The notes under the pieces are model-generated. The model saw only the letters and a program-made list of their open reading frames with translations, did no database searches and was not told the origin of the DNA. From positions 930,001-994,000 of the forward strand of contig JAVHKY010000035.1 of the NCBI GenBank assembly GCA_035079385.1: a stretch of 64,000 nt of DNA. The letters run 5' to 3'. Below, piece after piece: positions 1-64,000 of this stretch. Source of the DNA: Aspidiotus rigidus. Lineage: Eukaryota > Arthropoda > Insecta > Hemiptera > Diaspididae. Each line of letters begins with the position of its first letter. The stretch's first letter is position 1. A program made the position numbers and the translations under genes.

Positions 1-199
1 GAGAACATGATGTAAGAAATTTGTTACACTTGTTGAGAATTCTTACATTATCATCCTCAATGTGTAATATATAATAGGCAGTTTTTTTGTGGGCGTATCA
101 TTGATTGTATTTGTATATGTATTGTTCACATGTTCTTGTTTTGTCATAACCTCAGCTCCATGCTTCAAATTTTCACATATATTTATTTTCTACACGCAG

Positions 200-488
200 T
201 GATAGCGTTACGCAAGAGACGCCGCCAACCTATCGTAATGTGACGATCAAACGTGGTTCAGATGGTTTTGGATTCAGCATTGTGGGTGGACATGGGAGCT
301 CGCAGGGTGACCTGCCGATTTACATTAAAACCGTGTTCGAGGACTCGTGTAAGGCTGTGCTGAAGCGAGGTGACCAAATACTGGCAGTCGATGGAGTGAG
401 GCTTGAAGGCCTCACGCACCAGCAAACGGTACTAATTTTGAAAAACGCGGGTGATGTTGCTACTCTTACCATACTTTCGTCTTTGTGA
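200..488 (+). CDS. Last exon of a multi-PDZ scaffold protein (PATJ/MPDZ-like), partial
   Basis: This is the terminal coding exon of a gene whose other exons lie upstream of the window. A pyrimidine-rich tract and a CAG acceptor end at 199. The frame then runs from 200 (phase 2) to a TGA at 486-488. It encodes one PDZ domain with the carboxylate-binding loop GFGFSIVGG, then GDLPIYIKTVFE, LKRGDQILAVDG and LEGLTHQQTVLILKNAG. These match the GDLPIYxKTVF-type PDZ near the C-terminus of MPDZ/PATJ proteins, which organise apical polarity and junction complexes. The segment between TVFE and LKRGD is about three residues shorter than I expect for that domain. The protein ends two residues after the last beta-strand (ILSSL). 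The family call is firm; the choice between PATJ and MPDZ is inference. Confidence 0.85.
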
Positions 489-1960
489 AAAATAAGATAC
501 TTTCTCATTTATATTGTACAATATTTCCTTAGTATGTGTGTAGCCCTTACGTCAGCTATTTTACAGTATTTATTTTGGCCAAATATTCTGTGTACAGTAT
601 TTTGTTGAATGTTTTTTAGTATTTTTTTACCGTAACACTTGTCTTCTTATTACCCCGTCTCTTCTCACTGTACATTATTTTGTCCACCAATATGTGAATT
701 TTTTAGACTTCGAATGCAGGCAAGGACTGTTACTGTTGTGTGTAAATTGATAATGTTTTACAACGAATTTTACTTACCGGTATTTCTTGTTTGTATTACG
801 GTTCGCGGATAGTTTTAACTGTGATTTGATTATTAATTTTAATAACTACCTACCGGTATTTTCGTCTTCGTTTAATTTTTTATTTCTCGTTTTTGTTTTT
901 CAAGTTTATAAACACACGTTAGACTTGAGTACTTGCAATGCTCGTATTTTAGTGAAAGAAAAGAGTGTTGTATTCAACATGTTGGTACCAAAATATTCTG
1001 TAAAATGTGCCATATTTTGTTCTGACAAAATTGACTGTACAAGTTACCTTCTCCCTTTAAAATAATTTTATTTTCTCAAAATCAAAATTTGAAAAGACAT
1101 TGACGTTATCTTTAGTAGCTATGATGTGGGATTTGCAGATTTTACAATATATTTAACATCTAAGTAACTGGGATAAGAATTTGTTCTTTCGACAGTCCAC
1201 ATATCATTCTCCGTCTTTGGGTAAATTGTACAGTGATTTCAATTTTGTGATCGAGATCAATGATTACCGGTATATCCTTATTAGTACAAACTCTCTTTCA
1301 TTACTCGTTGATATAGTGTGTTAGTTGATTTTTATCCCCCGACAAGCTTGGGGCACTCTGTAATTCATCAAAATTTTCAAAAATTGTGTTACCTCACTTT
1401 GTCAGTACATGCCATTGTCAAAAATTGAAATTACATTCTTTGTGCCTGGATCGTCTATGGTATGCCAAAAACTTGAAGTATACGATCATGATGAATACTC
1501 TGCCCCTTAAATTGTTTGCACGCCTTAATTAACTAGAATAGATTCCACATTTTTCTCTCGTTGATAATGTGTTTATTTTTTCACAAGGTCAGACGCCGAG
1601 TCTGTTATTGTTATATTGTTATTCTTGTAACAGATACGTCCTTAATTGTTTGGAATTATCATGACGTAGAAAATGAAATGCTCGTGAGTAAATTGGAAAT
1701 GATTACTTTGCTTTTTAGAAATATTATTGATGTATCGATTAGTGTTATTAATATTATTAGATAACTTATTATTATATTATTAATTATTGGACGAGTACTA
1801 CTACAAACTGATAAGAAGGATTAAGTGATTTATTGTACAGTACCTACTACAGATTTATAGCGATTAAGAACATTATAAGTTTACAGCAAGAGGAATGAGT
1901 ATGTACTACAGTTTAAGATAAATTTCTCAATTTCTCATTCTTTGTTTTTGTTTATCAGAC
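489..1960 (+). other. 3' flank / probable 3' UTR of the PDZ gene
   Basis: AT-rich non-coding sequence follows the PDZ stop codon. Open frames here are short and show no domain. I see no clear canonical polyadenylation signal that fixes the transcript end. Confidence 0.4.
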
Positions 1961-1984
1961 CTTCGTCCTTGTGATAGTAATTTA

Positions 1985-2080
1985 AGGCATTCTTTCTTTC
2001 TTTTATTTTCTTTTTTTTTTCTCTCTCTCTTTCTCTTAGTGTTTAAACTTTCTCTCTTTGTTTTGTTTTCTAGGTTGTTC
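1985..2080. repeat. Pyrimidine-rich low-complexity tract
   Basis: This is a run of TTTC, TC and T-rich simple sequence between the PDZ gene flank and the first foldback element. Confidence 0.7.
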
Positions 2081-2365
2081 CTCTATTAAAAAATTTTTAT
2101 TATTAAAAGTTAAGTAGTCCTAAATTATGATGTATTATTCTGGAAAAGATAAATGTTATAATCTGAAAATGAAAGTGTTTTCATCATTTATTTTTGTTTG
2201 AATTTTTTATTTTACCTCTTGATAAACAGATAACTATCTTATAAATATAAAAATGCGCAAATTATTACTCTCAATAAGTTAACGAGTTGCTTGTGTGAGT
2301 CAATACAGATGGGCGGTGGGCGGAGTATATAAGGAATCTAAACAGTCATGATCTGTTGATTTAGG

Positions 2366-3285
2366 AACTGAGAAAAACTCTGTAGATGATATCCTTTTAT
2401 TCTCCCTGTCTTTTTTTTGAACATCAGCGCTCCTACTGGAAAGTGACAAAACAAAACTTCTGAACTTGTGTGTATGTGTGAGTAAATTCAAAATGGCGGG
2501 TGGTAAACTAGGTTTGAACATGATACCAGCATAGCACCTATATTCTCCTAATACTTCAGATAGTTTTTTCATTGTAAACACTGTATTTTCTTAGGTTCAG
2601 AATATTTCAAAAAATATTTTCTTGATTTTACAACGGAAAAAACTACCAGAAGCATTAGGAGAATATAGGTACTATGCTGGTATTATGTTCAAACCCCATT
2701 TACGTCCCGCCATTTTGAATTTACTCACACAAGCACACATCTTCAAAAATTTTCTTTTTCAGCAAATTCCTCGATTTTATGAGGGAGAAACTACCAGAAG
2801 CATTAGGAGAATATAGGTGCTATGCTGGTATCATGATCAAACCTAGTTTCCCACGCGCCATTTTGAATTTACTCACACAAGCACACATGTTCAGAATTTT
2901 TCCTTTGCAGCAAATTCCTCGATTTTATGAGGGAGAAACTACCAGAAGCATTAAGAGAATATAGGTACTATGCTGGTATTATGTTCAAACCTCATTTACG
3001 TCCGACTATTGTGAATTTACTCACACAAGCACACATGTTCAGAAGTTTGCCTTTGCAGCAAATTCCTCGATTTTATGAGGGAGAAACTACCAGTAGCATT
3101 AGGAGAATATAGGTGCTATGCTGGTATCATAATCAAACCTAGTTTGCCACCCACCATTTTGAATTTACTCACACAAGCACACAAGTTCAGAAGTTTTGTT
3201 TTGTCACTTTCCGGTGGGAGCGCTAATGTTTCAAAAAAAAAAAAGGAAAAAGAGGATATCTACAGAGTTTTTCTCACATCCGTAA
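2366..3285. mobile_element. Foldback element with a core of 148 bp tandem repeats
   Basis: The left arm (about 2366-2600) is the inverted complement of the right arm (about 3070-3285). For example, GAGAAAAACTCTGTAGAT near 2370 mirrors ATCTACAGAGTTTTTCTC near 3258. Between and including the right arm, the unit containing CTACCAGAAGCATTAGGAG recurs at about 2640, 2787, 2935 and 3083, a period of 148 bp. Because 148 is not a multiple of three, the short frames in each unit are by-products, not genes. The structure of inverted arms built from internal tandem repeats is like Foldback elements. No transposase is present. Confidence 0.8.
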
Positions 3286-3477
3286 TTATGAAATTTCTAC
3301 TATTCTATACAATATTCAGCTACTCTGAGCCAAAATATATTTGCTAATCAATTTTTAATGGATGCTAATAACATAATTTTGAGCTTTTGAGATTTTCTTC
3401 TTTGTTTTTACTCTTGCTTCGACTTTTTTTCTTCTCTCTCTCCTTATATGATTGCTTTGCAAAATCTGTTGTGTGTT

Positions 3478-3665
3478 TGTGTGAGTGTGTCAGCAGCACG
3501 GTGGTCAGCAGCTTGTATGAATAAAATTAAGCTTTTCAAAAGGAGAAAATGGACATTACACCGTTTCATCTCCAGAATCGAAAAGGTATTATGTCCATTT
3601 TCTTTTTTTCAAAAGCTAATTTGATTCATACAGGCTGCTGACACACACAAGTACACAACAAAATA
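3478..3665. mobile_element. Hairpin MITE with a conserved loop
   Basis: The arms are about 85 bp. Left GTCAGCAGC...TGTATGAATAAAATTAAGCTTTT pairs with right AAAAGCTAATTTGATTCATACA...GCTGCTGAC. The loop reads CATCTCCAGAATCGAAAAGG. The same loop, flanked by a GAAAATGGA / TCCATTTTC type stem, recurs at 8116-8205, so both belong to one family. Confidence 0.75.
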
Positions 3666-3854
3666 CGGAGTTAAACGCGTATAACTAACAATTCTCTGCG
3701 CAGGTATCATGTTTAGATTCAATTTTCGCCTTTATTGATTCACTCATGCAAACCATACTTACTTATAATATCATTCAGTATTGTTGTAGGCTCTTGATGA
3801 TCGACCTTTGTTTATTTGGCTTTGCCAGAAAACATTTACTCTTGCTTTGACTTT

Positions 3855-3871
3855 AAACAGGGAACCTGTTT
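3855..3871 (+). repeat. GAA-loop hairpin motif AAACAGGGAACCTGTTT
   Basis: The stem AAACAGG/CCTGTTT encloses the trinucleotide GAA. It is followed by GGGGGGCTTTTTGAGAAATTTGC and CGCCGTCCG, as at 7894. One member of a dispersed family (others at 7718, 7894, 13704, 14086, 33947, 34797, 56554, 57273, 58892 and 60405). Confidence 0.7.
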
Positions 3872-4199
3872 TATGGGGGGCTTTTTGAGAAATTTGCTGT
3901 GCGCCGTCCGTTGTGTGCCGTCCGAAAAATTTAGACTCTCAAACTATATTATACTAGGCTTATAGTAGGTCTAGGCCTTCTTTATACTAGTTTTGTCTAG
4001 ATCTAGGCCTCCTGGAATTTTAATTCCACATCCCATTCGACTCATAGAACAGGTTCCCTGCGTTCCTTATTTAATTTCGTTAAGGAAGCCGTTGTTTTTT
4101 TCTCTCTCTCTCGCTCCTTGTTATTACATGCATATAAAAAGGGCTCACCTGGGTGGAGTTATAAGTGGAGTGTGAAAGTAGATGAAATTCTGACTCTAA

Positions 4200-5740
4200 T
4201 AAGACCTTCTTGAAATCGTTAGGTCCAAAATTCATATCAGGAAAGTGGTATTGAAGTTGAAAATTGGAAAATTGGGTTCTTACAAAATCGGTTCATAAAA
4301 ATTGCATTATGGAAGTTTACAATGTTTTGTAAAATTTATGTAAAATGTTTAGACTTCTAGAAAAAAATTGATCCAGTAGATGTTGAGCTACAGTATTTCA
4401 AATTTTTTTGTCACAGATGAAGAAATTACAAAGTGTCACAGAACAAATTATGAAGATCTCACTCTCTCATGATTTTGTTCAATTTATACGTTTTATCTCA
4501 TGCAAAGAATTTTACTAGGTACTGGAAAGCTGGGGTCTTTTTATAGAATAATACCTACATCAAAATACAAAAAATCACAATTTGGGCCTACATTCAAACT
4601 TTTACAATTTTAAGAAAAACTGTGATCGACCAAGTGGGCCCTTTTCATATGCACGCACACTTAATGATCGCTTTACAAAATCTGAATATTATTGAATTAA
4701 AAATTACAAGAGAAAAAAGAACTCTGCCAACAGCATTTTGACAATCACAGTAGAGCTCTCATGCAAAAGGAAGATGGTATCTTCTTTATTGAGAAACTTC
4801 AATTGTAAAGCACTAGGAAACAGTGCAGCGCAGCGTCTTCTAGGAGGTAGATAGGCCAATTCTTCATTCCGGCAGACTTTTTTCGCGAAAGCTTGAAACC
4901 GACACTTGTTCAATGGCTTGTTTCTTGTACTACCGTAGCTTAGTGAGTATTGCAGCTGCCGTAGAGTCTTTCATACGACGCGACTTCAATTGTTTTTGCT
5001 TCAATACCTAGGTACTATGTGAGTCATGAATATGCAAAAAATATTTATTTAATTGCCATCTTTTCAATATGTAATGGTACAAGACTTCCATGAATCAGCA
5101 CCGCAAAACTATCTGAACATAAGAAAAATATAGCACATCCTTATACATATTTTCAAAATAGAAAGCCCTTTTTTGCAGACTAGTTGTTTTATATCGTAAA
5201 AACTGAATAGCTCATTTGATAGGAAATTTAAACATTTTTTCATAAAATTTCAGTTTTGTGAGATACTGTATATATGAAAAAACTGATTTTGGGACTCTTT
5301 TGAACGGTCTTGCAGGCATTGCCGGGGCACTAATTTACCTAGGCTGAAAACTGAATACGTTATTTGGTAGGAAATTTAACGAGGAATAACTTTTGTTTGA
5401 AATATTTTTTAATAAAATTTCAATTAGACGAGATCTTGGGGGCTTGAACCCCTACTATGAAAAAAAACCTCCTGGAAGCTGAATAGCTCATTTTAGAGCA
5501 AATTCAACGAGGGACATCTTTTCTTTGAAACATCTTTAATGTTGATTCCATCAATTTTTTATGCTATTATCAAAAGCATTAGCTGCATACGTTCAGTCTC
5601 ATATCTATAACTCAGGAACGGGCAGTAGAAATTATAAGATTTGTGGAACAATCGAACACAACTTGAGGGGGTTGGAAAGACTTGAGGAAAAACTTGGAGG
5701 CATCAATATCCATTTTATTGCTCGAATAATAACGAACTTC
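4200..5740. other. Intergenic sequence, nothing recognised
   Basis: AT-rich sequence without a plausible gene. Within it, 5560-5735 matches 11275-11400. Both lie just downstream of the last exon of a carbonic-anhydrase-like gene, so they are a shared 3' flank left by duplication of that gene. Confidence 0.5.
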
Positions 5741-5762
5741 TAATGAATGCAGGTGCGAGAAT

Positions 5763-7008
5763 TCAACACATCTGCGAATAATATTTTACACAAACTTCAC
5801 TGTTCTGAACTTCAACGATCGGCCTGGGTTTTAATGCATGTACAGCCATCGATTGATATTCTGACTGATTGTACTTGTCCAGAAGTTGCCCGAAAATTTC
5901 ATACTGGAAGAAAGATTTATTATGAACGTTAGTATTTTTTATTTCTACGTCGGTCACGGATAATTAATTTATCTTCTACCTGTTCAAGAGAGATAGTTTG
6001 GAATTCGCTGAAACTCGGAAAGATATCGAGTTCGCTGTAAATAAACTGTTCCTTATGCTTCAAGCGACATCCTGGGTAACTGTAATACGGTTTATTAGAG
6101 GTGAATAAATCGAACACGAAGGGAAAAGCTTTACTGGCGTTCATCGTGGTGCTAGTATTAGCGAGCTTTATCTGAGACAGAGCCCTCTCTATTTCATCGA
6201 AGGCGGGATTTCTCACATGACCACCCTGAAAAATTTCTAATAAATTATCGCGTAAGATCTAGATTCATCCGCAAGGTTCTACTTACTACGAGCATGGGGC
6301 AATTGAATTTTAAAAAGCCGTCTCGAAAATTATAGCAGTTCTCAGCAGAGCCGTATAACTCATTATAAAATACAACCCAAAATTTTCCAGGGAACCTAAA
6401 TTTCGACACCATTTGTAGCTTCGTTTTAGGTTGATATCACTTGTAACGCGAGTACACAGAAGTCATAAACTTACCAAACACCATCCAGTGTTTCGGCATT
6501 TCGTGTATTAGTAGGAACTCCATCAACGCTGAATGCAAATTGGTCGAAGTTATACGTAGAATTGAACACTGGTCCTCCTGTCACGGTGGCCACTTGGTCG
6601 CCCATCTTGTAGGGCGCTGTATCGACTAAATAAGATCATGGAATAAGTTACACGTATGCACATGCTATCTTGGATTTTTAAATTTTACCATCAACGCCGT
6701 CATTTGTGACTAAGAGCAGAGAATCTCTGTTGATTTTGATTTCAATTTTTGGAAGACACACTGGATAGGCTTGACACGACTTCAGGGCTACTGGGACGGG
6801 TGTTGGAAAACTGTACTGATAGGTCCTGTTGAGTGGGTAGCCATATCCTGAAAAAAACATTGGGATATTTATTTGCGGTAAAAGAGAAAAACAGAGGAGT
6901 GAACTTACTCGGTTCGTACGAAGGACAAGATTTTGAAGTACAGATGGCGCCTTCGATGACTACAGAAACTAAACACAAGGAATAGATAATTTGAGCGAAC
7001 ATCGCCAT
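5763..7008 (-). CDS. Secreted alpha-carbonic-anhydrase-like pseudoenzyme, copy 1
   Basis: Six exons on the minus strand: 6909-7008, 6689-6847, 6475-6625, 6287-6395, 5980-6225 and 5763-5903, all with GT/AG introns of 61-79 bp. They join in frame to 301 codons. Exon 1 starts MAMFAQ, gives a hydrophobic signal peptide and then a CTSKSC motif. Alpha-CA landmarks run in order: VTNDG (for the NNGH strand), GGPVFNSTYNFDQFAFSVDG (for GGPL..Y.L.QFHFHWG), FRDG, HVRNPAFDEIERAL, and YYSYPG (for Y.TYPGS). The zinc ligands are replaced: His94 by Ala, His96 by Ser and His119 by Trp, so I infer no CO2 hydration. Exon 4 is six bases longer than in the 19-55 kb copies. An AATAAA lies downstream near 5710. The homology is my own motif alignment; the function is unknown. 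Confidence 0.8.
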
Positions 7009-7059
7009 TTTGGCTGAAGCAACGAAGAAGCACTACACCTCATCAATTTAATTGCAGAG

Positions 7060-7092
7060 CTTTTTATGTCAGTCGCAAAACTCGTTATCGGT
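7060..7092 (-). promoter_or_regulatory. Promoter block of copy 1
   Basis: On the minus strand an ACCGATAACG box (complement near 7082-7092) lies about 20 bp upstream of a CATAAAAAG TATA-like box (7060-7068), roughly 55 bp before the ATG at 7008. The same arrangement precedes all seven family members. Confidence 0.6.
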
Positions 7093-7717
7093 TTACTATC
7101 GTAGAAAAGAATGTTTATATCGCTTAAATTTTAACTATTCTCTCTCTCTATCTTTCTATTAACGAGCTCGTCAACAGCTGCGGTCAATACTTTGACAGTT
7201 ACAAAAATATGAGCAGGAAATTTTAAGCAATGCAACGAGATCAGTGGAAGTAGAACTCCATGGCACGGAGATAATCGAGCATTTTGGTTTTTGACATGTT
7301 TCATATCTTCGGGTTCGTTGTGTAATACAGGCTTATTCCATAACTCGAGGTCATTTCCTTGAATCTCAAAGATCATTGGTTAAACCTAACTAGAGTTTAT
7401 TCAGTTATGTGACTTTGATCCTGTATTACACAACGAGCCCTCCAAGTTGGCCTGATCTGTAAGTAGGAAACTTTTGACCTTCAAACCAAAAAGTAATTCC
7501 GATGGGGGTAAGGGCTATACATCTTAGTTTTGTGAGATGATGTACCGAGAAGGTCGACACGACTTAAGAGCGAATATTTATAATGAAGGCAGAAGTCGAA
7601 ATATTTATAAGTTCCTAAAGAAGGTTAATGTCTTTGAAGAAGTCATTAAGCCTAAGGTAGATTTCTGAATGACTCCCAGTCCAAATGCATTACATGTCAA
7701 AAAAACATTTTAATTTT

Positions 7718-7733
7718 AACAGGGAACCTGTTT
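7718..7733 (+). repeat. GAA-loop hairpin motif
   Basis: AACAGGGAACCTGTT followed by TTATTTGGGG. A member of the dispersed hairpin family. Confidence 0.65.
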
Positions 7734-7893
7734 TATTTGGGGTGTTGGAAAGAACGTCAGCCATGCGCCGTCCGACAGAGCTCGGCGCTCGAAAATTTTC
7801 CAAGACCCTCGCTATCAAATAGAGCTTAGGCAGGGCCGGATCAAGAGAATTTCGCTGGGGACCAGCGATGGTGGAGCCTCAAAAAGACTTTTC

Positions 7894-8095
7894 AACAGGG
7901 AACCTGTTTTATAGGGGGCTTTTTGAGAAATTTGCCGTGCGCCGTCCAGCAAAAAACTTGGAAAAATTTCGACTCTCGAGCTATATATGATAGGAGGGGG
8001 ACTTGGAAAAATTTCAACTCTCGAGCTATCATATTATATAGCTGGAGATTCGAGAAAAATTTAGACTCTCAAACTATATTACACTAGGCTTATAG
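7894..8095 (+). repeat. GAA-loop hairpin followed by ~45 bp minisatellite units
   Basis: The hairpin AACAGGGAACCTGTT (7894-7909) is followed by GGGGGCTTTTTGAGAAATTTGC. Then come about 2.5 units of the minisatellite GACTTGGAAAAATTTCGACT / CTCGAGCTATATATGATAGG. The hairpin and minisatellite also occur together at 3855 and 56550, which suggests one parent element. Confidence 0.7.
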
Positions 8096-8096
8096 T

Positions 8097-8210
8097 GGTA
8101 TGGGGTAAAATATGCTGTTTAAAGGTGAAAATGGATACCGTTTTATCTCCAGAATTGAAAAGGTATTATGTCGATTTTCACCTTTTAAGAAGCATATTGA
8201 AATTTTGCCT
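8097..8210. mobile_element. Second hairpin of the 3.5 kb MITE family
   Basis: The stem TTTAAAGGTGAAAATGGATA pairs with its near complement (AATCGATTTTCACCTTTTAA side). The loop ATCTCCAGAATTGAAAAGGT matches the loop at 3568-3590 with one change. The outer arms differ from those of the 3.5 kb copy. Confidence 0.65.
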
Positions 8211-8465
8211 GAAACGATCAGCAGAATGGGAGCCTTGTTACATGTGTAGAAAGATACCATCCTCCAATTTCTGTCCATATTATCATTCATTTAGATTCAA
8301 TTGAAATTCAGCCTGAAACGATCAGCAGAATTGGAGCCTTACATTCTGCTGATCGTTTCAGGCTGAATTTCAATTGAATCTAAATGAATGATAATATGGA
8401 CAGAAATTGGAGGATGGTATCTTTCTACACATGTAACAAGGCTCCCATTCTGCTGATCGTTTCAG
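8210..8465. repeat. Near-perfect ~250 bp palindrome without spacer
   Basis: The sequence left of about 8335, containing CCTGAAACGATCAGCAGAAT, is the inverted complement of 8340-8465. The arms are about 120 bp with only a few mismatches. It forms the inverted edge of the 104 bp array. Confidence 0.85.
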
Positions 8466-9236
8466 ACTGAATTTTAATTCAATCTAAATGGATGATAATA
8501 TGGACAGATATTGGAGAATGGTTTCTTTCTACACATGTAACAGAGCTTCCATTCTGCTGATCGTTTCAAGCTTCAGACGGATGATGATATTATGGACAGA
8601 AATTGGAGAATGGTATCTTTCTACGCATATAACAGAGCTTTCATTCTGCTGATCGTTTCAAGCTGAATTTCAATTGAATTCAAACGGATGATAATATGGA
8701 CAGAAATTGGGGAATGGTATCTTTCTACACATGTAACAAGGCTCCCAATCTGCTGATCGTTTCAGGCAAAATTTCAACTGAATTCAAATATATGATAATA
8801 TGGACAGGAATTGGAGAATGGTATCTTTCTACACATGTAACAGAGCTTACATTCTGCTGATCGTTTCAGGATGAATTTCAATTGAATCTAAATGGATGAT
8901 AATACGGAGTACGGACAGAAATTGGATGGTATCTTCCTACACATGTAACAGAGCTCAATTCTGCTGATCGTTTCAGGCTGAATTTCAATTGAATTCAAAT
9001 GGATGATAACGTGGGCAGAAATTGGAGAATGGTATCTTTTCTACTCATGTAACAGAGCTCACATTCTGCTGATCGTTTCAGGCTGAATTTCAATTGAATT
9101 CAAATGGATGATAACGTGAGCAGAAATTGGAGAATGGTATCTTTCTACACATATAACAAGGCTCCCATTCTGCTGATCGTTTTTGGCTAAATTTCAATTG
9201 AATTCAAATGGATGATAATATGAACAGAAATTGCAG
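8340..9236. repeat. Tandem array of ~104 bp units
   Basis: The core CTGCTGATCGTTTCA recurs at 8346, 8451, 8552, 8646, 8750, 8854, 8961, 9066 and 9170. Spacings are 94-107 bp, mostly 104. Each unit also carries GGACAGAAATTGGAGAATGG and TCTTTCTACACATGTAACA. There is no coding potential. The array ends abruptly inside a unit at about 9236. Confidence 0.9.
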
Positions 9237-9789
9237 GAATCCTCGCCCCTAACTCTAAAATTTACGAGTTCACGTTAACTCCGCGAGTTGCCGCCCTCCT
9301 CCCAACCCGCCAGAAAGGAACCCGAGACATAATTGTGAAAATATCCGAGTTCCACGATTCTTGTATACTGTATCCTTTCTCTTTTTTTAATAATGAACTA
9401 TGAGGTCATCAGCTGGTGACATCATCTATCTTGACCTCGAGTCCGATTCTGATATCTTTCCATGTTTCACTCCTCTCTCAAAAGTCATATTCTCCTCCTC
9501 AACTACGTTCTTTTCCTCATAACTTGTACTGATCAGAAGTCAAAATATTTTCAAGTTTCTCTCTTCATACTTTATATTGCATAGCTTAGAGGTTGAGTTT
9601 CATTAAAATCCCGCTCCTCAAAGATATTAGCTCGAAAAGGTCAGTTAATCTCTTAAGCCGCTAAAGTAAGTCTAAGCCTCCGCCTTAGTTTAAATAACTT
9701 CTTCATCGTAACGCAAGAAGAGCGTATTCCATGTCTTACACAATCTATAACGTCATCATTGATGTAAGAGAATAGTCTGAAAGGTCTTG

Positions 9790-11080
9790 CTCTGCCTCCT
9801 TTGATGTCCATGGCGGAATATTGGAGGGATCCGCCTCGCACGCAAGACGTCCCAAGTTCAAACTCCACCAAACCCAGAATTCATGTGGAATTGAAAGCTG
9901 CAGAATTTTTCTCTGGTGTGATTGTTCAGTACCCTACGGCAAGTCTTCCCTTTAAATCCCCCTTGAATCCGCGCGGAGCTTCGTCCTCATGGGTGGTTTA
10001 CAGGAGGCAAAAATTTGATTTTTCTGCCCTAATTATTATTCCAATAATTGGTCTAGAGGCAGAATGTACATACAAAAAATGTTTTACGTGACTATTTTCG
10101 TCATAATGCATTTTAAGACCGTTAAAGCGCGTCAAAGTTCGTCGCATTTTAGAGATCATAAAAAATTCATTGTCATTACATATTATGGTATCAGACTGTA
10201 CGTACATAGAAATCTTGTACATTAAAGTTTTCTAATTTACAGCAACCAAGGATTTTACTCTTCTATTCAAGATAACAAGCGCACAACTTATCATAAGAGG
10301 TCGGATTTCGGCGCCATAAATATAAATTTTTGATATTTAAATGTTTTATTTTCAGTATTAGTCGACATTAAAAAAGAAAATTGGGGAGAATATACGTTCT
10401 TTTTTTTTTTTTGGGGGGGGGGGAGGGAGTATTTCTACTCTTTTTTGACCATAAGTATTCGATTTATGACATAAATTATTCAATTTCCCACCAAATTTTT
10501 GGGAATCAGAATTTATTAACACCAATCATAGCAATTTTCATTTTGGACCAAAAGTTATACTTCTATTAAAACAAACTTCTATCTGCTTTTTAAGAAGCTT
10601 CCTGTCCTTAACGAAGTGATTTGACAAATGCGGAGGAATCCGGGCATTGCAAATGAATCACAAGATGATGGAAGTCATAAAGCTAATTTCGTGGTACCTG
10701 CGCCAAACCAGTATGTGTTTTTTTAAATTTTAATGTAGTACACAATTTCGACGTCGTCTTCTTCACTCTCATTATCTTGATAATAAGGTTTCACACATAT
10801 AGAGTCTTTCCCGGCGCATTGACGGTAGAGGATGAGGCAGTGAAGACCTACTCTGCATCAACCGCAAGCTAGGCTACACAGGAGTTGCAAGCTCAACAAT
10901 TTTCAAAATCGATTTTTAAGCGAATTAGGGCACAAACTCAAATTTTACTCCCTTGAGAGCCTTTCTGTGGACGAAGCTTCGAGCGGATTCAAGGGATATT
11001 GCAAAGGAAGACTTGCAAGAGGGTACTGAACAATCATCACAAGAAAAAAATTTTGCAGCTCACGATTCCAACTAAGAGTG
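9790..11080. repeat. Inverted repeat pair with ~1 kb spacer
   Basis: About 9885-9990 (TTGTTCAGTACCCT...CCTTGAATCCGCGCGGAGCTTCG) is the inverted complement of about 10970-11060 (CGAAGCTTCGAGCGGATTCAAGG...AGGGTACTGAACAATC). In addition, 9570-9720 resembles 11100-11240 in direct orientation. The 1 kb between them is AT-rich with a poly-T/poly-G tract near 10401-10431 and no gene that I recognise. Confidence 0.6.
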
Positions 11081-11526
11081 TTTTTCTGTCTTCATTACCT
11101 GGTCCAGTAGCTCGAACGTTCAGTTTCATCAAACTCCCGCTTCTGAAACACCTTGGAAGGGTCATAATTTCTCCAAGCCCTTCGAGTAAGTCAAAGCCTC
11201 CGAAAATCTTGAATTCTTTTGATCTAACTTGCTTCTTCCTAAGCTGGAATTGTTGTTTAGTGGAGCGCTAGTGTCCCTCTGTCTCTTCAATAGCGTATTT
11301 ACATCGATAACTCAGAAATGGACAGCAGAACTTATAAGATTCGCGGAACAATTGAGTTCAACTTAAGCACAATGACTTGAAACTCTTCCAGGAGGCTGAA
11401 AAGACTTAATGACGTATGTTGACTCCAAGTCATCTTTGCTATACTCGAGGGAAAAACTTACCAAAATGCCATATCCGTTTTATTTCTTAACCAACAAACT
11501 TTGTATACTAAAGCAGATGCAAAAAC

Positions 11527-12897
11527 TCACACAACTGCGGAATAATTTACACGAACTTCACTGTTCTTAACTTGAACGTACGGTCTGGGTTCTAATGCAT
11601 GAAGAGGCATAGCTGAATATTCTGACTGATTGTATTTGTCCAGAATCTGGCCGAAAATTTCATACTAGAGTAAAGATAATACAAAAATCAGTATTTTTTA
11701 TTCCTTGGTCAGCAATTGCAGACGCGGATCCAGACGATCACTTTAGGAGGGAGGGGGGAGGAATTGCCCCCATTTGCTCCCCTCCGGATCCGCGCCTGTA
11801 ATTGATAATTTAGTAATAATACATTCTTCTACCTGTTCAAAAGAGATACTTTGGACTTCGCAGAAATTCGGGAAAACTTCGATTTCGCTGAAGATGCACT
11901 GTTCCATACCCTTTATACGACATCCTGGGTAACTGTAGTAGGGTTTATTAGAGGTAAATTTATCCAACACGAAGGGAAAAGCTTTACTGGCGTTCATCGT
12001 GGTGCTACTATTAGCGAGCTTTACTTGAGACAGAGCCCTCTCTATTTCATCGAATGCGGGATTTCTCACATGACCACTCTAGTTTAGTGATAGAAAAGTA
12101 GTGATAAATTATCGCGTGATTAAATTTTATCCACAAGGTCGTACTTACTACGAGAAAAAGGACGCTGAATTTTAAAAAGCCGTCTCTAAAATTATAACTG
12201 TTCTCGGCAGAGCCGTATAGCGCGTTATAAAGTGTGATAAAAAATCTTCCAGGGAACCTAAAAAAGCCTCGTTGTAGATTGCGTTGTAAGCGCGTGTACA
12301 CGGAACTTATAAACTTACCCAACACCATCCAATGTGTCAGAATTTCGAGTGTTAGTAGGAACTCCATCAACGCTGAAGGCAAATTGGTCGAAGTAATAAG
12401 TAGAATTGAATACTGGTCCTCCTGTCGCGGTGGCCACTCGGTCGCCTGTATTGTAGGGCGTTGCAATGACTAAATAAGAGCATGGAGTAAGTTACATATC
12501 ATGCACATGCTATCTGCCTTAATTGCTATCTAGCCTTCTTAATTTTACCATCGGCGCCATCATTGGTGACTAAGAGCAGAGAGTCTTTATTGATTTTGAT
12601 CTCAATTCTCGGAAGGCACACTGGATAGGCTTCAGACGATTTGTGAGCTATCGGGACGGGTGTTGGAAAACTGTACTGATAGGTTCTGTTAAGTGGGTAG
12701 CCATATCCTGGAAAAAAAAAAAACGTTGGCATATTACTTTGCGATAGAATTAGACTACGTAAAAGAGAAAAACAGAAAGGATTACTCGGTTCGTAAGAAG
12801 GACAAGATTTTGAACAAGATTTTGAAGTACAGATGGCGCCTCCGATGACTGCAGAAACTAAAAACAAGAAATAGGTAACTCGAGCGAGCATCGCCAT
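11527..12897 (-). CDS. Secreted alpha-carbonic-anhydrase-like pseudoenzyme, copy 2
   Basis: Exons on the minus strand: 12786-12897, 12549-12707, 12319-12469, 12149-12257, 11833-12078 and 11527-11664. They join in frame to 304 codons. Closest to the copy at 5763-7008 (MAMLAR start, CTSKSC, FDQFAFSVDG, RNPAFDEIERAL, YYSYPG). Zinc ligands are Ala, Ser and Phe in place of His94, His96 and His119. Oddities: exon 1 has an extra SKSC-type duplication; the exon 4 FNCP motif has become FSVL; and the exon 6 VCV motif has become VRV, so two otherwise conserved cysteines are gone. Intron 1 (12708-12785) is 78 bp, a multiple of three, and open in frame, so retention would only insert 26 residues. Intron 5 holds an 80 bp MITE. 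AATAAA lies near 11485. It may be evolving under weak constraint. Confidence 0.75.
11719..11798. mobile_element. 80 bp hAT-type MITE inside the last intron of copy 2
   Basis: The ends CAGACGCGGATCC and GGATCCGCGCCTG are inverted repeats. The flanks CAATTG and TAATTG form an imperfect 6 bp duplication. The same intron of the copy at 5763-7008 lacks it and provides an empty site. The insertion lies outside the splice signals, so the gene should be unaffected. Confidence 0.75.
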
Positions 12898-12984
12898 TTC
12901 GGTGGACAGATTGCCACATATAATGTGTTCCTTCAGCTGAGACTACGACGCGCTACACTTCATCAATTTAATTGCCGGGCTTTT

Positions 12985-13015
12985 TTTTATGTCAGCCACA
13001 AAACTCGTTATCAGT
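12985..13015 (-). promoter_or_regulatory. Promoter block of copy 2
   Basis: On the minus strand CTGATAACGAG (complement 13004-13014) precedes CATAAAAAAAAG (complement about 12980-12991), about 85 bp before the ATG at 12897. It matches the block upstream of copy 1 except that the first base of the ACCGATAA box is changed. Confidence 0.55.
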
Positions 13016-13544
13016 TTACTGTCCTAGACAGTAATGCTATATCGCTTAAATTTTAGCTTTTCTCTCTCTATCTCCCAGTTAATGAGCTCGTCAACAGCTT
13101 CGGTCAATACCTTGGCAGTGACGAAATATGTGCAAGAAATTTTGAGCAATAAGACGAGATCAACTTTGGAGATAATCGACCATTTTTATGATTGACGTAC
13201 TTCATATCTTTACGTCCGACAATTGGAAAACTGACGGCGAGTAAACGACGATGTGAACATTTACAGTTTCGACCTGTTTCGCAACGGTTAGGATAGAGAC
13301 CAGCTCAGAAGAAGAAGGTGAAAAAGACTGCTCATCGTTCAATTTTCGTTATAACATTTTGCGAGAAGTGACTTCTCAAAACACCACGAGCTCCAAAAGC
13401 GCTACAGCGACTAGTTTCTCATACAACCTGGCTTTGTGTTACGAAAGAAGTATCCTGGTAGTCAAACAGAAAGCAACTGTTTTTAAATTTTCTGATTGGG
13501 TAGCCATACTCTGAAACCTGCGTCGAGGTTTGTTGACGAAGAAC

Positions 13545-14240
13545 TTTTTATGGGGGAGGGGAGAGGGGGGGGGATTTGAAATGAAAGTCCGGGCATCGTC
13601 CGGAAAACGTGAGACTTGAAAAAAAGTCGACCTCCGAGCTACATATGACTCGAAAGGGACTTGGAAAAATTCACGGGCTCTTTCACGGGATTAAACGAGG
13701 GGTAGCAGGGAACCTGTTTTATGGGACACGTGGATCTGAAAAATGTAGATTGTGACATCACAAGGCTGACCTATGATGTCCTCAAATTATGAAGTCATAG
13801 GCTCGGACTTTGTAACTGTATATAATAGGAGAGAAACCTTGAAAAAAAATTATCTGTGACGTCATCAGATTTTGACACCATGATAGGAAGGGGACTTGGA
13901 AAAAAACTAATCTATGACGTCAGTGACGTCACCAGACTGTGACGTCACGAGACTGACTATGATGTCATCGAAATATGATGTCATGGGCCATACCCCTCAA
14001 GCTATTATGATAGTAGGGGGACTCGGAAAATTTTCGAGCTTCGAGCTTTGGCGGCTGGCCGGACGGCGCATAGCTGACGTTTTTAGCGGGGAACCCGCCA
14101 TCTCTTTTGTTGAGGGGGTATTTACAGAAAACGAGTACGAGCGCATTCATATTTTTGGGACTTTGAAAAATCTCAGCTTCTAAGACTTGCGTGATAGGTG
14201 GGAGACTTGAGAAAGTTTCAGCTTCTGAGCTATATATGAT
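13545..14240. repeat. Mixed block of ~45 bp minisatellite units, CRE palindromes and two GAA-loop hairpins
   Basis: Units with GGACTTGGAAAAA and TATGATAGGA alternate with TGACGTCA palindromes at 13857, 13915, 13924 and 13940. The hairpins are GCAGGGAACCTG at 13705 and GCGGGGAACCCGC at 14086. No gene is evident; the reading frames across it are incidental. Confidence 0.7.
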
Positions 14241-14935
14241 GTGGGGAGCGGGGTGATCTAAAACGGTCTCTTGCTGAGATCGGGGCAGATGAAGAACTCA
14301 CCCCAGGTAAACTGATTTCATGCATGCTCAGAAGAACGCAGACATGCAACCATGTATCTACATTTGCCGCTAAGGTAATGAATAAGAAAATGAACGCGGA
14401 ATGGGAGCGGCAGATGTAGAGCCACGTCATGGCCTCTCACATTTACGTGTACCATCCCCCACGCTGCTGCCGCTGCTCCCACATCACCTCTCGCCAGCAC
14501 CAGTATACCACGATAATACAGAAAAAAAATAATAAAAGGGCAAGCACAAAACAAAACCCAGAAGAAGAAGAGGAGGAGGAAGAAAGCCCTGCTTGAGAAG
14601 CCAGAGTCGCGAAACATTGCTGGTGAGGTCCTAGTGAGTTCCCAGTGGTGACTGAAAGCTCTGGTGGAGGAGTTGATACGCGGTACAGGACTACCTAGTT
14701 GAGTGCCAAGCGCTCCCTCGGTCAGTAGGGTAGACCCCTGTAGTGGCCTGATTGACGGATATTGCACAGCGCGCGGAACCCCAGGAAAAATGGAGCCAGG
14801 CCACTCTCAATTCGAGCCCTCTGTACTACCGACGCAATGCCCTAAGGGGTGGATACCGGTGCCGGAGGTGCGTTTTTTTGGGGACCACTTTGGGCGTGCG
14901 TGCACGCTCATACGCCCTCGTCTCTCTCAAAGGCG
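14240..14935. other. GC-richer unassigned segment
   Basis: Noticeably richer in G+C than its flanks and bordered on both sides by minisatellite units. It has overlapping open frames on both strands (14318-14767 minus, 14703-14993 plus) without a domain, signal or splice context that I recognise. It could be a captured fragment of a gene or element. Confidence 0.4.
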
Positions 14936-14939
14936 ATAT

Positions 14940-15440
14940 ATGATGTGGGGGCGGGACTTGGAAAAATTTACACTCTCGAGCTATATACGATAGGAGCTTC
15001 GAAAAGTTTCAACTTCTGAGCTATATATGATGGGGGATGGGGAGAATTTCAGCCTTCAACCTTTGTATAGTAAGAGAGGGACTTACAAAAATTTCCTCTC
15101 TCAAGCTATATATGATGGGAGGGGGACTTGGCAAAACGACGGTTTCCTTAAAATTGCAGTGCGTTCAAGTTGTCACAACATCGTTTTTGGGACTTGAAAA
15201 ACTTCAGGCTATAAGCTCTATATGATAGGAGGTGGACTTGGAAAAGTTCTCGGTAAAAATTTTGTCTCTGGAACTACAGACGATAGAAAGGGGACTTGAA
15301 CTAATTTTGACTCTCGAGCAATATACGATGGGAGGGAGACTTGGTAAAATTTCGACTAACAAGCTATATATGGTAGAAATTTTGACGCGTTCAAATATTA
15401 GTAAAGGGACTTGAAAGAATTTTGACTGCCAACCTACACA
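14940..15440 (+). repeat. Minisatellite array, ~40-50 bp units
   Basis: About ten degenerate units of GGACTTGGAAAAATTT / CGACTCTCGAGCTATATA / TGATAGGAGG run head to tail. Divergence between units is high, so the array is old. Confidence 0.8.
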
Positions 15441-15479
15441 TGGCAGGAAAGGGCCGCTGCCATTTTTCCGACCTCCCTC

Positions 15480-15830
15480 TCATAACACAGATTCTCTGTT
15501 AAGATTTTGATTGTGACGTCATATGGTTGAAAGTCGAAATTTTTCCCAAGTTCCTTGCCATAATACACAAATATGATAGGATGAAAACTTGTACCATTTA
15601 TGCCAAGGTGTTACTTGGACCTTTTTGATGTCATTAGATCATGACGTCATAGGGTCAAAAGTTGAGATTTTTTCAAGTCCCACTCCTATCACAAAATATG
15701 GCGAGGGAATTAGAAAAGTTTCACCGACGCACGATGTCATCAGTTTGTGACGTCGAAAGTCAAAATTTTTCCAAGTCCTTTACCATAATTCATGATGGGG
15801 GGGGGGGGGGGGGCACCATAGAAGAAATCT
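15480..15830. repeat. Inverted minisatellite fragments, CRE palindromes and a poly-G run
   Basis: Minisatellite pieces in the opposite orientation (TTTTTCCAAGTCC) flank TGACGTCA at 15514 and 15642. A G17-18 homopolymer lies at about 15797-15814. Confidence 0.6.
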
Positions 15831-15889
15831 CTCATCTAACATCTACGAGTATTATTGTTCAAAAGTTGAAATTGTTTCAAGCCAACCTT

Positions 15890-16790
15890 TTAGACCAAGA
15901 AAGGAAGATATCAACCTGGACACCAAGAATACAGAGCTGATTTTTTCATGAAATGTTCGGAAGCCTCTCCTAATGGTGTCTTCAAAAATCCCCGTCAATC
16001 CAAGTTGAGCTTTCCGTTTCACAGTGGAGTAAAGGGGAGGAAATTGAGTTTTTTGTCAATAACTCGATAACAAGTGATCCTACAAAAAAAAGTTTCATAT
16101 AAAAATTTTTCTACGCCAAATTTCTTACAAAAAATGTTCCATGAATTTTTCCGTCTAAGTTCATATTTAAGCTGCTAGAGCGCGTCACACCTACCCAGCT
16201 TCTTGTCATACATGCGCAATACGCCTAATGCATGAGCTATAAGCGTACACCTTAGGTGTAAGTGAGTAAGAGCTGCATTGAAGAACAAAAGGTTTATAGA
16301 TATAGGCAGTGATTTCGATGCAAGGAAGCATCAAAACGATAGAAAAATAACACAAATAACAAAGAGACACGCGTAGAGACACGTGTAGGAAGATAGGAGC
16401 GTAAGCGCGTATACTTTTTGCATGTACTTCTTTTTATGTGTACTGTGCAAACCTGTATATGAGTGAGAGGTATAATTTTAGCGCGCTATAACGACAAAAC
16501 CATCAATTTTTAGAAAAAAAGTAATAACACATTTTTTGTAGAAAATCGAGCGTAGAACAATTTTTGTTTGGAACTTTTTTTTGTAGCATCACTCGTTATC
16601 GAGTTATTGATGAAAAACTCAATTTTTCCCCCTTTGCCCTCCTGTAAAAGGGAAAGTCCCATTAGGTTTTGCGGAGATTTTTGAGGACACCTTCAGGGGA
16701 AGGTTCTGAACATTCCATGAAAAAATCAGCTCTGTATTTATCGTGTCCAGGTAGTCCTATTTTTCTGGCTTCATTTCTTGGTCTATTTGA
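15890..16790. mobile_element. Foldback element with ~300 bp inverted arms
   Basis: TAGACCAAGAAAGGAAG and ATACAGAGCTGATTTTTTCA on the left (15890-15955) are mirrored by TGAAAAAATCAGCTCTGTAT and CTTGGTCTATTTG on the right (16718-16790). Pairing continues through AATAACTCGATAACAAGTGA (16057) against TCACTCGTTATCGAGTTATT (16590). The central ~300 bp is unpaired and non-coding. Confidence 0.8.
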
Positions 16791-17074
16791 GCTATGTATG
16801 ATAGGAGGAGGACTTAGGGAAACAACGGCATCCTCAAGAAAGTTAAATGAGGATTATAGGGACTTTGGCCTATGGGTCAAATTGGTTTTGGTATGGAGAA
16901 TTCGAAGACCCTCTGCTGCCCTGTGTTATGGCTCAAAAAATACAGAAAAAGAAATACGCAAAATAATTGAGGAATCAAATGAATAGAGAGAACCATCTAA
17001 ACTCAAAATAAGCAAGCAAAAACAGAAATATTAGCAAATAAAAAAACAACGGGTAACTTGAAACAAAATTTGAA

Positions 17075-18065
17075 ACTTATTTATTGCACAATCTTTGAAA
17101 TTCATTTACCGCACATTCTTTGAAATTCTTTTATCGCGCCTTGGAAATTCATTCATTGTATGTTATTTGACATTCATTTATTGCGTGTCGTTTGAAATTC
17201 ATTTATTGCAAGTTATTTAAAGTCCATTTATTGCGCATTCTTCAAAATTCATCTATCACGTCTCATTTGAAATCCATTAATCAAGCATTGTTTGAAATTC
17301 ATTCATCACATGTTGTTTGAAATTTATTGATTGCGCGTTGTTTGAAATTCTTCTATTGCGTATTTTTTTTTTGCGTATTGTTTGACATTCAATTATTGCA
17401 CATGCGCAACAATTGAATGTGAAACAGCGCACAATCAGTGGATTTTAATGAATGCGCAATAAATGAATTTTAAACAAGGTACAAAAATAAATTTTGAATG
17501 ACGGGCAATAGATGAATTTCAGAGAACCATTGGTAAATGAATGTCAAATAACGCGCAATAAATGAATTTAAAACAATGCGCAATGAATGAATGTCAAAGA
17601 ATACGCAATAAATGGATTTTAAACAATGCGCAATAAATGAATTATAAAGAACGCGCAATAAATGGATTTTGAATAACGCGCAATAAATGAATTTTAAACA
17701 ATGCGCAATGAATGAATTTTAAAGAATGCGCAATAAAAGGATTTTGAATACGCGCAATAAATGAATTTCAGCGTAATAAATGAATTCCAAACAATGGGCA
17801 ATAAATGAATTTCAAAGAACAGGCAATAAATGAATTTTAAACAAGGTACAATAAATAAATTTTGAATAACGTGCAATAGATGAATTTCAGAGAACCGTTG
17901 GTAAATGAATGTCAAATAACGCGCAATAAATGAATTTCAATGAATGCGTGATAAATGAATGTCAAATAACGCGCAATGAATGAATGCCAAAGAATGCGCA
18001 ATAAATGAATTTTTTTCAAAGAATGCGCGATGAATGAATGCAAAATAATGCGCAATCATTGAAAT
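17075..18065. repeat. Large inverted array of ~29 bp units (GCGCAATAAATGAATT)
   Basis: From 17075 to about 17400 the unit reads TTTGAAATTCATTTATTGCG. From about 17405 to 18065 the complement, GCGCAATAAATGAATTTTAA, is repeated. The turn lies at TTGCACATGCGCAACAATTG (about 17396-17415). The whole could fold into a hairpin of several hundred base pairs. The low-complexity open frames across it are artefacts of the repeat. Confidence 0.85.
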
Positions 18066-18117
18066 TCTTTTACCAATTTTTAATTTTTGTGAATTTTGAC
18101 AAATTTGGAAATTTTTG

Positions 18118-18276
18118 GTGCATTTTGGTAAATAACTGGCCTCAAAAAAGTTGTAGAAAGTGAAGATAAATTTAGATACACATTTGGTAGATTCAAAGAG
18201 TACACCTAACTTAGAAGAGGTTTAGTGCAAACTCCTATTTAACTGGTAACTTCATTTTGGTCCACCTGGTATATTA
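18118..18276 (-). mobile_element. Fragment of the 26-28 kb inverted-repeat element family
   Basis: AACTCCTATTTAACTGGTAAC...CCACCTGGTATA matches the right terminus at 28050-28090 (AACTCCCATTTAACTGGTAAC...CACCCTGTATA). Only one end is present. Confidence 0.65.
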
Positions 18277-18289
18277 TGATAGGGAGCTA

Positions 18290-19080
18290 TGTACGATAGG
18301 AGAAGAACTTGCAAAAATTTCAACTATCAAGCTATACATAATGATAACAGGGGGGGGGGGAGCTTGGAGAAATGTTGACTCTTGAGCTTGGTATGTGTGA
18401 TGATGGGAAGCTGTATATGATATTCCGAACTCTTGATCAGACCTACAAAGTGTTTGCTAATGAGACCAGCTGTTTCCTGAAGAACTGCAAAGCTTGCGGA
18501 CCCCCTGCTGCTATTACAGAGTTTGCAATAGAATTCGAAGTCCCTCAGCTCTCATATATTATGGCTTGAAAGTTGAAATTTTTCCGAGACCTAATTCCTT
18601 ATCACGGTAGGTCAGTTTTTGTCAGACATCGCAAGGCGCACGCCAAATTTCTGTAAAACATGTATTTTGTTAAGATTTTGAGTGTCAAGCCATACATGAC
18701 GGGAGAAACTTGAACACATTTTGACTTTTGGGCCATATTTGATGGCAAGGGTTGAAACAATTACGAACATTGAGCTGTATCTGGCAGGTGGGAACTTGGA
18801 GAAATTTGGACTGGTGAGTTTAAACTCTAAAGGTGGTGAGGAACAAAGTTTAATCTTCATTTTAAAAAAGTATGAAGAAAAAAAAAGCATAAAAGTTGAT
18901 TAAGACAATTAATTTGTCCCAAGATTAATGTGATAGTGAAAAATAAAATTGATTAAGAAGTAAGGTCGCTGGTGACGGCACAAATTAAGAAATAGGAACA
19001 GAACGTTCCACTGTTTTTTTGGTACAAGTAGGTGCCTACCATTAAGAAAAGGGAAAATATTTCTCAAATTATTCAATTTG
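18290..19080. other. Degenerate minisatellite pieces, no gene
   Basis: Isolated units (GAGCTATGTACGATAGGAG at about 18284, GGGGAGCTTGGAGAAA near 18356) are set in unique sequence. I see no conserved coding region here. By the array logic this is where a further carbonic-anhydrase-like gene would be expected. Confidence 0.4.
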
Positions 19081-19089
19081 TACAACCTA

Positions 19090-19240
19090 TTTTATGATTT
19101 TCACTTGACCCGTTATCGGTTTACTGTCATAAAAATTTCTTATCTCGTCCGAATTTCAAATTTTTGTGGCTTTTTGTTCACCAAGAATCTCTTTTCTACT
19201 CTACGATCGGTAAACTAATTATTTCCTTTTTTTTCTCTTC
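19090..19240 (-). promoter_or_regulatory. Orphan promoter block of the carbonic-anhydrase-like family
   Basis: On the minus strand the order is AGATAAGAA (complement 19137-19145), ACCGATAACGG (complement 19110-19120) and TCATAAAA (complement 19090-19097). Spacing equals that of the promoters at 20881-20940, 31046-31104 and 40157-40216. No family start codon or exon follows. It sits about 360 bp past the stop of the copy at 19506-20787. Confidence 0.65.
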
Positions 19241-19505
19241 TTCTTCTTGGCCTCTAGCGCTACTCAAGTTTTCATTACACAGCGTTTTTGTGACTGACTC
19301 ATGAAAACTATTTTCTTGATATCTTATTCAGCTTCACAACTAGTTGAGGCCAATAGAGCCACGCTCAAGGTTCCAAGGTGTGTGCCCGAAAGAACGTGCG
19401 GACGATATTTCACAAATCGCAAGGATGAAAGATATCAACAGAAGAAAGTAGTATGCACGATTTAATTCATTTCTCTATTGGTTTCAACCTCCATACGATA
19501 ACTTC

Positions 19506-20787
19506 TCACAAATGCGAGACAAGTTTCACACAAAATTTACTATTTCTAACTTGAACAATAGGTCTGGGATTTTGTTCATGTATAGCCGCTGCACTGTATT
19601 GCGATTGGTTGTACTTATCATAAATTTTTCCAAATGTCCCGTACTGAAATCACACACGCAAATCGTTTTCATTTCCAATAATCAAAAAGAATACACACGC
19701 ATCGATTGATTAGATTCTACCTGGTTATAAGAAATGCTTTGGTATCTGCCAAAACTCGGAAAAACTTCGAGTTCGTTGTAGAGGAAGTACTGTTGGTCCA
19801 CGTATTGAGCCCCAGGGAAACTGTAGTACCATTCACTCAACAAGAACGGTTGCAATATAAAAGGTAAGACGTCCTTGGCTAAAGCCGTTGTGGTAGAGTT
19901 AGCGGCACTGACTCTATAAAGAGCCTCTTGCATTGGAGTAAATTGTGGATTAGCCACATAACCCTCCTAATCGTCTCATACGATGTAATAAAATATCAGA
20001 TAAAGAACTAAGGTCTAAATCAACAGTATTCTTAGACTCACCACTTCCGTCGGACAATCAAACTTTAAAATCCCGTCTCGGTGACTGGAATAATTAGAAC
20101 CGTATGCGTCATTCTTGAAACTGGCCCAAATTTTAACTGGGTACCTGAATTTCAGTGTAGAATCGGTCTTAGATACGAGAATATTTGAGCTAGTGAGTTG
20201 GCCGATTCGACTCACCCGACATCATTTAACGTGTCAGCGGTTCGAGTATCCTCGGGAACTCCATCAGCGGTAAAAGATATTCCTAGGAGAGAGTAGACAA
20301 AATTCCCTACTATTCCTCCTGTAGCAGTGGCTACTCGCTGCCCCTTTACATAAGGACTGATATCAACTACGGAAAAACATCACTCTATATCATTATCGAA
20401 ATTTTAATGAAATATAATTTGTCTCGATATAATTTCACCTGATATCCCAGTATTATTGACTAAGAGTAAAGCGTGTTTATCGATACGAATTTGTACTTTT
20501 GGACGGCATATAGGATACGCGTATTTCGTTTGGATAGCGACGGGAACGGGGGTAAGAAAAGGATACGGATCGAACCTTTTGTCGGGATAGCCATATCCTA
20601 AAATAAGTAGTATTCGGATTTATAATTTTACTCCATCAAGAATTGACTAAGAGGAAAGAAGTATTCAGGAATATTTACTTGGTTCAGAAGTGGGACAATC
20701 TTTTGTAGAACATGTAAAGCCTTTAATAAGTGCAGGAAGGAAACACAAAAAGTACGCAATCCGAGTCAACACAAGATAACGCGACAT
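19506..20787 (-). CDS. Secreted alpha-carbonic-anhydrase-like pseudoenzyme, copy 3
   Basis: Exons on the minus strand: 20679-20787, 20439-20597, 20216-20366, 20042-20144, 19721-19966 and 19506-19643. They give an uninterrupted 301-codon product. It starts MSRYLVLTR with a hydrophobic signal peptide, then TCSTKDC. RYGYPDKRF opens exon 2, and YPICRPKVQIRID and LLVNNTG follow. GGIVGNFVYSLLGISFTADG replaces the alpha-CA strand that normally carries QFHFHWG, so His94 is Ser and His96 is Thr. VKIWASF puts Trp at His119. HRDG, NPQFTPMQEALYRV, DVLPF and YYSFPG correspond to the C-terminal CA half. NSTT in exon 5 is a potential N-glycosylation site. Expected to be extracellular; ligand unknown. Confidence 0.8.
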
Positions 20788-20880
20788 TTTTTTCTTTGTG
20801 AACTGCCAACACAGTAAGATGGGTATCACTCGAGCAAGGAATGAAGAATACTACCTACTACAACGATTGAATAACCACGC

Positions 20881-20940
20881 GTTTTATGATTTCTGCGTAG
20901 CATGTTATCGGTCTACTGACATAAAAGAAAATTCTTATCT
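20881..20940 (-). promoter_or_regulatory. Promoter block of copy 3 (two GATA-type sites plus TATA-like box)
   Basis: Minus-strand order is AGATAAGAA (complement 20932-20940), ACCGATAACA (complement about 20903-20912) and TCATAAAAC (complement 20881-20889). The last lies about 95 bp before the ATG at 20787. The two WGATAA cores are about 28 bp apart. Confidence 0.65.
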
Positions 20941-20989
20941 TATTTTAAGCTCTAATTTTTGCTACTACAAATTGAAGTGCAGTTTCTTC

Positions 20990-21830
20990 GTTTCGGTAAA
21001 AGTCAATGTACAAATGTTTACTCTGGGTCTGCCCCTAACTTCCTCCTCTTTTTCCTTTAGCTTCCTTCGTGTTACACTTCTGTGTCCACACCATCGAGAA
21101 TATTGGCCCAAACTTTGCCTTATGCGTTTTTGAGTAAAGGGTACACACTTCGGGCGCACTATGCCACGACCGGAGATGAGTAGTACGCACTTTGGGCTTA
21201 TTAGTCCAGGAGGTAGACAATTCGACCTTGCATTTCATGTTAAAATCATGGAATTTGGAACGAACATTTAGGATGCTTGAATGAAAAATTTGAGCCATGG
21301 CGCCACGGTCCAAACCCTATAAGGGCCCCGTAATGGCGGGTTGTTTAACTGGAAGAAGTACTTGCATATAAATGACCGAAATATTCTTTTTGGTTCGCAA
21401 TTTGTATGGATTCTTGTGTAATTCGGACCGCCAAATTAAAAAAAAATTATTAAAAAATTCTTCCGACATTTTAGGGGCGCCAAGGGGTTGATAACCCCCA
21501 AAATAGGGGTAAAATCGAAGTGACATATTTCAACAGATCCTGACAAAATATTTCCTTTTGACTTCTGCTCGTCACCATGTCCCTCTTTCTTAGCTTGTCG
21601 CCACGCCATCGAAAATTTGATACTGGCTGTCGATGCTGTTTATGGAGAACCCCTAACTCTTCAATCCTTACAGGCTGGGAATATTCAGGACCAAATTTGA
21701 AACAATATGTGTATTTTCGGGATCAACATGGATGGGATTGTAAGTGCGTACACTGACCCTGCAATCGTTATCCTCTGTTATTAGTTTACAGTGCAAGTGA
21801 GGGTTTGACTGAGGTACCTACCGTCTTTGG
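20990..21830. other. Intergenic sequence, nothing recognised
   Basis: Short frames on both strands with no domain. No repeat family that I can connect to elsewhere. Confidence 0.4.
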
Positions 21831-21837
21831 TCGCTGC

Positions 21838-22140
21838 AGGCAAATTTGCGGGTGTATGTACAAAAATGTTGTCCGCCATGAGAAAACTCGAAATCCAAAA
21901 AATAGGACTCATGCGCTCACCCATATGGACTGCAGAGCCATTTTTAGGACTAACATTCAAATGGTTGTAACTCAGGCGATAATGATCACAGAACAATGAA
22001 ATTTGGATACATTTTGGAAGATATGGACGTGCATCCATGGTATTTTTTTCAAGAAAAAAAATAATAATCCATATTTTCCCTAGTTTCTAGCCATTACAAA
22101 ACTTTAAACCCATTTAACAAAAAAAAAAAACGAAGGGGGT
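21838..22140 (+). repeat. Solo copy of the 24.96 kb foldback arm
   Basis: GCAAATTTGCGGGTGTATGT, CGAAATCCAAAAAATAGGAC, GGTTGTAACTCAGGCGATAA and ATTTTGGAAGATATGGAC match 24960-25210 in the same order and orientation. Confidence 0.7.
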
Positions 22141-22995
22141 GTCACTTGGGGAAATTCATTCATTATATGCCCTATACTTTTGGATGATAGTACTCGTTCA
22201 AGTGGAACATTTCCAAGAGAGTCAATATTTTTTGATGAATTTCTGTGATTTTTTTGTTGAAGAAAAAAAAAATGGCGATAATTTAGTCGACAGTTTGAAA
22301 ATATTTTCTTTTCTTATCAAAATCGCGAAATTGGTGCGAACTGACAAGCGAAAATTGAAAATGTGCGCCACTTCAATGATTTAAGATCAGTCGAGCGGTA
22401 CCAGCACCATGTATGTATGATTTCATCTAGTCGCCCCCATCACTTGGTAGTAACACTAAGATGTATTCCTGGACAGACTTCTCAAAAAAATAACGATCAG
22501 AAGAAAGGTGTCTACCCTACATATAGCATAGGTACTTTCCTCTTGATCGATATTTTTTATCTAGTTTCAAGATAAATTATTAGGACTATCAATAACCTCG
22601 ATAGTAAAAAATTTTGGGAGTAATTGATAGTATGAAACAATCGACTATCACCCACCACCTATTTCCACCTTATTTTGTTAAGGGAATCTCATCATTTCAC
22701 ATATTCACTTCAGAGTTCAACTGAAACAGAATCTCAAGAGAGGAACAGAGGATGAAATGTCTTACTTGTACGACAGTCTTCAAACATTTTGTATTTCATT
22801 GTTTCACTGAAAAGGACCGAAAATACCCGAATACCAACTATACAACAGAGACAACAACAAAAAAACAATATAGACGACTCCACATCACGCTCTACAAAGC
22901 ACTGTACTCACAAGTCGCGTCACTGCCTTGTTGCGCATGCGCTCAACATGATACAACAGATGACTAAGGCACTATATTACAATAGAATGATTCAA

Positions 22996-23290
22996 CAGTG
23001 AATCACTGTGAGTTAAACTACCCAACGTTTGGACAAGGCACATCCCTGTAAGAATAACACAGAGAGCTAAGATCATTGTGTTTGTAATGACAATGCTGAA
23101 TTTCTTAGCTGCCACAAATCTATAACATATTCTAAGAGCCTCCTAGACTATAAATTCATACCTCGGATCTGTAGCATATTCCTCATTTTGAATTATTTAT
23201 GTAATGATCTTTGCTCCCTGTGTTATTCTTATAGGAGTAAGTATGTGCGTTGTCCAAACTTTGGGTAGTTTCACTCACAATGATTCACTG
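22996..23290. mobile_element. MITE with ~95 bp terminal inverted repeats starting CAGTGAATCA
   Basis: CAGTGAATCACTGTGAGTTA...ACTACCCAACGTTTGGACAA (22996-23035) is mirrored by TTGTCCAAACTTTGGGTAGT...CACAATGATTCACTG (23251-23290). Pairing extends to AAGAATAACACAG (23052) against CTGTGTTATTCTT (23218). The ends CAG...CTG suggest a hAT affiliation. No clean target duplication is visible. Confidence 0.75.
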
Positions 23291-23324
23291 TGTGATGTCA
23301 TAACAAATTGGTCTATTATAGGTA

Positions 23325-23855
23325 GGGCACTTCATACAACAGGTACATCCAATGTACATTTTGGTTCCAGAAGCTTAATTTTGTTCATAAAAGCCCGTGT
23401 TAAATTCGTGTATTTTGATGACACATAACTCGAGACTAGCTGAATTTATTTTCTTGAAATTATACTCGTTGGAAAGAAAATTTCATGGAGAAGAAATTTG
23501 TTTCTCTTCAATTTTTTGTTGGAAGCATTATTTTTGGAGTAATCAATTAATAACTGAAACCCGTTTTTTCGATCAAAAGTCTTTGTTCCGCGTCTCCGTT
23601 CCACGTAACAAGAAAATGCGTTTCAGTTCTTAATTGATTACTCCAAAAATAATGCTTCCAGCGAAAAATTGAAGAGAATATAGTTTATCCTCAATAAAAT
23701 TTCCTTTCCAACAAGTATAATTTCAAGAAGATAAATTCAGCCAGTCTCAAGTTATACGTCGTCAAAATACACAAATTTAACACGGGCTCTTATGTACAAA
23801 TTAGGCTTCTGGAACCAAAATGTATGTCGGACGTACCCATTGTGTTTTGTGCCTT
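23325..23855. mobile_element. 531 bp foldback MITE with a 10 bp target duplication
   Basis: The arms are about 240-260 bp. GGGCACTTC, TTTTGGTTCCAGAAGC and TAATCAATTAATAACTGAAA on the left are mirrored by TTTCAGTTCTTAATTGATTA, GCTTCTGGAACCAAAA and TTTTGTGCCTT on the right. Direct repeats ATTATAGGTA flank it at 23315-23324 and 23856-23865. Long inverted repeats with a duplication of 9-10 bp fit a non-autonomous Mutator-like element. No open reading frame is conserved. Confidence 0.85.
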
Positions 23856-23949
23856 ATTATAGGTAAGCTGGACTGTTCTGGCTGCAAGGTAGGAGAACGT
23901 TTCCCGCAGCATCGTGGAAACAGCGAGTTTGTTGGTACACATTGGTTAC

Positions 23950-24316
23950 ACTAGAGCGCTAAATAGGGAGTGAAGACATACGCCATTTTGGATCTTAAAA
24001 AAACCCTCCAAGGTACAACGCATCTCGCGTAACATTGCGAATACAACAAAAAAACCCAAAGTTTGCCGCTCTGCGATGTTACGCAAGACGCGTTGTACCG
24101 TGGAGGGTTTTTCTAAGATCCAAAATGGCGTATGTCTTCACTCCCTATTTAGCGCTCTATCCAAGGTACAACGCCTCTAGCGGAACATTGCCGAGCGGCA
24201 AACTTTTGGTTTCTTTTTTGTATCCCCAATGTTATGCAAGATGCGTTGTACCTTGGAGGGTTTTTCTAAGATCCAAAATGGTGTATGTCTTCACTCCCTA
24301 TTTTGTGCTCTAGATA
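23950..24316. mobile_element. Composite foldback element, three arms
   Basis: AGAGCGCTAAATAGGGAGTG...GGTACAACGCATC (about 23953-24025) is inverted at 24080-24162 (GACGCGTTGTACC...CACTCCCTATTTAGCGCTCT). A third arm in the second orientation lies at 24230-24315. The second and third arms are direct repeats, so this looks like one element plus a partial duplication. Confidence 0.75.
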
Positions 24317-24956
24317 CATTGGCTGTCGCGTGATGCTGCGCAGAAGATATGGCAAACAAAAATTTTTTGATTTTGTATCATTTTTGCTATCAACTTTTTT
24401 AGTTTTTGTTTTTGTTACAATTTTCTTATTTGGCAAATTTTTTGTTTGTTTGTGTTTTGATTGTCAAAAAAGAATTTGTTTGAGAAAACATGTTTTCTCA
24501 ATAAAAATATGTTTTTTCAGTAAAATTGTTTTTGTTTCTTTAAAGTTTCATTTTGGGCAGATTTTTTGTTTTTATATTGTTTATGGTTTCTAAAATATGA
24601 TTTGTTTTGTTGAATAATGTTTTGTTTTGTTTGCCATACCTGCGCGTAACATGTTTGTACCTTATTACCAAAAAGTTGTCTCGCTCTTATCAGTCCAGCC
24701 TGCCTTTTATCTCTTGACTATACATTATTTGGACTCAAGGCGAGTAAACGCACTACATATACAACGTTTGTATCAAAGTTAAAATAAACAAACAATGAAA
24801 ACATATGCAACAACTGAGGTTTTGAGTATCATTCAATCAGTTCCGATAAATTTTTTTTAGCAAAAATATGTCTGAAATTTGTTGTCCCATTACTGAGTAA
24901 TCTATTTTTTTTTCATTTGAAGATGAAAATAAACACTCTAGCTAAGAGGGAACACA

Positions 24957-25795
24957 ACCTTGGTTGCAAAATGTTCCAAATGTACCTACGTCAAAATGTT
25001 GTCCCCATTAGAAAATTTGAAATCCAAAAAATTGTACTCCTCCAGAGCCATTTTCAGGCCTAAGATCCAAATGGCTGTAACTCAGGCAATAATGATTGCC
25101 GAGCAATGAAACTCAGAAACATTTTAGAAGATGTAGACAAACACCCATAGTATTTTTTTTCAAAAGAAAAAATGTCCTCAGTTCCTAGCTATTACAACAC
25201 TTTAAAATCTACTAACAAAAAAATCAGGAGGCAGGCCCCCTGGGGAAATTCATTCATTTGATGCGCCATGCTTTCTAGTACAACATACTTTAGTATCACA
25301 GTCCTCGGTGAGGTAGAACATTCCCCAAAAATCAATATTTGGTGGATTTCTATGATTTTTTTTCATCAATAATGGGACTGGGGCAAGCTATCACTACTAC
25401 CGCAATAGACCACCAGAAATCGATAGTCAATGTTCGGACTGCATCATGCGCACCCCTGAAATTCACCTTCTCGACTCCCGGTCACTTTCACAAAGCAAAT
25501 CTCACAAGAACACATTTCACAAAAGACATTTTCACGAAAATTCTCGTTGTCTTATAAGGATACAATGATTTTTTTTTTGAAAAATATACCACGTCTACAT
25601 CTTCTAAAATGTCTTTGAGTTTCATTGTCCTGCGATCATTATTGCCTGAGTTACAGCTATTTGGATGATAGTCCTAAAACTCGATCTACAGCCCATATAG
25701 GCGAGCGGATAGGTCCAATTTTTTGGATTTCGAGTTTTATCATGGGGGACAATATTCTAACATATATTTGGAACATTTTGCGACCAAGACCGCCC
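24957..25795. mobile_element. Foldback element with ~240-300 bp arms
   Basis: CCTTGGTTGCAAAATGTTCC...ACATTTTAGAAGATGTAGAC (24958-25140) is mirrored by GTCTACATCTTCTAAAATGT...GGAACATTTTGCGACCAAGA (25592-25790). A solo arm occurs at 21838-22140. The loop (about 25260-25560) has no recognisable gene. Confidence 0.7.
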
Positions 25796-26071
25796 CCCTA
25801 CCCGGCTGGAGCCTTTCAACGCGCGAAAAGGTACGCTTGCTGTCGTAATGAAGCGCGGGAAGTAAACATGAGTATTGCATCATAATCAGATGTATTATCC
25901 AAAATCGGCAAATGGTATTGTATTCAGTGTCAAAATATTTCTAAAAATACCGTTGATAGTTCATGTTTACGATATCTCCGAAAATTGAAATTTGTACATG
26001 TGCGTAACTACCCAAACAGACGACGGCAGAGTCCGAATTTTTTCAAGATCTCCTCTTCATATTACAGTATA

Positions 26072-28089
26072 CAGGGTGAGGCCAAAAGATGTTACCAGTT
26101 AAATGGGAAATTGCGTTAAATCTGTCGTAGCGCAAAAACGCGAAACGTTAGATGTATACTTCAAATCTACAAAAGTCGCATCTCAATTTTATCTTCAATT
26201 TGCGCCAAATACGATGTTTCTACGTCTTCTCTGAGCCGAGTTATGGACCAAAATGTGCCGAGAATTCAACAATTTGCCAGGGTTCCCAAAATAGGGCTTG
26301 AAAATTAATTAATTTACAGTATTGAGCTGAATTTCGAACATTCCGATTATTCAATTACTGTTCCTGAAGTGAAATTTTACGGGGAAAACGGAAAAAATAG
26401 TCACAAAATACTGCGAAGCACAAAAATGGGTTAATGAGCCCAAAAAGGGTCAAAATATCCCAAAGTTGGAAAATCGCCAATTTTATTCAATTTTTCAGTA
26501 AAGTTTTGCGCTGAGTTCGAAAGAATCACCCAAATCACCCTACAAAGCTTCAAAATGGATGTTCGGGCCCAAAGAGGGTCAAAATTTCTCCAAATAAAAA
26601 AATTGCGTGATCTTTGAAAATTTTGTGGAATTCTGAAATAAAATTTCGTGCTGAGTCCAAAAAAATCACCCGAAAATTATCTAAAAAAGCTCCAAATTCA
26701 GTGAAAGGGTCCCAAGAGATTCCACATGTTCACAAGTTGAAAGATCGCTTAAATTTTCCTATTTTATTCGATTCTCTCGTGAAATTGAGCTCATTTCGAC
26801 TAAGGCCCCTAGTATGATTGAAGCTGGTGGAAGACTCGTTGTTTCAGACGATGAGGGAAAGTATGGAACCGAGAAGCTTGTCTTCCGTTGTAAACTCGCG
26901 ATGAAAAAGTAGCCACAGTGCCTCTATCAATGAAAGCGGGCAAGAGTGTGATCATTCTTGTTGTGTCAGTCGAAAGAGTGAATTTTCAGGGAAGATCGTC
27001 ATCCGTTGTAAACTGACGGTGAAAAAATAGCTACGGTGCCTAAAAAGCCCTGGAAAAAGGGCAAATTGGGGGAATCGGCCTTCGCGGACCATTTGATCAC
27101 CTGTGGCCACAGTTTCAGAGAGGGGTCAGAGACCCTCCTCCATGGAGAGAGATAGTATTTAAAAAGAATGGCGTTAGAAAATATCGAAATCATTCGCCAC
27201 CTGAACAGCGATAACGTAACCGTACTCAACAGGTATATTCCGGACGAGGGATTGGTTGAACTAATTTACGAGTATGACTCACATCGCGAGGAGTCGTTAG
27301 TTCAATCATGACCTCACCGTTGTTTTCTGTCGTCGACTGTTCCTCTGTCAGTCGCTTTTTATTCTCCGCCCGTTGATGGCTTTTTAGCCAAAAGTGCTTG
27401 CGGTACTCTGTTTGTTTTATTTCTGCGGCTTTTTGCAATTTCCCTACGTACATTTACTCTTTGTAGTATTTGTCGATTTTCGGTCTTTTACTCATTGTGG
27501 TATTTGTCGTTCTCAATTGTAGACTTTACTTAATTCTTAGGTGAAATTTAGCGTAGATTCCGGAAAAAATTATTTAAAAATTCTGAACAGCACCCCACCA
27601 CCCACTATGATCATATGCGGGCCTTATTCGATTATCACGCGAGCACTCTTTCCACTCAAACTTTGATTTCACAAGTTAATCGATTAAATTTGAAAGTTGG
27701 AGCAAGTTTCCAACTTGGGGGAATTTTGACCCTCTTTGGGCCCGTACATCCATTTTGAAGCTTCGTAGGGTGATTTGGGTTGTTTTTTCAGACCCAGCGC
27801 GAAATTTCACTTCGGAATAGTACAGAATTTCAAAGATCAAGCAATTTTTTAAAACAGAATCATATTTTTTTTCATCATTAAACACTTTGGGAACCCCTGC
27901 AGCAAAATTTCTGTCCATAACTCGGCTCAGAAAAGTCGTAGAAACGTCGTATTTGGCGCAAATTAAAGATAAAATTGAGATGCGAATTTCGTAGTTTTGA
28001 AGTATAAATCTAACGTTTCGCGTTTTTGCGCTACAACAGATTTAACGCAAACTCCCATTTAACTGGTAACATCTTTTGGCCTCACCCTG
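26072..28089. mobile_element. 2.0 kb non-autonomous element with long inverted repeats and TA target duplication
   Basis: The termini are CAGGGTGAGGCCAAAAGATG (26072) and CATCTTTTGGCCTCACCCTG (ending 28089), flanked by TA on each side (26070-26071, 28090-28091). The inverted arms extend inward about 550-600 bp with moderate divergence. The centre (about 26816-27600) is different and contains a ~117 bp direct repeat (GTTGTAAACT...GGTGAAAAA near 26890 and 27005). TA duplication and CAGGGTG ends fit the Tc1/mariner superfamily. No transposase frame survives. Confidence 0.8.
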
Positions 28090-28129
28090 TATAATTATGT
28101 ACATAAGAGTACGTCGAAATAATGTTGAC

Positions 28130-28645
28130 GGATGAATGGAATTTTGCACTGTTCTAGCGCAAGCAAAATGTTAAGATGTATGTACTTCAAATGTACGAAA
28201 GTTTTATCTTGATTCAATCTATAATTTCAGCCTAGACCAAATTTCTCACAATTTTTCTGGGTCAAATTATGGACCAAAATGCGCTAAATTTTCCCAGATA
28301 CTCGAAGATGTAAAATTACTTGAACTTTAAAATTACATTTAATTTACAAGTAAAATTAGGCTGATCACAAAAAAAATACTCAAATAATCCTACAAAGTTC
28401 CAAATTGAGCGAACTCTGGTATCTTACTTTGAGAAACTTGACAATTCGGTCAATTTTTGACATATTTTCGCTCATACGAGTAACTAGAACCAGAAAAGTT
28501 GTTGAAAGTTTTGTCTAGCGGCTAGCCTCAAATTGTTTATAGAATTGAGACAAAACTTTCGTATGAGTATATTTTTTGCGCTAGAACAAATTTGGCCTAA
28601 AATTCTCTTCAACTCTTAATATATTTTTGGCACATCCTGTATACC
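28130..28645. mobile_element. Diverged short relative of the 26-28 kb element
   Basis: GTTCTAGCGCAAGCAAAATG, ATTATGGACCAAAATGCGC and, inverted, TTTTTTGCGCTAGAACAAAT and TTGGCACATCCTGTATA correspond to the arms at 26072 and 28089. It is only about 515 bp and consists mainly of the two arms. Confidence 0.6.
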
Positions 28646-28649
28646 GCTC

Positions 28650-29640
28650 AAAATTTGAAATAGCCGTAGTCCCGACGCTTCAGTTTGGAATGAACACATT
28701 GTGCTTCTAAATTGAAAATCGATATTTTTCAAACTCCCTGAACTAGGTAAGAGCCTCTTCCCCCTCAGATAGCAATAAACAAAAGAACATTTCTTTCAGT
28801 TGTTCTCAAGATAGCTCATAGCTCTCATCTATCAGGGAACCAAAGAGCGTTAATCCCAAATATCCTCCCATAATGCAGGTTCGCTGTTGAGATTAATTTT
28901 GATGAAATTGGTTTGAGAACTAAATTGCAGAATGCTAGCTTGTCACAGCAGCTATTTGTAAAATAAGTTGGCTTAATTGAAGTTGACTGTACAATACCAA
29001 AACTTTCCCAGGACATTACACAATAATCTAGAGACATGGGGCTCGAAAGCTTCTTCCAAGTCAAAGATAAGGATCATATTTCTTGTCTTTGTAGTCGAGA
29101 GGTTATACGACAGCTAGAGAAGATATGAGTAATATATTGAACCAGTCTTGGGGAGGTGGTCGACATTTACAAACTAAACAGGGTAATATTACGCTATTAC
29201 AAGTTTATGACGCCATCAAGATATTACCGATGCAGGTCAAGGTCAATTAAGATCATCAGCGTGACGTCAACAGAGCTACGCTCTCCCTCCCTCAGCTATA
29301 GTCAAGTAGGCTTAGGCCAATAAGTTGGGCTACATAAACCTAGACTGGCAGGTGTGTGCCCATACGAAAGAAAGTCCAGTAATTACTCGTACACGGGTCG
29401 GTTCCAGAGAACTCATCTAGAGCATGGATTTTTTGGCTAAATGCCATTTTTGCCAAAATTTGACTTAAGTATTCATATTTTTCAAATAAAGTTACATTCT
29501 AACGTTGAAATTAAGGGACTTTTTGAACAAAGCAGACAATGGGATTTTTAGTACCAATTTGCCAAAACATCCGACCTCTTTAATTATGAGATATTTCAAA
29601 AGAAAAGAATAGAATCCACACAATGTCATAATACAATCAA
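28650..29640. other. Intergenic; 3' duplication flank of copy 4
   Basis: About 29180-29400 resembles both 19325-19400 and 38560-38690 (ATGACGCCATCAAG, GGTGTGTGCCC). It therefore belongs to the duplication unit that carried the genes at 19.5, 29.7 and 38.8 kb. No coding region is recognised. Confidence 0.5.
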
Positions 29641-29681
29641 TTTTATTTCTTAAATAGGTCGATAGTTTTATCGATAACCTG

Positions 29682-30961
29682 TCACAAATGCGAGACAAAA
29701 TCCACACAAAATTTACTATTTCGAACTTGGACAAATGGTCTGGGTCCCAGCTCATATATAGCAGCAGCTCTGTATTGTGACTGGTTATATTTATCAAGAA
29801 TGTTTCCAAATGTCTTGTACTGAAATCACACGCGCACATTGTAGTCATTTCTGGTAATCACTGGAGCACATCATGCATATCGAGAGATTAGGTCCTACCT
29901 GTTCACAAGAAATGGTTTGGTATCTACCAAAACTCGGAAAAACCTCGAGTGCGCAGTAGATTATGGCCTGCTGAAGCGGGCATTCGGCGCTTGGATAACT
30001 GTAGTACCATTCACTCAACAATAATGGTTGTGATACAAAGGGCAAAATGTCCTTGGCTTTGATTGTAGTGGTAGAATTGGCGGCTTTGACTTCATACAGA
30101 GATTTTTGGATTCGAGTAAATTGTGGATTAGGCACATAACCCTCCTAGACTCGTATAAAAACAAAGAACTAGGCATTCGATTCAAGTAAATTAGCCATGA
30201 TCTCAATCGTAGAATTAAACTCACGACTATTGTTGGACAGCTAAACCTCAAAAGGCCGTCACGGTGGCTGGAGTAGTTAGAACCGTACGCATCATTCACA
30301 AAGTGGGCCCAAAATTTAATTGGTACCTATATTTTGGTAGAAGTAGAACAGTCTTAGATTATCAGGATATCTAATCGAAGTGAGTTGGTTTTCTTACCCT
30401 TGACCGTTTAGCGTATCAGCGGTGCGAGTATTATAGGGAACTCCATCAGCGTTATAAGATATCTCTTGGAAGGAATAAGTATAGTTACCTACTATTCCTC
30501 CTGTAGCGGTGGCCACTCGCTGGCCCTTCTTATAGGGAACAAATGTAACTATGGAAAGATATAGAGAACATGTCAATCAAAATGTATGATGTTCCGTCAA
30601 GGGGTAAATTTTCTATCAATATTTTACCTTGTTCCCCGGTATTATTGACTAAGAGTAAAGCGTGTTTATCAATTTTAATTTCTATTTTCGGACGGCATAT
30701 AGGATGGGCGTATTCTGTTTTCAGAGCAACAGGAATGGGCGTAATAAAAGAATACGGATCAAACCTATTGTCTGGATAGCCATACCCTGAAATAGGTATT
30801 GAGATTTAAAATTCTTTTCAAAAAGTTGGCCGAAAACAATAGAAGAGTTTACTTGGTTCAGACGAAGGACAATTTTTTGGATAGCACGCAAGCCCCTCGA
30901 TAAGTGCAGGAAGGAAATATACAACATATGCAGTCCAATTCAACACAAGATAACGCGACAT
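29682..30961 (-). pseudogene. Alpha-carbonic-anhydrase-like pseudoenzyme, copy 4, frameshifted
   Basis: Exons on the minus strand: 30853-30961, 30628-30786, 30398-30548, 30225-30326, 29899-30144 and 29682-29819. Exon 4 is 102 bp where the other copies of this subfamily have 103. One base is missing near 30318-30324, and the frame then meets a stop in the same exon (near 30300). All splice sites and the other exons are intact, so it is a recent pseudogene or a sequencing error. Apart from this it resembles the copies at 19.5 and 38.8 kb: MSRYLVLN start, YGYPDNRFDPYSF, YSFQEISYNADG (His94 to Ser, His96 to Asn), Trp at His119, YYSYPS, FPSFGRYQTIS. The final G of YYSYPG is also changed to S, and KNC keeps the N-terminal cysteine. 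Confidence 0.75.
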
Positions 30962-31045
30962 TTTTTATTAACTGACAACACACTAGGATGGGTATCACTC
31001 AGGCTAGAAAGTGTGATACTACTCAAACTATTGAATTGCCATACC

Positions 31046-31104
31046 TTTTATGAGTTCTTTGTAACACGTTATCGGTCTATTGACGCGAAAAAAAATTCTT
31101 ATCT
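31046..31104 (-). promoter_or_regulatory. Promoter block of copy 4
   Basis: Minus-strand AGATAAGAA (complement 31096-31104), ACCGATAACG (complement 31067-31076) and TCATAAAAGG (complement 31044-31053). The last lies about 83 bp before the ATG at 30961. The promoter is preserved although the coding frame is broken. Confidence 0.6.
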
Positions 31105-31444
31105 TATTTAAGTTTTAATATTCGTTATACCGTTCGTTGAAGTGCAGTTCCGCCGTTTGATTTAGTATAGTACTTCCATTGACTCTTGCTCGTCCTCTAA
31201 CGTTCTTCAAGTTACAATTGCGCATTCACATCATCGGAATTTTGACACTGGTTGGGGGCCAAGCTCTACCTCGTGTGTTGTTCAGCTACTTGTACTTTAG
31301 CTATCGAGAGATTCCGGATTTCTCCCCCTTTCCTCCCCCCCCTCAAAAAAAAAAAAAAAAAATAGATCCCATTGCACACAGAAACACGTTGGTTAACGTG
31401 GTTAACGTTCATTTTTGTGTTACGGCACTTTAATACTGACTAAT

Positions 31445-33670
31445 TTTTGAAAAAATTTTTCCAAAAATATTAGTTAATAAAATAATAAAACTAAAATAAT
31501 AATTTTTGATTGTATTTTTCATTTAAAACTACATTGACAGGGGAGAGACTTGGGATTATTGTAACTCTCGATTTGTATAAGATAGAGAGGGGCACTAGGA
31601 AAAATGTCGACTCTCGGACTATTTTATTATGATGATGAGGAGCCATATTGTGAATTTCTTAACAAATATAATAGTCACTAATTATAAATGATATCAAAGA
31701 TCTAAACCTATAAAAAAATTTTATAAATAATTATATTATTCTTAAAATTGTATTTATTATTAAAGAAAAATTTATATATTTAAATATTGAAACATATAAA
31801 TATAATTTTATTAATAAAAATTTCAATAAAACCTCAATACGAAAATAAATTCAAATACTTAATTAATATTTAATATAATTAAAAAATATAAATTTATAAT
31901 GTTTTTTCATTTTTTGAATAAATATTAATATTGTTTAAATTAATTAAATTTAAATATTAAAATTAATTCTAATTAATTTTAAGGAGAGGGAATTGGAAAA
32001 TTTCTAACTCTCGATCAAACCAGATGCGTTTACTCATAAGACAATATTGCGGTCAATGTAGTTTTAAATAAAAAATAAAATTAAAAATTATTGTTTTAGT
32101 TTTATTATTTTATTAACTAATATTTTTGGAAAGATTTTTTCAAAAATTATTCAGTGCCATTGCAAACTCTACAATGGCAGGCTAGTCTTATGAGTGGACG
32201 CATCTGGTTTGATCGAGAGTTAGAAATTTTCCAATTCCCTCTCCTATAAATTAATTAAAATTAATTTTAATATTTAAATTTAATTAATTTAATTTATTTA
32301 ATTTATTTAATTTATTTATTTATTTATTTTAACGAGCATTTCAGCTACCTATTGGGCTATTTACTCGACGGATTACAAGTTATTTTATGTAATATGGCGG
32401 GAGAAATACATTTTATAAATAATTAAATAGATAATAGAATGATAAAATGAATATTTTTGACAGACTTATATATTATTAACGTATTTTGTGTTAAGTTGTA
32501 AGAATTTGTTGAGGTAGAACAGTTAGATGAGAGAGTAGAATTCAGTGAGACGTAAGTATTGTAGTGACAGTGTAACAGTATCGCAATCATTTTTGAGAGC
32601 TTGTAAGATGGAGGAAGAGACCTGTAGTGATGAAACAATATTAATATTTATTAAAAAAATAAAAAAAAATTATAAATGCATTTTTTTAATAATATTAAAT
32701 ATTAATTAAGTATTTTAATTTATTTTTGTATTCTGGTTTTATTGAAATTTTTATTAATAAAATTATATTTATATGTTTCAATTTTTAAATATATGAATTT
32801 TTCTTTAATAATAAATACAATTTTAAGAATAATATATTTATAAAAATTTTTTATAGGTTTAGATCTTTGATATCATTTATAATTAGTGACTATTATATTT
32901 GTTAAGAAATTCACAATATGGCTCCTCATCATCATAATAAAATCGTCCGAGAGTCGACATTTTTCCTAGTGCCCCTCTTCATCATATATACAACTTGAGA
33001 ATTGAAATAATCCCAAGTCCCTCCCCTGTCAATGTAGTTTTAAATAAAAAATAAAATTAAAAATTATTGTTTTAGTTTTATTATTTTATTAACTGATATT
33101 TTTGGAAAAATTTTTTCAAAAATTATTCAGTGCCATTGCAAACTCTACAATGGCAGGCTAGTCTTATGAGTGGATACATCTGGTTTGATCGAGAGGTAGT
33201 AATTTTCCAATTCCCTCTCCTATAAATTAATTAAAATTGATTTTAATATTCAAATTTAATTAATTTAAACAATATTAATATTTATTAAAAAAATAGAAAA
33301 AAATTATGAATGCATTTGTTAAAATAATATTAAATATTAATTAAGTATTTTAATTTATTTTTGTATTCATGGTTTATTGAAATTTTTATTAATAAAATTA
33401 TATTTACCTATAGGTTTTAAAATTTAAATATATAAATTTTTCTTTAATAATAAATAAAATTTTAAGAATAATATATTTATAACATTTTTTTATATGTTTA
33501 GATCTTTGATATCATTTATAATGTAGTGACTATTATATTTGTTAAGAAATTCACGATATGGCTCCTCATCATCATAATATATGTATAGTCCGAAAGTTGA
33601 CATTTTTCCTAGTGCCCCTCTTTATCATACATACAACTGGAGAGTCAAAATTTTCCCAAGTCTCTCTAGC
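31445..33670. mobile_element. Complex ~2.2 kb inverted and duplicated AT-rich element
   Basis: The left arm (about 31445-32035) is the inverted complement of most of 32150-33160. GGGGCACTAGGAAAAATGTC at 31589 mirrors GACATTTTTCCTAGTGCCCC at 32957. TCTAACTCTCGATCAAACCA at 32009 mirrors TGGTTTGATCGAGAGTTAGA at 32206. A second forward copy occupies 33028-33650, starting at the same TCAATGTAGTTTTAAAT junction as 32053. The outer ends are diverged units of the ~45 bp minisatellite. A different ~300 bp segment (32335-32640) interrupts the first forward copy. Almost entirely A+T; no coding region. Confidence 0.8.
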
Positions 33671-33683
33671 TCCTTTCATACGT

Positions 33684-33895
33684 AGCTGGACCAAAATAAA
33701 GTTACCAGCTAAATGGAAGTTTGCAATAAATCTGTTCTAGCGTAGAAACGCGAAACGTTAGATGTCCGAGCTTTAAAGCTACAAAATTTGTATCTTAATT
33801 TTGTCTTCACTTTCTACGACTTTTCTGAACCGAGTTATGGACCAAAATGTACCAAAAATTGACCGATTTACCAGAACTCTAAAAAAAAATTAAAA
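33684..33895 (+). mobile_element. Solo left arm of the 26-28 kb element family
   Basis: CTGGACCAAAATAAAGTTAC, TCTGTTCTAGCG, ACGCGAAACGTTAGATGT and CCGAGTTATGGACCAAAATG match 26072-26260 in order. Confidence 0.7.
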
Positions 33896-33946
33896 ATACA
33901 ATCTCATGATAGGATAGAACAGTCTCTAGCTCGGAAGTCAACATTT

Positions 33947-33963
33947 CAACAGGGAACCTATTC
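33947..33963 (+). repeat. GAA-loop hairpin motif (one mismatch in stem)
   Basis: AACAGGGAACCTATT is followed by CTATGAGGGAGGGG and, further on, AAATTTGCCGCGCG. The downstream context is as at 3855 and 7894. Confidence 0.55.
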
Positions 33964-34796
33964 TATGAGGGAGGGGGGAGGAGATTTCGTAAAATTTGCC
34001 GCGCGTCGTGTGGTGTCCAGCAAAAAATCAAACGTCTCTAAATTAGGTTAATGACAAGTCCACGATCTATAGCAGCTGGAAATTTCCCTGATATTACATC
34101 ACGAATTTCTCGGCTTATAACGTCATCAGATAGACTTTTAATCCTTAGATATACCAGGAGTACAAATAACGTCGAGTTCATCCACCTTTTCGACCTATGT
34201 ATGGCCCAAGTCTGTAGAATCTTAGTCTAACCTGTGGTTCTGTAAGGGCAAGCTACCAGAATCTGCGACTAACTTGACTGTTCATAGAGGCTATAATCTA
34301 TATGCAGTCTCTTTTTCTCTCCAAACGTAAATTTACCCATGGGGGCATTGCACTCGTCTAAACACAGGTCCAAACTTATTTCGTAAAACAGCGAAATCAA
34401 CTGACAATCGGCTAAAACTATTTTTTTGCTTACCTATATGAATTCTGACTACTAACTTTGTCTGCGAGTATTGGATATTAGTCTGGTAGAGTACACTGAA
34501 TATAGGCTTAGAATGCGGAAATTTTTCCACATCCCTAATGTAAATAAAGACCACGCTTACCCAATACTATATGTTATAACTATTTTCAGAATCATACAGC
34601 TTTTGAAAGTGATAGTAAGGCTGGAAGAAACAAAATTGAATACACACGCAACCCGCACCTACTCCATCATGGAGAGAGGGCGGCGTTTTGCAAATACGAC
34701 ACAAGCGAGAGTATAGTTGAATATGAAGCCTTGTTTGAAGATAGCCTACTTCGTTAGCTGCTCGGGGTTGCCTTTACCAACTGTGTCAAGCGTGGC

Positions 34797-35240
34797 AAAC
34801 AGGGAACCTGTTTTATGGGGACCCACATTTTCTAAGCAAAGATTAAATTTTGTTCCTCACCACCTTTAGAGTTCAAGTGGACTTTTTTATGCCCTCTCCT
34901 CCTCGGAGGTCGAATTTTTCTAGGTCCCTTGTGACGTCATCACGATCCGTTGAATTTGCCTGCGACGTCATCACTACATGTGACATCATGATTGGTTTGT
35001 GACGTCGTCAGCTTGAATTTGTCTTTGATATCGACATTCGTCTCTTTTCTTCTTTTGGAGTAGCAGATTTCTGTATTAGTTTGTATGCTGGTATAGCCTA
35101 GTATGCTATAAGTTAAGCCATACCAGGCTTAGTACGGGACTAATATACTCTAGTATACTGCAGGCCTAGTTCAGGCTCTAGTATAGAGCCAACAGTAATC
35201 AGTTCATAAGAGAGGAAAGACTACTACAGGCGGTTTAACA
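34797..35240 (+). repeat. GAA-loop hairpin plus ~350 bp dispersed repeat rich in CRE-like sites and TAGTATA motifs
   Basis: The hairpin AAACAGGGAACCTGTTT (34797-34814) opens the block. TGACGTCATCA (34932), GACGTCATCA and GACATCATGA follow. Then comes a stretch of CTAGTATGC/CTAGTATAC motifs (35090-35180). The same order of GACGTCAT sites and CTAGTATA motifs is found at 61675-61965. Confidence 0.65.
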
Positions 35241-35527
35241 TTCTCAGCAATAGCTCCATCATCAATAACCTTGCCACATCATGATATCAATATAGCCTTA
35301 GACAACAATCTTTTTCTACTTCCAATACACTCTTTGGTACACCTCCGGAAGGAAGCAAATGTTGTACTGGCCAGAGTCTTTGATTTACCGAGGTGTGAAA
35401 AACATCCTCGTTGCAACTTCTGAATCTATGACCTCGACCAGTCGTAGGGCTGAATGGGCGAGGACAACCGCTCCCAGTCCAGACCTCCTATTGATTGGGC
35501 AGGCCAGGTGCGGAATTGTGTCTGTGA

Positions 35528-35873
35528 TATATATATTTTTTTTTTTTTTTTTTTTTAATTCATTTATTTATTTAAATTTAAACATTACATTTAGTCATGA
35601 GAGTTGGGTGGGTTTTACCATGGTTTTTCCCCACCCCTCTCATGACGAGTTCGAAATAAACTGTATAACTATACTTAACTCTACCTATTGAAAGAGGGTA
35701 TGACTTCTGTTTTTATTTAATTTTACTTATTTTATTATCTTATCTATTTATATTAATTTAATTTAATTTTATTTATTTATTTATTTATTTTTATTTTATT
35801 TTATTTTTTATTTTATTTTATTTATTTATTTATTTTTATTATTTTTTTTTTTTTATTATTATTATTATTATTT

Positions 35874-35915
<42 letters not shown>

Positions 35916-35935
35916 TTTTTTTTTTCCTTCCTTCT
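35528..35935. repeat. Poly-T, (TTTA)n and (ATT)n simple sequence at the 3' end of the R1-clade element
   Basis: Read on the minus strand this is an (AAT)n/(TAAA)n tract directly after the stop codon of the reverse transcriptase frame. It fits the simple-repeat tail of a non-LTR retrotransposon, extended by slippage. Confidence 0.6.
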
Positions 35936-35944
35936 CCTCTCAGT

Positions 35945-37495
35945 CTATTTGATTTCTTTTTTGGTTTTTAATATCTTTCTTATATATCCATCCAATTTTT
36001 GGTGGCATTCTCCGTTCTGCAGGCACTGTCCCAATTCCTGTGTAGTTATTTTAGCATCCCCCCTGATACGATCAAAATTTTTGCATTTTATAAAGGTGTG
36101 ATCCGGGTCATCATCAGAATTTAAGCATTCCCTGCATTGACTATCATTTATAATATTGAAATTTTTGAGGTACGCTGCAAAATTCCCATGTCCCGTCAAA
36201 TACTGTGTTAAAAAATAATTTGATTTCAATTTCTTGTTTTCAAGTCTTATCCCTATGTCTGGAATCAATTTAGCCGTTCTCCTACCTGTCTTTTCTTTTT
36301 CATATTGCTCCTGCCAATTTTTAATTGTATCTAATCTTATTGTTTTTATGCTTTCTACCATTTCTTTTTTCGTTATTTTATTTTCTTTGAATTTAATTTT
36401 TAATGTTTTTATTTTGTTAGTTTGGCTTAATTGCAAATCAATTGGGGTTATTCCAGCTATAACGTGTGAGGCTGTATGAGATACTGTTCTGTATGCTGAA
36501 ATTATTCCTATTAATACTGTCCTTTGGAGTGATTTTAGTTTCTTAATCTCAGTATTCCTAAGTTTCTCAAAATAAGCAAGGGAGCCATATTCTATTATTG
36601 AGCGAAAAAGTGCATTGTACAATATTTCTCTTTTATATGTGTCCATACCAAAAGTGTTACCATATAAAGCCCGAATTTTATTATAATATTTTCTTAATTT
36701 GTTTGTAATGTATTCTACGTGTTTATTAAAGTTTAGGTTTTGGTCGATGATTATTCCTAGATATTTCATATGGAATATTATTTTCTCCTGCCCCAACTTT
36801 ATTTTTCCTTCCATTCTTTTTCGAAATTCGTATTTTTTATGTCTCCGAGATAGGAAAAGCATCTGTGTTTTATTCGGATTGAGTGTTAGGCCTAAGTATT
36901 CCAGTTTTAGTTTTATCATTTCTATCTTATCATTTATTAATTGAGAGTCAGTCATTTTATTTATTCCCGCTATTATCAGCAGGTCATCGGCATAGCTCAA
37001 GAGTTTGAATTTTTTTGTTTCCTTTACTGCTTCATGTACTTCAGTCATTGCAATATTAAACAATGTTGGCGATAAGGCTGAGCCTTGTGGTACTCCCGAG
37101 GATAAAGCATGTTCTAACTTTAGGTTATTATCTTTGTCAAAGAAACATATTTTTCTGTTTTCAAAGTAGCTCTGAATAATTTGTATTAATTGACTATTAA
37201 TCTCCTTTTTCTCCATTGTTTCTAGTAATCTTGACCATTTGACCCAGTTGAAAGCCCCTGTAATATCAAAACTGACTAAAATTACATGTTTAAATATTTT
37301 TCTAAATTGGTCCAGCGTTTTAGTTAATTCAATCAAGGCTGTTTCTGTGGATCGCCCTTCTCTAAATCCATATTGTTGTTCATGAAAAATGCTAAGTTTT
37401 TCAATTTCTTGATTAAGATAATATTTTATTATTTTCTCATAAACTTTTCCAAGGGTGGGCAGTAAGGTTAGTGGTCTATATGAGTTACGAGTGTC
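35945..37495 (-). mobile_element. R1-clade non-LTR retrotransposon, 5'-truncated reverse transcriptase
   Basis: One uninterrupted frame on the minus strand from about 37495 to the stop at 35945. It opens with YRPLTLLPTLGKVYEK and YGFREGRST (fingers), then SFDITGAFNWVKW (motif A), SGVPQGSALSPTLFNIAM (motif B) and LLSYADDLLIIAG (motif C, YADD). The thumb region has HMKYLGIIID. The C-terminus has ISAYRTVSHTASHVIAG, LTGHGNFAAYL and a C-x2-C...H...C zinc knuckle, a layout typical of R1/TRAS-clade elements. An in-frame TAA lies just upstream near 37503, and the N-terminal endonuclease and ORF1 are missing, so this is a dead-on-arrival insertion. The intact remaining frame suggests a recent event. 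R1-clade elements are known mainly from arthropods. Confidence 0.9.
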
Positions 37496-37909
37496 TTATT
37501 ATTAATTCTATTAATAATGAAGATGTAAAAAACTAGTGGCCAGTCGAGCTCTTGGCTGAACTCTATCTCATACCTCATAACGCGAAATCTTCTTCCTCTG
37601 GAAGAGCCCGGATTGAGCCAGACACTCTAGGGTTCACGTTCTTTCTCTTAAGTACGCCACTATACTGCATCATATTCAATGGCTCACTCCACGGGCATTT
37701 CTTAGCCTAGTAAAAACCTAGTAGAATGCAGATTGGGTTTCACTCTAAGCCTAATTTAGCTTACGACACAGGTCAACTTACGATATGCAGGTACGCTAAT
37801 GGGTCCAGAGCTAAGTCGAAATAATTATTTCCCAGCCTTATTGATGAATTTGGGTAAGTTAGGTGCCTACCACAAAAGGAAGAGGAACTATTACTTTAAT
37901 TATTGATTT

Positions 37910-38060
37910 CGTACAGCCATTTTACGATCTTCACGTGCGACTCGTTATCAGTCCACTGACCAAAAATGTTCTTATCTCGTTCGAATTTTAATTTTTGTAG
38001 TTTCTCGTTCACAAAGAATTCCTTTTTCACTTTACAATCGGTCAACTCATTATTTCACGT
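37910..38060 (-). promoter_or_regulatory. Second orphan promoter block of the carbonic-anhydrase-like family
   Basis: Minus-strand AGATAAGAA-type site (complement of TTCTTATCT, 37969-37977), CTGATAACGAG (complement about 37941-37951) and a degraded CGTAAAA box (complement about 37919-37925). The following ~100 bp (CAATCGGTCAACTCATTATT) aligns with 19210-19235. No exon lies downstream of it. It lies about 800 bp beyond the stop of the copy at 38784-40075. Confidence 0.6.
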
Positions 38061-38783
38061 TTTTTTAGGCTCGTGGCACCACTGAGACACTTATTACACA
38101 ACTTGAAGAATTTATTCTACTTTTAATTTCAAAATTTAGATCACAGAAATTGTTTTGACAAAATCAATCGCCTTACCATCGAGAAGAATAACTGTAAATA
38201 CCAAAGACAAGTAGCTTGAAAGAGAATAGCCATCGTCGCTTTTGAAAATTCATGGCCAGAGCCTCCGCCCTAATTTTTCTGGGAGAGCCTTCCCTTCATC
38301 TCTTCGAAAGCATAACGACCCGAATATACAAAGAAAGAAATCACCTCTTCATTTATACCGCTTCAAGTTCCTAAATTAGATCGGCTCAATCCGAAATCAC
38401 CACATTTTGCTGCTAGATTGAAGGTCGAAATTTTCCAAACTCTATCTCCCTTAGACAACTTTAGCCATCGTGGGACATTTCTTTTAATATTTTGAGTAGA
38501 ATACAGCTCCACCCTGCTTGGATCCATGGCTCAAGTTTTTCTCAAATAACCTCCTATAAAACAGGTAACAATATACTGAAACTTGGCCTGTCTACGACGT
38601 CATCAAGGTAGTTCCCACGATGGTAAAAATCAATCAATATCAGTAGCGCGACGTTGAGGGAGCTACACCTCCTCCCTAGAACACGGAATTCGAAGGTAGA
38701 GTTTAGCAAAGACATGAAACATACCGAAACAAAAAAAAATTTATTTCTCAAGTATATGGTTTTAATCTTTCGACAATAACCTC

Positions 38784-40075
38784 TCACAGGTGCGAAACTA
38801 GATCCACACAAAATTTACTATTTCGAACTTGGACGAATGGTCTGGGTTTTAACTCGTGTATAGCAGCACCTCTGTATTGTGACTGATTATAATTATCGTA
38901 AACCTTTCCAAACGCGTTGTACTGAAATCATATACGCGCAAATCGTTGTCATGATAATCAATCTTAGCGAAAAGAATACAGGTATGTCGAGTGCTCGAAT
39001 CCCACCTGATTATAAGAAATGCTTTGCAATCTGCCGAAACTCGGGAAAACGTCGAGTGTATCGTAGATAAAATATTCCTGATTCTGGTATCCAGCTCCTG
39101 GGTAACTATAATACCATTCGCTCAACATCAATGGTTTGAATACGAAGGGCAAAACGTCCTTGGCAAATACCGTAGTTGTGGAATTAGCTTCACTGACTCT
39201 GTACAAAGCTTCTTGGATTGGAGTAAACTGTAGATTAGCCACATAACCCTCCTAGTCTCGTACGAAGTAATATAATATTAAATTAATTAAGAAATAATTG
39301 AATTAGTCACGATCTCGTCCATAAAATTAGACCTACCACTTCACATGGGCAGTCAAATTTATAAACCCCATCACGGAAGCTGGTATAGTTATCACCGTAT
39401 AGAATATTCTTAAAGTTGGCCCAAAATTTAACTGGATATCTAAATTTCAGCAGAAATAGGACAGTCTTAGATTTTTAGGATATCTAATTAAAGTGAGTTG
39501 GTTTTTTTACCCTTGACCGTTTAGCGTATCAGCGGTGCGAGTATCCTCGGAAACTCCATCAGCGGTATAAGACATTTCTAGGAAAGAGTAAATAAACTTG
39601 TCTACTATTCCGCCTGTAGCGGTGGCTACCACCTGGTCCTTCACTAAAGGACTAAAATTAACTAGTTGGAAAAATAACGCACGATAAATCAAGCTCTTAA
39701 TGATGGAAATTCGATAACGATGTCAAATTTACCTTCTTCTCCAGTATTATTGACTAAGAGTAGAGCATGTTTATCAATTTTAATTTGTACTTTTGGACGG
39801 CAGATAGGATAAGCGTATTTCGTTTCGAGAGCCACAGGTATAGGCGTATCAAAAGGATACGGTTTAAACCTGTTATCTGGGTAGCCATACTCTGAAATAG
39901 GTAATGAGATATTTTATATAGGGCTTTGCCTGCGGAAAATAAAATATTATTAGAATAATTTACTTGGTTCAGACGTAGGACAATTTTTTGGAGAGCATGA
40001 TCTGTAACCCTTGATGAGTGCAGGAGCGAAACACAACAAGTATGCTATTCGAGTCAACACAAGATATCGCGACAT
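38784..40075 (-). CDS. Secreted alpha-carbonic-anhydrase-like pseudoenzyme, copy 5
   Basis: Exons on the minus strand: 39964-40075, 39733-39891, 39511-39661, 39337-39439, 39006-39251 and 38784-38921. They join to 302 intact codons, the extra residue being in exon 1 (YRSCSPKNC). Introns are 71-85 bp. CA-fold landmarks are LLVNNTG, GGIVDKFIYSFLEMSYTADG (His94 to Ser, His96 to Thr), VKFWANF (His119 to Trp), FRDGVYKFDCP, NLQFTPIQEALYRV, DVLPFVF and YYSYPG. AATAAA lies near 38740. Its 3' flank resembles that of the copies at 19.5 and 29.7 kb. A predicted extracellular glycoprotein-type product with no conserved catalytic residue of the CA family; partners unknown. Confidence 0.8.
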
Positions 40076-40156
40076 TTTTGGCGAACTGACTACAGTAAGA
40101 TAGGTATTACTGAGGCAGAAAAGACGAGTACTAGACAAGCAACAGAATTACGGCGC

Positions 40157-40216
40157 CTTTTATGATGTTTTCGTGAAACGTTATCGGGTTACTGACATAA
40201 AACGAAATTCTTATCT
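40157..40216 (-). promoter_or_regulatory. Promoter block of copy 5
   Basis: Minus-strand AGATAAGAA (complement 40208-40216), CCGATAACG (complement 40179-40187) and TCATAAAAGG (complement 40156-40165). The last lies about 80 bp before the ATG at 40075. Confidence 0.65.
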
Positions 40217-40259
40217 TATTCAAGCTTTAATTTTTGTTATTACGCGGAATGAAACGTTT

Positions 40260-41140
40260 TTTTAGATTTTCTTTTGTAGAGACTGGATAAGAGGACTCAG
40301 AAGGACTGTAATTCTGAATTTTGTCTCTCTACATATTAACCTACAAATCATCTTCGATGGAAAAAAAGGAAATTTTAACTCCGATACTGGTGGTACAATT
40401 TTGTACAGATTATGTCAAAATCACAATTTGGGGCGGCTGCTGAAGTTACCGACATCCAAGAGGTCAATTTGTGTATCAGTTGTGAGTTGGCAAGGAATGA
40501 CGACGGAAGAGAGAAATGAAAGTGAATGAGACAAAGCCGGAAAGTATGTGCTGCATAGTCTAGTAGACTTGATAGAGTTTGTTTCATTAGATACCATGCT
40601 GTAGAAAAGAGAAATTGCAAAAATGCTCTGATTTACTCGTTTGAATGAATCCCCCGTACGAGTAAGTACACTCTTAGCCTACTTTTACAATTTTACTTCC
40701 GACTTCTCACCATCGATAAATTATTCATATACTCCAAATCAACTTCTCATTAGCCCAAATTATGACCAGCTAAGTCCATATGTAACTACATCAAAATAGT
40801 AACATACGACAATGCTGCCGCTGAAAATCAATTGTTACAAATATAAAAGAAGAATTTGCTCGACTCCAGCTCCACTGCTGTAAACTTTGCGCAATGTACG
40901 AGTATATAAATCTATTATTACATAACAAAGCATCGAAGTTATTATGATAAATATTATCTTTTATGTGTGTACTTTTGTCAACGTTGAATGGCTATTTGTT
41001 TAACATTGTAAAGTTTAGTAAATGAGTGGTTATGAGGTATAGAAATATATTGGTGTACTTTTGAGTAGAAAACGCAGAAAATTATCTTTTCTGAAACAGA
41101 TCTGAATCAATCACTCATAAGTTTTAATCTTTCAAGAGAA
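40260..41140. other. Intergenic sequence, nothing recognised
   Basis: AT-rich. Only short, unsupported frames. Confidence 0.4.
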
Positions 41141-41159
41141 GTATTATTTTAAGGGTTGG

Positions 41160-41520
41160 ATTTTAGAGCACAGCAAAAAAGATGGTTTACGCAGCTGCAG
41201 TGGAAAGGATGTAATCACAGCAAAATGAGGATCCCACAGCAAAGAAAATGATGCACAGTAAAATTTCGCATTGAACAGCAAATTGAGGATTGCGCAGCAA
41301 ATAATATATCCAACCTCAAAAAAAAGAAATTGAACAGCAAAATGCGTCAATTCAACAGTAGACTGCTAAAGTAAAAAAATAAAATAAAATCAGTCAAAAG
41401 TCCAAAATAAAATTAAATTCGTTGAAAATTTAGAACAAAATAAAATCTGTCAAAAGTCTAAAATAAAATCTGTCCAAAATCTAAAATAGAATAAAATCGA
41501 ATGAAGTTGAGGAGACTAGA
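41160..41520. repeat. Short repeats: CACAGCAAA motifs, then AATAAAAT(C)TGTCAAAA units
   Basis: ACAGCAAA or close variants occur near 41168, 41217, 41241, 41273, 41293 and 41335. Then 41370-41500 has about four units of ~30 bp (CTAAAATAAAATCTGTCAAA). They precede the hAT gene. TGCTGTT and TTTTGCTGCTG occur on its far side (44833, 44870), so they could be subterminal transposase-binding repeats. This is speculative. Confidence 0.45.
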
Positions 41521-42111
41521 ATCCTGACTAGAACGGAGAAATAAAACATAATAATCATTGCACTAACAGAGCTTTCTTTGCCTTCACCGGGCGTCCTCGT
41601 TTACGTTTCTGACCTAGAGGCACGTTTTTTGCCTGAGGAGCAACGTCACAAAGTTGGAGGCGGATGAGCATATCCACAGAATGTTTGCACGTTAAATGTT
41701 TTAGAAAAAAGGGGCATGAACAAAACAAATCTCAAGTGTCATTACGATTAATACGAATTTTCCAATTCCCATACTGATATTATATCAGTATGGGAATTAC
41801 GCCGTATACTCTCAGATATTTTCCATAAAAAAACAAAAAAGGTTAAATTCTTCGAGAGGTGAGCAAGAATAAATCATTATGTTTATGAACCAAGCTTGCA
41901 AAACTTTGTTTGACAATATAAGGTAAGCTGTATGAATGTACTGCGTCGAGTCAGTTCAGATAAATTAAATTCATGATAGAGTAGTCGGATGCTACGCGCT
42001 GGGCTTCTTCTTGTCATCTCTTGACCTACCATAATCATTTCATTCTTTCAAGCGTCGTAAGCCTCACTGGTTCTTTTGTTCGTTCTGTGCTGTGAGTAAA
42101 GTGTATCAAAT

Positions 42112-44262
42112 ATGCGTAAATTTTTAGTTGAAAAGAAAGAAACGAATTCAACGAGTGAGACTGTACGTGTACCTTCAACTCCTTCAAGTGAGTAAAAATG
42201 TCTAGTTCTGCTCCCAAGTCTTTGGCTGACAAACTCCCTCTCCCTCCTTTTTTTACCATCTTCTTCCTTCTTCCAGATTGTAAAAAAAGAAAATTATCTT
42301 CACCTCCCTCCTCAGACAGTACTGAAACAGTTGGAGATACCTGTGTAGTTGATGATTCATGTGCTTTAAAGGGAGAAGCGATCGGTAATTTGTCTACGAG
42401 TAACTCTGAAACTAAGAGAACTACACCACTGGAGAGGCACAATGTATTATGGCCGATAGTGTGGAATGAGTCACAAATTAAGCTGTTCTCTGAAAAGTAT
42501 TTTTGGTTAAGTGCTCGCGAACGAAAACTTGGCTGCTTAGTTTGCAGTCAGGCTAAATCGGTTTTATTACTGAAAGAGGGATGTCGCCTGGCAAATGAAT
42601 GGATAAATTTTGAAATCGAAGCTGCTGCTAGTACACGAGACAACCAGCTGAGTTCTTTGCGAGCTAAACTGAAACGTCATGAAGGGAGCAGTAGTCATCA
42701 GTTGGCAGTCAATATTTCATAAAATAAAGAGAAAGAAGTAATTGAGAAAAAAATAGAGAAACTGTCGGAGAAGGCGTTAATGAAGTGCTCTTTGCTCATT
42801 AGGACAGCGTACAATGTGGCGAAAAATAAAAGGGCATACGTAGAATACGAGGAATTGGTACAACTTCAGAAGTTGAATGGCTTGAATTTGGGAATTTCTC
42901 TTTATTCAAGAGATACTGCCACCAAGATGGTTGATGTGATAGCTGTTGAGATGAGACGTAGGCTGGTTAAAAAGATGACCGAAACAGAGGCTAAATTCAG
43001 TCTTCTCATTGACGATTCGACAACTTTATCGAATAAAAGCACATTGATATTATACATACTTTCTACATTCAATACGGACCACCCTATTTATGCTTTTTTT
43101 GAGTTATTGGAATTAGAAGCTCAAGACGCTGATGCTATCACTGAAGCAATATGGAAATGTTTTGAAAATTATGGGCTTTCTGAGGATTTTTTGAAGAGAA
43201 ATATGGTTGGTTTAGCAACAGACGGTGCAAGTGTGATGACTGGTTGTAAGTCTGGTGTTTCGGCTCAAGTGAGAAGCAGAATTCCTCATATATTCACGTT
43301 TCACTGCATGTCCCACAGACTTGAACTGTCAGTAAATGACGTGAAGAGTGATGTTGTAGGTGTCAATCGCTTCATCTCTTTCATGGATAAATTATATTCT
43401 TTATATTCGGCATCAGCGAAAAACAGTCGAGCATTACAGAACATATCTGCTGAACTTCACGGTCAGTTTCTAAAAATCGGTCGTGTATTAGGCGTAAGAT
43501 GGGTTTCTAGCAGCTTCAAGACTGTAAAAGCCGTGTGGGTATCGTATGAAGCACTGCACAATCATTTCTCAAGAAATGCTGCGGATAAGGAGTTTTCATC
43601 TACTGAGCGCGCTCTTTTTCTAGGACTGAAAAAAAAAAATTGAATCGTCCGAGTTTTTAGAAGATCTAGGTTTTATGTATGATATACTTCATGAAATATC
43701 AATCTTGAGCCAAATTCTCCAAAATCGTGAGACTACCATAATGAAAGCTATTCATGAAATTAGAAGGACTATACGAATTTTGGCATCATTGAAAGAGAAT
43801 AGCGGTGAGAAAAGCACTGAAGTTGCTCGTGCAATTGCTGAGCATAAATTTCACAAAATTGAAATCAGGGCGCCCAGGAAAACAAATATAAACCAAAAAC
43901 AATTTGTACAGGCATTGATTGACAGAATATCTAGACGTTTGATAAATGTTGAAACTGATGATCCCAGTGAGAAGAGGGGTTTGGCTCTAATATCCGATTT
44001 AAATGTTGTCCAAGAACAGTTTTTAGCTACTACTCCTTCAGTTGACTTTCGGCTACAAAATCCGGGATCAAAATTTCACCAGTTCATTCGTTCTCTTCCA
44101 TGCTCTACAGCTGAATGCGAGAGAGGGTTTAGCACAATGAATAATATTATTACAGATCATCGAGTCGGTTTATCTATCGCTCACGTCTCCAATCTCACTT
44201 TCCTGGCTCTAAATGGTCCACCCGTGGAGTCTTTTAATCCACTTCCGTATGCCAAATTGTGA
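42112..44262 (+). mobile_element. hAT-superfamily transposase gene, two exons, one stop and one frameshift
   Basis: Exon 1 (42112-42187, MRKFLVEKKE) ends at AA|GTGAGT. After an 89 bp intron with a pyrimidine tract, exon 2 starts at 42277 and runs to 44262. Features in order: a TTF/BED-like zinc finger (LGCLVC...LKRHEGSSSH); LLIDDST with the first catalytic Asp; LATDGASVMTG with the second; FHCMSHRLEL (C-x2-H); GVRWVSS; and the C-terminal dimerisation block TAECERGFSTMNNI with the conserved Glu region. The layout matches the ZNF862/KIAA1586-like branch of hAT proteins. It is broken by TAA at 42720-42722 and by a frameshift in an 11-A run at 43629-43639. Both are light damage, so inactivation is recent, or the poly-A shift is a sequencing error. 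No terminal inverted repeats were found with confidence. Confidence 0.88.
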
Positions 44263-44269
44263 ATGGCTA

Positions 44270-45235
44270 ATCACAATCATCCGTTCGACAAGAGAGGTGG
44301 AATAAGGAAGACGGAGAGGCAAAGAACTCATCACGAAGTATTTTTTGAAGATATTTTTAATTAACGTCTCCCCTAGGCGTGCACGATATCTAAATAGTAT
44401 TACAATCAAATTTGTCATAATTTTCGAATTTTTCTAATGTCAAATATAAGGAATTTAATCAAAGTATGGGTGCAAAAAAATTGCCTTGAAAAGTAGCGTA
44501 TACTTCCAAAAAATTCATCGAGCGCAGCACTGCTGAGATTTTTTGAACTCGTCAAAGCGTTTCCACCCTTTCTTTTTTGAAATTATTGTAGATGGAAGCT
44601 TCTTCGATATTGGCCGGCCAAAACTGCTCAATGTTGCATAAAATACCGAAGTCATTTCTTACTCTTCATCAAGTTTTAAGACTTTTATACTCTTGCTATG
44701 ACGTGTATAGAAACATCTTTTCAAGTTCAGAACTTGATCTTACTGTTTTTGAAGTTGCTTATCACGATGTTTCGGAAGGCCGGCATATTTGTGTCAAAAA
44801 CCGAGTGATTTGAGGTGAGAAAAATTTAATATGCTGTTGAGCATCGACTGCTCATTTCAATATTATTTTGCTGCTGAAAAAAGATCAACTTTAATGTTCC
44901 ACCAATTCTATTTACTGTGTACCATTGCTGTTCATTTCATACATTTTTTAACTGTTCTCTCATTCCTTTCTGCTGCTCACGCGTAATGAGCAGGTGGAAT
45001 TGACCAATAAGAAGCTGATCTGATTGTAAAATAATAGTCTTTTCATTTTACTTGGAATGCTTCAAAAAATCATTATAATGTAAATTACTTTCTATCATCA
45101 CTCAAGGAAATTGTCATTACTTTCTAAATTCAAAATCTTATTCTATTATTTATCGTGAATGTCACAACTTCTAGACTGGTGGACAGATCATGAAAATGGC
45201 CAATTCTTTTATTCCAACATTATTTCTTGAGACAT
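44270..45235. other. Intergenic sequence 3' of the hAT gene
   Basis: No gene recognised. A frame at 44592-44813 has no domain. It probably includes the right part of the hAT element. Confidence 0.4.
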
Positions 45236-45238
45236 TTG

Positions 45239-46045
45239 GGCAACCATCGGTTATGAGGGTAAAAACACTCACAGAATCCGAATTTCATGGTTGCCAAGTC
45301 AAATTTTTCCTCCTTATGGCTCAAATCCAAGATGGCGGCCAAATTAATCTCACTTGTACTTCAAGGTAAAATAGAAGATTGTATTTTTTGGGGGCGGGGG
45401 GGGGTTGCTGGTGTACAGAATTGGATCTTCAAACTCTACTTGAGATATTCGAAATTGGTCAGGTTAAAATCACAGAGCTTTCTCCCAACTGCATTATGCA
45501 CTATCGAAACAAAGCATATGTACCTCAAAATTAGTCCGTAGAAATAAGATGAACTGTAAAACAAGGAGGATTATTTAAAATTGTAGCTCAAATAACTTCA
45601 TTAATAAAGAATCATATTTCTTAAAGGAAAAAAAGAAAAAGAATAACAGACAAGCATGTTTGTGAGAACATAACCACAGGACCCAAGTATCTCGACTTTT
45701 GATTCCCAGGCAAGCTCATGATGGTCATTTTTGATTTTCCTGGGACAAAAAACTATTGAAACGATACCCCACACTCTAGTATTATATTGCCAATAAATTT
45801 GGCCTTAATTTGACCCAAATTTGGGTCCTCATCTTGGCTGTATGTGATCCCAATATCTCAGGTAGAGTTTGACCAGCAACCCCCACCCGCCCAAAAAAAT
45901 ACAACCTTCTGTTTTACCTTGAAACAGAAATGAAATGAGTTTGCCCCCATCTTGGATTTGGGCCATAAGGAGGCAAAATCCGACTTAGCAACCATGAAAT
46001 TCGGATTCAGCGAGTGTTTTTACTCTCATGACCGGTGGTTGCCAA
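45239..46045. mobile_element. ~800 bp foldback element with ~210 bp arms
   Basis: GGCAACCATCGGTTATGAGG, ACTCACAGAATCCGAATTTC, TCCAAGATGG and GGTAAAATAGAAG on the left are mirrored by CTTCTGTTTTACC, CCATCTTGGA, GAAATTCGGATTCAGCGAGT and CTCATGACCGGTGGTTGCC on the right. The central ~390 bp is unpaired and non-coding. Confidence 0.8.
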
Positions 46046-46414
46046 ATTGGCTCGAGAATAGAGATGCATTTCAAGAAAAAATCCACCTGTCTATTCGGCC
46101 TGCATGGCACGCAGAATTGCATACTATGTCATTCTTTACACATGTTTATGGATTGCTTTGACGCACCGACGATATCCCTTCCAGTCCCCACTGAACCAAG
46201 CCGAACCAATCCGGATTGGTTCATAAGGATGCTCAATACGCGTAATGGGCAGCTAGATTGCTGCCCATTACTGGTAATAGGCAGAGAAATATTGCTGATT
46301 ACGCGTAATGAGCAATAACGTGGGGGTTCTGGGTCAAAAACCCGAATACAATCACTCGACAGAAATTTCCCCGACAAACTTTTTTCCCAAATTTTGATGA
46401 CGTCACGGAGAGGG

Positions 46415-46690
46415 AAGGGGGACTTAAAAAAATTTCGACCCGTTAGCCATATATGATAGGAAGGGGACTTGGAAAAATTCCTACCTTTGCGTTATATATG
46501 AGAGGAGGGGGACTCAGAAAAATTCCTGCCACCAAGCTATATATGATAGGAGGAGGACATAGAAAAATTTTGACTCTCTAGCCATATATGATAGGAAGGG
46601 GACTTGGAAAAATTCCTACCTTTGCGTTATATATGAGAGGAGGGGGACTCGGAAAAATTCCTGCCTTCAATGATAGGAGGAGGACTTAGA
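46415..46690 (+). repeat. Minisatellite array, six to seven ~45 bp units
   Basis: GGGACTTGGAAAAATTCCTA and CCATATATGATAGGAAGGG alternate. Two-unit blocks are themselves repeated (GCGTTATATATGAGAGGAGG at about 46491 and 46624), showing a recent higher-order duplication. Confidence 0.85.
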
Positions 46691-47630
46691 AAAAAATTGC
46701 CACGCATCAACAGCAGGAGTTGCATTGGTTATTACCGAGAATGAGCCAACAGACGCAGGAACAACCAGATTTGTAGATCCATTTGTTACAAGAAATTCGA
46801 TCCAAGTCACACTACCACGTCACTTGCCTGGTGGGAAGAAATTGCATTGATTATTAGAAACCGAGAACAAAATATCAAGTGTTTGACTCGGATTGCTGAC
46901 ATTTGTCCAAATCTATGGCTGAAACAAGCTTATCTAACAACAACATCAAACAAGAGACCAAGAAGAAACTGACAACGTCTGCCACCACCTACATGTCTAC
47001 CTGTCCCCGCCGCAATTCGAAATGGTGCATACCTGGGTACTGCAACTTGTAAACCAATTCTTCATAGTCAACTACAGGTTTATACATGAAGACACATTGC
47101 CAGTGGTGTTGTTGAGTGCTAAGCTATTAATGCAAAGCTCCCCTAAATGCCAACGTGAAAAATGCGCTGGTACCCATCAACATGGCCGTTCAACTGTACA
47201 ATAAATCATTTTGCCAAGTCAATTCTATACAAAAAGTTACTAACAAGATGAACAAGGTGTCAGAGATGTTCACTACTGGTTAGAACCTGCAATTGTGAAA
47301 AACACCAAAGATATTGAACAGCAAGGCTATTTAATTAGTTTTTATTTCCTGGTTGGTCAGGGGTGTGGGCCGCAAGAAAAAAGAAGAAAATAAATGACCA
47401 AAATTATTACCTACTTCAATATGGAAAAAGACATTTCATCTTTTTTTAGATTTCAATGAAATCAGGTTTGTGTTTATCAGCTAACTGTTGCTTCCTGACA
47501 TATAAACCCATTCCAAAACTTCACTTATGACCACCATAACATTATCCGTGTAGGTACTACTAGAAATATAAAACTACCCTTTGTAATACCTAGGCACTTT
47601 ATGAATTCTACTTCAGATGCATTTATATTC
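46690..47630. other. Unassigned sequence of balanced composition
   Basis: Less AT-rich than the surroundings, with no long frame on either strand. It may be an old element. I cannot assign it. Confidence 0.35.
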
Positions 47631-47639
47631 ATTCTTAAT

Positions 47640-48745
47640 AGATTACAAGAACGCGCATTGGATGAATTAAAAGAACAAACAATTAATAAAATCAAGAAAC
47701 GCGCAATAAATGAATTGAAACAATGCGCAATAAATTGATTAAAATAACGCGTAATAAATGGATCAAATGAACGCACAATAAAGGAATTAAAAGAACACGC
47801 AATTAATGAATTAAAAAAACGCGCAATAAATGAATTAGAAGAACGCACAATATTAATAAATTACATGAACGCGTGTTGAATGAATTGAGAGAATGCGCAA
47901 TAAATGAATTGAAATGACGCGCGATAAATGAATTAAATAGATAAGCAATGAATAGATGAATTGAAAAAAAAAAAAAACGCGATGAATGGATTAAAATAAT
48001 GCGCAATAAATGGAAAGAACGCTCGATAAATGAATTAAATGAATGCACAATAAATGAGTTTGAAGAACGCGCAGTAAATGAAATCAAAGAATTAAGTGAG
48101 AAATTTAAAGAACGCGTGATAAAGGAATTAAAAGAATGTGCGATAAATAAATTGAAAAAAAGGTGTGATAAATGGAATAAAAGAACGCCTGGTAAATGGA
48201 CCAAAATAAAGCGCAATAAATTAAAATAAAGTGCAATAAATAGATTAAAATAACGCGCAATAAATGAGTTTAATTAAAGAATGGGCAATAAATGAAATCA
48301 AAGAAAGCGCCATACATGAATTTAAATAATGCAAAATAAATGAGATTCAAGAACGTGTGATAAAGGAATTGAAAGAACGTGCGAAATGAATTTAAAAAAA
48401 TTTATGATAAGTGAAATCAAAGAAAGCATAATCAATGAGATTAAAGAATGCGTAATAACTGGTTCAGAAAAAATGCGTAATATATGTATCAAAAGAATGG
48501 GTGATGAAGGAATTGAAAAAACGCGCAATAAATGAATTAAAAGAAGTTGTGATAAGTGAAATCAAAGAAAGCGCAATCAATGAGTTTAAAAAATGCGCAA
48601 TAAATGGAGAGAACGCTTGATAAATGAATTAAAAGAATGCGCAATGAATAAATTTGAAGAACGTGAAAGAATAAGAGTTAAATAGATTAAAAATAGAGGT
48701 AATAAATGGATTTAAAGGACACGTAACAAATGAATTTAAAGAACC
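47640..48745. repeat. Array of ~30 bp units (GCGCAATAAATGAATTAAAA)
   Basis: About 35 degenerate units of AAAGAACGCGCAATAAATGA. The core GCGCAATAAATGAATT is the same as in the inverted array at 17075-18065, here in a single orientation. Open frames across it encode only repetitive peptides such as (FNSFIARS)n and are artefacts. Confidence 0.85.
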
Positions 48746-49536
48746 TGAGACTTTTGTGTTAAAGTGACCCCTTACTACTGACAAAGCAATGACTTGCAAT
48801 GGAAATACTAATGCCAAGTAAGTAGTTGGTATAATTATTCCATACATATTTTTTAGTGACAGATAGAAGAATGTGACAGTTAAATAAGTGATTAATTCTC
48901 AGTGTTTCATTTGGCATTTAATTGTACTAACAACCACCTCCTTCAGTTTTTAAATTAGTGAAAGCTTTACTCTGATATTTCTACTAAATATATATCATAT
49001 GGAAAAGTTCAAATTGTATTGTACAAGTGATGTACTAATATTTGTAGACCAGGACTATTCAATTAATTTCTTGTCTAGAACTTCTGTGAGGGATTGACCA
49101 AGCGATTCAAGTTTTCTTGGTAAGGAGGAGTTTCTTGCTGGGCTGAATTTTCCAGAATATATTCCATTGTAGTATGCACTGTGAGAACGGATGTGGTTTT
49201 CATAGTAATTAGTTGATGGGAGAAATTTAACAGTGATTTTCTTGAAGGCAGTGCCTTACCTAATTGCTTTGTCAACAATGGCTTATTCTGGTAGATCATG
49301 TTCAGTTATCCATACAAATGATAGAGATGAATGTTTTGAACAAGCGAATAGCAAGTAAAACAAGGATAAGAAGCCGTACAGAGTAGAAATGACTATTTGG
49401 TGGGAATTGAGTGAGATGATAAAGACAGGCAAGGATAGTCATAAGTTCAGTGATAAATAGAGGGCTATATTGTGAACTCGACGGGCCACTAGAAAGCCAT
49501 TTACAGAATAAGCGAAGGCTACTTCGCCTGTACATT

Positions 49537-49661
49537 TAGATCCGAGCAAGAGGCAGATGGTGGGATTGGAATATTCGCTGATTAAGCCTGATACGTTTGA
49601 TGAAGGTAGTTTTATTGGGCTAGTGGATTTTTATGGTAGGTTCATTGTGTAACCCTAACAA
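49537..49661 (+). mobile_element. Possible Ty3/gypsy polymerase fragment
   Basis: A short frame reads LDPSK... and then GSFIGLVDFYGRFI before a stop. It resembles the VDPxK...RSFLGLxNYYRRFI block between reverse transcriptase and RNase H in Ty3/gypsy elements. About 40 residues only, with no flanking domain found. Confidence 0.4.
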
Positions 49662-50600
49662 AACACCGGAGCGCCTGCCCCATCGAGAATACGACCTAAC
49701 GTACACCAAAGAGCTGCTTACGTCAGTCTGATCATGAAAAATCTCTCTGCTGAGCCAACTCCGCATTTCCATTGAACTTCCTGTAAAAGGTTTTTAAAAC
49801 TCATTTGAGTATACCTGCAACTTACGCCTATGCGACCTACCTAACTTGCGGTCGCGCACGTCCCTCGCCATAGACTGTTCCTTCAAACATTGCGGGGAAT
49901 TGACCAGACCTTCACCTATTCTCTCATCTTGACACCAACACAGGGCCTTGCCCCAGTTGTCACACTGGTAGAACTTTCTGATCATTTCCATTTTACTAAC
50001 TATGTAATGTCGAGTCCCCATCAGCCGCCCAATAGCAGCCTGATGGCTACAGGTTCAGCAACCCTACGATTGCCCCGCAGTGTCCACTTTAGTGGGGTAG
50101 AACCGAGTCCACTACCACCTTATCTGAGGCGGCCAACCGCAGCCTCGGATTTGTGCGACAAGGCCCCTGGCACCTAACTCAGCCGGTACCCCTTAACCTG
50201 ACTAGCCGATGCCTATCACCGCACAAACCCCATTACAAGAGACTCTGTGATGACGCCCCGTCCCTGCCATGAAGTCCATCTCATGGCCTTTTGACCTCAA
50301 GGGTCCCAGCCCCTGCTCGGGCTTCCACTGTAGGATGCAGCTCCAGTGCTCATTAGGGGAACAGACTGTCCCCCTGACCACTGACAAGACTCGCATTACT
50401 TATTCTACCCTTAGATCAGCTTGGTCCATCGGCTACCTCGGGTCTCGGCTAACTATCCAGGTCCTATCCTTAACAACCACTCCAGTACCGCCCTGAACCG
50501 ACGATCGTCACCTAGGACACCAGACGTCAGCAAACAATACAGCAGTAGGCCACCTTGAGCCACACTCGGTGTCAATCACAAATCCTATTTGCCGTCCACC
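49660..50600. other. GC-rich island of unknown origin
   Basis: Clearly richer in G+C than any neighbouring kilobase. Overlapping open frames lie on both strands (49890-50177 plus, 50269-50496 plus, 50202-50396 minus) with no domain that I recognise. Borders are fairly sharp near 49660 and 50560. It could be retroelement-derived or an untranslated RNA gene. Confidence 0.4.
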
Positions 50601-51870
50601 TCTACTGATTCTTTCTCGTGTGCGTGCCGCAAGACATAACACTAAGATAATCTTATATTGAAGTATCCCTAACTGACAGCAGACGAATGTAAATTACTGA
50701 ACCACTCGCCAATACAATATCAAAAGCTCGATATGTATAATATCCACAATAAGAGTCTAAACACAACCACAATAACTACCGATACCAACAATCAACAAAA
50801 CTTCGACGCAACAGAAATATGTCGACGCCTAATACTCCGACAAACGATTGTGATTCCACCGAACTGATTTACTAATAAACAGAGCAGTTTGAAACCTACC
50901 CTTGTCGATCGCCCGTAGTTTCGTCCGGTCGCGTCCCTGGACCCGGCTACCCGCGCCAGCCTATTTCTTATAATCCGATATAGGATTTTTTTTGCGTTAA
51001 AGATCGTTGACTGTAGAACGACACAATCATCGCTCAATTACCTACACAATGGTAAACGTCGAAAGTGCAGTCAGCTCGTCTAAACCTAGGCACATGTGTT
51101 TGTCGTAAAACCTTTCCTTCCTTTCTTTTCAAGAATGAGAAATCTCGCGACTATTATTTTATAGATGTTCTCTTCACACTGACGTGACCGATGAACACCT
51201 AATAATCTTAGTAAGTTTCCAATACATGCTACAATATTTAAACAGCCGGACATTCACTCATCGAAAAATGTATTCAGTATTTACAATTGTAAGTCCAGGG
51301 AGAGGAGGATATGATTATGGAATGCAAGAGGTTGACCGATTCATTTGCAGGTTTGAAGAATGAGTAAAAATTTGCAACGCACCTCGTTTGGTACACTTGC
51401 TAGGTCCTTTCTATCATTTATCCTTTTTTTTATTAACTACGTAAATTGAAAAACGAAAGTTTGATGTTATTTATGGGAAGATTCTTCAATTTTGTAGTTG
51501 ATGTACAAATCACATGGTGAAACACACTTCGGTCTAGATACAAATTAACAGAATGTATAAAATATGCTTTGTCATATTCTCTTTTTTTAGATCTACAGCG
51601 CTAGTTCTTTTTTGGCCCAAATTTCATCGCTTTCTATAATTTTATAAAATTAGACTAGCTCAGAAGTGATCTAAAAGGCGAGAGAAATACGAAGTTTTTG
51701 ATTGACAGACCTGAAAAAAGATCACTACGGCAGATCAAGATTTTAAAGAAAAAGTGAAATTTGAAAACATATTCTCCAGGCTGTGGCTAAGGAAGGAAGC
51801 TAGAGAGGGGAAGGTCAGGAGACGAGCGAGAGGAAATATTATATCCGCTTCAACGAAACAACTAAAATAA
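50600..51870. other. Intergenic sequence, nothing recognised
   Basis: Returns to AT-rich composition towards the promoter of the gene at 52000. No supported gene. Confidence 0.4.
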
Positions 51871-51880
51871 AGCGCGAATA

Positions 51881-51930
51881 AGATAAGAATATCATTTACC
51901 GATAACTTGTCTAGCCAAAGTTGTAAAAGG
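51881..51930 (+). promoter_or_regulatory. Promoter block of copy 6
   Basis: AGATAAGAAT (51881-51890), ACCGATAACTT (51898-51908) and TTGTAAAAGG (51921-51930), about 70 bp before the ATG at 52000. The spacing between the two GATA cores is about 18 bp, shorter than on the minus-strand copies. Confidence 0.65.
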
Positions 51931-51999
51931 AGCGATATCGATCGATCGCTCGGGCAGTATTTCCCATTCTCGCCTCTTATTGTGGTTACTTTGCCAAAA

Positions 52000-53310
52000 A
52001 TGTCGCAATATCTTGTGTTTACTCGGATTGTATCTTTTCTATGTTTCGCTCCTGGACTCATCCAGGGTTACACATGCTCTACACGAAACTGTCCTACGTC
52101 TGAACCAAGTAAATTTACTAGTAATTTTTTTTTCGTAGCCAACACGTATAGAACAAAATTATAAAAGTCAATACCTATTTCAGGGTACGGCTACCCTGAC
52201 AACAGGTTTGAACCGTATCCTTTTATTACACCCATTCCCGTCGCTCTTCAAACGAAATACGCGTATCCTATATGCCGACCAAAAGTACAAATTAAAATCG
52301 ATAAACATGCTCTACTCTTAGTCAATAATACTGGAGAAAGGAGTAAGTTCTTATTGACATAAGGAATAGCATATTGAATTCCGATCATTATATAGTCGTG
52401 TATGTTTTTCAATAGTTGTATTTAGTCCTTATATAGAGGGCCAGCGAGTAGCCACCGCTACAGGAGGAGTAGTAGACAATTTCATTTACTCTTTTCTGGA
52501 AATATCTTATACCGCTGATGGAGTTCCAGAGGACACTCGCACCGCTGATACACTGAATGACGTCGGGTGAGGAATTAATGAATCACTTATGTTGAATAGC
52601 CTCAAATCTAAGACTTTACATCTCTCATCAAAATTCAGCACCCCATTGAAATTTTATGTGAACTTCAAGAAAGATGAATACGGTGACAACTATGCTACCT
52701 TTCGAGACGGTCTTTACAAATTCGACTGCCCAGGAATAGTTGTGAGTTTAATTTTATTTATAAATCACAGCTAATTCACGTATAATATTAAATGCTTATA
52801 GTTTTTTATTTTCATATTTTATTACTTCTTATGAGATTAGGAGGGTTATGTGGATAATCCACAGTTTACTCCAATCCAAAAAGCTCTGTATGACGTTAGT
52901 GCCTTTAATTCTACCACTACTGTAAAAGCCAAGGACGTTTTGCCGTTTGTATTCCAACCTTTCTTGTCCAGTGAATGGTACTATAGTTACCCAGGAGCTC
53001 AATTCCCAAACCAGCAGTACTTTCTCTACAATACACTCGATCATTATCCGAGTTTTGGCAGATACCAAAGCATTTCTTATAACCAGGTAGGATCTAATCA
53101 TTCGACATGTATGTATTCCTTTAGATAAAATTTATTGTCGGAAATGACAACGATTTGTGCGTGTGGTTTTAGTACAACACATTTGGAAAGGTTTACGATA
53201 AGTATAACCAGTCACAATACATGTGCGCGGCTTTACATGAGCTCAAACCCAGACCATTCGTCCAAGTTAGAAATAGTAGTGTTTGTGTGGAAATTGTATC
53301 GTATTTGTAA
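52000..53310 (+). CDS. Secreted alpha-carbonic-anhydrase-like pseudoenzyme, copy 6
   Basis: Exons 52000-52108, 52184-52342, 52416-52566, 52639-52741, 52841-53086 and 53173-53310 encode 301 intact codons. I chose MSQYLVFTR as the start because it aligns with all other family starts and gives a clean signal peptide; an upstream in-frame Met at 51907 lies inside the promoter block. After cleavage the chain begins near YTCSTRNC. CA landmarks: LLVNNTG, GGVVDNFIYSFLEISYTADG (His94 to Ser, His96 to Thr), LKFYVNF (His119 to Tyr), FRDGLYKFDCP, NPQFTPIQKALYDV, YYSYPG and FGRYQSIS. The gatekeeper TTPP loop is replaced by a Gln-containing loop. AATAAA lies near 53353. Very similar to its neighbour at 53629, 319 bp downstream in the same direction. 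Confidence 0.82.
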
Positions 53311-53511
53311 GAGGTTTCTTTTTAAAGGTTGAAACCTATCTATTTATTTGAGAAATAAAATTCAATAAATGTACATTATCCTACATCAAGGATAATATTT
53401 GTTTTTTTTCGAGCTAGAGAGGGGAAGGCCAGGAGTAGAGCAAGAAGAAAATAGTATATATGCACTTTGACGAAACAAGGAAACAGCTAGAACCAAAATA
53501 AAGCACGAATA

Positions 53512-53560
53512 AGATAAGAATTTTATCTACCGATAATTTCTTCAGCCAAAATCATAAAAA
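53512..53560 (+). promoter_or_regulatory. Promoter block of copy 7
   Basis: AGATAAGAA (53512-53520), ACCGATAAT (53529-53537) and TCATAAAAA (53552-53560), about 70 bp before the ATG at 53629. It lies only about 200 bp after the stop of the preceding gene, giving the likely original spacing of the array. Confidence 0.65.
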
Positions 53561-53628
53561 GAGTGGTAAATCGATCGCTCGCGCAGTATTTCTCTTTCTC
53601 GCCTCTCATCGTAGTTACTTTGCCAAAA

Positions 53629-54978
53629 ATGCCGCAATATCTTGTGTTGACTCGGATTGTATCTTTTTTATGTTTCGCTCCTGGACTTATCCACGGTTAC
53701 ACATGCTCTACACGAAACTGTCCTACGTCTGAACCAAGTAAACTTACTAATAATTCAATTTTTCATGGCCAACACTTATAGAACAACATTATGAATTTCC
53801 GCAGACAAAGCTTAGGAAAAAAAACATTATAAAATATCTCATTACTTATTTCAGGGTACGGCTACCCAGACAACAGGTTTGAACCGTATCCTTTTATTAC
53901 ACCCATTCCCGTCGCTCTTCAAACCAAATACGCTTATCCTATATGCCGACCAAAAGTACAAATAAAAATCGATAAACATGCTCTACTCTTGGTCAACAAT
54001 ACTGGAGAAGAGGGTAAGTTCATGTTGACATGAGTAATACTCGTAGCATATTGAATTTTCGATCATTATATCGTTGAGTATGTTTTTCAATAGTTCAATT
54101 TAGTCCTTATATAGAGGGTCAGCGAGTAGCCACCGCTACAGGAGGAGTAGTAGACAATTTCATTTACTCTTTTCTAGAGATGTCTTTTTCCGTTGACGGA
54201 GTTCCTGAAAACACTCGCACCGCTGATACGCTGAATGATGTCGGGTGAGGAATTAATGAACTCACTTATCTTCTACACTACAGCCTCAAATTTATGACTG
54301 TACATCTCTTATCAAAATTCAGGACCCCATTGAAATTTTGGGTGAACTTCAAGAAAGATGACTACGGTGACAACTACACTAGCTTTCGAGACGGTCTTTA
54401 CAAATTCGACTGCCCAGGAATAGTTGTGAGTTCAATTTTACTTAATAATCATAGCTAATTCAGTTGTTTATTTTCATATTTTATTACTTCTTATGAGATT
54501 AGGAGGGTTATGTTGATAATCCACAGTTCACTCGAATCCAAAAAGCTCTGTATAAAGTTAGTGCCTTTAATTCTACCACTACTGTAAAAGCCAAGGACGT
54601 TTTGCCGTTTGTATTCCAACCGTTCTTGTCGAGTGAATGGTACTATAGTTACCCAGGAGCTCAATATCCGCAACAGCAATACTTCATCTACAATACACTC
54701 GATAATTACCCGAGTTTTGGCAGATACCAAAGTATTTCTTACAACCAGGTAGGACTTAATCACTCGACATGTAGGCCTATGTATTCCTTTTGATAAAATT
54801 GATTGTCGGAAATGACAACGATTTGTGCGCGTGATTTCAGTACAACACATTTGGAAAGGTTTACGATATGTATAACCAGTCACAATACAGGAGCGCGGCT
54901 TTACATGAGCTCAAACCCAGACCATTCGTCCAAGTTAGAAATAGTAGTGTTTGTGTGAAATTTGTATCGTATTTGTAA
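53629..54978 (+). CDS. Secreted alpha-carbonic-anhydrase-like pseudoenzyme, copy 7
   Basis: Exons 53629-53737, 53855-54013, 54094-54244, 54323-54425, 54503-54748 and 54841-54978; 301 codons, no interruption; start MPQYLVLTR. Signal peptide about 1-23; TCSTRNC follows. Using human CA II numbering for comparison: NNGH corresponds to NNTG at residues 84-87; Q92-F-H94-F-H96 to E118-M-S120-F-S122; E117-L-H119 to K144-F-W146; KYG (126-128) to DYG (153-155); and G196-S-L-T199 to G226-A-Q-Y229. All three zinc ligands and the gatekeeper Thr199 are therefore absent, while the scaffold residues around them persist. Possible N-glycosylation sites at N85, N197 and N268. Mature cysteines are few (two N-terminal, C67, C170, C294). 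Forms a head-to-tail pair with the gene at 52000. Confidence 0.82.
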
Positions 54979-55179
54979 GAGGTTTTGAAACCCATCTACT
55001 TGTTTGAGAAATAAAATTTAATAAATGTGCATCAAGGATACTACGTATTTTTTTCGAATTTGTAGAGACTACCCTGGTGACAGAAGGGACTAAATGTTAA
55101 ACAGGTTATATTAATATTGGGGATCTACAATGGGCATTAGCAAGAAGGAGGCTCTCCTGGCCTACTTGGCAGATATACT

Positions 55180-56311
55180 CTAGTATGAAATGCCCACCTG
55201 TTTTTCCCATCTCCTCACCTCCCACCTTGAATGAGATGGGTACTGTTCGTTCAAGATTTCGAGCAGTTTGTGTAGGTCCTCAGGCGGTCTGCTCCAGAGG
55301 CACAGGACGTCGTCCAGGTAGCGGTACCCGTAGACAATATATCTGGATAATTCGTTCGGTGGCTGGAAGATTGACCGCTCAAAGAGCTCCATAAGGACTT
55401 TGAAAATGAGTGATGTCGTATTGAGAGGTATATTGGGAAAAAGTCCAGTGACGTCGAAAGACACTAATATTGAGTCTTTGGGTGGTTTAATGCCATTAAT
55501 TTTATTCACTGGTTCAACAGAGTTTTGGACTGAGAACGTGGATCGGAAGTTGACGCACGACCGAAAAGCAGAATCGAAGAGTTTTGCCAGGTGGTACGAT
55601 CGGAGAGGATGACGAAACAATAGGTCCCATCGGGTGCCCATTCTTATGTAACTTTGGGAGTCTGTATAAGCGAGTCAGTTGCGGATTAGGCACAAGGATT
55701 GACTTCCTTTGAGCTTCTTCAGTGATGACTTGTTTGCACTCATTGATTGATTTATTGACCCAAAGTTGAAATTCTCATCTACTTTGGCCCTGCTTGATTC
55801 AAGTAGTTCCATCATTTTCTCATTGTACGTCGTTCGGTTCATTATTGTTATAACGTCCCCTTTATCTGCTTTCATTATGACTAGATCGTGATCTCTGATC
55901 TTTAATCAGTTCTACAACCACGGTGGTCCCCTTTTCCATGTGTTCTAGTTTTTGGGGCTTGATCACTGCTGCGCATTGGTCTAGAGCTCTCTTAGTCATA
56001 TAAAGTTGCGAGGCAATATCCGCTGTCATGTTATTACGAGCTTTCTCAACCTTATGTTTTGGAGAAAGGAGGGCGTGCTCAAGTCCTTTGGATAATAACA
56101 TCTCTTCCTTCTGGTCAAATTGGGTGGTACTCAAGTTCATTAGCCGAGGGTAGAATACTCTTTCTGCCGGATTCTTCCTCTTTCTCAGGTCTTCAAGTTT
56201 CTTGCAAGGAAATACGCTCCGAAATAAAAAGTACAACACAGGCCATCCGTTCCCAGCATGACGCTCTTTCCGCGTCTCTATAATCAGATAAAACTTCATA
56301 AACCGAATCAC
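55180..56311 (-). mobile_element. Penelope-like element, decayed, minus strand
   Basis: In minus-strand order: an N-terminal region with LSTTQFDQKEEMLLSKGLEHA (about 56200-56030), then KADKGDVITIMNRTTYNEKM (about 55870-55820), LYRLPKLHKNGHPMGPIVSS (about 55670-55610, another frame), ILVSFDVTGLFPNIPL (about 55475) and YRYLDDVLCLW (about 55325). These are hallmark blocks of Penelope-like reverse transcriptases. At least three frameshifts separate them. A deletion removes the segment with the LPMGSPLSP motif between FQPPNELSR and YLDD. The sequence stops soon after the palm domain, so no GIY-YIG part is present. Confidence 0.85.
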
Positions 56312-56553
56312 CCCGTTAGACCCGTAGTCGTACTACACTAACACATCGTTCCGACTAGCGGAATTTCTGGCCCCCTGGCTCCGGACCGCTTCCCGCTTCA
56401 TCTCTCAACGAATGGCGAAAAAAAAACTTAAGATGCCGTTGAAAGTTTTGCAACGGCGAGCGAGGGGCCCCCCAAGGCCCTTATCTAGCCCCTTCAATGG
56501 GCCTGATATGCAACACCATGAGACTCAAAACGCCCTTTCAAGGTACTCCATAA

Positions 56554-56660
56554 AACAGGTTCTCTGCCTGCCATTGTCCCTCAAGAGTAGAAATTTTTTC
56601 AAGCCACCTCCTATCATATATAGCTCGAGAGTCGAAATTTTCCCATGTCCCCCCCCCTCC
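56554..56660 (-). repeat. Reverse-oriented hairpin motif plus minisatellite unit
   Basis: ATAAAACAGGTTCTCTGCCTG is a decayed complement of the GAA-loop hairpin. It is followed by reverse minisatellite units (TCCTATCATATATAGCTCGA, GAGTCGAAATTTTCCCATGT). Same association as at 7894-8095. Confidence 0.6.
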
Positions 56661-56661
56661 G

Positions 56662-57086
56662 CAGTGTTGCCGGTGAAAGGTCTAAAATAATATTGTACCA
56701 CTCACAGAAAAAAAATGTACCAAAATGTGCCATTTGCTTTCAACAGCTCTGGAGGGATATGAACCGGCTCTGGAGCGCGCGAATGTTTTTCAATATGTTT
56801 TTTCTTGATAAAAAAAACATATTTTTTTCAATAAAAACATTTTTTTTCAATAAAAACATTTTTTTCATTAAAAACATTTTTTTTTTTCCAATAAAAACAT
56901 TTCTTTTCAATAAAAACTTTTTTTTTTTCAATAAAAACACTTTTTTTTTTTCAATTTAAACCTGTTTTTTCTCAAAAACCTGTAAATGTGCTACAATGTG
57001 CCACAAAATTCCAATGTGCCTCACAATGAACCACAAGAATCAAAATGTGCCAAGGTGGCACAAATGTACCACCACCGGCAACGCTG
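56662..57086. mobile_element. 425 bp MITE with CAGTGTTGCCGGTG ends, inserted in a minisatellite
   Basis: The ends CAGTGTTGCCGGTG and CACCGGCAACGCTG are inverted repeats. They are flanked by direct copies of CCTCCG (56656-56661 and 57087-57092). Subterminal TGTACCAAAATGTGCCAT is mirrored loosely by AATGTGCC...TGTACCACC. Internally, 56800-56965 holds about eight units of ~20 bp (TTTTTCAATAAAAACATTTT). Related sequences at 57185-57240 and 57525-57560 show the uninterrupted site. CAG ends and the duplication size are nearest to hAT. Confidence 0.75.
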
Positions 57087-57089
57087 CCT

Positions 57090-57660
57090 CCGTGACGTTA
57101 TCAACCTCAGACCGCAAGCGCGAATCAAAATTTTTACAAGTCCCCCTCTTATCATATATAGCTCAAGAGTAAACACTTTTCCAACTTCCCCCCCTGTCTG
57201 TGATGTCATCAACCTCGGACCGCTCGCGCCCGCAAACGAAAATTTCCTGAAAGTGTCCTGAACAAAAAGGATAGCGGGTTCCCGCTAATAGATCGGTGGC
57301 GTACAGGATATATATAGCGGCGGCATACAGAACGCAGTATTATATGTACATCAGTGGTTCGGTGACCCCCTTTAGTCCCAGACAAAACCCCCAAAAAATC
57401 AGATTCTCGCCCCCCCCCCAAAAAAAAAAAATTTCACAAGCAGAAAAATATGAAGCTCGAGAGTAAAAATTATTCCAAGTCCCTCTCCTATCATATACAA
57501 CTCAAGAGTCAAAATTTTTCCAAGTCCCCCTGCCTCTCCTTGACGTAATCAACCTCAGACCGCTCGCGCACGCGGACGAAAATTTCCTGAAAGTATTCCC
57601 AACAAAAGGAATAGTGAATTCCCAGCTAAAAAAATTCCATCGAGCTGGCTAGAGATTTAA
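57090..57660 (-). repeat. Reverse minisatellite units with CTCGCGC repeats and GAA-loop hairpin
   Basis: TCAACCTCAGACCGC, CGAAAATTTCCTGAAAGT and AACAAAAGGATAG recur at about 57100, 57205 and 57550. Minisatellite pieces (AAGTCCCCCTCTTATCATAT) lie between them. The hairpin AGCGGGTTCCCGCT is at 57273-57286 and a decayed one (GAATTCCCAGCT) near 57618. Confidence 0.65.
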
Positions 57661-57719
57661 ATAAAAAAACTTTCGCATCAGGCTTTCAGCTCATCTCATT
57701 ACGTTCACGCGTATTCCAG

Positions 57720-59400
57720 TCCACGGCACAAATATGATCTCACTCCTCCGAAAAAAACAACTTCACGACGACATAATTCTCAAATTCCAGAAACTAATAA
57801 CACTATGTATGTCTTCACGACAATCTTTGCTTCTTCCGTGGTAAAATATACAAGTTTCCTGACGCACTCCCAATGGAAGGGTCGTTATCCATTCTGGTAG
57901 CCGACATATTTATGGACCATGTGGAATCTTAAATACTCACAGATGGAAGCTTCGCTCAACACGTCTATGTTTGGAATGATGCTGGGAACATCCTGCAGCA
58001 ATTCATATCCATTTTGAATTCTTTCTATCCGTCTATGTCTGTCACTCTCGAAATGGGTAACGACTCCCTAAATTTTCTTGACCCCACTGTCACTCCACGG
58101 CCTTCACCTGGAACAAGCGATCTCTCTCTCGCTCTTAACTTTTCCATCTACCTAGGTACAGGAAGAAGACCTTCACTCAAGTATCACTCGGCAACGATTC
58201 TGCGCATCCTCACCAGTACAAATTGGCCACGGTCGATGCTGCTATCCATAGGTTGCTTCTCCTCCCTCTTTCAGTGGAAGCTCGTCTCGTCGAAGTTCAA
58301 AATATTCACGACATGGCTTTATAAAACGGTCTAAATATCGATATTCCAGAAATGGGGGACCGGCGCCTGTTTCTCGCCGAGTTACGATCTAATGAATCAC
58401 TTTTTGCTGGGCACCGCAAGGTGAACGGCGGGACGCCTACATTTTCGAAAAGAACCCCCCTAAAACAAATTTCCTATTGAAATTTCGACTTCCAAGAGCT
58501 GTGTGTGATAAGATTGGGACTCGAAAAAATTTTAAATTCCGCGTCAATATGTGCTATAGAAAAATTTGTGAAGGCTAGACATTATAGGAATTTGACTAGG
58601 TTATCTGATAGGAATCTTTCTAGACTGGATCAAATTCACAAAAAAGCTTCAAATCTACTGTTCCGTATCGTACAACATGCTTAATATTCTAGTGTATGCC
58701 ACAAATAATTCAGATTGATAAGCACATCAATAATTCACTCTTAACACATGCTCGCGCAACTCAAGCCACCTTCACAGCAACTCGTTTTCTTTAAGCCTCG
58801 CGCGTGCCTTCCACTAAGACTCTACAAAATCAATTTCAAACCTGATAATGTCTACTCATGTAACCAAGAGGGAAACAAAAATACGAGGCTTGCGGGTTCC
58901 CCGCTGTCTTTTCTTTTTTTGTTGGGAAGTCGAAGTTCAATAGTACGAAGTGTGACGTCAACCGCAAACTTGTAAAAAATCCTAAAATCAAGGTTTCGAC
59001 TATTCATTTGTTGAACTAAACTTCTCAGTCGTTTTTTTCATATATGAAAAATTTTATTCGCTTAAATCGATATCCGAAGTTAAACCGATAAACAAATTTT
59101 TCACGATATTTGAGAAGAAGACCTCAATTTTTCGACCGTTATTTGCAATATTTTCAGTTTATATCGGACAAACAGGTAGACTCTTGCCTGGAAAAAGACC
59201 CAGACGCTTATCGAAAGAACCAAAAACGAGTCCCAGAATTCAGCTTCAGCATCTACTCGAGTTGGAACACGGCTCGAGCGCACCTCCATAGAGTTCGCGT
59301 TATCCTAGAGAGATTTGAAGAATATGAAATCAGAAGGGCGGCGTCTTCCCAACTGGACGAAAATATCTGTTTAGGGAGGGACGTGTCGAAGATCTGCAAT
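57720..59400 (+). mobile_element. Second Penelope-like element with a GIY-YIG remnant, plus strand
   Basis: GKIYKFPDALPMEGSLSILV followed by ADIFMDHVE (about 57840-57930) corresponds to the FYxQxxGLPMGSPLSPILANIFMEHLE block of Penelope-like reverse transcriptases. A frameshifted palm motif is followed by ILQQFISILNSFYPSMSVTL and NFLDPTVT (57995-58095). A 58500-59100 gap of non-coding and hairpin-bearing sequence follows. Then SVYIGQTGRLL (about 59155-59190) matches the second motif of the GIY-YIG endonuclease that ends these elements. Multiple stops and frameshifts; not the same copy as the minus-strand remnant at 55.2 kb. Confidence 0.75.
58892..58904 (-). repeat. GAA-loop hairpin, GC-type stem
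   Basis: The complement reads GCGGGGAACCCGC: stem GCGGG/CCCGC around GAA. It lies inside the second Penelope-like remnant. Confidence 0.6.
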
Positions 59401-59409
59401 TTTTAACTC

Positions 59410-61610
59410 CAACTCCTTGCGCCAATAGTCGACTGATAAACAAATAACAAAATTCATATAGCAATGAAAAATAAACCCATTTTCAATAACTCCCACCAAA
59501 CTCTCCTATTAATACTTGTCCGTTACCTACAAATTTTGGAGATATTTGCGATACGATGTCGGATCAGCGGACGCCGACTCAGCAATTCCCGATTGTTTGT
59601 TCCGTTCTAAGTAAGTACTTGAGTATAGACAATTAGAATCTCTTATTATTCTTCTGGTTCAATCCGTTAAGGACTGGTACGGTCCCAAATCTTGGTTAAA
59701 TTTATTCTTAAGTCAACCTTACTCTCGCTTACAAGATTGACGGATAGAGATGTTCTATTTTCTGTCCGTTATATTATTTCCAAATAGAAGAAAAATCGTT
59801 CGAGCGGACGTCTCCCTCTCGTTACAAGAAAATTTATAAAATTCATTTTGTTAAACTCTCAATAAAATCTTTTTGTAATTATTTATATGTTTCGATATTT
59901 TCCTCTAATGAAATTTCAGCACGTCTTTCACAGCTTCAAGCCACTCTGACTAATCCTCTTCTTCTCATTTCCCACGGGGGTCTATGTGGTGGTTCTCAGG
60001 GGAACAGGCGCACCTATCTATTTAGATATTCAGAAAATTTCGATTTTAGAGCTACATATATATCGAGAGCGGAGCCTGCAGGGGGTGAACTTCCAAAGGT
60101 CTACTCTCAGAATATAAGAAGGGGGTAACTTGGAGAAAGTTCGACCTTTGAGCTGTATATGAAATGAAAAAGGCTTTTGGAAAAATAGTCACTTATATAA
60201 ACATCGAAAAATCTTCCTTGAGACAGCTTCCATGCTAGTCTTATCAACGAAATCAAACAGACCCTGCAAGTAGTGAACGATTTGGGCTGCAAGTTTTCCA
60301 ACTAATCAACAAAATTGATTCAAACCCATTTTTAAATTCAAAAGTCAAAATTACAGCCAGGCTCAAATATTACGACTAAACAAAAAATAAATATATTATA
60401 TATTGCAGGTTCCCTGCTAAAACACGCTATTAAGATTTCGCTCTCAGTGGAGACGAGAAAAATTTCATCATTTTCTAGGACGCTTCATGTAACTTCACCG
60501 TACAAATTTTTTCGAGTTTTAAATGAACTGAGAGATTTCCGATAAATGGGGAACGCGATAACTTTGGTTTCCTATTAGGAATCCATAAAAATTCGAGGAA
60601 CGTCATTCGTTATCTTCACGATGGTCTTCCCCAAAAAATTTTCAAAAGACTCGTAAACTCAGCATTTACTCGTTGAGTTTTAAAATGCAGTTGAACTTGA
60701 AAATCATCGCTCAAAATGATAAGTAAGAATTCTCCCCTCGTAGGAACTTATGTTCGATATGCGACGAATAAAATTCAACGATTTACAAAGTCAACACTAA
60801 TGCATTTCAATTGGTAAGGGAAGTATTAAAATTTGTCGATTTGACGCAATAACGGTGATATAAATTTTATTTTTATGATCGTACTTAAGATACACGGTCG
60901 AAAAGTTTTTAACGTGGCATCAAGAAGAAAGCGATTTTATAACTATTTTTTTTCTATTCGAACCTCTCAGCTTGTTTCGCGAGTTTCACAAAATTTCACT
61001 CGTCAATACGACCTGGGGTTTCTGTACTGAAATAGACCTTTACATTGCAAGTTTAATCAGGAACGATTGGTTGAATTACCGGTATTATTCAAACAGAAAT
61101 AAACGATTAATATTGAAAGAGATAACAATTACAGTAATATTCAATCAATGCAATTCAGTAAATCTAGACTACAACTTAATTGCACAGGGGTCGTGACTGA
61201 TGACATCATTAGCTGATAACGTCATAATTTATTACAAAAGAAGAGAAAGGATACCGCATACAGGATTACTGAGGGTAACTCCGGGGGTAAATTGAACACA
61301 CAAATTTTAGAATTAGAGGCTAGGATTCAGGAAACTTCAAGAGTCAAAATGTTTTGCGTGGACAAATAAATAAAAATCGACTTCAATGTTTTTTCAGTGA
61401 TAAGCTGAACTAGCTCTCGGGGACTCACTTGCTCCACTCTTTTGCAGCATTCTTGGTCTAGCACGAGTAATATAAGCTCACTATTCTGAATCATGTCAAG
61501 AATTCCGCATACATTTTCTAGGGGAGGGGATCAACTTGGGCTTGGACTCGTGGATTTCCATAGACGGCTGGGGTGCCGGCAAAGACATTGAGAAGACGTA
61601 ACCCAGTCCC
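59410..61610. other. Intergenic sequence, few isolated minisatellite units
   Basis: One degenerate minisatellite stretch at about 60110-60185 (GGGGGTAACTTGGAGAAAGT). Otherwise no repeat family or gene recognised. Confidence 0.4.
60405..60417 (-). repeat. GAA-loop hairpin, mixed stem
   Basis: The complement reads GCAGGGAACCTGC followed by AATATATAA. The stem is intermediate between the ACAGG and GCGGG types. Confidence 0.6.
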
Positions 61611-61669
61611 AAACATGCCAATTTTCGATAGCGGTTGGAGGCACAATCAAGACATCGATCAGTTTAAAC

Positions 61670-61970
61670 CTCCTTGTGACGTCATCAGCCTTCGTAACAT
61701 CATCAGCTTGGATTTGCCTATGACGTCATCGACATTCCTTTCTTTGTCTCCTTCGGACTAGCAGATTTCTGGATTAGGTGTCATGCTACGCCTAGTTTTA
61801 GCCTAGTATACTAAATGCCGAGTCATATACTAGACCTAGTATGGGGTTACTTGAGACCTAGTTTAGGCCCTAGTATAGAGCTAATGTAGTCTAGTATAAA
61901 GACATCAACCAGTTCAAACTTCTTTATGACGTCATCATCATCCGTTGAACCTGCTAGTGACGTCATCAGT
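61670..61970 (+). repeat. Second copy of the CRE/TAGTATA dispersed repeat
   Basis: TGACGTCA palindromes at 61677, 61721, 61927 and 61958. CTAGTATACTAAATG and CCTAGTATAGAGC motifs lie between them. Same order as 34930-35180. Confidence 0.65.
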
Positions 61971-61974
61971 TTGT

Positions 61975-62740
61975 GCATGGTCTCCAATCTAAAATCACTG
62001 GATGCAATACAATCTGCTGCCCTTTGTTTAGCCCTTGGTGTTTCACGCTCAGACTTTGCGTTCAAGCTGATACTCCATTACAATTTTGTTCGTTTTCTTT
62101 TTTCCTTCCCAAAACTCCCTACTGGTTTAGTTAAATCCCATCATCTAGACTAGAGACTATCTCAAATTCAAGCTTCTTTTCCCTATCCACTCTTCTATCC
62201 ATTCCTGGGTATCCCCAGAGTCATGATGGGCCGGATCTAGCTTTCATGGGTCCTGGAGCCAAATTTTTGGGAGGGCCTTCCATCCCTACGGAAAAAAGGA
62301 AAAAAATAGTCCGTATCAACTTTATAGCTGACATAAACTTATTTCATGGCATCTACTGAAAGAAAATTCTGAAAATACTTGACTGTTACATGACCTTTTT
62401 TTAAAGTATGTAAGTGAGTCAACGAGCAAGGAAAAAAGAAAAGTAAAATGGGCTAAAAATACTTCTTTTTTTTTTTGCTTTTTTCTAAATTTTTTGTCAT
62501 TTTTACTTGACTGTTAATGAAAATATTTGACTTTTACTTGTTTACTTGATCTTTCATCAAATACTTGACTTACATTTGATTTAATTGATTTACTTGACCG
62601 GTAGACACCCTGTATTTACTCCTTAACCATTTCCTATCCAAAAGTATCCAATTCTACTGTCTCCTCTCCATTTTACCTAACTTACTTTTAAGGGTCATAC
62701 CCTAGCCAAAAATAGTTTTCAAATTATGTAAAATATCAAG
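61975..62740. other. Intergenic sequence, nothing recognised
   Basis: Low-complexity AT and ACTTGACTT-type repeats near 62500-62600; no gene. Confidence 0.35.
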
Positions 62741-62751
62741 AAAATCGACCA

Positions 62752-63627
62752 GTACTTTTCTATAACGAGGCCGGTTGAAACGAGATTTCGGGTATTGCGA
62801 GCAGAATCTGTGGTCCCTTGCGCTTCACCCATATAGGCTATGTAAATTACATCGTTTACTACGAGGAGTGATGCCGGTCTTAACGAGCTTTTCCTTATCA
62901 ATTAGGGCGTATATTCTCGCAAAACGAAGATTGGTTACCCTTGAATGGAATGTTGGAAACACCGGTTAGTCTGTTTTGACCTCGCGGGAAAAACTTTTCT
63001 CCTTCTCCAAGATTCGAATTTCCCCCCCCCCCCCTCCTTCTTTCAAGCGTCTTCTCCATCCATCAGCATTCCTCCTCTACCTCTATCAAAAACTTGTCTC
63101 GGAGGAGACAGTTCGAAAGCTTCAGATGCACCATCAAGTATCAACAGTCGACTTGTAACATTTGAGCTACGATGGGTGGGCCATTTTATTTTGACAAGTT
63201 TTTCCAGCTTTTCACTTGTGAACAGATTGTCCGAATAGCATTTGAATGCAGCTACAAGAGTTCTTTCTATTTATTGATTACTCTCGAGTCAACCTTATAA
63301 TTATAATTTGCAGTCCATCTTCTGGCAACCGGACATTCATTTTCCAAACCTGAGAATGTTCACGTTTTATATGAGGAGAGGCCTAAAGACAACGCTGGCG
63401 CTCTGGAAACAGTCGAAATAAATTCTACCTATGAAATACGTAAATATGTACAAAACTCCCTCATTCGTTTTTCTCTACTGCATTTGTGTAAGTTTTTCTA
63501 TATTCTCGGTATAACCGGACATAACGAGAATCTCGTTATAACCGGGGTATGTCTACTGCGAGCTTGCGGGTAAAGCGAGAAAAAGTATCAGGCCCTTGAA
63601 TCTCGTTATAGTCGGCATCGACTGTAC
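62752..63627. mobile_element. Possible pogo/Tigger-like MITE remnant
   Basis: CAGTACTTTTCTATAACGAG at 62752 is roughly mirrored by CTCGTTATAGTCGGCATCGA ending in CTG at 63627. Inside are further TATAACGAGA and CTCGTTATAACCGG blocks (63511-63545). Such CCGGTTATAACGA termini are typical of pogo/Tigger-like elements. The right side is followed by TA but the left is not preceded by it, so the limits are uncertain. Confidence 0.4.
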
Positions 63628-63629
63628 TA

Positions 63630-64000
63630 AGTTCACATAACGGCACCATCGCCACCTCTTGCTTCGCAAACGATTCAAAATTCAATGACGGTCCTGCATA
63701 TTCCATTACCAACGATATTTCCTCCCTCCGTCACAATTCTAACAGCCAAGATTCAAGCCATTTTCCAATGCCTGGAACCAATTCTTACTCTTCCTCCTCC
63801 TCAGCGTTTAGTCGATCCATCCCTTCCTCTCATAAGTCTCTCATCCAACTCCTCATCTGGAACCCTGCCATAACAAAATCAGTGGTGGCGAAAAAGTCGA
63901 CCAAGCAGTAAAAGCTGTCACAAATTATCCTCTCTAAATCCAAACTCACTTATTGACATTTAACTCCGAATAAAGTACTAGTGGATTGCCCACGGGCCAA
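63630..64000. other. Window end, nothing recognised
   Basis: A short frame (63685-63873) without a domain. Confidence 0.3.

Follow-up and report, generated by a model that had tools for sequence, protein, structure and literature searches.

An array of seven genes built on one common plan, spanning positions 5763 to 54978 of the window (the whole 64,000-nucleotide stretch analyzed, C35:930001-994000, in a genome of 441,100,917 bases on 102 contigs), belongs to a family that is probably secreted, acatalytic, derived from alpha-carbonic anhydrase (CA), and maintained. An expanded, noncatalytic, apparently secreted branch of the alpha-CAs had been predicted for these genes, and that reading is supported by matches to the Pfam profile PF00194, profile comparison with hhalign, introns, lost site residues, and purifying selection. 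The original prediction of a family of seven was an understatement: seven is the share of the window only, and at least 24 loci were found across the genome.

All seven window genes (7/7) had six exons joined across GT..AG introns of phases 1,1,2,0,0, and exon lengths were near-constant (100-112, 159, 151, 103 or 109 [102 in g4], 246, and 138-141 nt). On the minus strand lay g1 (5763-7008; 301 amino acids; exons 7008-6909, 6847-6689, 6625-6475, 6395-6287, 6225-5980, and 5903-5763), g2 (11527-12897; 304 amino acids), g3 (19506-20787; 301 amino acids), g4 (29682-30961), with six exons bounded as in the other genes, and g5 (38784-40075; 302 amino acids); on the plus strand lay g6 (52000-53310) and g7 (53629-54978), each encoding 301 amino acids. 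The frame was open in six of the seven, with products of 301-304 amino acids; the six-exon plan and identical phases predicted earlier thus hold for the whole array, whereas the predicted protein lengths hold for all but g4, whose frame is lost. Identity reached 77% between g1 and g2 and 91% between g6 and g7, and was 44-50% between the g1/g2 group and the other group. An AATAAA lay 31-43 nt past the stop codon in six of the seven genes. A tblastn search of the window with the six open proteins returned 150 high-scoring pairs, none of them beyond the seven genes, and neither tRNA genes nor Rfam matches were found in the window. The window also carries a LINE reverse transcriptase, whose best relative, 77% identical over 55%, is on a metagenome contig.

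Kinship with the alpha-CAs was apparent in profile, pairwise, and gene structure comparisons. Two of the six open window genes, g1 (44.9 bits) and g2 (50.3 bits), exceeded the PF00194 cut-off of 27 bits, so that the absence of any significant alpha-CA profile hit, which had been named beforehand as evidence against the idea, was not what the search returned; g3, g5, g6, and g7, each searched as a single sequence, did not match PF00194 at E <= 10. In a ten-member set comprising the six open window genes, g8, g9, and one member each from C30 and C34, six members matched at E <= 10, the best at 3.2e-13. Among solved structures, the six chains that g2 alone matched at E <= 10 were all carbonic anhydrases, the best at E 0.0045; a profile of the six open proteins matched no PDB chain at E <= 0.01, and the nine it reached at E <= 10 were all carbonic anhydrase II, with a best E of 0.041. 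A plain Pfam search overlooks such a family: an exon-wise, genome-wide search with PF00194 gave 26 exon matches, none at a family locus. Two genes among those matches were catalytic-type CAs with all ligands, one termed C28a and the other on C30 at 8.16 Mb. To these the family was 21-25% identical; BLASTP aligned g1 with C28a at E 2e-11 (27% identity over 174 columns), and hhalign aligned the ten family members with the two CAs at a probability of 98.9 and E 2.6e-17 over 244 columns. The motifs follow CA order in the alignment, as had been predicted.

The introns agree with these alignments. The internal phases 1,2,0,0 were common to the window genes and both CA genes, at positions 0-3 columns apart: the introns that follow exons 3 and 5 fell in identical columns in both CA genes (column 150, phase 2, and column 272, phase 0), the intron after exon 2 (column 100, phase 1) matched the C30 CA exactly and lay three columns away from its counterpart in C28a, and the intron after exon 4 (phase 0) was one column off relative to the CA genes. 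On these aligned columns, the exon-intron layout of the family is that of a CA gene, and the comparisons as a body place the family within the alpha-CA superfamily by descent. That the likeness is a chance resemblance of short motifs without kinship, as the four open window genes lacking a Pfam match of their own and the weak PDB matches might suggest, is hardly credible and was rejected in view of the above-cut-off profile matches, the BLASTP and hhalign E values, and the common introns.

The residues that make a CA an enzyme are gone from these proteins, and those of the scaffold are kept. Site residues were counted in 20 family rows aligned with three CA rows; outside this count stood g4, C34_c (exon 3 missing), and three C20 copies represented by exons 2-4 or 2-3, in whose readable pieces no histidine was seen by eye at the ligand places. 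Of the zinc histidines, His94 was kept in 0/20 rows, His96 in 1/20 (C14), and His119 in 0/19; Glu106 was kept in 0/20 and Thr199 in 1/20 (g8). None of the six open window genes retains a zinc-ligand histidine: their ligand triplets read A-S-W, A-S-F, S-T-W, S-T-W, S-T-Y, and S-S-W, and their proteins lack the Thr199/200 pair. Conserved in 20/20 rows, by comparison, were both glycines of the GG pair, the NP asparagine, the PG glycine, and the SxxQ glutamine, and the DG aspartate was conserved in 18/19. Judged by sequence, family members are without an intact catalytic site, and catalysis is excluded.

Each of the six open window proteins began with one hydrophobic stretch, and in none of them did a later 19-residue stretch exceed a mean hydropathy of 1.42. 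These signal-like N-termini, judged by hydropathy only, are compatible with the predicted signal peptides in six of the seven genes, though not in g4, which has no such protein as assembled. The same six proteins carry 4-6 N-X-S/T sites each and are likely to be secreted. Their amino acid make-up showed no striking bias (tyrosine, 6.9-9.6%). Among the six open genes, all 15 pairwise dN/dS values fell within 0.17-0.42, with no pair above 1, although dS for g1/g2 versus the other open genes (1.25-1.62) is near saturation and the ratios for those pairs are therefore rough. By this measure, the six open genes are under purifying selection.

A short upstream module, made up of a GATA-like and a TATA-like box, was also common to the array. 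The pattern YGATAAY-N16-RTAAAA, exactly 29 nt long, was found by pattern search upstream of 7/7 window genes, starting 82-123 nt ahead of the ATG: on the minus strand at 7062-7090 (g1), 12985-13013 (g2), 20882-20910 (g3), 31046-31074 (g4), and 40158-40186 (g5), and on the plus strand at 51900-51928 (g6) and 53531-53559 (g7). It was present in 14 of 2322 overlapping control segments of the window and in 10 of 1176 from other loci, counts to be read with caution, since these genes, which are kin, had supplied the pattern before it was counted. The window held 11 matches, four of them away from the seven genes; one of these four, at 19118 on the minus strand, had the same spacing but no gene visible behind it. 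A 38-nt version lay in the upstream region of g9. Over the last 150 upstream bases, g1/g2 and g3-g7 were only 43-56% identical, so the module stands out. GATA factors and TBP may bind it.

Matches to exon 5 of g2 and of g7 gave at least 24 family loci in the genome, a lower bound that counts loci and not intact genes, since intactness was read for the window genes, g8, and g9. These loci form four clusters plus two single loci (on C14 and at 1.79 Mb on C20): nine on C35, of which eight lie within 70 kb and one about 250 kb further; three at about 14.75-14.79 Mb on C20, where only exons 2-3 occur at a fourth place; five on C34; and five near 7.6 Mb on C30. Every array member read was without the zinc triad. 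In a tree of the 20 family rows and three CA rows, a branch (100/99) set the CAs apart from the family, which formed three deep groups: C35 with C20b (97/98), C30 (100/100), and C34 with C14 and the C20 locus at 1.79 Mb (99/99). The tree is unrooted, contains rows of one genome only, none of them CA10/11-like, and places the subfamilies on long branches that meet, as the program warned. A single loss of catalysis followed by spread would therefore be consistent with it but is not proved. When an alignment of the six open window proteins was compared with a database of about 5.8 billion proteins, 3691 candidates shared words with it, but not one reached E <= 0.001; since the search needs common 5-residue words, this null result shows only the absence of close relatives from that database.

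Some members are damaged. Exon 4 of g4 is 102 nt long versus 103 in its four nearest relatives (g3, g5, g6, and g7), and this one missing nucleotide costs the gene its frame; no alternative, frame-keeping GT-AG choice was seen when the introns of g4 were read by eye. Either decay or an assembly indel is possible. The remaining g4 exons gave dN/dS values of 0.34-0.37 against g3, g6, and g7, and the break is therefore recent or an assembly fault. No first exon was recognized for g8, and long introns interrupt some of the C20 copies. Such cases are what a decaying, functionless array would contain, but g9 and all the window genes except g4 have open frames and intact splice sites, and with dN/dS well below 1 (0.17-0.42) the idea that the whole array consists of relics was rejected as very improbable.

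For the origin and role of the family, we propose the following. By sequence, the genes descend from an alpha-CA gene; its exon structure and scaffold residues were retained, the whole zinc/catalytic site was lost, and the descendant genes multiplied in clusters. The products would be secreted, N-glycosylated proteins that adopt the CA fold and are co-expressed in a single tissue under the control of a GATA-type factor. Rather than catalyzing a reaction, they might bind a protein, a glycan, a matrix, or a mineral outside the cell, using their loops or the face that was once the active site. An extracellular binding or structural role is the most likely one, and we hold it tentatively; nothing in the sequence data discriminates among binding, structural, storage, and immune functions. 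A broader idea, possible but rather doubtful, is that a whole secreted system of at least 24 loci in three old subfamilies, with one module common to the window array, would have been built from a dead enzyme; outside the cell, the CA fold would then be a general-purpose scaffold for recognition or building, like the lectin or immunoglobulin folds elsewhere.

Three other roles deserve weighing against extracellular binding or structure. A diversified secreted repertoire for immune or symbiont recognition, binding microbes or foreign surfaces, would account for the many clustered copies, the signal-like N-termini, the N-glycosylation sites, and the three deeply different subfamilies; GATA-like boxes are compatible, as a generality, with haemocyte or gut expression, and the two upstream GATA-like boxes fit that general expectation. 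We consider such a role unlikely, however, given the overall dN/dS of 0.17-0.42 and the lack of any pair above 1. Less likely again is a protein made in bulk for storage or as secretion filler, a case that has been argued for yam dioscorin: the genes are compact, with tandem copies under one promoter module, and dioscorin is a CA-family protein that has been discussed as a storage protein (PMC5536067), yet the proteins here lack a strikingly biased composition and the three subfamilies are too different for a simple filler. Control of the organism's catalytic CAs, with the acatalytic proteins as their partners or decoys, has been put forward for secreted cnidarian CA-related proteins (CARPs) (PMC4981384), and the family would at least have such targets in the same genome, which encodes catalytic-type CAs; but at least 24 family loci face a handful of catalytic-type genes, identity to these is only 21-25%, and a common cluster was not seen, making this role improbable.

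An extracellular binding or structural role remains our preferred reading, and the family can be set beside known acatalytic CAs. With the alpha-CAs (PF00194, including the C28 and C30 genes of this genome) it shares ancestry, motif order, intron phases, near-identical intron positions, and scaffold residues; it differs from them in that the open window proteins lack the zinc histidines, Glu106, and Thr199/200, in its low identity, and in its expansion in arrays. The CA-like domains of RPTP gamma/zeta are part of large membrane receptors, unlike the stand-alone secreted products of these arrays; the RPTP gamma/zeta CA domain binds outside the cell (contactin). The genome also has genes on C4 and C21 that we take to be CA10/11-like, and an MPDZ-like PDZ exon; its assignment to an animal is based on these. 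CARPs of the CA VIII/X/XI type share an acatalytic CA domain with the family, but R-H-Q or near variants of it are reported for them (PMC4981384), whereas no R-H-Q triplet occurred among the 20 family rows and the window triplets are A-S-W, A-S-F, S-T-W, S-T-Y, and S-S-W. Orthology to CA X/XI was rejected on these differing triplets, by which the family would not be a CA VIII/X/XI-type CARP.

Closer in kind are the secreted acatalytic CAs of other animals. The cnidarian secreted CARPs are polyphyletic, some in tandem with catalytic CAs; they have lost one or two of the three histidines, and their genes are scattered among catalytic ones (PMC4981384), whereas the window genes lack all three histidines and the triad was absent from each array member that was read. 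Mussel nacrein MgNACR (PMC6639325) and SciCA4 and the L-CAs of calcareous sponges (PMC4265532) are, like the family, secreted with mutated zinc ligands, but are encoded by few genes; moreover, unlike the window genes, SciCA4 and the L-CAs keep at least one histidine, and the L-CAs bear added domains. Yam dioscorin, in turn, is a multigene CA-family protein discussed for storage (PMC5536067, PMC7358276), but in a plant, and CA activity is reported for the protein of PMC7358276. The original prediction knew of no described array like this one; our literature search, largely of titles, abstracts, and open papers, likewise found no paper on a large array of secreted CAs that have lost catalysis entirely, although the smaller related cases above are published (PMC4981384, PMC4265532, PMC6639325). 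Acatalytic CAs are known as few genes per animal, with roles mostly open. The family described here comprises 24 or more acatalytic loci, a number of them strongly conserved, and offers a natural series of paralogues in which to ask what function a CA fold takes on once it has ceased to be an enzyme and whether catalysis was lost before the expansion.

The upstream module that lies 5' of each of the seven acatalytic carbonic-anhydrase-like genes (YGATAAY-N16-RTAAAA, with GATA-like and TATA-like parts) occurred in a further copy at window position 19118 on the minus strand, likewise spanning 29 nt. No family exon was seen behind this copy, which is perhaps the leftover of a lost gene copy.

Several other features shared the window with the gene array. 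Near its start, a PDZ-domain exon (150-488, plus strand; PF00595, 50.3 bits) may be the final exon of an MPDZ/Patj-like gene. Mobile-element sequences included a hAT-like transposase in pieces (42192-44262, plus strand), for which Dimer_Tnp_hAT scored 25.5 bits (cut-off, 21.4) and a DUF659 match fell under cut-off, and a reverse transcriptase reading frame of 516 amino acids (35945-37495, minus strand; PF00078, E = 1.6e-37). The latter had 115 relatives among the matches listed, the best of these lying on a metagenome contig (77% identity over 55%). A second reverse-transcriptase fragment (55180-56332, minus strand), with a Pfam match under cut-off, we take by its look to be Penelope-like. Tandem arrays were built of units of 148 bases (2640-3197), 104 bases (8342-9233), 25 bases (17404-18013), and 24 bases (47642-48663), and a 45-base unit recurred at 7956, 15258, and 46413.

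Elsewhere in the genome, contig C52 carried two matches to the alpha-carbonic anhydrase family PF00194, at 10266022 (plus strand) and 10298676 (minus strand), about 33 kb apart in opposite orientation and each with 3 or 4 internal stops. Locus L012 (contig C65, minus strand), whose exon 5 has an in-frame stop, was a near relative of the carbonic anhydrases on contig C28. Exons at L005 and L007 (contig C4) and L008 (contig C21), which we take from their look to be of the CA10/11 type of acatalytic carbonic-anhydrase-related proteins, stood apart from the window's own acatalytic family.
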